A DNA stretch of 41,953 nt from Gemmatimonadota bacterium (GCA_002712305.1 PATE01000005.1:5061-47013), one strand, 5' to 3'; counted from the stretch's first letter, positions 1 to 41,953 are shown. The notes: generated from the sequence alone by a model not told the origin. Made by a program: numbers and translations.

Positions 1-164
1 CTGAGGGCATGTGTTATCTTTGCCTCTGATCGAGGTGGGTGACGTGCCCCATCAGATCGGCCGTGAAAAACGTCTCAGCCACCCCCCGTGGCGTGATCCG
101 ACAGAACCGCTTCAGCCCCACCCATCCCCTCCGTGTACCGAGTCAAACAAGGGACGGGTCTATC

Positions 165-935
165 TTGGCCACCATCATCGCTGCCATCGTCGTCGGCCTT
201 CTGTTGCTCTGGGGTGGAATTGTTGCCCTCCTGCGAATGGTCGAACTCTTTGAGCGCAAGCATGTACTAGCGCTCGGAGGTTACACATCTCTCGTGGCCG
301 GCCTCGTGATGGGGCTTGTGCTGTTCAACTCCAATGAACGGCAGAAGCAACATCGAGCCGAGCTACAGGATCAGGTCAACCTGGTTACGCAGAAGCTCGG
401 TGAACTGAGTGAACGCCTCGTGAGCCAACTGGCCGAGAAATCTGAGTTGACGGCGAGTGAATTTCAGATCCGCGCGAATCTGCAGAAAGAACGCTCCGAT
501 CACGAACGAACGCGCCAGGATCTGGCTCAGAGGGTGCAGCTTTTCGACGAGATGGAAACCCGGTTTGAACGCGAGCGAAGCCAGCGACGTGCCTATCAGG
601 ATGAGATCAATCGTCAGTTGCAGGATCGCTTCAAGTCAGAAGATGAACGATACAAGGGAATCCGCGACTTTCTCGAAATTCACAGACGGACGATCGGCGG
701 GATCCAGACCCAGCTGGCAAGCGTCCAGGATGATGTCACGCGCCTGAACACGCAGGTCTCAAGTGTCGTCACTAACCAGACAAATCTGCTCGGCAAGATC
801 ACCTCGACGCGGCAGATCACGGAGCTGACGGCACAGAAGATCGACGCCCTCTCACGCAGTCACGCCGCACTGTACGATGACCTCAACAGCACGATGGCCC
901 AGGTTGACAGTCTCTACACCTGGAAAACGAAATAG
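165..935 (+). CDS. Two-TM coiled-coil membrane protein, unknown function
   Basis: This is a 256-residue protein of unknown function from a proposed TTG start at 165. A G-rich run (GGGACGGG, 151-158) lies a few bases upstream. The frame stays open upstream to a GTG at 39, but that extension is basic, Pro-rich and unlike coding sequence, so I prefer the TTG. Residues about 2-24 and 36-55 are hydrophobic and should form a membrane hairpin. From about residue 60 to the end the chain is charged, Gln/Glu/Arg-rich and heptad-like, a long coiled coil without recognisable domains. It lies 61 nt upstream of a coiled-coil lipoprotein gene on the same strand, so the two are probably co-transcribed and may form an envelope-spanning pair. 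I see nothing identifiable in bases 1-164. No family is recognised. Confidence 0.7.
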   Translation: MATIIAAIVVGLLLLWGGIVALLRMVELFERKHVLALGGYTSLVAGLVMGLVLFNSNERQKQHRAELQDQVNLVTQKLGELSERLVSQLAEKSELTASEFQIRANLQKERSDHERTRQDLAQRVQLFDEMETRFERERSQRRAYQDEINRQLQDRFKSEDERYKGIRDFLEIHRRTIGGIQTQLASVQDDVTRLNTQVSSVVTNQTNLLGKITSTRQITELTAQKIDALSRSHAALYDDLNSTMAQVDSLYTWKTK

Positions 936-996
936 CCCCCCTGGCAAAAACCCCACGATCTCTCACACAGCCCCAAGAAGAAAGTCGAGCAGCAAC

Positions 997-1845
997 ATGA
1001 ACACCCATCCTGGCCGACGCGTCCTGCGTCTGCTGCCTATCCTCGGCGCTCTGGCGTTGACAGCCTTGCTCGCCGCGTGCGGTCCCAGCGAGGAAGAGTT
1101 GCGTCTGGCCGCATTGCAGCAGGACCTGACACTCGCCAATGACACCATCGACTCGCTCAATTTCACGGTCGAGTCGACGAACCTGCTCATCGATGAGATG
1201 CGCGATCGGGTTGACAGTCTCACGGTCGTCGACACGAAACTGCTGGAGTCTGTTCAGCGTTTGAACAAGGAAGTCCGTCACTGGCGCGAGCTGGCTGGCG
1301 AACACCAGCGCAAGAACGAGCAGCTGTCACGGCAGATCGAAAGCCTGAAACGCGACAAGCAGACCGATCAGCGTCAGATATCGCAACTGCGCTCTCAGGC
1401 CGACAGCATCAACTCGGCCCTGCTCGACGCCCATACGGCGATCCGCCGTCAGGAAGGCCACATCCGCGGCATGGAACAGGAGCTGGGCAAGTCTCAGGAT
1501 GAGGTGGCCATGTTGCGAGAGGCACAGGTCTCGGTGCGCCTCTATGCCGCTTCGGAAGACTATCTCAAGGAGAGTGGCTACCTGAAGGTGAAACGCCCCT
1601 TCGGTCGCGGCTTCCGCAAGGATTACAACCTGCTGCAGCCCCTCGATGCCACCGACCCGCGCGTGCGCCTGGCGCCGATCGATGAAGCGATCGAAATCGA
1701 AGGCGACATCGACGTGCTCGTGGATCGCTACGGCAAGGTCAACAAGGATGCCTACGAACGCCGGCGTCTTGATAATGGCGCCACGGCGATCACCTTCACC
1801 GATCAGTTGTACGGTGGCGCCGATGTGTTGATCGTTCTGAAGTAA
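997..1845 (+). CDS. Coiled-coil lipoprotein, unknown function
   Basis: This is a 282-residue predicted lipoprotein. The N-terminus has Arg residues, a hydrophobic stretch (about 10-25) and a lipobox ending LLAAC, so the mature protein should start at Cys with diacylglycerol attached. The +2 residue after Cys is Gly, not Asp. About residues 30-175 form a charged coiled coil with heptad spacing. About 180-282 look like a small globular domain rich in beta strands (RLYAASEDYLKESGYLKVK region, then VDVLVDRYGKV-like repeats). An in-frame open stretch extends upstream to 877 but overlaps the previous gene; the ATG at 997 directly precedes the signal peptide and is the convincing start. It forms a likely two-gene unit with the upstream membrane coiled-coil gene and ends 34 nt before a strong terminator. 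No specific family is recognised. Confidence 0.8.
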   Translation: MNTHPGRRVLRLLPILGALALTALLAACGPSEEELRLAALQQDLTLANDTIDSLNFTVESTNLLIDEMRDRVDSLTVVDTKLLESVQRLNKEVRHWRELAGEHQRKNEQLSRQIESLKRDKQTDQRQISQLRSQADSINSALLDAHTAIRRQEGHIRGMEQELGKSQDEVAMLREAQVSVRLYAASEDYLKESGYLKVKRPFGRGFRKDYNLLQPLDATDPRVRLAPIDEAIEIEGDIDVLVDRYGKVNKDAYERRRLDNGATAITFTDQLYGGADVLIVLK

Positions 1846-1878
1846 AGACCGACGCTCGAACGTCGAGCCAAACAACAG

Positions 1879-1919
1879 AAAAGGGGATCGCCCAATGGGT
1901 AATCCCCTTTTTTCTTTTT
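1879..1919. terminator. Rho-independent terminator, probably bidirectional
   Basis: A perfect 10-bp stem, AAAAGGGGAT (1879-1888) with ATCCCCTTTT (1902-1911), has a 13-nt loop and is followed by a T-rich run to 1919. It ends the + strand lipoprotein gene (stop at 1845). The next gene on the - strand ends at 1921, so the two units converge here. Read on the - strand the stem is followed by a weaker TTTT-C-T tract, so the element can plausibly serve both directions. Confidence 0.88.
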
Positions 1920-1920
1920 A

Positions 1921-2346
1921 CTACCATCCGTGGACGTATACAGCCGTGCGAACTTTCGCCCCGGCGGGACCCGAAGACAACATGGAGTCGGTGTAGGCTG
2001 CGTGACGAACGACCAGTTCGTGACTTCCACCCTTGAGAATCAGATGAACGTCAGTTTCAGGTTCCGCGATCAGCGCATTCACCGTCCGGCGGAATCCCCA
2101 TTCAGTCAATGGCTTGTCGACGACGATCCCATCCAGCGACAGACCAAAACCTGACGAGGTGTACACGACCACCACATCGCCTTCTTCCGGATCGTGCTGA
2201 TGCACCCTCCATACGGGGCTGGCCACATTGAGAATCATGATTCCCAAGCAGAGCATGAGCATCATGATTCCCAGGAAGAGTTCCTTGCTGATATCATGCT
2301 CCTCGGCCTCTTCCTCCAACCGCTGTAGAAACCTGCGTCTGGCCAT
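1921..2346 (-). CDS. ExbD/TolR-position membrane protein
   Basis: A 141-residue protein with ExbD/TolR architecture: a charged cytoplasmic N-terminus of about 20 residues, one TM (about 24-42), and a periplasmic domain (about 50-141) with alternating short beta strands and a helix, as in ExbD. It follows an ExbB/MotA-like gene by 2 nt, which is the usual ExbB-ExbD order. ExbD and TolR carry a conserved Asp inside the TM that is needed for proton-driven work. Here I see no Asp in the TM; the nearest acidic residue is Glu22 at its cytoplasmic edge. The protein is either a divergent stator using another residue or a non-energised structural homologue. Similarity is judged from architecture and context, not from strong motifs. 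Confidence 0.6.
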   Translation of the reverse strand: MARRRFLQRLEEEAEEHDISKELFLGIMMLMLCLGIMILNVASPVWRVHQHDPEEGDVVVVYTSSGFGLSLDGIVVDKPLTEWGFRRTVNALIAEPETDVHLILKGGSHELVVRHAAYTDSMLSSGPAGAKVRTAVYVHGW

Positions 2347-2348
2347 GG

Positions 2349-3122
2349 TCAGTTCCTGGTGGTGTCCTCGTCACGCAGACGAAGCCACCTCTCCTCGAGG
2401 CGATCCAGACGCTGTGCAAGCAAGTCCGCAACCTTGCGCAGTGGCAGGAAGGCGACCAAGGCAACCAGTGTCGTTTGAAAGGCGAGCACCAACCCCACCG
2501 CCATCGACTGCAGGACGAGGAACGTTTCGGTTGCTTCGGTGATGCCCCCCAACTCCCGGGCCATCAACAGGATGCCACAGACCGTGCCCAGATAGCCATA
2601 GAAAGGAATACGCGACTGGTCTCGGCGAGCATTCAGCAACGGTGTGCCGAGCACACCACTCAACTCAGCCAGCACGTCGTCGTCGTGGGCGCGCAGGTCG
2701 ACGTCATGCCGATACTGTTGCCGAAGTTGGCGCCAGCGCTCCAGACGCTTCACCCCCAACGTCCCCTTCTGCGGCTTGCGCCCCCAGCCGTCCTCTTCTC
2801 GCCGCAGCAGCACATAGATTCGCCCGAGTGTGAGCAACTGCACGCCGGCGCTGCCGGCGACCAGCAGGTAGGATGCACGACCGATCCAGGCAACCAGATC
2901 GAATCCGCGGCTGTACGATGCGAAGTAAAGCGCCAGGAAACCGATCACGACACCCGTCAGCGCCCCCACTGCCGTCGCCACACGTGGAAGATGAGGTGTG
3001 TGAAGGTTGTAGTGGGCCTCCTCCTGGTGGACACGACGCGCGCGATGGAGAAACAGCACCCCTCCTGTCGCGCCACAGGCCAGTGCAAAGAGAATCCCCA
3101 CAATGATGGACAACGCGTTCAT
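2349..3122 (-). CDS. ExbB/TolQ/MotA-like proton-channel family protein, five TMs
   Basis: A 257-residue inner-membrane protein. The C-terminal part matches the MotA/TolQ/ExbB core: a cytoplasmic helical segment, then IPFYGYLGTVCGILLMAREL (the family's F-G-L-L-G-T-V-x-G-I motif, about 175-195), then a last TM with SMAVGLVLAFQTTLVAL (about 207-225). Before it there are three hydrophobic segments (about 4-26, 47-70, 76-98) instead of the single N-terminal TM of ExbB/TolQ, so the fold is extended at the N-terminus. The family forms a pentameric proton channel around an ExbD/TolR/MotB dimer. The upstream gene ends directly before the start (3123/3122) and the ExbD-like gene follows after 2 nt. The membership call is fairly safe; the substrate or partner is unknown. 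Confidence 0.75.
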   Translation of the reverse strand: MNALSIIVGILFALACGATGGVLFLHRARRVHQEEAHYNLHTPHLPRVATAVGALTGVVIGFLALYFASYSRGFDLVAWIGRASYLLVAGSAGVQLLTLGRIYVLLRREEDGWGRKPQKGTLGVKRLERWRQLRQQYRHDVDLRAHDDDVLAELSGVLGTPLLNARRDQSRIPFYGYLGTVCGILLMARELGGITEATETFLVLQSMAVGLVLAFQTTLVALVAFLPLRKVADLLAQRLDRLEERWLRLRDEDTTRN

Positions 3123-4373
3123 TCAAGCACTCCGTCCGGGCTCCGCCCACTCCACCGTGACATACAAAGACCACCAGCGCCAGGAGACGAATCCCACCCA
3201 CGCTGCAAGTGCCAAACCGATTAGGAGCATACGCACAATGAAACCGGTCGAAGGGCCGCCGACACTCACAAGTCGCCCCTCCACACCTGCCTCCGCACGC
3301 GTCCCTTGCTGCTCGGCAGGTGGCACGTAGTCTGCGCGGCGCTCTCCCTGCAGCTGCGCCTTCACCGCCTCAAGGGGCTGCTTCGCGGTCGCTGCATCTG
3401 GCCCCTTGAGAATCCTGCTTTGCTGAAGCACCAACTCCTGCTGCTGCACCGGCAGTTGCTGCCGCCACGCGCTCACGGGTTCGAGCGTCGTCTCAAGTGT
3501 TTCCCATTCCGTGAAGGGTGCCGCCGCTCCCAGCGTATAACTGAGCAGAGACACCCGATGTTGCCTGCGCGTCCGCAGGTGGGGCTCGGGCCCTGTGGCC
3601 AGACGCTCGAGCCGTGTCTGCAATCGCTGCCGCTCTTCATGCAATCCCAGGAGCCGTCCGACACTTCGATGGAAGTCCATCGTGTGCTCTCGCGTGACCA
3701 CCGTGGGGGCCTCCAATCCCGCGGATTGGGCGGCCTGGAGCACCTGACTCGCCTCGAATCGGGTCGACAACCAGACCTCACCGAACAGCTGAGATCCCCA
3801 CATCGTTTCGGCACCCGGTAGATCGGGTACCGTGTGAGAGTAGAAGATTTCGGGCGCGGCTGCTCCCTTGTCCGTCACCCACCCATGGGATTCGAGGGTT
3901 GTCACGACCGGATGCAGGGCGCCGGCGGGATCCTCCACATAGAGCCCGAGCATCACCGCCGCCTCGACACGATCAGTGTCCCAGGCGTGAATCGATAACT
4001 CATTGCTCGCTTCGATGTAGAGAGACGGAATCTCCGTGCGTGTTGGTGTGAGCCGGGTGCTGGCCACGGGGGCGCCATTGAGATAGATCTGCGCCTCGTC
4101 GTCTGCCCAGATCAAAAGCACAAGTCGGTGGTCATCGGGCAGAGATGTGATCGGGCGCTGCGGATCGGTGAGACGCGCAATCCGATCGACACCGTAAGCG
4201 TGCACGAGGGTATCGATCGCCGCCGCGACTCCATTGTATTCCTGTCGCAAAGCCAGCAATCGACGGTTCACGCGAGGTTCATTGTTGGCTGCGCCAGCGG
4301 CGTCCGACACTAACACGTTGGATACAACGATTCCCAGCACGATCGCACCGATGCGGATGGCAGCCGACCTCAC
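3123..4373 (-). CDS. Exported protein with C-terminal TM anchor, unknown function
   Basis: A 416-residue protein with a signal peptide (about 1-28, ending near AGAA) and one C-terminal TM (about 375-397) followed by a short cytoplasmic tail, so most of it is periplasmic. Residues about 85-150 contain beta-rich sequence with an I-Y-L-N-G-x-P-V turn and a Glu/Asn/Trp-rich strand pattern that could be a jelly-roll or Ig-like sandwich. Residues about 225-345 are helical and Leu/Arg/Gln-rich. I do not recognise a family. It overlaps the upstream TPR gene by 4 nt (ATGA at 4370-4373) and abuts the ExbB-like gene with no gap, so it is almost certainly a dedicated subunit of this envelope module, perhaps the periplasmic effector that takes the place of TonB or TolA. 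Confidence 0.75.
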   Translation of the reverse strand: MRSAAIRIGAIVLGIVVSNVLVSDAAGAANNEPRVNRRLLALRQEYNGVAAAIDTLVHAYGVDRIARLTDPQRPITSLPDDHRLVLLIWADDEAQIYLNGAPVASTRLTPTRTEIPSLYIEASNELSIHAWDTDRVEAAVMLGLYVEDPAGALHPVVTTLESHGWVTDKGAAAPEIFYSHTVPDLPGAETMWGSQLFGEVWLSTRFEASQVLQAAQSAGLEAPTVVTREHTMDFHRSVGRLLGLHEERQRLQTRLERLATGPEPHLRTRRQHRVSLLSYTLGAAAPFTEWETLETTLEPVSAWRQQLPVQQQELVLQQSRILKGPDAATAKQPLEAVKAQLQGERRADYVPPAEQQGTRAEAGVEGRLVSVGGPSTGFIVRMLLIGLALAAWVGFVSWRWWSLYVTVEWAEPGRSA

Positions 4374-5437
4374 GGTTGCCCCGACAACTGGGCGTCGAAG
4401 GCCTTGTTCAGCGAATCCATCGTCGACGCTTTCTGCTTGATCTCTTCTTCGTCTTGAATCGTGGCCGCCACCGAGGCGACCAATCCCAGACTAGCCGCCT
4501 CCTGGCGTGCACGTTCCGCGACGATACGTGCACGCCGCGTATCGCCCCGAAGCAGGTAGGCGTCGAAGAGTTCCTCATACTCGGATGAGCTGGCGTGGTA
4601 GTAGTCGATACGCAGTTGCAGAAATCTCTCGCGCTCGGCAGCTTGTTCAGCTGCTACATCGATCGGCACCGGTTCGGGGGCGACCGACGCCGGTGGGGCA
4701 GGTGGAGGCTGTTCACCGAGCAGAGACATCTCACTCGACAGAGAGGCGGCCAGCATATCCCACTGCTCCGCCTGATCGATATAGGTAGCCTGGCTCGAAC
4801 CGGCGACCATCGTGGAACGCTCGCGCATTCCTGTCGCTCTCTGATGAGCCGCGTCAATGACACCCTTGGCCGCTTTGGTGTCCTCGAGAAAAATGTACAG
4901 CCTGAATAGAGACAGTATTTTCTGCTGATCCGGCGAATAAAAGTCGACTTGGATCTGCTCCTGATTCGCGCGCTGTCGAATCTCCGACAGAAGACTACCG
5001 ATCAGTGGATTCCAAAGTCGATCCGCGAGATCTGGCATCATGCCTTTAGCGCGCTCGAGTGTCTGTTTGGCCAGCTCCGGCGACTCAGAGTAGAAGTAGG
5101 CTCGAGCGAGATAGACCCAGATCTCTGCCTTGTAGCGATAGGTCCGTGTCGCCTCTTCGAAGGCGATGACCGCCCCGGCATAGTCTCCAGACAGATACGC
5201 CAGCCCCTTGTCGACGCCGAACTTCAGCCCCACACCGGAGGAGATATAAGAGCCATCGTTGAAGCTCTCGGAGTCCGGTATGAACAGGCGCTCGTCCATG
5301 AAGCTGATTCCGTGGAGGCGCTCCTGGGCAGAGACGGAGCCGACGGCCGCCCCGAGACTGATACCCGTCACAAGATGGGCTGTCACCAGGTGGGTCATCG
5401 CCAGATGATGGATGATACGTCGAAGCTTCATCTCCAT
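4370..5437 (-). CDS. Exported TPR-like protein of the Exb-like module
   Basis: A 355-residue protein from the proposed ATG at 5437; a second ATG at 5431 is equally possible. The frame is open back to 5503, but that would overlap the upstream SDR gene and add a non-signal-like stretch. The first ~38 residues form a signal peptide ending near SVSAQ. Residues about 80-145 contain two TPR-like helical pairs (GDYAGAVIAFEEATR and SPELAKQTLERAK). A Pro-rich linker (PPPAPPASVAPEP, about residue 245) precedes a second helical block with another TPR-like unit (YEELFDAYLLRGDTRRARIVAERA). The stop overlaps the start of the next gene by 4 nt. A role as a periplasmic scaffold for the downstream ExbB/ExbD-like channel is inferred from context only. 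Confidence 0.78.
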   Translation of the reverse strand: MEMKLRRIIHHLAMTHLVTAHLVTGISLGAAVGSVSAQERLHGISFMDERLFIPDSESFNDGSYISSGVGLKFGVDKGLAYLSGDYAGAVIAFEEATRTYRYKAEIWVYLARAYFYSESPELAKQTLERAKGMMPDLADRLWNPLIGSLLSEIRQRANQEQIQVDFYSPDQQKILSLFRLYIFLEDTKAAKGVIDAAHQRATGMRERSTMVAGSSQATYIDQAEQWDMLAASLSSEMSLLGEQPPPAPPASVAPEPVPIDVAAEQAAERERFLQLRIDYYHASSSEYEELFDAYLLRGDTRRARIVAERARQEAASLGLVASVAATIQDEEEIKQKASTMDSLNKAFDAQLSGQP

Positions 5438-5471
5438 CTCATCAATCGTGCAGCATGCTGCCTTCAGAGAT

Positions 5472-6242
5472 TCAGATATTTGACGCCGATTGACCACCGT
5501 CAACGTTGAGGCAGGCCCCGGTCACCCAGCTGGCCTTAGGGGAGGCCAGGAAAGCAACCACCGCAGCGACCTCCTCAGGGGTCCCGAAACGGCCACCCGG
5601 AATGTTGTCCTCTACAAACTTACCAATTCCTTCTGGATCTTCGTTCTGGCGTCGTTCCCAGCTGCCTCCCGGGAAAATGATCGACCCCGGGGCAACACTG
5701 TTGACCCGAATCCCCTTTGCAGCGGCCTCACGTGCGAGATTCGCACTCATGCTGATCATCGCCGCTTTGGCAGCATTGTAGCTGACCGGGCCTCCGGTCT
5801 CACGTCCAAAGATCGATGAGATGTTGACGATGCTACCGATGTCACTGGCTTCCAGATGGGCGAAGGCCGCACGTGACACGCGGACGGCGGAGAAGAAGCT
5901 CAGGTTGAATACGTGCATCCACTCGTCGTCGCTCACATCGCCAAAGGGCGTCCATACCGAACCACCCACATTGTTGATGACGATATCCAGCCCGCCGAAA
6001 CGACTCACTGCCGCCGAAACGGTGGCATTGGCGCTGTCCGTATCGGTCATGTCGCCCACGTAGACTTCGACCTCGGCCCCCGCCTTGGTCAATTCCTCCC
6101 CCGCTGCCGTCAGTGTCTCTTCCGTACGGCCCGTCAAACACAGTCGCGCACCCTCGTCGGCCAGTGCCCGTGCGATTCGAAGGCCAATGCCACGACTGGC
6201 GCCGCTCACGAGGGCGACCTTTTTCTCGATGCCTAAGTCCAT
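5472..6242 (-). CDS. SDR-family NAD(P)-dependent oxidoreductase
   Basis: A 256-residue classical short-chain dehydrogenase/reductase, the normal length for the family. The dinucleotide-binding motif SGASRGIG lies at about 13-20, the NNVG element (NNAG in most members) at 90-93, Asn113 is present, and the catalytic residues are Ser142/143, Tyr155 and Lys159 (YNAAK). The C-terminus has the usual PEEVAAVVAFLASPKASWVTG and NVDGG sequences. Family knowledge gives an oxidation/reduction of an alcohol or ketone, often of the 3-oxoacyl-ACP or sugar-alcohol type; the substrate cannot be read here. It lies 46 nt downstream of the antiporter gene and 34 nt upstream of the TPR gene on the same strand, so it may be part of one long transcript without a functional link. 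Confidence 0.93.
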   Translation of the reverse strand: MDLGIEKKVALVSGASRGIGLRIARALADEGARLCLTGRTEETLTAAGEELTKAGAEVEVYVGDMTDTDSANATVSAAVSRFGGLDIVINNVGGSVWTPFGDVSDDEWMHVFNLSFFSAVRVSRAAFAHLEASDIGSIVNISSIFGRETGGPVSYNAAKAAMISMSANLAREAAAKGIRVNSVAPGSIIFPGGSWERRQNEDPEGIGKFVEDNIPGGRFGTPEEVAAVVAFLASPKASWVTGACLNVDGGQSASNI

Positions 6243-6288
6243 TACCTCATCCTATTCGCCGGTGGAATTCTCTCTGGGAGATCTTGTG

Positions 6289-7266
6289 TCATGGTACTTC
6301 ATGGGCGCTGATCGCGCCCGGATTCGTACTGAGCAGCACTGCAAGATACGTCACACACATGATGAGCAGAATCAGCGATTTCCATCGTTCGAAGCGATAG
6401 CCGATCCGCATCAACCCTAACATGGTCAGCACGATGAGGATCATGGCAGGGAACATGAAGTGGATCACATCGGTGTCCACGACCAGGTCGTTGACCACGG
6501 CCGAGGCACCGGCGATCCAGCAAATGTTGAGAATGTCGGCGCCGAGGATGTTGCCGATGGCCAACGCGCCCTGCCGCTTGCGGGCTGCAACGATACATGT
6601 TGCGATCTCGGGAATCGACGTACCGAGGGCCACCACGACGAGGGTGATGATGATGTTGCTGATACCCATTGCGCTTGCAACAATCGGGGCGGCGATCACA
6701 ATCCCCTTGCTGCTGACCAGCACGCCAACCAACCCGCCCGCCATCAGCAGGATCGTGTTGAGCCATGGCCGAGGTTCGTGGTCCAGTTCCTCCTCATCTA
6801 CGACAGACCTGCCGTGCCGGTGTTCCCAGTAGGTATACAGCAGGTAGCAGACGAAGCCCACCACCAGAATCGCTCCCTCGCCACGGGAAAGGGTTCCATC
6901 GAAGACCATGAAATAGGCCAGCAGATCGACGGTGATGAGGAAGATCGCCGCCGAGCGCAGAACACCCTTATCGATGAGCACCACCACGGGCGAGAAGAAC
7001 GCCACCAGCGGCAGGGCCAGGCCGTCATCGTAGATGACGGATCCGACTGCATTCCCGAGGGCCATCTGGGCATTTCCGCTCAGTGCCGCTGACACGGACA
7101 CGGCCAGTTCTGGGGTGGTGGTTCCCACACTGACGATGACGATTCCGATCAGGATGGGTGGGACCTTGAGGTGCAGGGCGAAATCAACCGCTCCTTCAAC
7201 GAGCCAGTCGGCACATTTCGCCAACACGACAAAGGCCGCCACCATCAGCAACGCGGCGGTTCCCAC
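6289..7266 (-). CDS. CaCA-family Na+/Ca2+ (or cation/H+) antiporter, CaxA/YrbG-like
   Basis: A 325-residue integral membrane protein with about ten TMs and the two inverted alpha repeats of the Ca2+/cation antiporter superfamily. Alpha-1 is around residues 45-90 (VGTTTPELAVSVSAALSG, then GNAVGSVIYDDGLAL). Alpha-2 is around 205-250 (GTSIPEIATCIVAA, then GNILGADILNICW). A hydrophilic cytoplasmic loop lies between the halves and carries an EEELDHE acidic run. The alpha-1 G-S-N-I-[FL]-N motif found in most members reads G-S-V-I-Y-D here, which alters ion-coordinating positions. The start is a GTG at 7266; an in-frame ATG eight codons in is an alternative. It is the first gene of a - strand series and is divergent from the small + strand gene. 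Confidence 0.9.
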   Translation of the reverse strand: MGTAALLMVAAFVVLAKCADWLVEGAVDFALHLKVPPILIGIVIVSVGTTTPELAVSVSAALSGNAQMALGNAVGSVIYDDGLALPLVAFFSPVVVLIDKGVLRSAAIFLITVDLLAYFMVFDGTLSRGEGAILVVGFVCYLLYTYWEHRHGRSVVDEEELDHEPRPWLNTILLMAGGLVGVLVSSKGIVIAAPIVASAMGISNIIITLVVVALGTSIPEIATCIVAARKRQGALAIGNILGADILNICWIAGASAVVNDLVVDTDVIHFMFPAMILIVLTMLGLMRIGYRFERWKSLILLIMCVTYLAVLLSTNPGAISAHEVP

Positions 7267-7518
7267 TCCTATTTCGGCAGCAGCAGCTTCGATCAGTTCA
7301 CCTCAACCACGATTTGGGCCGCACGAGAGAGGGCTATGTTATTGATTGTCAATCAGTTAACACTTACGTGAGCAACTCCGGGATGGATCTTAATCTAACG
7401 ATTTTGCAAAAAAGTAGTCAAGAAGCTGGCATTTCTGCCGATCATGTTGTAATGTGATACTAATTGGTACACACGGCGGGTGTATCACTGCGTTCCTCGA
7501 GCGAGATGGGACAAGAGC
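7267..7518. promoter_or_regulatory. Divergent intergenic region with a 13-bp palindrome
   Basis: This 252-nt gap separates the antiporter gene (-) from the next + strand frame. It is clearly more AT-rich than its surroundings between about 7335 and 7475, as expected of a divergent promoter region. It contains a perfect palindrome TGATTG-T-CAATCA at 7343-7355, next to GTTAAC at 7356-7361. The palindrome includes TTGACA on the - strand, a possible -35 for the antiporter, but I see no good -10 at the right spacing. It could be an operator. No RNA gene is visible. Confidence 0.4.
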
Positions 7519-7818
7519 ATGTTCAACGAGTTTCTGACGACGACATTGCAGGTTGTGATCGCGCTGAACGTAGCAGGCCTGATCGCATACTTCTGCCTGG
7601 GCTCCAGACGTCGCCCGACACCGACAGCCGTTGAGGCACCAGGATTTGCATCCTCTGCGGATGCCTCTCTTTGGACGAAGCTCATCCAGCCCTGCAAAAA
7701 AGTGGTCGAAACGCGACGTCCAGCGGTTTTGCTGGCGTCCGGAAGGGCTCCGTCCCTGGATTCAGCCTTGGGGCAGTTGCGCCGAGTCCTCGACGGGTAT
7801 GGCGCGAGTCTTCGCTGA
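7519..7818 (+). CDS. Small single-TM protein, hypothetical
   Basis: A possible 99-residue protein starting at ATG 7519; a GTG at 7480 is further upstream, and a GGGA lies about 8 nt before the ATG. Residues about 5-23 form a plausible TM (TTTLQVVIALNVAGLIAYF), followed by a positive SRRR stop-transfer and a Pro/Ala-rich tail. The second half (about 45-99) lacks clear secondary-structure or family signal, and the surrounding DNA has hairpins, so the tail may be out-of-frame or non-coding. It could be a real small membrane protein, a decayed gene or chance. It is separated from argG by 300 nt holding its own promoter. Confidence 0.4.
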   Translation: MFNEFLTTTLQVVIALNVAGLIAYFCLGSRRRPTPTAVEAPGFASSADASLWTKLIQPCKKVVETRRPAVLLASGRAPSLDSALGQLRRVLDGYGASLR

Positions 7819-8023
7819 TCAGCGATCCCTTCGCTGGCCAGAGCTACCAGATCTGGCGACGCGATCCCCCTCTGCGTGACTTAGCAACCGGGTAGCCCCC
7901 GGACCAGTCGACCGGGTTTGATCCCGGCAGGCCGAACCCTGCCGAGTCGTTTGCAGCTTCCCCCGTTCCAGATGGATGGGGATCGCGTCGTCGTTCCTCA
8001 TTCTTACAACAGCCGCAGCCAAA
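7819..8023 (+). other. Non-coding stretch with three interlocking hairpins
   Basis: This region between the small frame and the argG control sites contains three GC-rich hairpins in 56 nt. They are CCGGG/CCCGG (7888-7892 with 7898-7902), CCGGG/CCCGG (7912-7916 with 7923-7927) and GGCAGG/CCTGCC (7926-7931 with 7938-7943). The first two use identical arms, so they can also pair crosswise, and the third competes with the second for GG at 7926-7927. None is followed by a T tract. The block lies upstream of the proposed argG promoter, so it is not the argG leader; it could be a 3' end of the preceding transcript or a small RNA. I could not match it to tRNA, tmRNA, RNase P or SRP RNA. Confidence 0.35.
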
Positions 8024-8062
8024 AGTGAATATTCACCATTGATTTGTGAATATTTATTCCAT
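8024..8062. promoter_or_regulatory. Two tandem ARG-box-like operators upstream of argG
   Basis: Two 18-bp sites, at 8024-8041 and 8045-8062, are separated by 3 bp, giving a repeat period of exactly 21 bp (TGAAT at 8026-8030 and again at 8047-8051). The second site, TGTGAATATTTATTCCAT, agrees with 12 of 18 positions of the E. coli ARG-box consensus; the first agrees with about 10 and contains the 12-bp palindrome GTGAATATTCAC. Tandem boxes with 3-bp spacing are the standard ArgR hexamer operator. They overlap the proposed promoter and precede an arginine biosynthesis gene, so arginine-dependent repression is the natural inference. No argR gene lies in the window. Confidence 0.65.
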
Positions 8063-8067
8063 ATCTT
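8039..8067 (+). promoter_or_regulatory. argG: Predicted sigma70-type promoter of argG
   Basis: A -35 candidate TTGATT (8039-8044) is spaced 17 bp from a -10 candidate TATCTT (8062-8067). Both match the consensus at four of six positions. Transcription would start near 8074, giving a leader of about 45 nt before the ATG at 8119. The element is embedded in the two ARG-box-like sites, which is the position expected for repression by exclusion of RNA polymerase. Confidence 0.5.
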
Positions 8068-8118
8068 TCCCGTTGCGAAATGGTCAGCCCCTAGCCTGTT
8101 TTGGACGGAATCATCGAT

Positions 8119-9369
8119 ATGAAGCTTCATGAGTTGAAAGGCCAGACCGTGATGATGGCGGTCTCTGGCGGTCTCGACAGCTGTACGATCACTCACTGGC
8201 TTGCCCAACACGATGTCGATGTGGTCGCCTATACGGCGGATCTCGGGCAGCCCGACGAAGATGACATCGAGGACGTCCGTCAGCGGATGCTGGCGTGCGG
8301 CGCTCGTGAGATGATCGTCGGCGACCTGCGTCAGGACATTGCCGAAGCGGGTCTGCAACTTGTGAAAGCCGGCGCTCGCTACGAAGGCGGCTATTGGAAC
8401 ACGACAGGGATTGCTCGACATGTCGTGGTCGCAGGAATGGTGCCCGAAATGCAGGCGCGGGGCATCCAGATCCTGGGCCATGGTGCGACGGGGCGAGGCA
8501 ACGATCAGGTCCGCTTCGAACTCGCCTCAGAGATGCTCGATCCGAAGACCCGCGTGTACGCGCCCTGGAGGGATAACGCCTTCCTGGAGTCCTTTCGCGG
8601 TCGACGCGAGATGATCGCCTATTGCGAAGCCCATTCCCTTCCCGTCAAAGCGACACTGGACAAGCCCTACTCCACCGATGCCAACGTACTCGGCCTGACA
8701 CACGAGGCCGGAGAGCTCGAATCGCTGACGACCCCGACCAGCCGGATCGATCCGGGCATGGGCGTATTTCCCCAGGATGGACCGGAGACAGGTCAATCCG
8801 TAGAGATTCGTTTTGAGAAGGGCCGGGCAGCGGCCATCGATGGCGTTGAGGGTTCCCCCTTCGACATTGTGACACGTGCCAACATGATCGCTGGCGCTCA
8901 CGGCGTCGGGATCGGCCTTCATGCGGTGGAGAATCGATTCGTCGGTATCAAGTCGCGGGGCATCTACGAAGCGCCCGGACTCGAGCTGCTGGGTCACTGC
9001 CACGAGTATCTGACCCAGTTGACACTCGATCGTCGCGCCAGGCGCGTCTTTGAGCAATTGAGCAGCACCATATCCGAGCAGATCTACCAGGGCTACTGGT
9101 TTGACACCGCCACCCAGGCCTGTTGGGCGGGGATGGAGTGCTTCAGTGCGTTGGCGACGGGCACTATCGGCGTCCATCTCTACAAAGGCAATGTGCAGTT
9201 CGAAAAGGCCAGCGACACCCCACACAGCCTCTACAGCGAGGACACGGCCTCAATGGAGGATGTGGGCGAATTCGACCACAGGGACTCCCAGGGCTTTCTC
9301 GGTGTGCTGGGTGTCAGTGCTCGCGCCCTGCACACGGCGGGACAGATCCCCACGCCCAAGCGTTCCTGA
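8119..9369 (+). CDS. argG: Argininosuccinate synthase
   Basis: This is the enzyme that joins citrulline and aspartate using ATP to give argininosuccinate, in cytosolic arginine biosynthesis. It has 416 residues from ATG 8119; GGACGGA about 10 nt upstream serves as ribosome site, and a TTG at 8101 would add six residues. The N-type ATP pyrophosphatase PP-loop reads AVSGGLDSC (about 14-22), with Ser-Cys in place of the usual Thr-Ser. Other hallmarks are YTADLGQPDE, a GHGATGRGNDQVRFE stretch, KPYSTDANVLG, and KSRGIYEAPG. The YTADLGQP and YSTDANVLG forms place it nearer the long E. coli-type branch than the common Bacillus-type branch, although it is shorter than the E. coli protein. argH is not adjacent. 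It converges with the sulfatase gene 10 nt downstream. Confidence 0.95.
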   Translation: MKLHELKGQTVMMAVSGGLDSCTITHWLAQHDVDVVAYTADLGQPDEDDIEDVRQRMLACGAREMIVGDLRQDIAEAGLQLVKAGARYEGGYWNTTGIARHVVVAGMVPEMQARGIQILGHGATGRGNDQVRFELASEMLDPKTRVYAPWRDNAFLESFRGRREMIAYCEAHSLPVKATLDKPYSTDANVLGLTHEAGELESLTTPTSRIDPGMGVFPQDGPETGQSVEIRFEKGRAAAIDGVEGSPFDIVTRANMIAGAHGVGIGLHAVENRFVGIKSRGIYEAPGLELLGHCHEYLTQLTLDRRARRVFEQLSSTISEQIYQGYWFDTATQACWAGMECFSALATGTIGVHLYKGNVQFEKASDTPHSLYSEDTASMEDVGEFDHRDSQGFLGVLGVSARALHTAGQIPTPKRS

Positions 9370-9385
9370 TTCCGCTGCTTCAGGA
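9364..9385. other. Hairpin spanning the convergent stops of argG and the sulfatase gene
   Basis: TCCTGA (9364-9369) and TCAGGA (9380-9385) form a 6-bp stem around a 10-nt loop. The arms include the TGA stop codons of both convergent genes. There is no T tract on either side, so it is at best a weak transcript-end or stabilising hairpin, and the symmetry partly follows from the two TGA stops. Confidence 0.3.
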
Positions 9386-10909
9386 TCCGGTCGCAGCCTG
9401 GTAGGATCTGAGCGCTTCCCCAGGGTCCTCGGGGAACCCAGACGACCGGGGCCAGTGACCAAACTGGTAGATCCGCTGCAGAGGCCGAGCCTCAAAGGGG
9501 AGGCTGTGCAGATCGTCGCCGTCAAGAGCCTCCTGGCCACCTGGCTGCCGCAGATGATCGATCGCGGCTCTGTGTAGCCTGGCCACGATTTCGGAGTGAG
9601 ATCCACTCAGATCCCGCAGCTCCTGTGGATCGGCCGTGACATCGAACAGTTGCTGGCGTGCGCCATTGGCGAGCCAGATGTATTTCCACCGATCTTCGCG
9701 CACCATGGCCTTGAATCTCCGAGTACCCGGTGCCCCGTATAGACCGACCAGTCGCTCCCGTCGGTCTCCCCCACTCGTCAGCATCGACAATACATCGACG
9801 CCGTCACGCACTTGGGTCTGTCCCGCGGCACCGGTAGCGATCCCAAACAAATCGATGAGGGCGACGAGATCTTCCCGGCGCTCGTTGCGCGGCAACCTCT
9901 CCGGCCAGCTGACGAGGAATGGGATGTGGCAGGAGGCTTCGAAAAAGCTCTCTTTCTGCCACGCCTGATGGTCTCCGAGATGGTCACCGTGGTCAGCGAA
10001 GAAACAGATCACCGTATTGTCCGCATCGGGTCGTGCCTCGACGGCATCGAGGATTCGACCGAGGCAGTCGTCGATATAGGTGATCTCCCCGTAGTAGCGG
10101 GTCTTCAGCACCCGTGCCTGTGAGTCGCTGACATCTTCAGCCCACACACCGTAGTTCATGTGCGGGATCTGCTCGTCTGCGTGGTCGACGGCGGGGTCCC
10201 CGCTGACGGGGCTCGCCATAAGATCTGGATCATAGAGACGATTGAATGGAATGGGAGGTGCCAATGGTGGATGAGGCCCGATGAAGGACACGAATCCGAA
10301 GAAGGGCCGTTCGTCGTCGGTGCGCTCGATCTGTTCCACGGCTCGATCCGCAGCCCATCCCTCGACCGTGTGTTCTGCAGGCATGGGACTCATCTGGGGC
10401 ATGTAGTACATCTCCGTGCGCTCTCCGTGCAGCCCCTCGATGAAATCATAGGCAGGAGCATGCTCGGCGATATGAGCCCCGTACGCATCTCCCGCGCGAC
10501 GCTGCGGATCTGCGAGAATCTCCTCGCTGCGCAGATGCACATCGTAGCCAAGATCCTCATCCCAGGGTTGGGAGTGGAACTTTCCGATCCCAAACGAGCG
10601 ATACCCGAGTCCCTGCATGGTCTGGCCCAGGTACGACCCACAGCGATCGGTCATCTGCTCCGCCTGATCTACCGCAGGTGGAACCTGGCCATTACTGAAC
10701 ACCCGCGTCAGCAGCGGATCTCGCCCGGTTCGAACCGCATAACGCGCCGCCACGCAGACCGGGGTCTGCGAATAGGCATTCACAAATGAGACACCTCGAG
10801 CTACAAGACGATCGAGATTCGGGGTATAGATGCTGTGATTCCCCAGACTCGCGATAGTGTCTGCCCGTTGCTGATCGGTCATCACAAACAGAACATTCGG
10901 CTGACTCAA
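9380..10909 (-). CDS. Type I sulfatase (formylglycine-dependent family), cytosolic
   Basis: A 509-residue alkaline-phosphatase-superfamily sulfatase. The N-terminal metal site is NVLFVMTDQQR (Asp11). The modification site is Cys52 in C-V-A-A-R-Y-A-V-R-T-G-R, that is C-x-A-x-R rather than the usual C-x-P-x-R. Lys110 and His112 (GKFH), His213 (GPHPP) and the second metal site Asp306-His307 (FFADHGDHLGDH) with Lys319 are all present. The active-site Cys must be converted to formylglycine; C-x-A-x-R is known to be accepted by the radical-SAM maturase (anSME) type, and no maturase gene is in this window. There is no signal peptide, so it acts in the cytosol, as choline-sulfatase-type enzymes do. 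The start overlaps the end of the DapA-like gene by 4 nt. Substrate unknown. Confidence 0.92.
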   Translation of the reverse strand: MSQPNVLFVMTDQQRADTIASLGNHSIYTPNLDRLVARGVSFVNAYSQTPVCVAARYAVRTGRDPLLTRVFSNGQVPPAVDQAEQMTDRCGSYLGQTMQGLGYRSFGIGKFHSQPWDEDLGYDVHLRSEEILADPQRRAGDAYGAHIAEHAPAYDFIEGLHGERTEMYYMPQMSPMPAEHTVEGWAADRAVEQIERTDDERPFFGFVSFIGPHPPLAPPIPFNRLYDPDLMASPVSGDPAVDHADEQIPHMNYGVWAEDVSDSQARVLKTRYYGEITYIDDCLGRILDAVEARPDADNTVICFFADHGDHLGDHQAWQKESFFEASCHIPFLVSWPERLPRNERREDLVALIDLFGIATGAAGQTQVRDGVDVLSMLTSGGDRRERLVGLYGAPGTRRFKAMVREDRWKYIWLANGARQQLFDVTADPQELRDLSGSHSEIVARLHRAAIDHLRQPGGQEALDGDDLHSLPFEARPLQRIYQFGHWPRSSGFPEDPGEALRSYQAATGS

Positions 10910-11823
10910 GAAGAGACCTCCCAGGGGATTCGGCAGGCGGACTGTATCAGACTCAGCGCCGCGTCCAGCTCATGCAGATCGAACAGATCGAGATCACCAC
11001 CAGGTGCACGCCTGGCGGTGGTGGCGAACACGCCTCGACGTTGTAGAACATGCTTGTACACGGTGACACCGTACAGCCGCTCAAGGGTCATCAAGGGTTG
11101 CATGCGGCGGTGGAGGTGGCGCGCCTCCGACTCCTGCCCAGCGACCAGATGGGCCCAGACATCGACCAGGACATCGGTCACATGACCACCGGGCATGTTG
11201 CCGATCGCGCCTCGGCGAAATTCATCGACGAGATAGATCCCACCCTGGCCGCCGAAGATCCCCTGGCATGTGTCTCCCACGGCGGCCAAAGTTGAGGTGA
11301 TCATACGGGTTTCGGGAGGCAATTCCTCCTTGATGAAGGCGATATTGTCCACCTGCTGGCACAAGCTGGCCAGCGCCGCCGAAGACAAGGGTGTCCCCAA
11401 CGGGGGCGCATAGTTCTGCACGATGAGGGGCACAGGCCGGATGGCCTCGGCAAGATCGGAGAAGAATGCGACGCATCCCTCTACACTGGGCTTGAGCAGT
11501 GGAGGCGGCATCGACATGATCGCAGACACCCCCGTGTCGATGGCAAACCTCGCCAGGTCCACCGCTGGCTGCAGGTGGCCGGATGTGACCGACGCCACCA
11601 CGGGAACCCCCGCCGAAGCGGCTACTACGATCTGCAGCCACCGGCGGCGCTCGTCGTCTGAGAGGGTGGAAAACTCCGAGGCATTGGCAGGGCCCACCAA
11701 CCCGCGTGCGCCGCAAGCGACACAGAATTCGACATGACGTTGTAGACTCGCCTCATCGAGGCGCAGGTCGCCGTCAAAAGGCGTGATGACAATGGGCACA
11801 ATGCCGTCGATCTGCAGAGCCAT
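10906..11823 (-). CDS. DapA/NAL-superfamily class I lyase or synthase
   Basis: A 305-residue TIM-barrel protein of the dihydrodipicolinate synthase/N-acetylneuraminate lyase superfamily. The Schiff-base lysine is Lys165 in FIKEE, and a tyrosine is at 138 (QNYAPP) where the family usually has Y-N-x-P. The N-terminal G-T-T-G-E signature of true DHDPS is replaced by G-P-A-N-A-S-E (about 44-50), so this is probably not the lysine-pathway enzyme but an aldolase or dehydratase acting on a 2-keto or sugar acid. The start at 11823 is supported by GGAG 6 nt upstream (CTGGAGTTTTCATG). A longer open frame reaches into alr and is unlikely. It sits between alr and the sulfatase gene, with a 4-nt overlap to the latter. 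Confidence 0.9.
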   Translation of the reverse strand: MALQIDGIVPIVITPFDGDLRLDEASLQRHVEFCVACGARGLVGPANASEFSTLSDDERRRWLQIVVAASAGVPVVASVTSGHLQPAVDLARFAIDTGVSAIMSMPPPLLKPSVEGCVAFFSDLAEAIRPVPLIVQNYAPPLGTPLSSAALASLCQQVDNIAFIKEELPPETRMITSTLAAVGDTCQGIFGGQGGIYLVDEFRRGAIGNMPGGHVTDVLVDVWAHLVAGQESEARHLHRRMQPLMTLERLYGVTVYKHVLQRRGVFATTARRAPGGDLDLFDLHELDAALSLIQSACRIPWEVSS

Positions 11824-11872
11824 GAAAACTCCAGTTCCGGCGTGAAGGAGTAACGCTCGCCCAAGAGCGGGC

Positions 11873-13039
11873 CTAGTGCGTGATCCTTGGGATAGCGGGA
11901 TGGATACGGGAAACGACTTCGTAGTTGATCGTCGATGTCCAGCGTGCGATCTGATCGGCCCAGATCTGCTCGCCGCCGTCACGACCAATGAGGGTGGCCA
12001 CGGCGCCGGAGGCAAGCTCTGACGGCGGCTCAACCATGCTCATATTCATACATATCCTGCCGCGTATCGGCGCCCGTTCTCCGCCGGTCAGGACGTAGCC
12101 ACGATTCGATCGGCGGCGGTCAAATCCCTCGTGATACCCCACGTTGAGCACAGCCTGTCGGCGGGCAGGGCCACTTCCAACACGATAGGTCCTGCCGTAT
12201 CCGATGGTCTCGCCTTCAGCAACCGGCGCCCCGGGGAATAGGCGCGCACGCCAACTCAATACCGGGACAAGCTTCATGCGGTCCAGGATCCTGGGGCCGA
12301 TTGTTTCTGAAGGCAAAAGTCCGTAGGCCAGAAGCCCGGCCCGCACCATATCGAACTGCGACTCAGGCAACACCACGGCCGCCGCGGAGCTTGCGGCATG
12401 AAGGATCAATTTATCGAATCCAGCCTCCGTCAATCGGCGTCTTGCTTCATTAAGCCTGGCGACCTGCTGGCAAGCGAACTGATGGTCGTCTCCATCCTCC
12501 ACGTCGGCTAGGTGTGTTGTCAGCCCTTCGAGACACAACCCCGAACGCTGGCTGATGGCCCGAGCTAGTTCCGCCACATCCTCAGGCAGGACGCCGCGGC
12601 GGTGCGTTCCGGTTTCAACCTTGATATGTACCGGAAGTGTGCGCCGATGGCTTGTGGCCGCCTGAGAGAGAGCCTCCACCAAAGACAGATCGTCGACGGC
12701 GACCGATGCCTGCACTTTGATGACCTCCGCAGCTTGGGCGGCCAGGGTCGGCCCGCAGATGTAGATATCGTCCGGTATTTCGGCGTGACGGAGTCGCGCG
12801 GCCTCTGCGACATCGTTGACGATCAATCGACCGGCGCCGGCCGCCAGTGCTGCCTTTGCGCAAGGAATCATGCCGTGACCGTACGCGTCGGCCTTCACCA
12901 CGACGCCGAGGATACAACCAGGTCGCAGTGTCTGCTTCAAAGCGCTCACGTTCGACCTCAATCCCGACAGGTCGATCTCACACCAGGTCGGCAACTCGGC
13001 CGTGGCAGCATCTCGGATCAAGTTTGAGCCGCCACCCAA
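11873..13039 (-). CDS. alr: Alanine racemase
   Basis: This is a PLP-dependent racemase interconverting L- and D-alanine for peptidoglycan. It is 388 residues from a TTG at 13039. A second TTG at 13021 would give 382 residues and a 4-nt overlap with the methyltransferase stop, so either start is possible. PLP binds Lys49 in VVVKADAYGHG. Other family features are WCEIDLSGL (about 19-27), an HIKVETGTHRRG region, GYGRTY, GRICMNMSM (normally GRxCMDQ), and NYEVVSRIHPAIPR near the C-terminus. The catalytic tyrosine motif G-Y-A-D-G reads G-Y-H-E-G here; Tyr is kept but the surroundings differ, so a broad-specificity or other amino-acid racemase is possible. It lies between a SAM methyltransferase gene (overlapping) and a DapA-like gene (49 nt downstream). 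Confidence 0.9.
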   Translation of the reverse strand: MGGGSNLIRDAATAELPTWCEIDLSGLRSNVSALKQTLRPGCILGVVVKADAYGHGMIPCAKAALAAGAGRLIVNDVAEAARLRHAEIPDDIYICGPTLAAQAAEVIKVQASVAVDDLSLVEALSQAATSHRRTLPVHIKVETGTHRRGVLPEDVAELARAISQRSGLCLEGLTTHLADVEDGDDHQFACQQVARLNEARRRLTEAGFDKLILHAASSAAAVVLPESQFDMVRAGLLAYGLLPSETIGPRILDRMKLVPVLSWRARLFPGAPVAEGETIGYGRTYRVGSGPARRQAVLNVGYHEGFDRRRSNRGYVLTGGERAPIRGRICMNMSMVEPPSELASGAVATLIGRDGGEQIWADQIARWTSTINYEVVSRIHPAIPRITH

Positions 13040-13821
13040 ACCTGTTCACCCCAGCCCTCATATGCTTCACCACCGAATCCACCGGCGAGGGATACCACCC
13101 GCAATCCGTGACGACTCAGAAGATGCTCCATCTCGAATCGGAAGGCGTAACGCAGGGTCAGTCGCGCCTGCAAGGTCTCGACCGTCTGCTTCCCTTCGAG
13201 CTGGTCAAACCAGAAGTGCTGAACCATCCATTGATTGGCCGGATCATAACCCCGCAGGTATCGAGCCCGCACACGGTGCCCTTCCCCATCGGTGAATTCT
13301 GCATCGGTGGCCGGTTCTGGATCGGTGGGATTGGTCAACAACCGGGAGATATCCATGAGGGGGTCGTACACATTCAGCGCTACACGTCCGCCTGGTGCCA
13401 GGTGTCGGCAGATGCAGTCGAGGGCACGATGCTGGTCGTCGACCGTGAGCAGATGCTGGAAGGTTCGGTATGGAAGGGTGATCAGATCGAAGTGGCGCCC
13501 GAGATCAAAGGAACGCATGTCACCTGAGTGCAGATCGACACGGGCACCCACGTCCGGAGCAAGGATCCCGATCCGTTGGCGTGCACGATCTAGCATAGAA
13601 CCGGAACGCTCGAGGCCGCTGATCTGTGAACCGGCTTCGGCGATGGGAATGAGCGTTCGCCCCGTGCCGCAGCCCAGTTCCAGAACCGGGCCCGAGCTTG
13701 CCACTGCGAGATTCGTGTAGAACTCGGCTTCGCCATCCAGACCCGTGAAATAGGCGTCGTAGTAACGAGCCAGGGTCCCATCGTATTCGTGCTCCGGTGG
13801 CAGATCCTCGGCGATCGTCAC
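13018..13821 (-). CDS. Class I SAM-dependent methyltransferase
   Basis: A 267-residue soluble protein with a Rossmann-type SAM-binding fold. Motif I is PVLELGCGTGRTLIPIAEAG (about 45-64), an acidic residue follows at GLERS (motif II), then SGDMRSFDL (motif III) and FDLITLPYRTFQHLL (motif IV). The C-terminal half has the beta-rich substrate cap with MVQHFWF and ends in a strand with WGEQVWVAA. The substrate is unknown; the arrangement resembles small-molecule methyltransferases of the UbiE/COQ5 or Methyltransf_25 type. The start is a GTG at 13821, 12 nt after mdh, with only a poor ribosome site. Its 3' end overlaps alr by up to 22 nt. Confidence 0.88.
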   Translation of the reverse strand: MTIAEDLPPEHEYDGTLARYYDAYFTGLDGEAEFYTNLAVASSGPVLELGCGTGRTLIPIAEAGSQISGLERSGSMLDRARQRIGILAPDVGARVDLHSGDMRSFDLGRHFDLITLPYRTFQHLLTVDDQHRALDCICRHLAPGGRVALNVYDPLMDISRLLTNPTDPEPATDAEFTDGEGHRVRARYLRGYDPANQWMVQHFWFDQLEGKQTVETLQARLTLRYAFRFEMEHLLSRHGLRVVSLAGGFGGEAYEGWGEQVWVAAQT

Positions 13822-13833
13822 CGGACGGATGGC

Positions 13834-14820
13834 CTACAGCAAGTCGGCGACGACGTCACGCTCCTCCTTGAGTTCGGCTTCCGTCGCCTGGATTTTCTCC
13901 TTGGCGAAATCGCTGAACTCGAGGCCTTGCACGATCGACCACTTCCCTCGGCCTTCACTGCGTACCGGAAACGAGAACAGAAGGCCCTCTTCGATACCGT
14001 AACTGCCATCGGACGGAACGGCCGCGGAAAACCAATCCCCATCCGGCGTGACCTGCTCCATCGATCGCACATGGTCGAGGGCCGCATTGGCCGCCGAGGC
14101 CGCACTCGAAAGCCCGCGAGCGGCGATGACCGCCGCACCACGTTGCTGGACAATCTCGATGAACTCGCTCTGAAGCCATCCCACATGGCCGATCACTTCG
14201 GTACAAGGCCGACCGCCGATCTTCGCATTCTCAGCGTCAGGATACTGCGTCGCGCTGTGATTGCCCCAGATGGTCATGTTCGTCACGCTCTCGACGCGCG
14301 TGCCGGCTTTGATCGCCAGTTGAGCGGCGGCCCGATTCTGGTCGAGGCGAGTCATAGCATGGAAGCGCTCTGCCGGAATGCCACCGCCCACACCATACGC
14401 CTTGGCAATGAGGCAGTTCGTGTTGGCCGGGTTGCCCACCACGAGTGTCTGCACATCATCAGCGGCTTTGGCCAGCGCCTTGCCCTGGCCAACGAAGATG
14501 GGGCCATTCTCACGAATGAGGTCACCGCGCTCCATTCCCTTACCACGAGGCTTGGATCCCACCATCAGGGCCCAGTTGATCCCATCGAAGGCCTCATCGG
14601 CGCTGTCGGTGGTGCGCACTGCGTCGAGGAGCGGAAAAGCACAGTCCTGCAGCTCCATGACGACCCCTTCAAGGGCAGGAAGGGCAGGTGTGATTTCGAG
14701 CAGGTTCAATTCGATCCGCGTATCGTGACCGAAGACCTCACCCGATGCCAGGCGTGGAAGCAGGGCGTAACCGATTTGGCCGGCAGCGCCGGTAACGGCG
14801 ACTCGCACGGTGCGTGGCAT
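13834..14820 (-). CDS. mdh: Malate dehydrogenase, cytosolic-type
   Basis: This enzyme interconverts malate and oxaloacetate with NAD in the TCA cycle. It is 328 residues and resembles the cytosolic/type 2 group ([18 protein letters not shown]). The nucleotide-binding loop is TGAAGQIG (about 10-17), and Glu42 at the end of beta-2 suggests NAD preference. Substrate arginines are Arg92 and Arg98 (KPRGKGMER), the Asp160/Arg163 pair is in TRLDQNRA, and the catalytic His188 is in IWGNHS. GNPANTN (129-135) is also present. A GAGGAG ribosome site lies 6 nt before the ATG at 14820. It is the first protein gene after tRNA-Tyr and heads a five-gene unit running to the sulfatase. Confidence 0.95.
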
Positions 14821-14944
14821 GGTGAACTCCTCAGGAAGCAGGGATTGGGTTGTTGGTTCGAGACGCGGAACCGGAGTCAGAGTCGGAACGCCGCGTCGAC
14901 GACCCGAACACGAAGGCCAAAACCTCAGTAAGCCAGCATGAAAG

Positions 14945-15029
14945 TGGTGGGGAGGGTGGGACTCGAACCCACATAGCCGAAGGCGCCAGATTTACAGTCT
15001 GGGGAGCTAACCAATTGCTCAACCTCCCC
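14945..15029 (-). tRNA. tRNA-Tyr(GTA)
   Basis: On the - strand, an 85-nt class II tRNA runs from 15029 to 14945. The acceptor stem is GGGGAGG (15029-15023) with CCTCCCC (14955-14949), followed by a genome-encoded ACCA (14948-14945). The anticodon arm is CCAGA-CTGTAAA-TCTGG, anticodon GTA. The T arm is GTGGG-TTCGAGT-CCCAC, and an extended variable arm lies between, as usual in bacterial tRNA-Tyr. The D loop contains the GGTTAG element. Confidence 0.97.
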
Positions 15030-15049
15030 CCCATTTCACACAGCCTGAG

Positions 15050-15078
15050 AGTCTAAGGAATCCGTGAAAATCGGGCAA
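15050..15078 (-). promoter_or_regulatory. Predicted promoter of tRNA-Tyr (and possibly mdh unit)
   Basis: On the - strand, TTGCCC (15078-15073) and TAGACT (15055-15050) are separated by 17 bp and each match four of six consensus positions. Transcription would start near 15043, about 14 nt before the tRNA 5' end. It lies just downstream of the terminator that ends the preceding unit, which supports an independent start here. Confidence 0.5.
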
Positions 15079-15099
15079 CTCTCCGGGACTCCGCAGAGC

Positions 15100-15137
15100 A
15101 ACAGAAAAGGGCTGCCTTCCGTGGGAAGTGCGGCCCT
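15100..15137 (-). terminator. Rho-independent terminator after the exporter unit
   Basis: On the - strand, AGGGC (15137-15133) pairs with GCCCT (15112-15108), and an inner CTTCC/GGAAG stem is closed by a 3-nt loop; a small internal loop separates the two stems. A TTTT-C-T run follows at about 15107-15102. It sits 46 nt after the stop of the small FlgM-like gene and should end the Wza-Wzz-FlgM-like transcript. Confidence 0.75.
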
Positions 15138-15182
15138 ATTGCATTACGCTTAGTGAAACTGTCTGGCAGGTGGTAGTGCTTG

Positions 15183-15398
15183 TTACGAAGCTTCACCTCG
15201 CCAATTACGACCCCCCGCCCGACGGACCTCCGTGGGTTCAAGGAATGCGTCCGCCACGGCGTGCAACACACGCTCGCGGTCGTAGTAACCCTCTTCCACC
15301 TTCCGCTTGATCCACAGCAATCGCTCCTCACGATTGCGCGGCAGCGCGTCGGACTCTTTCAGGTGGTGCGGTAGTGTATATGGTGTCTTAAAATTCAT
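15183..15398 (-). CDS. Small FlgM-like protein, hypothetical
   Basis: A 71-residue protein from ATG 15398; the frame is open further upstream into the Wzz gene, but the ATG with AGGATAGG about 10 nt ahead is the sensible start. Residues about 23-55 form amphipathic helices of the pattern I-K-x-K-V-x-x-G-x-Y-x-x-x-x-V-x-x-A-V-A-D-A-F-L. This recalls the C-terminal sigma28-binding part of the anti-sigma factor FlgM (x-I-x-x-G-x-Y-x-V-D-x-x-x-I-A-x-x-L-L). The N-terminus (NFKTPYTLP) does not help. It lies 97 nt after the Wzz-like gene and before a terminator, so it belongs to the export unit, where a small regulator would be plausible. The similarity is weak and no flagellar gene is in the window. 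Confidence 0.6.
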   Translation of the reverse strand: MNFKTPYTLPHHLKESDALPRNREERLLWIKRKVEEGYYDRERVLHAVADAFLEPTEVRRAGGRNWRGEAS

Positions 15399-15495
15399 TG
15401 CGGGATGCCTATCCTGTGTTATCGGCAAAAGCCCGCAACCGGCCACTCGAATTCTGCGATTTCTCTCTTTAACGGGGGTAGATCTCCCCTTCAAA

Positions 15496-16680
15496 TCAGC
15501 GTTCCCAGGCCTCTCGGATCGCTGACATTCTCCCTTCCTGCGCCTCACGCTGACGCTGCCAGGACTCCAGCATAAAAGCCAGGATCGTCGTCAGAACCAA
15601 AGCCCCGGCGGTGCAGGCGAGCGTCAGCATTGCACGCTTCGGTGCACTTCTGGTCTTGGGTGGTGTCGCTCGATCCAACACCTGCAGCGTAGGAGTGTCC
15701 AGTGCCTCGCGATACTTTGATTCCTCGAGTTTTCCGGTGAGAAAACCGAGAATCTCTTCCTGCACGCGCAGAGCCAGGGACAACTCGGCATATTCGTGCA
15801 TCAAGTCGGGCAACTGACGCAACGGCGGGCCCAGTGCCGTCGAAGCCGCCGAGGCCACATCGACGGACATATCCCCAACAAGGGACCCGATCTGTCCCTC
15901 CAACTCTGCGACTTCCATATTGAGCCGGAGACGTTCGGGGTGATCCTGCGCCAGAGACCGACTTGCCACGCCGAGTTCGACCTGGCGCAGCGTCAACTCT
16001 TGCACGACCCCCTTCACGACCTCTACTGCCGCCTGCGTCTGGGCCTCGATGTCCACGACGGCGTGTTCCTGCTGAAAACGCCGCATCTGCGATGCCGTGC
16101 CCGCCAACTCCTGTCGCATGACTCGTACTCGCTGTTCAAGGAAATCGCGCATGAAGGTCGCTTGGCGACGACGATATACTCGATTGAGACTATCCAGATA
16201 GGTCGCCAGAGTCGTCGTAAGATCCGCAGCGAGTTCTGGTGTCGGTGCCGTCGTCTCAATCGCCAGAGAACCGTCTCGTCCCAGTTCGTGCTCCACGTTC
16301 TCGGAGAGTAGCTCGATCGCATACTCGCGATGTGGCACAGAATAGAGCCGCATCAGTTCGAACCGGTCGACGGCCATCCCCAGCAATGTCCGACTATCGA
16401 GAATCGTCAGCAGACGCTCAGAAGGCGTCGACATACCCACCAGCCCTGCAAGGCTCGCCGGCAACCCGGATCCGCCGCCTGCGAGCAAGGACAAGCCCAG
16501 CCCCTTCGGCTCTTCTGCGGGTGGCAGCAGAATCGTTCGGGCGGTGAACCTTTCAGGCAACATGAGACTGATGCCAGCGGCACCCACCGCCGCAAGGAGC
16601 GTCCCCATGATGATGAGCCGACGCCAGCGGATCAGGACATACAGGTAATCGAGCAGGTGTGTCTGTTGCGGATCAGGCAT
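15496..16680 (-). CDS. Wzz-type polysaccharide chain-length/co-polymerase protein
   Basis: A 394-residue polysaccharide co-polymerase without a kinase domain. It has a TM near the N-terminus (about 22-41), a large periplasmic region with long coiled coils (about 170-310, rich in Arg/Gln/Glu), and a C-terminal TM (about 350-370). A Pro-rich motif precedes the last TM (ATPPKTRSAPKRAML), as in Wzz/GumC proteins; LPPAEEPKG follows TM1. Such proteins sit in the inner membrane and control length or export of polysaccharide with a Wza channel. The start at 16680 has AGGAGAG 7 nt upstream, and the Wza-like gene ends 10 nt before it. No BY-kinase is present in the window. Confidence 0.88.
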   Translation of the reverse strand: MPDPQQTHLLDYLYVLIRWRRLIIMGTLLAAVGAAGISLMLPERFTARTILLPPAEEPKGLGLSLLAGGGSGLPASLAGLVGMSTPSERLLTILDSRTLLGMAVDRFELMRLYSVPHREYAIELLSENVEHELGRDGSLAIETTAPTPELAADLTTTLATYLDSLNRVYRRRQATFMRDFLEQRVRVMRQELAGTASQMRRFQQEHAVVDIEAQTQAAVEVVKGVVQELTLRQVELGVASRSLAQDHPERLRLNMEVAELEGQIGSLVGDMSVDVASAASTALGPPLRQLPDLMHEYAELSLALRVQEEILGFLTGKLEESKYREALDTPTLQVLDRATPPKTRSAPKRAMLTLACTAGALVLTTILAFMLESWQRQREAQEGRMSAIREAWER

Positions 16681-16690
16681 CGCAGCTCTC

Positions 16691-18364
16691 CTACTGGCCC
16701 ACGAGGATGAGGACGGTGGCAACCTGACCGGCTACCGCCATCGCCTGAGTAAACAGGGTCCAGTAATCGCGAGTCGGCTTTTCCTTGATCCAGATATTGT
16801 CCCCCGGATCGATTCTCTGGACATCCGCCGCTTCAAGAACCTCACCAGTTCGAGCTTTGATCACACGCACGCCCTTCGATGCACGCCATCCGAATCCACC
16901 GGCGCGTTGGATGTAATCCTGGATACTGAACGAGGGTTCGTAGGGTACGGCCCCAGGGAACGCGGCACGACCTGACACCAGGACCGTCCGCAGAGAACTG
17001 GGGATGACGATGACGTCTCCGGGTCGTACTAGGATGTTGTTTACCTGGGCCGCAGGATCATCTTCGAAGAGGGCGACGAAGTCCACCACCATCTGTCCGC
17101 GCTTCGTACGACTGCGCATGTTGAAGTACTGCTTCTCGTCTTCGTTCCAAGCAGCCGGCGGAATCGTGAGAATGCGCTCGAATTCGGGATCAAGTTGCTC
17201 ATCATCTTCCAGTTGGCGTGTGATGCGCGCCTTCGGAAGAGAGGCCAGCGATGTCACGCCCCCGGACTGATCCAGCACGTCAAGCAAGGTGGTCGCGCCA
17301 TCGTCGATGACATAGAAGCCGGGGAATTCGACCTCGCCGATGATCCGTACCGTCGCCTGTTGCTGGTACCCTGGGCGAGATCGTACGACCAGCCAATCCC
17401 CCGACTCCAGTTCGATATCCTCCGACTCGACGCCCTTCACCGCGGCATCGAGATCCACCCGCATTCGAGTCTGACGCCTACCCTCATCCACATATCGAAA
17501 GATGTAAACGTTGTCGGGATCGTAGTGCGCGGCAGGTCCCATGGCCAAAAGGGCGAGATGACTCAAGCGATCACCCCGTACGTACTCGAAAATGTCGTTG
17601 CGTCTGACGGCTTCCATGGCCCGCACGATATCGGCACGAGGGGGCACGATGATGACGTCGCCGTCTGTCACGAAAGGATTCAGCGCCGATTCTCCAGTCA
17701 CCTCAAACATGGAGATGTCGACGCGACGTGCACTGCCCGCAAGGCGCTCGATCACGCTTTCGTCGACCAGTCCCCGTCGCAGCTCGGTCGTTTCGAGTTC
17801 GGTCAGTTCGCTGGAGCGAACCAGATAGATGTTTCGCCGCGAGGCACCTTCCGCAAAACCGCCGGCTTTCTGAAGCAGTTCGCTGACCCGTTCTACGCCA
17901 CTTCCTTGCACGATCCCCGGCATCTTCACTGTGCCGACGACGGAAATGGGGAATCGGCGAATCTCACTCAGTTCAATGTCGATCGTGCCAACATGAACCC
18001 GCTCGCGAAACAAGGCCTCCACGGCCTGTTTCGCTTCGCGCAAACTCCGTCCGGCGATCTGCACCCTGCCGGCACGTGGAATGAACAGACCTCCCTCATT
18101 CAGTACTCGACGCTCAAGTGGTTCGCCGAAAGCTGACATCTGGATGAGAAACCGGTCGCCCGGACCGACCAGGTAGTCGCCGCTGAGAAGGACCTCTCGA
18201 TAAGCCTCCATTCCCACGGGCAATTCAATCCGGGACGATTCGGATGTACCCTTCTCTCCCTCGCCTGGCATAGGGAGGACCCTTGCTGCCTGGGCGTCGA
18301 TCCCGATGGCCAGACAACAGACCGTGACGGCGACGGTGACCCAGAAAGTGCCTGTGCTCCTCAT
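16691..18364 (-). CDS. Wza-type outer-membrane polysaccharide export protein with SLBB domains
   Basis: A 557-residue exported protein. The signal peptide (about 1-25) ends near DAQA; it contains two Cys but no convincing lipobox. A Poly_export domain starts at GDYLVGPGDRFLIQM (about 62-76) and runs to about 140. It is followed by SLBB-type units: I-S-V-V-G-T-V-K-M-P-G (about 138-148), a second after GYQQQATVRIIGEVEFPGFY (about 335-355), and a third at LVSGRAAFPGAVPYEPS (about 455-470). The C-terminus ends in a hydrophobic helix that may form the outer-membrane helical barrel, as in Wza. It is longer than E. coli Wza (about 380 residues). It heads an operon with the Wzz-like gene. The 154-nt gap upstream of it shows no clear promoter. 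Confidence 0.9.
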   Translation of the reverse strand: MRSTGTFWVTVAVTVCCLAIGIDAQAARVLPMPGEGEKGTSESSRIELPVGMEAYREVLLSGDYLVGPGDRFLIQMSAFGEPLERRVLNEGGLFIPRAGRVQIAGRSLREAKQAVEALFRERVHVGTIDIELSEIRRFPISVVGTVKMPGIVQGSGVERVSELLQKAGGFAEGASRRNIYLVRSSELTELETTELRRGLVDESVIERLAGSARRVDISMFEVTGESALNPFVTDGDVIIVPPRADIVRAMEAVRRNDIFEYVRGDRLSHLALLAMGPAAHYDPDNVYIFRYVDEGRRQTRMRVDLDAAVKGVESEDIELESGDWLVVRSRPGYQQQATVRIIGEVEFPGFYVIDDGATTLLDVLDQSGGVTSLASLPKARITRQLEDDEQLDPEFERILTIPPAAWNEDEKQYFNMRSRTKRGQMVVDFVALFEDDPAAQVNNILVRPGDVIVIPSSLRTVLVSGRAAFPGAVPYEPSFSIQDYIQRAGGFGWRASKGVRVIKARTGEVLEAADVQRIDPGDNIWIKEKPTRDYWTLFTQAMAVAGQVATVLILVGQ

Positions 18365-18518
18365 TCAGTTCCTTCCTGCGAATACGGTTGTTCAGAGCCG
18401 CTTGCCACCACCCATAGTCCGGCAGGCTCGATCCCGAGATCCATCACTAGGCAGTTGATCGCACCCCTCGCCCTCCAACTCGACCAGATGCGAGCCGGTA
18501 CCCGCACCTGCACCTGTT

Positions 18519-19691
18519 TCAAGGACATCCGGCCACCGCCACATCTCGCTCAAGCGTTTCGATAAGAGTGGCTGCCACGGCATCTGCGATTGCGAAGTTT
18601 TCCCCGACTAGACGAAGACGCTGCCGCTCCAAGGTCAGCCTTCCGGAGCTGAGCAGGATCCCCATCTGTGTGGACGATTGCATGGCTGCCAGTTCGCCCG
18701 CTTCAAGCTCAACACCTTCGCATGTTCTGAGCCCGAGCCAGATCCTCTCTTCACGTTTCTTCCGGGGTCCGATGGCTTCGCTTCCAGATCGGGGTGACAC
18801 GCCGCCTTGCAACGCTTGGCAATATCGATCCAAGTCTGAGAGATTCCACCAACGCTCCCCTTCGACGAAGCTGTGAGACGACAACCCGATCCCGAGATAC
18901 TCCCCGCCCGTCCAGCAATCCCAGTTGTGGGCACAGCGGTGCCCCGGGCGAGAGAAGTTTGAGATCTCGTACTGTTCGAAACCCGCCCTGGTGAGGTGTT
19001 GGCGAACCTGGGCGAATTGGGTCGCGTCATCATCCTCGTCCACCTCGGGCAGATCACCCTGAAGTCGCCGACGATGGAATGGCGTGTCTTTCTCCACCGA
19101 CAGTGCATATGCAGAGATATGATCCGGTTCGAGAACCAGCAGTTGCTCGATCGTCGTGGCCAGTGCCGCCGCAGGTTCAGCGGGAACACTGAAAATGAGA
19201 TCGCAGTTGACACTTCTGAATCCTATCTGTCGCGCCAGCGAATATGCATGGATCGCGTCTGCCGCCGAGTGCGTTCGTCCCAATAGAAGCAGGGTCTCAT
19301 CGACCAGCGACTGCATGCCAATACTCAGCCGATTCACACCGGCGTCTCGAAACTCTCCGAATCGTTGCGCATCTGCCGTTGTGGGATTGGCCTCTAACGT
19401 GATCTCCGCTCCCTGCCGTATTCCGTGGATCCGATTAGCCGTTTCGAGGATCCTGGCGATCAGCTTCGGCGCCAACCGACTGGGTGTGCCCCCACCGAAG
19501 AAGACCGTGTCAAAGGGCCCCCGGTTCCCCCAGGACGGTGATGAGGCGCTCCACACCAGTTCATCACAGACGGCCTGCACGTATCCTTCGGTCATGTCCA
19601 TACGACCCGTAACCACGGCAAAGGCACAGTAGGGGCATCGCTGCGGACAGAACGGAATGTGCACGTAGAGCCCGAGTCGATCCGCCACCAT
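18519..19691 (-). CDS. hemW: HemW-like radical SAM heme chaperone
   Basis: A 390-residue radical SAM protein. The [4Fe-4S] motif is Cys15-x3-Cys19-x2-Cys22 in CPQRCPYCAF, the HemW pattern lacking the extra Cys of HemN. GLYVHIPFC precedes it, and FFGGGTPS (about 67-74) and TLEANPTT follow, as usual in the family. HemW binds heme and is thought to deliver it to respiratory proteins; it is not an active coproporphyrinogen oxidase. The ATG at 19691 shares one base with the stop of lepB (TGATG) and gives the normal family N-terminus; an open frame continues to 19745 inside lepB. It is the last gene of the lepA-lepB-hemW group. Confidence 0.9.
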   Translation of the reverse strand: MVADRLGLYVHIPFCPQRCPYCAFAVVTGRMDMTEGYVQAVCDELVWSASSPSWGNRGPFDTVFFGGGTPSRLAPKLIARILETANRIHGIRQGAEITLEANPTTADAQRFGEFRDAGVNRLSIGMQSLVDETLLLLGRTHSAADAIHAYSLARQIGFRSVNCDLIFSVPAEPAAALATTIEQLLVLEPDHISAYALSVEKDTPFHRRRLQGDLPEVDEDDDATQFAQVRQHLTRAGFEQYEISNFSRPGHRCAHNWDCWTGGEYLGIGLSSHSFVEGERWWNLSDLDRYCQALQGGVSPRSGSEAIGPRKKREERIWLGLRTCEGVELEAGELAAMQSSTQMGILLSSGRLTLERQRLRLVGENFAIADAVAATLIETLERDVAVAGCP

Positions 19692-20353
19692 CAATCGACT
19701 CCATTCCCTAGTCGCGACCATCTGTTTGGCCTTGACGCAGGCCACAACACGGCGATCGCCCGCCCGATCAGCAGGGGTTGAGAAACGGGACCGAAGAATC
19801 GACTGTCCACACTGGCGTCACGATTGTCGCCGAGTACGAAGATGTGTCCTGGGGGCACCACATAGGGGCCGAAGTGGTCTCGCGGACTTTGTTTCGCAGG
19901 GCGAATCGTCGCGTCCAGATACTTCGAACGGGCTGGATCAGCGGCCCGCACACCGTCGACATGGAGGACCTTGTTCTTGATCAGCACGCGTTGACCAGCC
20001 GTGGCCACACAACGCTTCACCATCACACCGCCATCTTCGGGGCGTCGAAAAACAACCACATCGCCCACGTCCGGCGCCCCAAAGTCTGGAATCCATTCAC
20101 TACCATAGCTGAGGCGCTCAACAAGAACGAGATCTCCCTGAAGCAGAGAGTCCTCCATCGACTCAGAGTCAATGCCGTATCCCTCCAGGATCAAGACGCG
20201 GCTTGCCACAACCAGCAGCACCAAACCCAGGGCACCCAACACTCGCTTCCGTCGAGGATGCGCCCCTTGGTCGGTGGACCGAGTTGTCGATCCCCCGCTT
20301 CGCTTGGCTGGCGTGGATCGGCGCTTGGTCGCGGGTTTCTTCCCCTTGGCCAT
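19691..20353 (-). CDS. lepB: Signal peptidase I
   Basis: This membrane serine protease cleaves signal peptides of exported preproteins on the outer face of the inner membrane. It is 220 residues. One TM lies at about 38-55. The catalytic Ser65 is in IDSESM (usually P-S-G-S-M), the general base Lys113 is in MVKRCVATAG, and box E reads GDNRDASVDSRFFGPV. The N-terminal 37 residues are unusually basic and Ser/Thr-rich (lysine/arginine repeats), longer than in many homologues, and form a positively charged cytoplasmic tail. It lies 11 nt downstream of lepA, and hemW follows with a 1-nt overlap. The two genes are commonly neighbours. Confidence 0.95.
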   Translation of the reverse strand: MAKGKKPATKRRSTPAKRSGGSTTRSTDQGAHPRRKRVLGALGLVLLVVASRVLILEGYGIDSESMEDSLLQGDLVLVERLSYGSEWIPDFGAPDVGDVVVFRRPEDGGVMVKRCVATAGQRVLIKNKVLHVDGVRAADPARSKYLDATIRPAKQSPRDHFGPYVVPPGHIFVLGDNRDASVDSRFFGPVSQPLLIGRAIAVLWPASRPNRWSRLGNGVD

Positions 20354-20364
20354 GCGGGGGCCGC

Positions 20365-22164
20365 CTACTCCTCCATCTGCAAGGCAGCGAGGAAGGCTTC
20401 CTGCGGGATCTCCACACTCCCGACCTGCTTCATCCGCTTCTTCCCTTCCTTCTGGCGCTCCAGCAGTTTTCGCTTGCGGGACACATCACCGCCATAACAC
20501 TTGGCAGTCACGTTCTTGCGGAAGGGCTTCACCGTCTCGCGCGAGATGACCTTGTTGCCGATGGCCGCCTGAATCGCCACCTCAAACATCTGACGAGGAA
20601 TCAGTTCCTTCAGCTTGGCACACAGTCGTCGCCCCCAATCAAAGGCTTTGTCTCGATGGATGATGACGGCCAGGGCATCGAGTGGGTCGCCATTGATGAG
20701 GATGTCTAGTCGGACCAATGGCCCCGGGCGCATCTCTTTGTGTTCGTAGTCAAAGGAGGCGTAACCGCGAGACACGGACTTGATGCGATCATAGAAATCC
20801 ACCACAACCTCACCGAGGGGGAGTTCGTAGTGGAGGATCGCACGCTCTCCATCGAGATACTCCGTGTTGAGGTAGACTCCCCGGCGATCGTTGCACACCT
20901 GCATCACATTGCCGATGTATTCGCTGGGCACCAGAACCTGTGCATCAAGGATCGGTTCGCGAATCTGCTGGATCTGCCCTACCGGTGGCAGGCGAGATGG
21001 GTTTTCCACCTGACTGACGTTCCCATCAGTCGCTTCCACTTCGAAACGAACATTCGGCAACGTGGCGATGATGTCCATCTCGTATTCACGATCGAGTCGT
21101 TCCTGCACGATCTCCATATGCAGCAAGCCGAGAAATCCACACCGAAAACCAAAGCCGAGAGCGTCGGAGGTTTCCGGTTCGAACGAGAAGGCCGCGTCGT
21201 TGAGTTTGAGCTTCTCGAGGGCATCGCGAAGTTCGGCATGGGCATCTGAATTCACAGGGTAGAGACCACTGAATACCATGGGCTTCAGCGGTTGGTACCC
21301 CGGAAGCGCTTCGACCTCGGCTCTGCCTGCATGGATGACCGTATCACCGACCCGGGCCTCTGCGAGGTCTTTGATGTTGGCGATGATATACCCCACCTCG
21401 CCACTGTAGAGCTGCTCAGCCGGGACCCGCGTCAGGCGCAGAATGCCAAGCTCCTCGACTTCGTACTCGATCCCGGTCGAGAACAGCTTGATGCGGTCTC
21501 CTCGTCTCAGAGATCCATCGACGAGGCGGATGAAGCAGATCACACCACGATACTGATCGTAGAGCGAATCGAACACGAGACACCGCAGCGCCTGTTCCGA
21601 GTCACCAGACGGAGAGGGAATCCGATCGACGACGGCCTGCATCGTCTCTTCGATACCGATCCCGTCGCGCGCACTGATGCGCAAAATTTCATCGGGGTCA
21701 CAACCGATCAGATCGACCAATTGCTGCTCGACACGCTCCACCTCGGCACCGGGCATGTCGATCTTGTTGATACAGGGGATGATCTCGAGATCATTCCCCA
21801 TAGCCAGCAGCAGATTGCTGACCGTCTGCGCTTCGACACCTTGTGCGGCATCGACAACGAGAATGGCTCCCTCGCAGGCGGCCAAAGACCGGGACACCTC
21901 GTAGGTAAAGTCAACGTGTCCGGGCGTATCGATGAGGTTGAACTGATAGTCGATACCGTCTGCGGCACCGAAGTGCATGCGCACGGCATGGGCCTTGATC
22001 GTGATCCCCCGCTCTCGCTCCAGATCCATGGAGTCGAGAACCTGCGCCTGCATCTGTTTGCCCGTGAGCGTGTGCGTCATCTCCAGCATCCGATCAGCCA
22101 GAGTGGACTTGCCGTGATCGATGTGGGCGATAATGCAGAAGTTGCGGATGCGTTCGCGGTCCAT
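20365..22164 (-). CDS. lepA: Elongation factor 4 (LepA), ribosome-associated GTPase
   Basis: A 599-residue translational GTPase of the EF4 family, the normal length. G1 is AHIDHGKST (about 13-21), G3 is DTPGHVDF, and G4 is [12 protein letters not shown] marks the switch region. Further domains show FCGLYP-like and [13 protein letters not shown] sequences typical of domain III. The C-terminal domain ends with [26 protein letters not shown], the LepA-specific signature. EF4 acts on stalled or back-translocating ribosomes and affects initiation. It is separated from the TPR array by 93 nt and is followed by lepB after 11 nt. Confidence 0.97.
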
Positions 22165-22243
22165 CAGGCTCCAACGGCACAGAAAGGGGCAATCATGGGG
22201 TAGTCCATGGCAGCACGAGAAGGTAATCTATGCTCCATCTGAC

Positions 22244-22257
22244 TGTCAAACTTTGAC
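22244..22257 (-). promoter_or_regulatory. Palindrome and consensus -35 box upstream of lepA
   Basis: The 13-bp perfect palindrome GTCAAA-C-TTTGAC occupies 22245-22257, immediately after the stop of the last array gene (22258-22260). On the - strand it contains a consensus -35 hexamer TTGACA (22249-22244). A possible -10, TAGATT, follows after only 14 bp; at 16-17 bp spacing the sequence is poor. This is the only gap larger than 2 nt between the array and lepA, so it may be the lepA promoter with an operator, or a weak transcript boundary. No terminator with a T tract is present. Confidence 0.4.
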
Positions 22258-24459
22258 TTACGGCGATTGCTCCCGTGCAGAATCGCGTCTTTCGAAAGGT
22301 CTTTTCAAGCGCTCAAGATTGCGTCGGGCCACTGCATTTTCGGGGTCCTGCTGCAAAACAAGCTCCACCTGACTACGGGCGTCGTCTGGGCGTCCAGCGG
22401 CGCCAAGAGCCGCCGAAAGCTGGTTCCTCAACGACACATCCAGAGGCCGCAGATCACAGGCCCTCTGATAGGCCACCACCGCCATCGGCCACTGCTGCAG
22501 AGCCCGATAGGCATCGCCGGATGCGGCCAACAGGTCTGCATCGGAGGGATTCGCCCGCAGAGCACGACGCAGCACCTCTACCGCATCCCCCCATCGTTGT
22601 CGTCTTGCATACTCTGCGGCCCAGGCGACATGAATTGAAATCCTGCTCGGATCCTGGTCTGCCAGCTGGGCATAGGCGTCGAGTGCATCAGTCCCCTGCT
22701 CTTTCAAACGGAGAAAGGCCAGGTTCATTTTCGCTTCCGCGAGAGTACTGTCTGCCTCCAGGGCCTGAACGAGCCACCGTCGGCCGGCCGCGATATCTCC
22801 GCGTTCCATCGAAAGCAGAGCGAGATTGTTCGCGGCCTCCGCGTGCTGCGGATGCAGATGCAGGGCCTGCTCGTAGGCTGCCTGGGCAGCCTGGTTTTGT
22901 CCCATGAGTTGATGCCAGCGACCTCGATAGAGATGGAGATCCGGATCTTCGGCGTTCCACTGGGCCGAGTCCAGTTGGGACGCCGCATTCGTGAGAAGCC
23001 CGTTCTGCAGATAGAAACGAGCCAGTTGGATGCGCCACCCCCCCCACTCTGATGTGCCCGCACGCAGGTAGGCCTGTTCTGCCTGACCCCACTCTCCCTC
23101 TTCCTCGAGCCAGGAGGCATAGTTCGACCACGTTCGCGCCGCGTGCGGTGTGTGCTGCAGGGCTCGCCGATAGGCGTCACCTGCCCGGGCGCGATCGCCC
23201 TGCTGGTGTAGGGCTAATGCGAGATTTGCCAGCACCCGACTCGACGACGGAGCCTTAGTTTCGGCATCAGACCAGAGGGATAATTCACTCTCCCACAATC
23301 TATTACGAGAACTAACTATAACGACCATCACACATAGCGCCACGGTAAACACAACACGCCCACCACGTCGAAGAGGCCTGTGAGAAACCAGCGCCGACAT
23401 CGCGATCAACGCCCCCATCACCGCGAGGTAGAGTCGCTGCTCACTGGCCAACACCGTCAGTGGAACCAGAGTTGTGACGGCCAACGCCAGAAAAAACCAC
23501 ACACCCCCTATTCCAACACCATCTCCTGCACCGTCAAACGAGGCTCGGTCTCGTCGCAGGGCAACCACCGACCAACCGACCAGGCTGAGGAGGAATAGGA
23601 GCGGCAACATGATCGCGAGAGCAACACCCGAAGCCGGCACGATCCCGTGCTCGATACTCAGTGACACGGGCATGGTCATGAGTTTGAGGTAGAGGGTGAT
23701 GACCTTTACCTGTGTGGCCAGTTGAGTCCCAAAAGGCCGAACATCCTGAGCAAGTGACGAGGGAAGGAACCCGTCGACACTGATCACGATCAGATACAGG
23801 GCGCCCACACCCAAAAACGGTGCCCATCGGCGCCACCCGAAGCGCGACTCGATGCCTTTTCCCACAACGACCAGCAGCAAGAGGGGGATGAATTGGAACC
23901 CGATCGATTTGCTCAACAACGCCAGAGCAAACAGAGCCAGGCCAAGCCTATTCCGACCCGACAGGGCCGCCCATAAGGCCCAGACCACACCACATGCGGC
24001 CATCAGCTCTGATCGACTGGAGATGTAGTTCACGGCCTGGGTGTGAATGGGATGCACGGCAAACAGCAGACCCACCGCCAGCGCCGTCGGTCCGGGCACA
24101 AACAGCCTGGCCAGGAAAAACAGGCCGACACAAGCCAAGGCGTGAAAGCCGATGTTGACGAGGTGGTATCCACTCGGCGAGTACTGACCCAGCGCATAGT
24201 TCGCAGCGAGCGTCGTCTGTACGAGAGGGCGATACATACCCTTCCCGGGCTCGGCCGAGAATGTTGAGGAGTCGACGAAGAACGTGGGAATGTTCGCCAG
24301 GTTGCGTAGATGGTGATTCCGCACGATGGCGTGTTCATCGTCGTCGTGGAAGCTGTTGTCCAGTCCATTCAGGTAGGGAAACGACGCGGCAACCAGCACG
24401 AGGAGCCATCTCCAATGTGCGCCGTTGTGCCGATCCATCGATGGTACCAGACACATCAT
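22258..24459 (-). CDS. TMTC-like GT-C/TPR membrane protein, array member A
   Basis: A 733-residue protein, the longest of the array. The ATG at 24459 overlaps the stop of the preceding small paralog by 4 nt; an in-frame ATG at 24438 is an alternative. About ten TMs occupy residues 18-385. The first exported loop carries Asp40-Asp41 in an FHDDDEHAI setting, where most paralogs have a Tyr or Phe before the pair. YRPLVQTT (76-83), SGYHLVNIGFH (96-106), HPIHTQAVNYISSRS (136-150) and VLASEQRLYL (336-345) are the other shared blocks. Residues about 405-720 hold roughly nine TPR units (NNLALLSMERGDIAAG is typical). It is the last member before lepA. Transfer of a sugar from a lipid donor to an exported acceptor is inferred from the fold. 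Confidence 0.87.
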   Translation of the reverse strand: MMCLVPSMDRHNGAHWRWLLVLVAASFPYLNGLDNSFHDDDEHAIVRNHHLRNLANIPTFFVDSSTFSAEPGKGMYRPLVQTTLAANYALGQYSPSGYHLVNIGFHALACVGLFFLARLFVPGPTALAVGLLFAVHPIHTQAVNYISSRSELMAACGVVWALWAALSGRNRLGLALFALALLSKSIGFQFIPLLLLVVVGKGIESRFGWRRWAPFLGVGALYLIVISVDGFLPSSLAQDVRPFGTQLATQVKVITLYLKLMTMPVSLSIEHGIVPASGVALAIMLPLLFLLSLVGWSVVALRRDRASFDGAGDGVGIGGVWFFLALAVTTLVPLTVLASEQRLYLAVMGALIAMSALVSHRPLRRGGRVVFTVALCVMVVIVSSRNRLWESELSLWSDAETKAPSSSRVLANLALALHQQGDRARAGDAYRRALQHTPHAARTWSNYASWLEEEGEWGQAEQAYLRAGTSEWGGWRIQLARFYLQNGLLTNAASQLDSAQWNAEDPDLHLYRGRWHQLMGQNQAAQAAYEQALHLHPQHAEAANNLALLSMERGDIAAGRRWLVQALEADSTLAEAKMNLAFLRLKEQGTDALDAYAQLADQDPSRISIHVAWAAEYARRQRWGDAVEVLRRALRANPSDADLLAASGDAYRALQQWPMAVVAYQRACDLRPLDVSLRNQLSAALGAAGRPDDARSQVELVLQQDPENAVARRNLERLKRPFERRDSAREQSP

Positions 24460-24932
24460 CGGAGGCGATCTTCAAGTTGGGCGATTCGCTGCGCACTGCG
24501 ACGATACGACGTCCCCGCAGTTCGATAGAGATCTTGCGCCCTCACCCAACTCGTCGTTGCCATCTTCGCGTCGCCCTCATCCCACGCGCGCTGGCCGAGC
24601 CCGACCAGAATTTCGGCACGATTGTAGGCCGTCTTCGGTCGACGATCGCCAAGTTGGAGCGCTCGTTCCAACATGGTCGCCGCCTTCTCCATCTGCCCCA
24701 CGCTGCCAAGCAAACCACCACGCTTGGCCCACAGGACTGCATCTGATGAGTCAAGACTCGTCACCCGCTCCATCTGTTCGATGGCTGTCGACAGGTCGTG
24801 CAGATGGGTGTTGCGGACGATGGAGTGGTCATCGTCGAAATGGAATCCATTATCCAAACTCCCCGCGTAAACCAGCATCACGAGAATGAGAATCCCCAGT
24901 CCCTCTGCCCTGCGACGTGAAACGACCATCAA
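24456..24932 (-). CDS. Internal-deletion derivative of a TMTC-like paralog (158 aa)
   Basis: This 158-residue protein keeps the beginning of an array member: TM at about 11-27 and GFHFDDDHSIVRN (29-41) with Asp33-Asp34. At about residue 48 it passes straight into helical TPR sequence (VLWAKRGGLLGSVGQMEKAATMLERAL and a second unit AKMATTSWVRAQDLYR), skipping the roughly 350-400 residues of the GT-C membrane domain that separate these parts in every other paralog. The frame is intact and both ends keep 4-nt ATGA overlaps with neighbours. It cannot be an active GT-C enzyme. It may be a tail-anchored TPR adaptor made from a paralog, or a decaying gene caught while still in frame. The full-length parent cannot be named with confidence. 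Confidence 0.82.
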   Translation of the reverse strand: MMVVSRRRAEGLGILILVMLVYAGSLDNGFHFDDDHSIVRNTHLHDLSTAIEQMERVTSLDSSDAVLWAKRGGLLGSVGQMEKAATMLERALQLGDRRPKTAYNRAEILVGLGQRAWDEGDAKMATTSWVRAQDLYRTAGTSYRRSAQRIAQLEDRLR

Positions 24933-26872
24933 GATCCTCCGGACGTCCTAGCCGAGGTCACGAGTCGCAGAATCTCACGGGCACGGTCCTGTGCAGGGTT
25001 CAGCGTCAGCGATCGCCGTACGAGGTGCTCTGAGTCTCCCAGAAATCTGTTCCGATCGTTCTCTTCTTGCGCCTGTTCAGCCTTGCGCAGGAGCAGTGCG
25101 GCCAGATTGGTCAGCGTTCCATAGTGATGAGGATGCAGAAACAGGGCCTGGCGGTAAGACTGCTCCGCTTCCGTCCAGCGCCCGAGGTCCTGCAACACGA
25201 CGCCAAGATTGCTGTGCCCGAGAAAGTGATTCGGCTCTTCGCGGAGGCCGCGCCTGAAAAAGCCGATAGCCTCTTCGAGCCACGCTTCCCGCTGGGCGGG
25301 ACTCGTCGGCAGCCTCGACTTCTTCACAAAGCAATTGCCAAGATTGATCAGAGCATCCACATAGTGCGGCCCATGTTCGATGGCGCGCCGGAAAGTCTGC
25401 TCTGCCTCTTCCAGGTTCCCGAGGGTCAATTGAATGCCACCGAGATTGTTGTGCGCCCGAAGCCGAATATCGTCATCACTTGGAAATCGGAGCGCGCGCT
25501 CATACGCTCTGGCCGCCTCACGCCACAGAGCGCTTTGCTGGGCCGCATCTTGAGTATGGAGTGCTCGGTCTTTGAAGGCATTGCCGTGAAACAGGTGAGG
25601 CCGCGGCATCTGAGGCGATCGCGCCACAGCCTCCGACCACAACGTACCTTCTTCTGCCCAGACCTGATTGCGCCCGGCACTAAGACCCGCAGCAATCAAC
25701 AGAGTCGCCACGACCAGTGCTCGTAGAGGAAGTGGTGGTGCAAAGCGCATGGCCAGGGCTGGGATACCGATACAGGCCATCGCCATGGGCACATAGGCAC
25801 GACGATCATTCACCAGCACATTCAGGGGCATGACGAGGGTTGGCAACATGTGTAGAAGGCCGATCCCGACAAGGCAAAGGGCAGAGCCATGCCGTCGCTG
25901 CCACATCCACACCAGGGCCACTACGAGAGTCACCGCGAGCAGTCCACCTGCCAGCACCGTCGGATTGGCGACGGCTTGTTCACGAAACTGCGGCTCAACG
26001 CTCAGGTGCGTCGGCATCACGAGCGTATAGAGATAGTGACCGATCGCCTTTGTTTGAGTCAGCAGTTGCCTTGTGTGGTCACGAACAGGTTTTTCCAGCG
26101 AACGCCCGAGGAAGCCATTCGAGATGATCAGAAACAGATACGCTGCAGCGACGCCCCATGCCGGGACCACCCATCGCCAGAAACGCCGGCCCACACGCGA
26201 GATGTCGAATCGGTTGACCATCGCCACATCCAGCAGTAGCAACGCCGCGGGTAGAGTGATCGCCGTCGACTTGGTCAACAAGCCTGCAGCCATGGCCGGC
26301 CAGCATGCCCAATACCATCCTCGCCACACTGAAATGTGCGCCTGCAGAAACAGTGCCATCGTCAACAGATAGAAGAGGGCGGACAGGCTTTCGCTGCGAC
26401 TGCTGATATAGTTGACTGGCTCGCTGCCCAGGGGCCAACTGATGAACAACAGGCTTGCCACCCAGGCAACTTCCCACGATCGCCTTGGCCAGAGCAGCCG
26501 GACCAGCCAGAAGACGAGCAAACCATTGATGGCATGAATCAGAAGGTTGACGATGTGGTACCCGCGTACGTCATACCCGTCGAGACCCACCGCGAGATTC
26601 AGCGCATGGTTCATGGCGAAGCTGGTCACCAGCAGGGGGCGATACATCCCCTTCTTGGCATCCCGGGAGAACGCGGCTGGATCGGTAAAGAAAAGAGCGA
26701 TCCCCTCCACCAGCTCGCTGGCCACCGGCTGCACGCGCACGTGGATATTGAGCTGAATGGAATGCTCGTCATCGTAGTGGAAACTGTTGTCGATACTCCC
26801 CCACCAGATCGCAAAACTTGCCAGTAACAGGCTGCCCACGACGAGCATCCGTTTTCGCAGGGCAGGATCCAC
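24929..26872 (-). CDS. TMTC-like GT-C/TPR membrane protein, array member B
   Basis: A 647-residue paralog. The membrane domain spans about residues 8-400. The acidic pair is Asp34-Asp35 in FHYDDEHSI. It differs from the others in an insertion of about ten residues after that motif (HVRVQPVASELVEGIALFF) and in a longer segment before GYHIVNLLIH (LAVGLDGYDVR). SEPVNYISSRSESL (150-163), TQTKAIGHYLYTLVMP (272-287) and NVLVNDRRAYVP (351-362) are conserved. About five TPRs fill residues 425-635, with AHNNLGGIQLTLGNLEEA and GHSNLGVVLQDLGRWTEA the clearest. Start and stop overlap the neighbours by 1 and 4 nt. Substrate unknown. Confidence 0.88.
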   Translation of the reverse strand: MDPALRKRMLVVGSLLLASFAIWWGSIDNSFHYDDEHSIQLNIHVRVQPVASELVEGIALFFTDPAAFSRDAKKGMYRPLLVTSFAMNHALNLAVGLDGYDVRGYHIVNLLIHAINGLLVFWLVRLLWPRRSWEVAWVASLLFISWPLGSEPVNYISSRSESLSALFYLLTMALFLQAHISVWRGWYWACWPAMAAGLLTKSTAITLPAALLLLDVAMVNRFDISRVGRRFWRWVVPAWGVAAAYLFLIISNGFLGRSLEKPVRDHTRQLLTQTKAIGHYLYTLVMPTHLSVEPQFREQAVANPTVLAGGLLAVTLVVALVWMWQRRHGSALCLVGIGLLHMLPTLVMPLNVLVNDRRAYVPMAMACIGIPALAMRFAPPLPLRALVVATLLIAAGLSAGRNQVWAEEGTLWSEAVARSPQMPRPHLFHGNAFKDRALHTQDAAQQSALWREAARAYERALRFPSDDDIRLRAHNNLGGIQLTLGNLEEAEQTFRRAIEHGPHYVDALINLGNCFVKKSRLPTSPAQREAWLEEAIGFFRRGLREEPNHFLGHSNLGVVLQDLGRWTEAEQSYRQALFLHPHHYGTLTNLAALLLRKAEQAQEENDRNRFLGDSEHLVRRSLTLNPAQDRAREILRLVTSARTSGGS

Positions 26873-28728
26873 TATTCCACTCCCCAGGCGGCCAACGAAT
26901 CGTCGACGGCGCGAACGCCACCCCGGGCGACCGCGTGTCCGCGATCAGCAGCGCCGACGAAGAAGGCCCGAGCCGAACGCAGGTGCCCCACCCGCAGCGT
27001 CACATCGGACGAGAGGCGAGCACGCAGCATCGACAGGCCTGCCAGAAACATCATTACCTGCGGCTCCTCCGGCGCCAACTCCATCGCCGTCCGGTACGAT
27101 CCTTCGGCCTCGTCCAATCGACCCGTCAGTTGCAGCACGGCGCCGCGATTCAGGTGTGCCTCATATCGTCCTGGATGCAAGTCCAGCGCTCGATCGTAGG
27201 CGGCCATGGCGGATGTCAGAGCCGCTTGGCCTTCGCCATCGAGGGCCGCAGCATACCACGCGTTACCGAGATTCACCCATGCATCAGTATACGTGGGTTC
27301 CTGGGCAACGAGCTTGTTGAGAATAGAGCGCGCCTGCAGCGCGTTTCCGCGCGCCGACTCGATGAGGGCCAGCCCATTTGCGGCCTGCGCGGACAACATG
27401 CGCTGTCTTGGCGCCAGAGCGTGAACGTTCTCATAGGCCTGAGCCGCTGCGCTCAGGTGTGCGTGACGCGATCCGGCAGCCGCCGCCAGGTGCGCGTCAC
27501 CGAGATACAGCTGGGCTCTCGGCATCATGGGTGCCGTGGAGACTGCGTCAGACCACAGGGAGATGTCGCTCGCCCAGACTGCAGACCGCTGTACCGTCAT
27601 GATCGCCAAGAGCGTCAGCCCGCAGGCGGCCAGCCCCCGCCGCCAATACGGTCGTCGGACCAGGGTGATGGCCAGAACGATCCCAATGGCCACTGCGGCC
27701 AAGGGCAGATAGAGACGGCGGTCGTTCACCAGAACATTCAAGGGCGCCAGACTGACTGGTACGAGGGTGAAACAGACCCACAACCCCAAAATCCACGGCG
27801 CCCGAATGTTGCGGCGCAGTAAGCCAAAAGCGACGGCACCGAGCGATACGACCAGGGCCAGGCAACCAGCGGTGGTGACGGACACATTCGTAGCCAGGAG
27901 AAAGGCGGGTTCTGGACTCAGGTCGATGGGGATGACGAGGGTCCGCAGATAGTGAGCGAAAGCCTTGCCGAGGGTAAGCCATCGCTCACTCCATGCTGTG
28001 GCTTGCGACGCGAGAGATCGAGGCAGGAATCCATTCGCCCAGATCACGAGCAGATAGAGACAACTCACCCCCACGACCATCGCATTCGCCAGCAGACTCT
28101 GCCTCACAGACCGCACCGGGCCTCGAGCCCACTCCATCAACACCAGCAGGGGCGCGATCGCGATCGCCGTGGCTTTCGTCAGCAGCGCAGCTGCGGCACC
28201 CGGCAGGAGACGGAGGGTTTCACCACGCACGGTGGCGCGCACGCGCTCTGAATGAGCGGCCATGTAGAGGGTCAACAGTAAACAGAAGGCGACGAGGGAA
28301 TCGGATCGAGCACTGACATAGTTGACCGGTTCTGTGGCCACTGGATGGAGGCCGAACAGGAGCCCCGCAACGCCCCCTTCACACGTCGACACCCAGGGTC
28401 GAGCCAGGACGGTCACCAACGCGGCATTTGCCGCATGGATCAACAGATTCACCAGAAGGAAGGACCACGGTTCGTCGCCAAATAGGAAGCGGTTGACGGC
28501 GTAGGTTGTGAGCAGGACAGGTCGATACATCGCCCGTTCGGGGTCGGCGGAGAATGCACCGGGGTCGACGAAATAGGACGGAATCATCGATAGATCTCGA
28601 ATCGATAGATTCCGAACCACGCTGTGATCATCGTCGTAGTGAAAGTCCCCCCTCAGGGCCCCTGCATGCACCAAGACGACGACGACGGCCACGATCGCCC
28701 AGGGGTATCGACTCAGGGTTCGAATCAT
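26872..28728 (-). CDS. TMTC-like GT-C/TPR membrane protein, array member C
   Basis: A 618-residue paralog with the acidic pair Asp32-Asp33 in FHYDDDHSV and MYRPVLLTTYAVN shortly after. It departs from the group in two blocks: the G-Y-H before V-N-L-L-I-H reads S-F-L, and the usual T-Q-V-K-A block reads T-L-G-K-A followed by HYLRTLVIP. EPVNYVSARSDSL and NVLVNDRRLYLPLA are kept. The TPR part (about 415-590) has around five units, including AHLNRGAVLQLTGRLDEAEG, and ends in a less regular helical tail. The start shares a 4-nt overlap with member D and the stop touches member B by 1 nt. Confidence 0.87.
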   Translation of the reverse strand: MIRTLSRYPWAIVAVVVVLVHAGALRGDFHYDDDHSVVRNLSIRDLSMIPSYFVDPGAFSADPERAMYRPVLLTTYAVNRFLFGDEPWSFLLVNLLIHAANAALVTVLARPWVSTCEGGVAGLLFGLHPVATEPVNYVSARSDSLVAFCLLLTLYMAAHSERVRATVRGETLRLLPGAAAALLTKATAIAIAPLLVLMEWARGPVRSVRQSLLANAMVVGVSCLYLLVIWANGFLPRSLASQATAWSERWLTLGKAFAHYLRTLVIPIDLSPEPAFLLATNVSVTTAGCLALVVSLGAVAFGLLRRNIRAPWILGLWVCFTLVPVSLAPLNVLVNDRRLYLPLAAVAIGIVLAITLVRRPYWRRGLAACGLTLLAIMTVQRSAVWASDISLWSDAVSTAPMMPRAQLYLGDAHLAAAAGSRHAHLSAAAQAYENVHALAPRQRMLSAQAANGLALIESARGNALQARSILNKLVAQEPTYTDAWVNLGNAWYAAALDGEGQAALTSAMAAYDRALDLHPGRYEAHLNRGAVLQLTGRLDEAEGSYRTAMELAPEEPQVMMFLAGLSMLRARLSSDVTLRVGHLRSARAFFVGAADRGHAVARGGVRAVDDSLAAWGVE

Positions 28729-30773
28729 CTCTTCGAATCGACCTGGAGGCGACGCCGAGCCTCTTCTGCGTACGTACCCTCCGCCTGTCGCTTCAGGAGA
28801 CGCTCGTATACATCGTGTGCTTCAGCCGTCTGCCCCACCGTCTCCAGTAGATTCCCGAGTTGCAGATAACCAAGAATGAAGCCAGGATGCTTCTCAAGCA
28901 GCGCTTGATTCGGTGTCAGACTATCGGCATAACGTCCCTGGAGGAAACGGCTGACAGCCAGATAGAACAGTGCCTCAGGCGGAGCCCCTCGAAGAGTGGA
29001 GATTTGCTCGCACAGGGTTTCCAACGGGATCAGTTCGCCGGCGTCAATCATGTCGCCGGCATAGACATCCAACTGTGAGGCGAGCCGCCGCAGATTGTCG
29101 CCGGGATCCGGAGAGTCCCCCCCCAGGGCCAGAGCCCTGCTGTAGTACACAGCTGCGCTGTCGACTCTACCCGCCTGCTCAAAAGTTGTACCGAGGTTAT
29201 TCAGTGCCAGGTCGTAGTGATAGCTCGAATCCGCAACAAGCCCATAAGCCGCGTGGGCCGTGCTCAGCAGATCGAGGTATCTCGGATCCTGCGATCCGTA
29301 GGCTTTGGCCAGAGCCTGTGTGGCGTGCCCGAGATTGTACCAGCCTTCCGGCAGGTCGGGATGATCCCGCGTGATCGACGCAAACGTATCGGCTGCGGCG
29401 GCAAGGAGGCCCATCGACTCGAGACTCAGACCCAGATTGTTGCGTGCCGCCACATGATGGGGAGCGATCTCCAGAGCTCGCCCGTAGTACCCGACAGATT
29501 CCTCCAGTGCCCCATGCTCCTTCGCATAGTTGCCAAGATGGACATAAGCGACCGGCACCAGGGGCTGTGGGGATTTGGCTGCCGCATCCGACCACAGGGT
29601 GTACTCGTCCGCCCAAGCGGGATTCCGGTTCTGCGTCAGAATACCCATCACCAGCAGGCCAGCGACAACGACCCCCATCCTGCTTCGAGCAGGCCATCGA
29701 TACGGTGAGCCAGCAGACCAGATGGAAGTCAGGGCGACGAGCAGTCCTGCAATGGGCAGATACAATCGGTGATCGTTCACGAGAATGAAGAGCGGCACCA
29801 GTAGCGTGGGTGACAGGACGATGACGCACCATCCGAAGCCTAGACGCACATCCGCCGCCCCACGTCCTACGACCAGAACCAACGACGCCACGGCGAACCC
29901 CGCGAAGGCGATGACGGACCACAACCCGCCTTCGAAGAACTGATGGTGAACATTCAGCCCCCGTGGAATGACCAGAAGACGCGCGTAATAGACGAGCGCT
30001 TTCACCTGCGTCATCACCTGCGTCGACAGATCTCGAACCGGTGCGTCGACGACAGCCACACTCACATGCCCGTACTGTACGATGAGATACACGAGGGCGA
30101 GCAGTCCGTAGACCACGTGAACGGGGCGGAGACCGTCGGCGAAGTCTCTCAGAGTGAATCGTCGGCGTGTCAGATCATGAGCCACAATCAGGCCCAACGC
30201 AGTGATTCCCGTTTCCTTGCTGAGCATGGCCATGGCATAGCAGAGGAACGAGGCGATCCGCCATGGTCCGATCTGTTGCGACCCTGCCCGGATATGCAGA
30301 ACCACAGCTCCCAATACGAACAGGGCGGACAGGCTCTCCGACCGGGCACTGATGTAGTTCACAGGTTCGGTGGCTAACGGATGCAGACCGAACAGCAGCG
30401 CACCTGCCAGTGCCAGCGACGGCCCTCTGCCCAACTGCCTCAGCAAGACCCACAGCAGCATCGCGCAGGCGGTGTGGATGAGGAGGTTCACGACATGATA
30501 CGAGCCCGTCTCCAGTTCCGACCAGGCGTAGTTAGACGCCAGCGTCACCACGAGCAGGGGGCGGAACATCGCCTTGTCCGCATCGCGAGCGAAGCGCGTC
30601 CGATCCGTGAAGAAACCTATGGGATCTTCCAACGATCGGATGTGGGGATTCTCGGTAATCGTGTGGACATCGTCGTAGTGCCAGCCATTGCCGAAGCTGT
30701 TGGCGTAGGCCAGGAACACGGCAACGATGATGAGTCCCAGCGCCCTCACCGGACGATGCAGTTGAAGGCCCAT
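28725..30773 (-). CDS. TMTC-like GT-C/TPR membrane protein, array member D
   Basis: A 682-residue paralog. The first loop reads WHYDDVHTI with Asp34-Asp35, then FFTDRTRFARDADKAMFRPLLV, where Phe replaces Tyr of the Y-R-P-L block. EPVNYISARSESLSALF, TQVKALVYYARLLVIP and FILVNDHRLYLPIAG are conserved, the last with Ile in place of the first Val. The TPR region (about 415-675) has around seven units and an interruption near residue 590 (DAGELIPLETLCEQIS) that is not TPR-like. This is the only member whose start does not overlap the preceding stop: 2 nt separate it from member E. Confidence 0.87.
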   Translation of the reverse strand: MGLQLHRPVRALGLIIVAVFLAYANSFGNGWHYDDVHTITENPHIRSLEDPIGFFTDRTRFARDADKAMFRPLLVVTLASNYAWSELETGSYHVVNLLIHTACAMLLWVLLRQLGRGPSLALAGALLFGLHPLATEPVNYISARSESLSALFVLGAVVLHIRAGSQQIGPWRIASFLCYAMAMLSKETGITALGLIVAHDLTRRRFTLRDFADGLRPVHVVYGLLALVYLIVQYGHVSVAVVDAPVRDLSTQVMTQVKALVYYARLLVIPRGLNVHHQFFEGGLWSVIAFAGFAVASLVLVVGRGAADVRLGFGWCVIVLSPTLLVPLFILVNDHRLYLPIAGLLVALTSIWSAGSPYRWPARSRMGVVVAGLLVMGILTQNRNPAWADEYTLWSDAAAKSPQPLVPVAYVHLGNYAKEHGALEESVGYYGRALEIAPHHVAARNNLGLSLESMGLLAAAADTFASITRDHPDLPEGWYNLGHATQALAKAYGSQDPRYLDLLSTAHAAYGLVADSSYHYDLALNNLGTTFEQAGRVDSAAVYYSRALALGGDSPDPGDNLRRLASQLDVYAGDMIDAGELIPLETLCEQISTLRGAPPEALFYLAVSRFLQGRYADSLTPNQALLEKHPGFILGYLQLGNLLETVGQTAEAHDVYERLLKRQAEGTYAEEARRRLQVDSKR

Positions 30774-30775
30774 CT

Positions 30776-32638
30776 TCAGCGTCCTTCAGTCAGTTGGTTC
30801 AGCCGCTGCTGGGTGTTGCGATAAGCGCCGTGGCGGCGTTTCAGATCACCGTAAACGCGCTCAGCTTCTTCGCCATACTGTTGAGCCTGCGGATAAGGCT
30901 GTCGGGACAGATGGAAACACAACTCCCCCAGGTTGTAGCAGAACGACGGCTCACCAGGTTCGAGCTGGCACGCCAGACGATAAGCATCCAACGCGCCGAG
31001 CAGATCGTTCGCCTGAAAATACTGGTCGCCCAGTCGTTTGTGGGCCTCGCCCCTCGACGGCTCGAGTCGAACCACTTCGACCAGCAACTCAGCTGCGCGA
31101 AGATGCTCAGCCTGATCGGCATACAGCATCGCCAGATTGTCGTATGCATCCGGGTATTGCGGATGATGTCGAATCGCTCGCTGATAAACACCCTCGGCCT
31201 GCGATAGATCTCCCAGCGCCCGGTAGGCATTGCCGAGGTTCGTCAATGCTTCACGATGGGCCTCATCCACCTGCAGAATGGCTTCATATTCAGCGGCTGC
31301 GCGACGAAGTAACCCGGTGTCAACGGGTCGACGACCCAGCGCCTGTTCGTAGAGGATGTTGGCGAGGTTAATTCTGGCTGGCAGAAGCGTTGCGTCGAGA
31401 AGAAGGGCCATTTCGAACTGTTCGCGTGCCTTGCTCATCTGCCCTTCTTCTCGGAGGGCCGTACCCAAATGCACTCTGCCACGTGAGCTTTGGGGCGCCT
31501 TGAGCACTGCATCCGACCACAGGGAGAGTTCGGACGCCCACACCTGATTGCGCTGGAAACTCAACACGGCCAGCGCGACCAGAAGCGCCACCATGGGCCG
31601 CCGCAGGTGTGTCTGCCTTGCCAGCAGAACGGCAAGGGCCACAAACAGGCCGGCACTGGCCAGATAGATGCGATGCTCATTGACCAGAACATTCAGCGGC
31701 ACCGCGCTGGCCGGCAGGGCGAGCCACAGTGGCCATAGGAGCCACCAACGCAGCCTGCCCCGACAACGCGATACCACGAGTCCGAGCAAGGAAAGACTCA
31801 ATCCCAGAGCCGCCCACACGGCCCACTGCGTCCACGCTCCTTCGAGAAAAGGCGGATCGACACTCTGGTTGACGGGCATCAGCAGCAGTTGCAGGTAGTA
31901 GGTGACCGCTTTCCACTGCGTCGCCAACTGTGCCATTCCACTACGAACAGGTTCGCTCCTGGCGGTGGGTAGCAGTCCGGCCAACTCGAGAAGGAGGACG
32001 TAGCCCGCAAGAGCCATCGCATAGGGAGCAACACGCCGGATACGGGCAGAGAGTGTGCCTTCGGGCCAACTCAGCAGCAGGAATGGCAGGGACGCCGCCG
32101 TCGCCTTGCTCAGTAGACCGGCGCAGAATCCGGCGATGGATCCGGCTGTCTGTCGCGGCGTTCGCACCGCCAGCCAGAGGGAAAGGAGCAACAGAATCCC
32201 CGCCAGCGTCTCGGACCGAGAACTGATGTAGTTGACAGGCTCACTCGCCACCGGATGCAGGGCGAAAAGTAGTGCCGACATCATCGCCACCTGCTGTCGC
32301 TGTGGGCCTTCCAGACAGACAACGATCCTCCACAGAAGCAACACACATCCCAGGTGCAGGAGCAGATTCACAACGTGATACCCCAGCACGTCATATCCGT
32401 GGAGGGCGTAGTTAACGGCGTAGCTGACCAACAGAAGCGGGCGATACATGATCTTGTCGAGATCGGCGGAGAAATGAGCCGGCTCGGAGAAATAGGCCGG
32501 AATCTTCCCCACCTCTCGAATCGAGGTGTTGTTGACGACGGAGTGGAAGTCGTCGTAGTGAAAGACCCCCGATAGCGAGTTGGCGTAGATGATGACGACG
32601 CAGCCGGCCAGCACCCATGCCATGTGTCTTGGCTTCAT
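30776..32638 (-). CDS. TMTC-like GT-C/TPR membrane protein, array member E
   Basis: A 620-residue paralog with a very short cytoplasmic N-terminus (MKPRHMAW). The acidic pair is Asp29-Asp30 in FHYDDFHSV. MYRPLLLVSYAVNYALHGYDVLGYHVVNLLLH follows, the fullest form of these blocks in the array. SEPVNYISSRSETL, TQWKAVTYYLQLLLMP and NVLVNEHRIYLASA are conserved. The region after the P reads V-N-Q-S-V-D-P-P-F. TPR units (about six) fill residues 400-600; EALTNLGNAYRALGDLSQAE is the most regular. It overlaps member F by 4 nt. Confidence 0.88.
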   Translation of the reverse strand: MKPRHMAWVLAGCVVIIYANSLSGVFHYDDFHSVVNNTSIREVGKIPAYFSEPAHFSADLDKIMYRPLLLVSYAVNYALHGYDVLGYHVVNLLLHLGCVLLLWRIVVCLEGPQRQQVAMMSALLFALHPVASEPVNYISSRSETLAGILLLLSLWLAVRTPRQTAGSIAGFCAGLLSKATAASLPFLLLSWPEGTLSARIRRVAPYAMALAGYVLLLELAGLLPTARSEPVRSGMAQLATQWKAVTYYLQLLLMPVNQSVDPPFLEGAWTQWAVWAALGLSLSLLGLVVSRCRGRLRWWLLWPLWLALPASAVPLNVLVNEHRIYLASAGLFVALAVLLARQTHLRRPMVALLVALAVLSFQRNQVWASELSLWSDAVLKAPQSSRGRVHLGTALREEGQMSKAREQFEMALLLDATLLPARINLANILYEQALGRRPVDTGLLRRAAAEYEAILQVDEAHREALTNLGNAYRALGDLSQAEGVYQRAIRHHPQYPDAYDNLAMLYADQAEHLRAAELLVEVVRLEPSRGEAHKRLGDQYFQANDLLGALDAYRLACQLEPGEPSFCYNLGELCFHLSRQPYPQAQQYGEEAERVYGDLKRRHGAYRNTQQRLNQLTEGR

Positions 32639-34701
32639 TTCCCCGCCCTACCTGCCATCATCTGCGCCTCAACTCGTCGAAGTCCCGCACGGGCTCTGTC
32701 ACCGGCGCCATTGTCGATAGCCCGACGGAAGAGGGTCGCCGCCCTCTCAAGATCCCCCCGGATAATTGCGATCTCGCCCAGACCCGTCAGCGGAACTCGA
32801 CGACGGGGATCGATGTCGAGGGCCGACTGCCAGTGCCGCATCGCATCGAGCGTATCCGATGTCGAGAAGGCGAGTCGCCCCAGGTAATCGTGGGCGACAG
32901 CACTCGGAGATAGCGTCAGAGACGTTCTGAGAACCTCACGCGCTTCGTCCACCTGTCGTGACCGCATCAGACTCTCTCCAAGATTCGTCAAAATCACGGC
33001 GCGCTGAGATCGGTCAGGATTCGCCGCCAGTCCCCGCCGATAGGCGTTGATGGCGTCCTGTATCCGTCCCTGATCACTCAACGCATTGCCCAGTCCATTA
33101 TACGGCTCCGGGCGCAGACCGAGCAGGCGAATCGCCTCATGAAATGCCGCCTCTGCCCCAACGGGATCATCGGCAGCAAGAAGAAGCTGACCGTAGTTGC
33201 TCCACAATCCCCCATCCTCACGGCTTAGTTCCAGGGCACGGCGAAATGTGCGAGTTGCCGCGTCGAGGTCGCCCAGGTCCTGGTGTGCTACGGCCAAATT
33301 GTGATGGATCTCTTCCATCTCAGGCGCTCGTTCTACCGCCGCCTCATAGTAGGGAATCGCCTCGGTCACCCGACCCGCCTCGTGGAACAGGACTGCGAGA
33401 TTGTTGTAAGCGTCGGCCCGCCGACGATCGATCTCGAGAGCCTGGCCATACGAGACGGCGGCACCCGTCACATCACCGATGTCCTGCTGTGCCTTTCCGA
33501 GATTCACATACGCCGTGTATGAGTGCGCCCCACCGGCGAGGGCGCTCTGCCACAAACTCAATGGCGTTGCCCACACCTGGTTGCGCTGGATCGTGAATGC
33601 AGCCAATACAACGAGCAATGCCACATTCACCGGCTTCGACCGAAATCCAAGGAGGGCGGGCAGCCCGATACACATCGAAGCAAGCACCAGATACACTCGA
33701 CGCTCATTGGCGAGGATATTGAGAGGCACGACAGAGGTGGGCAGGACGACCAAAACACTGAACAGAAGCATCAGCGTTAGTTGTGGCGACACGCGGCGGC
33801 CTCGGAGGACCATCAGCCCTATCGTCAGCAGAAGTGTCGCTGCCAGAACCACAACAGGCGTCAGACGTGGACTGACCTGCAGAGGGTGATCCACGTTGAG
33901 TTCGATCGGCAATACGAGCAGACGGAGATAATACACGAGGGCCTTCGCCTGGGTCATGAATTGAGCCCCCCCGTCGCGCAGGGGTTCGCCGCCGCCACCG
34001 AGAAAGCCCGTCCACATCAGAACCAGGAGATAGATGCCAGCCATTGCCCAGTAGGGTCCGTGTCGGCGAGCGAGTTGCCGCGTCGACATCTGTGAACCAC
34101 TCTGCGGCAGCCACAGATCCACGAGCGGCAATACAACGACCAGCACGATCGCTGTTTCCTTGCTCAACAACGCCATGGCAAAGCAAACCCTCGCCCCCCA
34201 ATGGATGGTTCCTGGTCGGTGCAGATGCAGGAACACGGTGAGGAGGAAAAAGGCAGCCATCAGCGTCTCTGAGCGACTACTGATGTAGTTGACGGGCTCA
34301 CTGGCGACGGGATGAAGGGCAAAGATGGCGGCCGCGACGCACGCGGCTGACTCTCGCCCCGGAGAAAAGCGCATCGCCAGACGCCATACCAGATAACAGC
34401 AGGCAAGGTGGAGGAGGACGTTCACCATGTGATAACCCACCACGTTGAAATCACCTGCCATGTGGTTCAGCGCATAACTCACCAGCAGCAGAGGCCGGTA
34501 CATCCTCTTCTCTGAATCGCCAGAGAAGGCCGATGCATCGACGAAGTACGTGGGAATCGAACTCAGACCCCGAATCGATGGATTTCGAACAATGCTGTGC
34601 CCGTCATCATACTGAAACGAACCACCGAGACTGTTCGCATAGACCAGCAGAACCAGCGTCAGCAGTACCCAGGGCCAGTATCGAACCCACTCCTGCCGCA
34701 T
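32635..34701 (-). CDS. TMTC-like GT-C/TPR membrane protein, array member F
   Basis: A 688-residue paralog from ATG 34701, which shares one base with the stop of member G (TGATG) and has GGGAG about 11 nt upstream; an in-frame start at 34719 would overlap G further. The acidic pair is Asp32-Asp33, here in FQYDDGHSI, with Gln for His. MYRPLLLVSYALNHMAG, SEPVNYISSRSETLMAAFFL, TQAKALVYYLRLLVLP and NILANERRVYLVLA are present; the last replaces V-L-V-N by I-L-A-N. A glycine-rich GGGGEP insertion lies before the TQAKA block. Seven to eight TPRs occupy about 410-685, the second-largest TPR block in the array. Confidence 0.88.
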   Translation of the reverse strand: MRQEWVRYWPWVLLTLVLLVYANSLGGSFQYDDGHSIVRNPSIRGLSSIPTYFVDASAFSGDSEKRMYRPLLLVSYALNHMAGDFNVVGYHMVNVLLHLACCYLVWRLAMRFSPGRESAACVAAAIFALHPVASEPVNYISSRSETLMAAFFLLTVFLHLHRPGTIHWGARVCFAMALLSKETAIVLVVVLPLVDLWLPQSGSQMSTRQLARRHGPYWAMAGIYLLVLMWTGFLGGGGEPLRDGGAQFMTQAKALVYYLRLLVLPIELNVDHPLQVSPRLTPVVVLAATLLLTIGLMVLRGRRVSPQLTLMLLFSVLVVLPTSVVPLNILANERRVYLVLASMCIGLPALLGFRSKPVNVALLVVLAAFTIQRNQVWATPLSLWQSALAGGAHSYTAYVNLGKAQQDIGDVTGAAVSYGQALEIDRRRADAYNNLAVLFHEAGRVTEAIPYYEAAVERAPEMEEIHHNLAVAHQDLGDLDAATRTFRRALELSREDGGLWSNYGQLLLAADDPVGAEAAFHEAIRLLGLRPEPYNGLGNALSDQGRIQDAINAYRRGLAANPDRSQRAVILTNLGESLMRSRQVDEAREVLRTSLTLSPSAVAHDYLGRLAFSTSDTLDAMRHWQSALDIDPRRRVPLTGLGEIAIIRGDLERAATLFRRAIDNGAGDRARAGLRRVEAQMMAGRAGK

Positions 34702-36527
34702 CAGGGAGTCGGCTCCCATCCGAGGCCACGCGCACGGGCAATCGCCTGGGCCGCTTCCTCATCTTGCCCCAACCTCTGCAGCGTGAGGCTCAGGTTGAGC
34801 CAGGCACGGACATACTCGGGATCCTGCGCCAGCACGCGTCGATACTGCTCGACGGCGTCCTCCAACTGGCCCAGCATAAGCAGAACGTTGCCGTAGTTCA
34901 GTCGCGATTCGACGCGGTCGGGTTTCAGGGCGATGGCGCGTTCGTGATGGGCGACCGCCTCCGCAGGCCGACCCAACGTCTGGTACGTATTCCCGAGGTT
35001 GTCGTGCAGATCAGCGTCTTCGGGTGAGAGTTCGAGGGCGCGCAAATACGCCTTCGCACTGGCTTCGAAGGCCCGCTTGCGCAGACCGTCCCTTGCACGA
35101 AGGGCGATCACGTTCTCCACCTGCGCCAACTGGATCCACGTCCGGGCCGAATCAGCCCGGACCCGCGTGGCGGTTTGAGCGACCTGGCTGGCGCGCTCGA
35201 TCTGGCCGAGGTCCAGGTGGGCGTTACTCAACGAGACATACGCCGGAACGAAGGTAGAATCTCTCTGCAGAGCAGCTGACATCGCCCGAATTGTAGCCGC
35301 ACGATCGCCCCGTCGCTCGGCCTCGAAACCGAGCATGATCAAGGGCCGAGCCATCCCCGGCCCTTTCGTGGCGGCATCCTGCCACAGACTCTGCGCGGAT
35401 GCCCACGCCTCACCTCGCTGGGAAGCCAGAACCGCCAGAATTGGAATGATCCATAGCAGGCCGCGGCGTGCCCGGACATCTGACCGTACGAGAGATCCGA
35501 TGCCGAACAGCGCCGCGGCGGCTGCAAGATAGAGCCGGTGTTCGTTGACCAGAACATTCAGGGGCACCAGCGAAGCTGGTGCCAGGGCCGCAAGGAACCA
35601 AGCGCCCAGGAACAGGGCCCAACCATTCCTGGTCACAATGGCGATTCCTGCAAGACTCAGAACCAGAGCCGTGGACATGGCCGCGTAGGGGTCGATGAGG
35701 CTGTCTGAGATCAAGAACTGATGATCCACACTGAGGCCGCGAGGCACCACCAGCAGTTGTACGTAGTAGGCAAGAGCCTTGACCTGCGTCCACCATTGCT
35801 CCGAATAGGATCTCACAGGTGTCGACAGAGTTGCCTCGACAATTATCGCCCTCGACTGCATCACGTAGAGGATCGCGACGCCAGCGTAGGCTGCATGTAG
35901 CCGCCACCGTCTACGCCAGTCCCCTCTCTTGATGAGCAGATCATGGGCCAACAGCAGCGGCAGCAGAGCGATCGCCGACGATTTGGCCATCAGACCCGCT
36001 GCGAAGCTGACGACACCCAGTGTGTCTGACCAGCCCCTCCTCTCGCCCAAATGGAGGCACATCGCAACCAGCACCGCCAGGGCAGCCAGGCTCTCAGAAC
36101 GACTACTCACATAGCAGACAGTTTCAGAATGAATCGGATGAACAGCGAACAACCACGCTGCCAGCCACGCGAGAGACGCCGAGCCGAGCAGCATTCTCGC
36201 CAAGACCCCGACGGCGACGCTTGTGAGAAAGTGAAGCACCATGTTGGCGAGATGGTAACTCCACGGATCCTGACCGGACACAGCGTAATTGAAGGCGTAG
36301 CTGGTCAATACGAGAGGTCGATACATCGTCAGCGACGCATCGACGGAAAACATGGAGGCGTCCAGGAAAAAGGACGGTACATTTGCCAAAGATCGAACGT
36401 GTGGATTCTGGACGATGCTGTGGCCATCATCGAACTGAAATGGAAAGGACAGACTCTGACCGTAGATCGCCATCAGAACAACGGCCAATCCGATGCAGTG
36501 CGTTCGCAGATCTGGCGACCATCTCAT
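34701..36527 (-). CDS. TMTC-like GT-C/TPR membrane protein, array member G
   Basis: A 608-residue paralog. The acidic pair is Asp33-Asp34 in FQFDDGHSI; G and F share the F-Q-x-D-D-G-H-S-I variant, which suggests they are sister copies. MYRPLVLTSYAFNYAVSGQDPWSYHLANMVLH follows. The membrane block HPIHSETVCYVSSRSESLAAL differs from the other members in having T-V-C-Y for P-V-N-Y. TQVKALAYYVQLLVVP and NVLVNEHRLYLAAA are conserved. Five to six TPRs fill about 400-595, including ADLHDNLGNTYQTLGRPAEA and SRLNYGNVLLMLGQLEDA. It overlaps member H by 4 nt. Confidence 0.88.
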   Translation of the reverse strand: MRWSPDLRTHCIGLAVVLMAIYGQSLSFPFQFDDGHSIVQNPHVRSLANVPSFFLDASMFSVDASLTMYRPLVLTSYAFNYAVSGQDPWSYHLANMVLHFLTSVAVGVLARMLLGSASLAWLAAWLFAVHPIHSETVCYVSSRSESLAALAVLVAMCLHLGERRGWSDTLGVVSFAAGLMAKSSAIALLPLLLAHDLLIKRGDWRRRWRLHAAYAGVAILYVMQSRAIIVEATLSTPVRSYSEQWWTQVKALAYYVQLLVVPRGLSVDHQFLISDSLIDPYAAMSTALVLSLAGIAIVTRNGWALFLGAWFLAALAPASLVPLNVLVNEHRLYLAAAAALFGIGSLVRSDVRARRGLLWIIPILAVLASQRGEAWASAQSLWQDAATKGPGMARPLIMLGFEAERRGDRAATIRAMSAALQRDSTFVPAYVSLSNAHLDLGQIERASQVAQTATRVRADSARTWIQLAQVENVIALRARDGLRKRAFEASAKAYLRALELSPEDADLHDNLGNTYQTLGRPAEAVAHHERAIALKPDRVESRLNYGNVLLMLGQLEDAVEQYRRVLAQDPEYVRAWLNLSLTLQRLGQDEEAAQAIARARGLGWEPTP

Positions 36528-38368
36528 TCGACGGATGCTCCCTGCATGGTGCGCAGTTGCTTTCGGATCCGCTCCAGATGAGAGGGGTCGCCCTTGTACG
36601 TCTCCAGGAACCGCTCGTAGGCCTGCCGTGCCTGTTGGAGTTCACCCTCCTGACGCAGCAGGTTCCCGAGATTCAGCCACGCCGGCGCATAGGACTGGTC
36701 ATTACCGACGGCCTGACGAAGCAGGTCCAGCGCCCGGACAGTCTGACCGAGCATCTCGTAGGCGCCACTCAGATTGTAGAGCATGCGCACCGACTCCGGC
36801 CGTCGACGCAGGCCCTGCTCGAGCGCAGCTCGTGCCGCATCGGCCTCTCCACGCTTCAGATGCAGCGTGCCAAGATTGTTCCACCCCTCGTGATGGTCGG
36901 GAGCAATGCGCGTGGCACGCTCGTACAGCGCCAGCGCCTTTTCTTGATCTCCCTGCTGCACATGTAGTGAGGCGAGGTTGATCAGCGCTTCGGGATAGGA
37001 GGGCAGGATCCCGAGAGATGCTTCATAGAGGTGTTGGGCCTCTGCCGTATCCCCTTGCTGTCTACGCACATTGCCGAGATTGTTGAGAGCCGGTGCGTGG
37101 CTGGGCACACGCGAGAGAGCAGCTCGCAGATGCTGCTCAGCACGCACGAGATCGCCCTGCTGCCGATGATGGACGCCGAGTCTCACGTGCGCCCTTACGC
37201 TGCCATGGCGCGCCGCCTCCGTCCAGACCGATTCCTCCGACGCCCAGGCCTGATTGCGGCCGAAACTGAGTATGCAAAACAAGGCGAGGCCGACGATGAT
37301 CAGAGGTCGGGACCTCCCCCAGGGCCATGACGCGGCAGCCACGCCGGCAAGGAGAGCGACACCCGCCAGCACGGGATAGAGTCGGTGCTCGCTGACCAGC
37401 ACATTCAGCGGGACCACCATCGTCGGTAGCAGCGCCAGCAGCGGCCATGCAAGCAGATACGCCCACGGCCGCAACCCCACTGACCGGGTCATCAGCCACA
37501 GGGCACTGGCCAGCAAACCGCACGAGGACACAACAACTGCTTCTTTCCACGACGAACTGGCATCGAAGGCATGCTCGATGGTCAGTCCCACCGGAACCAA
37601 CAGCAGCTTCAGGTAATAGGAGATGGCCTTCACCTGCGTCAGCAGCTGCGTACTCTGATCGCGTAGAGGAGATGTGAATAGAGCCTCATCCCATAGATGC
37701 CGGACAACGAAAACGTAGAGTGCCGCCATCGCAGCCAGCGGTGCCCACTGTCGCCACGAGGTGGCCAGACGTCCCTTGGACCACTCGAAGAGCAGGATGA
37801 CCGGAAGAGCCAGCATGCCCGTCGCCTTGCACCCAAGACTCGCGGCGAACAGACCCACCGATGCCGCGCTCCAGGCAGAACGATCTCGCGCGGCGAGATA
37901 TACGAAGATGCAGCCAAGACCAAACAGGAGGGCCATGGATTCGGAGCGACTGCTGACATAGTTGACGGGTTCCGCCACCACCGGATGCAGGCCGAATAGA
38001 AGGGCTGCGACCCATTGAGCCTGGCGATCTCGCGTCAGATGCCAGGCAAGAAGCCCGACCAGGACGGTGCAACTCAGGTGAATGAGCAGGTTGAATGCGT
38101 GCCAACCCAGCGAATCGATACCACCCAAAACGAAGTTCACCACGTAGCTGACCATTACGACGGGCCGATACATCCCACTACCCGGATTGCGCGAGAACAC
38201 ACCTGGGTCTGTAGCGATTCTGACCCAGTCTACAGGCGGTCGGATGTTCGGATTGGCCGTGATGGAATGCTCATCATCGAAGTGAAACGGATGGCTCACA
38301 GAACCGATGAAGACGGCACCCACGATCAGCACTACACCCAGCGAGGTTGATCGCACCCACGCACTCAC
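36524..38368 (-). CDS. TMTC-like GT-C/TPR membrane protein, array member H
   Basis: A 614-residue paralog. The acidic pair is Asp31-Asp32 in FHFDDEHSI, followed by a short loop with DPGVFSRNPGSGMYRPVVMVSY. SLGWHAFNLLIH replaces the usual G-Y-H-x-V-N. AEPVNYVSSRSESMALLFGL, TQVKAISYYLKLLLVP and NVLVSEHRLYPVLA are kept. Six TPRs at about 400-600 are regular (ALNNLGNVRRQQGDTAEAQ, GWNNLGTLHLKRGEADAARA, AWLNLGNLLRQEGELQQARQ). Its start overlaps the stop of the embedded glycosyltransferase gene by 4 nt, so translation of H probably depends on that gene. Confidence 0.88.
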   Translation of the reverse strand: MSAWVRSTSLGVVLIVGAVFIGSVSHPFHFDDEHSITANPNIRPPVDWVRIATDPGVFSRNPGSGMYRPVVMVSYVVNFVLGGIDSLGWHAFNLLIHLSCTVLVGLLAWHLTRDRQAQWVAALLFGLHPVVAEPVNYVSSRSESMALLFGLGCIFVYLAARDRSAWSAASVGLFAASLGCKATGMLALPVILLFEWSKGRLATSWRQWAPLAAMAALYVFVVRHLWDEALFTSPLRDQSTQLLTQVKAISYYLKLLLVPVGLTIEHAFDASSSWKEAVVVSSCGLLASALWLMTRSVGLRPWAYLLAWPLLALLPTMVVPLNVLVSEHRLYPVLAGVALLAGVAAASWPWGRSRPLIIVGLALFCILSFGRNQAWASEESVWTEAARHGSVRAHVRLGVHHRQQGDLVRAEQHLRAALSRVPSHAPALNNLGNVRRQQGDTAEAQHLYEASLGILPSYPEALINLASLHVQQGDQEKALALYERATRIAPDHHEGWNNLGTLHLKRGEADAARAALEQGLRRRPESVRMLYNLSGAYEMLGQTVRALDLLRQAVGNDQSYAPAWLNLGNLLRQEGELQQARQAYERFLETYKGDPSHLERIRKQLRTMQGASVE

Positions 38369-39540
38369 AGCGACTGAATCCTTCGAGACAGCGACAGAAA
38401 ATGCTCACGCGCGGCATGACGTGGACGGGCGTCCATCACACGTGCCTGCGCCCTTTGTCTCTGCGATGGATCTGTGACCCGCGCCAGCATCTGCGCCAAC
38501 CCCCCGATGTCACCACATTCGGTGACCCAGCCCAGACTCTCCCTCTCGATCAGACGCTGTGCGGAGCCTTGAGGCAGACTTGCCAGTACGGGACGTCCGT
38601 AAGCGACATAGTCATAGAGCTTTCCAGGTACAGCGTAGGCATACCTCTCTGAAGACAGAGACAAAAAGGCAACATCGGAAGCCAGAAGCCGATCACCTAC
38701 GTCCTGCGCCGGTAGATAACCACCGTAGGTCACACCCGCGGGCAGCTCACCGGACAGGGTTGCACGGCGATGGGGTGTGTCGGGACCATAGATGGCGATT
38801 TCGAGTTGGTTCGCTTTCTCGGGGTCGTCACGTCGCAGACGTTCTGCGGCCCGCACCAGCACATCGACGCCCTGAGCGCCGGAGATGGCGCCAATGTAGA
38901 CGATGCGAGTTGTCTTCCCGGGCTCGTAGGCGGGAATCGTATCAGGAGCTTCCCAGTATCCGTTCTCTGTAAGATGGAGACGGGATCGGTCGAGTCCGGT
39001 TGCGGCGAAGTCGTCGCCAATAGCCTCCGTTGCAACCGACACCAGATCTGCGCGCGCCAACAATCGCTTCTGCCACTTAGCTGCGAGTCGGCGTCGGACC
39101 CCTAGGGTGAGCCCCAGATACTCGTCGCGAAAGTCGAGAACGAGTCTCGCTCCGGTCTGCTCGGCGACCCGCATCGCCACGATCTGATTGGTCACCGGTG
39201 GATAGATCCCACACACCACATCTGCCGGCCCCGTCGCGATTTCGGCTGCAACCCGCACAGCGGGTCGCACCCAGTTCACATAGGGACAGGCGACGACTCC
39301 AGATCTGGATAGCAGTTCTCCCGTCAGATACCATGGAATGGCCTTAGCACGTCTTACGGGCGGCCCATCGGCCGGCAGCGTCCCCGGATCCTCGACGAAG
39401 GTCCCCAGCGCCGTGGACATATTACCGTGGGCAACGACGGTGACATCGCAGCCCCCTTCCTGCAGCAGATGGGCGAACTGGTAACGCCGATAGGTTCGAG
39501 AGATAGGCGGATACTGACAGGAAACGAAACAGACCTTCAT
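38365..39540 (-). CDS. GT-B glycosyltransferase, GT4-like, embedded in the array
   Basis: A 391-residue cytosolic glycosyltransferase without a signal peptide or TPRs. It begins MKVCFVSCQYPPISRTYRR, the typical GT4 nucleotide-sugar enzyme N-terminus with a Y-P-P loop. Half-way, RIVYIGAISGAQGVDVLVRAA opens the second Rossmann domain, and AYAVPGKLYDYVAYGRPVLA (about 320-340) is the donor-binding motif, with Asp where many GT4 members have Glu. The ATG at 39540 overlaps member I by 4 nt, and a longer open frame upstream inside that gene is unlikely. Its place inside the array, with overlaps at both ends, implies a shared pathway: it may assemble the glycan or lipid-linked sugar used by the GT-C proteins. 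Donor and acceptor are unknown. Confidence 0.88.
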   Translation of the reverse strand: MKVCFVSCQYPPISRTYRRYQFAHLLQEGGCDVTVVAHGNMSTALGTFVEDPGTLPADGPPVRRAKAIPWYLTGELLSRSGVVACPYVNWVRPAVRVAAEIATGPADVVCGIYPPVTNQIVAMRVAEQTGARLVLDFRDEYLGLTLGVRRRLAAKWQKRLLARADLVSVATEAIGDDFAATGLDRSRLHLTENGYWEAPDTIPAYEPGKTTRIVYIGAISGAQGVDVLVRAAERLRRDDPEKANQLEIAIYGPDTPHRRATLSGELPAGVTYGGYLPAQDVGDRLLASDVAFLSLSSERYAYAVPGKLYDYVAYGRPVLASLPQGSAQRLIERESLGWVTECGDIGGLAQMLARVTDPSQRQRAQARVMDARPRHAAREHFLSLSRRIQSL

Positions 39541-41300
39541 CTTGCACCACCGTCCGCCAGACTGACCACACGCTTCCTGGCAAACTCGACGAAGCGAGTG
39601 TACTCGTCTCCGCCCTGTAGATGCTGGATGGTCTGACGATACGCATCGATCGCCTGAGATGGCCTGTCCAGACGATCTGCGATTCGGGCGAGATTGTACC
39701 ATGCTCCACCGACGGGATCGTCCGTATGAATCCAGAACTCATCGTCTTGCACGGCCCGCTCGTATTCAGCCAGGGCTTCCTCATCCTGCCCCCGTGCCTC
39801 CAGCGCCTGGCCGAGATTGTTTCGCGCCTCGGCGAAACGCGGATTCAGTTCAAGGGTTCGCCGAAAGGCGCGGATGGCGTCGTCAACGCGACCTTCTGCG
39901 TAGGCGAGATTTCCGAGATTGTGATGCACACCCTCCATCGTCGGCTGGATCTGTGCCGCCCGTTCATAGGCTGAGCGAGCCGTGTCCCACTCCCCCAGGT
40001 CCTTGGCCATGTCTCCAGCGATGACCCAGCCTTCGGCAAACTCGGGATCGAGGCGGAGTCCCTCGCGCAGGTGCCGGCGCGCACTATCGGCCCGGCCGGC
40101 TCGTCGCAGGGCCAGTGACAGATTCACTTGCGCACGGGCGGAGGTCTGATTCTTCTCGACGGCATCTGACCACAAGCCGATTCCACTTGCCCAGACCTGG
40201 TTGCGCTGCATCGTCAGCACCACGAGACAAACCAGAAGACTTATGCCGATATAGCTGGCCTGTGACCGTCGACGTTCGTAGAGCCGGTGCCACGCCCAAC
40301 CAGCCAGCAGCATCCCTCCCGCCATCGCCAGATAGGCCCTTCGCTCGGCAACCAGAACGTTCAGAGGTAGAAACACATACGGCAGTATGGCGACGCCGTA
40401 CCAGATCGCGGCGAGCCCGGGTACGGAGAGCCGATGCCGCCAGCTCAACCCCACCGCCGACAGAACCACGGTGATGGCCATGATTACGGCAGGATCGGTG
40501 GCGGCGCCCACGGAGAACGGGTGGTCAACACTCAAACGGATGGGAGACGCAAAGAGCCATACGTAGTAGACGAGTCCCTTGACCTGGGTCCAGATCTCCT
40601 GCGTCGGTGCCCGAGGAAACACCTCTGCAGAGTGGCTGAGGAATCTCGTCGACCAGAGCATGGCAAGGTATCCAATACTCAACAAGACAACGGCACCTGC
40701 CATGAACTTGCTCTTGGTGGCGGTGACGGCACCGCCCCAGCCACGGAGCATCACGAACATCGGCCCCAGCGTAATCGCCACGGATTTCACCATCAGCGAC
40801 GCGGCATAACCGATCCCCACGGCGTGGCTGCGTCCCTTTAGGGCGCAGATGCAACAGACCACGAAGAGCAGCGCCATCAGAGAGTCGGAGCGTGCACTGA
40901 TGTAGTTGACGACTTCTCCGTGCAGCGGATGGACGAGGAAGATCAGCGAGATCACCGTCGCTGCCAGCGTGGACCGCAGCAGCAGATAACTCAGCACCCC
41001 GAAGGCCGCAGCAGCGGCAATGTGGATGGCCAGATTCCCCACACGGAAGGCGGTCGCATTCTGTCCCCACAGTGCATAGTCGCTGGCGAACGTGGTCAGC
41101 AGCAGTGGCCGATACATGAATCCGCGTGTCTGGCCTGAGAACGTGGATGGATCGACGTAGAACGTGGGGATCCACGACAGGGATCGAATGTGCGGGTTGT
41201 ATTGCACCGAGTGCAGGTCGTCATAGTGAAAGGGCCCTCCCAAGCTGTTGCTGAAACTGAGCCCACCAATGACCACCAGAAGGAGAAGGCGCCCCCTCAC
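39537..41300 (-). CDS. TMTC-like GT-C/TPR membrane protein, array member I
   Basis: A 587-residue paralog, the shortest complete member. The acidic pair is Asp27-Asp28 in FHYDDLHSV. FMYRPLLLTTFASDYALWGQ follows, and the G-Y-H-x-V-N block reads A-F-R-V-G-N-L-A-I-H. HPLHGEVVNYISARSDSL, TQVKGLVYYVWLFASP and NVLVAERRAYLAMAG are present. About five TPRs at 385-560 include HHNLGNLAYAEGRVDDAIRA and ARNNLGQALEARGQDEEALA. The start overlaps the partial member J by 4 nt and the stop overlaps the GT4-like gene by 4 nt. Confidence 0.88.
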   Translation of the reverse strand: MRGRLLLLVVIGGLSFSNSLGGPFHYDDLHSVQYNPHIRSLSWIPTFYVDPSTFSGQTRGFMYRPLLLTTFASDYALWGQNATAFRVGNLAIHIAAAAAFGVLSYLLLRSTLAATVISLIFLVHPLHGEVVNYISARSDSLMALLFVVCCICALKGRSHAVGIGYAASLMVKSVAITLGPMFVMLRGWGGAVTATKSKFMAGAVVLLSIGYLAMLWSTRFLSHSAEVFPRAPTQEIWTQVKGLVYYVWLFASPIRLSVDHPFSVGAATDPAVIMAITVVLSAVGLSWRHRLSVPGLAAIWYGVAILPYVFLPLNVLVAERRAYLAMAGGMLLAGWAWHRLYERRRSQASYIGISLLVCLVVLTMQRNQVWASGIGLWSDAVEKNQTSARAQVNLSLALRRAGRADSARRHLREGLRLDPEFAEGWVIAGDMAKDLGEWDTARSAYERAAQIQPTMEGVHHNLGNLAYAEGRVDDAIRAFRRTLELNPRFAEARNNLGQALEARGQDEEALAEYERAVQDDEFWIHTDDPVGGAWYNLARIADRLDRPSQAIDAYRQTIQHLQGGDEYTRFVEFARKRVVSLADGGAR

Positions 41301-41953
41301 TTCGTGCCACCTCCGGATGCCCTTCTGTATTCGATCGACTTGGATTCGATCGCCGCCAGACGTTCCAGAGCTCTTTCAGACGCCTGATTCGACGTGCTGA
41401 GCATTTGATAGATGCGCGCCGCCTCAGCCCACTGCTCCAGACGCTCATGGGCGCCGGCCAGGGCCATCCAGGTTCCGGTGTCGTTCTCGATGCCCACCGA
41501 ATGACTCAGATGCTGAATCGCGGCGTGCACATCTCCGGCGACCAGGGACGCAAGCCCGGCTCGTCGAGATGCGGCGGCAGTCTCTGCCCCTGTGGAACTC
41601 TTCTGTAATGCTCTGATGCCCTGCAGCGACTCAAGAGCAGGGCCGTACGTGGGATCGATACGCAGCGCTTGCTCGAAGGCCTGCCCCGCTTCGTCAAAGG
41701 CACCCATCGCCAAGAGGGTCGCCCCGCGGTTGTTGTGCAACACGAGTTGATCGGCGGCACTTAACTGCCGTGGGTTGACGGTCAGTGCTGCGGCATATCG
41801 TTCCAGGGCCAGACCGTGCTGCCCGGCCACAAAATGGGCGTCACCGACGAACAGATGAGGCCGCGGCATGAGGGGGCCGCGATCCAGCGCATCCTGCCAG
41901 AGCCGTGTCGAGTCTGCCCACGTCGCTGTGCGTTGAAAGGACAGCAGGATCAG
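41297..41953 (-). CDS. TMTC-like GT-C/TPR membrane protein, array member J (5' end outside window)
   Basis: Only the last 218 codons are inside the window; the frame is open to the right edge, so the gene starts beyond it. The visible part begins in the final TM and shared block SFQRTATWADSTRLWQDAL, matching Q-R-N-Q-V-W-A-S-E-x-S-L-W-S-D-A of the others, and continues with PRPHLFVGDAHF, as in members B and C. About five TPR-like units follow, the clearest being VLHNNRGATLLAMGAFDEAG and GLASLVAGDVHAAIQHL. The acidic pair and membrane domain cannot be checked. An ATG at 41869 inside the frame is not a real start because homologous sequence continues upstream of it. Confidence 0.85.
   Translation of the reverse strand: MILLSFQRTATWADSTRLWQDALDRGPLMPRPHLFVGDAHFVAGQHGLALERYAAALTVNPRQLSAADQLVLHNNRGATLLAMGAFDEAGQAFEQALRIDPTYGPALESLQGIRALQKSSTGAETAAASRRAGLASLVAGDVHAAIQHLSHSVGIENDTGTWMALAGAHERLEQWAEAARIYQMLSTSNQASERALERLAAIESKSIEYRRASGGGTK

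Follow-up and report, generated by a model that had tools for sequence, protein, structure and literature searches.

In the explanation that we favour, with moderate confidence, a gene array of an uncultured Gemmatimonadota bacterium encodes some nine periplasmic GT-C/TPR transferases, an old set of fixed composition whose members would use polyprenyl-phosphate sugars and would each have their own task in a single pathway for a surface glycan or glycoprotein. The array was studied in a stretch of 41,953 nucleotides (the window), which lies on contig C26 of a genome assembly of 4.77 Mb (146 contigs, 91% complete). The architecture itself is known from single bacterial genes such as AMJ42_05695 of Deltaproteobacteria DG_8 (PMC7801869), which occur in many phyla, one or few per genome, but without a conserved nine-position array. 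Such an array appears to be undescribed: a search of open-licence papers returned no description of one.

Layout of the array and its neighbourhood

The array consists of ten complete genes coding for TMTC-like GT-C/TPR proteins and one relic (T2r), all on the minus strand. Nine of the complete copies lie in the window, whereas T11 is cut by the window edge and is complete upstream. The first gene to be transcribed is T11 (590 aa; L002:2357-4129, equivalent to 46357-48129 of contig C26), which represents array position 1 and whose C-terminal part is found at 41297-41953 of the window (gene to about 43069). It is followed by T10 (39537-41300, 587 aa, position 2), a gene for a GT4-type (GT-B) glycosyltransferase (about 38365-39543), T9 (36524-38368, 614 aa), which is assigned to position 3 by order and is weaker in the tree, and T8 (34701-36527, 608 aa, position 4). 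Next come T7 (32635-34719, 694 aa) and T6 (30776-32638, 620 aa), which group together and are physically in positions 5 and 6, then T5 (28725-30773, 682 aa, position 7), T4 (26872-28728, 618 aa), an extra copy shared only with a genome of the same genus (G001), and T3 (24929-26872, 647 aa, position 8). T2r (24456-24932, 158 aa) precedes T1 (22258-24459, 733 aa, position 9), the last array gene to be transcribed, and lepA lies beyond it.

T2r carries an internal deletion: TM1 and the DD loop are joined in frame to the TPRs, and the remaining membrane domain is gone. The relic is missing at the same spot of the sister genome G001. For the GT4-type gene, which is not a member of the family, the open reading frame begins at 39702, but translation probably starts close to 39543 (MKVCFVS...). 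Between adjacent genes of the array there are overlaps of 1-19 nt, in most cases 4 nt, or gaps of 2 nt; this spacing is typical of a single operon and suggests that the array is transcribed as one. The earlier note had described eleven copies in one operon; the array is real and the spacing is operon-like, but one of the eleven is the relic and the row is broken once, by the GT4-type gene. The membrane domains of the copies are 30-45% identical in pairwise comparisons (mean 35%). Beyond the array the genome has six more TMTC-like genes: contig C42 carries three, one of which is truncated where the contig stops, and C39, C83 and C33 carry a single gene each.

The downstream neighbours are conserved and are on the same strand as the array. 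The lepA (EF4) gene (20365-22164), located 93 nt after T1, is the fixed downstream neighbour in other genera too, and it is followed by genes for signal peptidase I (S26; 19691-20353), a HemW-like radical SAM protein (18519-19745), a Wza-like polysaccharide export protein (Poly_export and SLBB domains; 16691-18364) and a Wzz-like chain-length determinant (15496-16722), all of which are conserved with the array. Upstream there are methyltransferase, CapA-like, AsnB-like and deacetylase genes here and other GT, sugar aminotransferase and sugar-amidotransferase-like genes in other genomes, the set differing from genome to genome (several of these names were assigned by reading and not by search). 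The slot between positions 2 and 3 is occupied by homologous GT4 genes in G000, G001 and G003, and by an AsnB-like gene in G004, G007, G008 and G017. Judged by their predicted products, the upstream genes are typical of surface polysaccharide loci, and the features of such a locus, adjacent Poly_export and Wzz genes together with sugar-biosynthesis and transferase genes, are present. The variable upstream genes may mark a boundary of the locus and not belong to one pathway.

Among 40 genomes, the seven genomes of genus g7 that lack the array are also without a close lepA-linked Wzz orthologue, which the array-bearing g7 genomes have. G018 and G023 have lepA and hemW, but their locus lacks the array as well as Poly_export and Wzz. 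The joint absence of array and Wzz is suggestive of a functional link, although all seven cases in g7 may go back to a single loss event. G015 has the Wzz gene and no array; in G011 the array is present and the contig ends before the Wzz site.

Fold, family and catalytic residues

The AlphaFold model of full-length T6 is of high confidence (pLDDT 96) and the TPR helices are visible in it. In Foldseek searches with this model TPR proteins dominated the matches, therefore the membrane domain was folded (pLDDT 95.1) and searched separately. When the membrane-domain model was compared with the PDB by VIA-align, 50 of the 50 best entries were GT-C enzymes with Z-scores up to 19.6, headed by AglB (3waj, Z 19.6), ArnT (5f15, Z 19.6 over 331 residues, rmsd 4.6) and Pmt4 (Z 19.4); yeast OST, human OST and ALG12 were also among these 50. 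The Foldseek E-values of the membrane domain were weak (best 0.01), and it is the consistency of the best-50 list on which the assignment of the GT-C fold, predicted from these models in agreement with the earlier note, is based. The membrane-domain alignment, run as a profile against the sequences of the PDB, gave no matches. ArnT (GT83), PMT (GT39) and OST/PglB/AglB (GT66), which share the fold (VIA Z 16-19.6), use polyprenyl-linked donors and have established substrates, but they are only about 10% identical to the array proteins and have no TPR domain.

Significant Pfam matches to TPRs were obtained for nine of the nine complete copies in the window. At the curated cut-off, PF08409 (TMTC_DUF1736) matched none of the copies and nothing else in the source genome. 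As the control genomes of the first search also gave no match, the search was extended over the phylum, where the cut-off was passed by other proteins in 35-37 of 60 genomes and never by array proteins. Fourteen ORFs at PF08409-positive places of the relatives matched the array HMM with E-values of 1.9e-45 to 9.4e-67, and the alignment of the PF08409-positive ORFs with the array profile extends across the whole membrane domain (model positions 3-397). By sequence comparison, then, the array proteins are relatives of the TMTC enzymes as had been proposed, and by the curated test they are outside GT105/PF08409. Their nearest named relatives come from genomes that were assembled from metagenomes and are labelled as Gemmatimonadetes, Candidatus Latescibacterota or Handelsmanbacteria; SI074_bin69 is closest, with 64% identity across the membrane domain.

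The animal proteins TMTC1-4 (CAZy GT105, Pfam PF08409) are O-mannosyltransferases of cadherins. They share with the array proteins the N-terminal GT-C domain, the C-terminal TPRs, the EL1 DD, YRP, the EL3 Lys, an acidic residue in EL4 and the EL5 Arg/Tyr, and the two groups are linked through the bacterial PF08409-positive proteins (E 1e-45 to 1e-67). Unlike TMTC1-4, the array proteins score below the PF08409 cut-off and are encoded in a bacterial operon array; SHKSYRP of TMTC is replaced by M-[YF]-R-P, ERxxY by E-x-R-x-Y, DW mostly by [DE]-H, and KE often by KS or KA.

Ten residues, D29, D30, N37, R66, P67, Y137, R141, K178, R323 and Y325 (numbering of T6), are invariant throughout the clade, in 72 of 72 membrane domains of full length, which bears out the conserved acidic pair and shared blocks reported from the single stretch. 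An acidic motif in the first external loop, a positively charged residue in EL3 and an Arg before the last helices, features that recur across GT-C enzymes (PMC6801728), are all found. In an analysis of TMTC proteins the DD, the EL3 Lys and the EL5 Arg/Tyr were assigned to contacts with the acceptor or metal and with the donor phosphate (PMC7801869). The TMTC motifs M1, M4-Lys and M7-Arg have counterparts in the array copies: M1 is kept, and M2 YRP, M4 Lys and M7 Arg/Tyr are kept in variant form, whereas other residues mostly take the place of the M4 metal Glu and the M5 Trp. Because the catalytic residues are conserved in every complete copy, the copies are probably active enzymes, which was also the earlier prediction. 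Outside genus g4 most copies lack the Glu that binds metal in the TMTC model, and this weighs against the explanation that we favour.

Age of the array and orthology of its positions

A profile search of 40 relatives detected up to 34 copies per genome and arrays in several genera of the family. In membrane-domain trees the copies cluster by array position and not by genome, and the same nine positions are found in the same order in other genera. A quick tree contained 97 rows; a careful tree was made from 28 rows representing three arrays (G007, G008 and the window). In the latter, G007 and G008, which belong to two genera, pair at nine of nine positions in the same order, and T11, T10, T8, T5, T3 and T1 each join the G007/G008 pair of their own position; the placement of T9, T7 and T6 is weak.

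An independent or recent expansion in individual lineages was rejected when the G007 copies were forced into one clade (AU p 7e-40), and forcing the copies of the window into one clade was likewise rejected (AU p 3e-4). In the tree of membrane domains with outgroups and PF08409 proteins, which the earlier note had proposed as a check, the array and C42-type copies form one clade with a support of 99, and homologues from other phyla branch outside it. This clade indicates that the duplications took place within the lineage and before the genera split. By these phylogenies the array is ancient and not a recent local expansion. Since old position-specific groups of orthologues have been retained, the copies are predicted to differ in role, and to have held separate roles for a long time.

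Possible shared donor and proposed function of the set

The residue following the invariant Lys differs between genera. In genus g4 it is Glu at seven of the nine array positions and in 27 of 37 copies altogether, the remaining copies belonging to positions 1 and 4 or to the second cluster, whereas Ser or Ala is found in 24 of 24 g7 copies and in 6 of 6 g3 copies. Under a strict rule, by which the residue had to be fixed in both genera, this column scores six positions, the next best column three and most columns one; the column had been spotted before the rule was set, which makes the comparison descriptive and not a formal test. Ser is retained in the C42-type three-gene cluster of these g4 genomes. 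A freshwater versus saline origin, as read from the record names, was considered as the cause of the Glu and set aside: habitat and genus are confounded, and no switch is seen in the second cluster. The distribution of the residue suggests a donor, a metal or a partner common to most members of the array. The earlier note had postulated that the copies split acceptor or donor specificity. Separate roles are consistent with the position-specific orthologues, but a split of the donor is not favoured, because a change that spans seven of nine positions fits a shared donor or partner better.

In the proposed mechanism each enzyme would be seated in the inner membrane and would take a single sugar from a polyprenyl-phosphate sugar donor, the Lys and Arg holding the donor phosphate and the DD activating the acceptor. 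The sugar would be passed on, at the periplasmic face, to an acceptor selected by the enzyme's own TPR domain and loops. A common type of donor is probable, and so is a single pathway, that of a surface glycan or glycoprotein of the Wza/Wzz-linked locus, in which each enzyme would account for one linkage or one attachment site. GtrA/DPMS was considered as a donor-synthase partner, but PF04138 (GtrA/DPMS) has no match in the source genome, which is 91% complete and in which no polyprenyl-phosphate-sugar synthase was identified; this counts against the proposed mechanism.

What the acceptors would be can be envisaged in two ways. In the first, which we regard as a serious possibility albeit short of probable, the set carries out protein O-glycosylation and each enzyme modifies a different class of exported proteins recognized by its own TPR domain, much as in humans TMTC1-4, POMT and TMEM260 each serve different classes of proteins. 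The TMTC relatives act on proteins and have their TPRs in the ER lumen (PMC7801869, PMC11292533), and every array position retains its own TPR-bearing orthologue. The locus, however, contains polysaccharide export and sugar genes and not obvious acceptor proteins. Moreover, TPR scaffolds are also found in exopolysaccharide export machines.

In the second, somewhat more doubtful case, the nine paralogues form an extracytoplasmic assembly line, fixed in order, that successively modifies one lipid-linked or exported glycan in the periplasm, each enzyme adding one linkage or serving one site and most having adapted their donor site together. Sequential systems of one-linkage enzymes have analogues in ALG3/9/12 and in the mycobacterial Emb/Aft arabinosyltransferases, where several GT-C paralogues act on one envelope glycan; the Emb/Aft enzymes match the array proteins in fold (Z 11-15) but have no TPRs, have fewer paralogues and belong to another family. 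The linkage to Wza/Wzz and the joint absence in g7, the fixed set and order, and the Glu/Ser change that most members show lineage-wide, in keeping with a shared donor, are all consistent with an assembly line. On the other hand, the order of reactions need not follow the order of the genes, TPR domains are unusual among GT-C enzymes acting on glycans, and a repeat unit with at least nine linkages would be long.

Gene conversion instead of selection, as the origin of the Glu throughout g4, is improbable. The paralogues adjoin in tandem and T6 and T7 may have swapped sequence, but the codons flanking the site differ among the g4 positions, and the identity of paralogues around it is unexceptional (ranks 125 and 151 of 372 windows). 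Still less credible is that the copies are mostly redundant products of tandem duplication kept by dosage or drift without division of labour: T2r is evidence of copy decay, and T4 and T2r of copy turnover, but nine position-specific orthologues with invariant catalytic residues have been retained across genera, and the paralogues share only 30-45% identity.

The conserved order and one-to-one orthology resemble a fixed set of transferases with separate tasks more than the combinatorial system envisaged before. In animals, O-mannosylation is shared out between a few TMTC paralogues, and the way in which TMTC enzymes choose their acceptors is still unsettled. The nine orthologue positions across genera constitute a natural mutation series that bears on what the TPR domain and the exported loops recognize, and likewise on the residues that set donor and metal use. 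For the organism itself, the array suggests that an uncultured phylum makes an elaborate envelope glycan not described so far.

The relic copy and the lepA locus

Between the array genes T1 and T3 lies T2r (window 24456-24932), a relic of 158 aa in which an internal deletion has fused the first transmembrane segment and the DD loop in frame to the TPRs. Its start and stop codons still overlap those of the neighbouring genes, and T2r could be a short expressed protein. In the relative G018, whose lepA locus (L156) is without the array, an ORF of 2253 aa is located directly upstream of lepA, in the place occupied by the array in relatives. A long ORF was found at the same spot, upstream of lepA, in the array-less locus of G023 (L160). 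Outside the array, the window also encodes an arylsulfatase-family protein (9380-10909); next to its gene are those for a DHDPS-family protein and for an alanine racemase.

TMTC-like genes on other contigs of the genome

A second conserved cluster with TMTC-like genes is on contig C42 (L023, 8115-16048), where GT-C/TPR genes are interspersed with putative CysO/CysM/JAMM-type genes. The order, with names assigned by reading the sequences, is: cNMP-binding-like protein, cysteine synthase, JAMM-type peptidase, TMTC-like gene, small ThiS/MoaD-like ORF, TMTC-like gene, cysteine synthase and TMTC-like gene. The same gene order was found in the same-genus sister G001 and in G007, G008 and G013. On contig C39, a TMTC-like copy of 880 aa (L024, 5017-7599) adjoins a gene for a flippase-like membrane protein; long single copies resembling it are also present in other genomes.

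A five-gene row in a Myxococcota-labelled genome

Five consecutive TMTC-like genes were found in a Myxococcota-labelled genome (L074, 1929-12106). Because these five cluster with one another in the membrane-domain tree, the row seems to be a second array, of independent origin.
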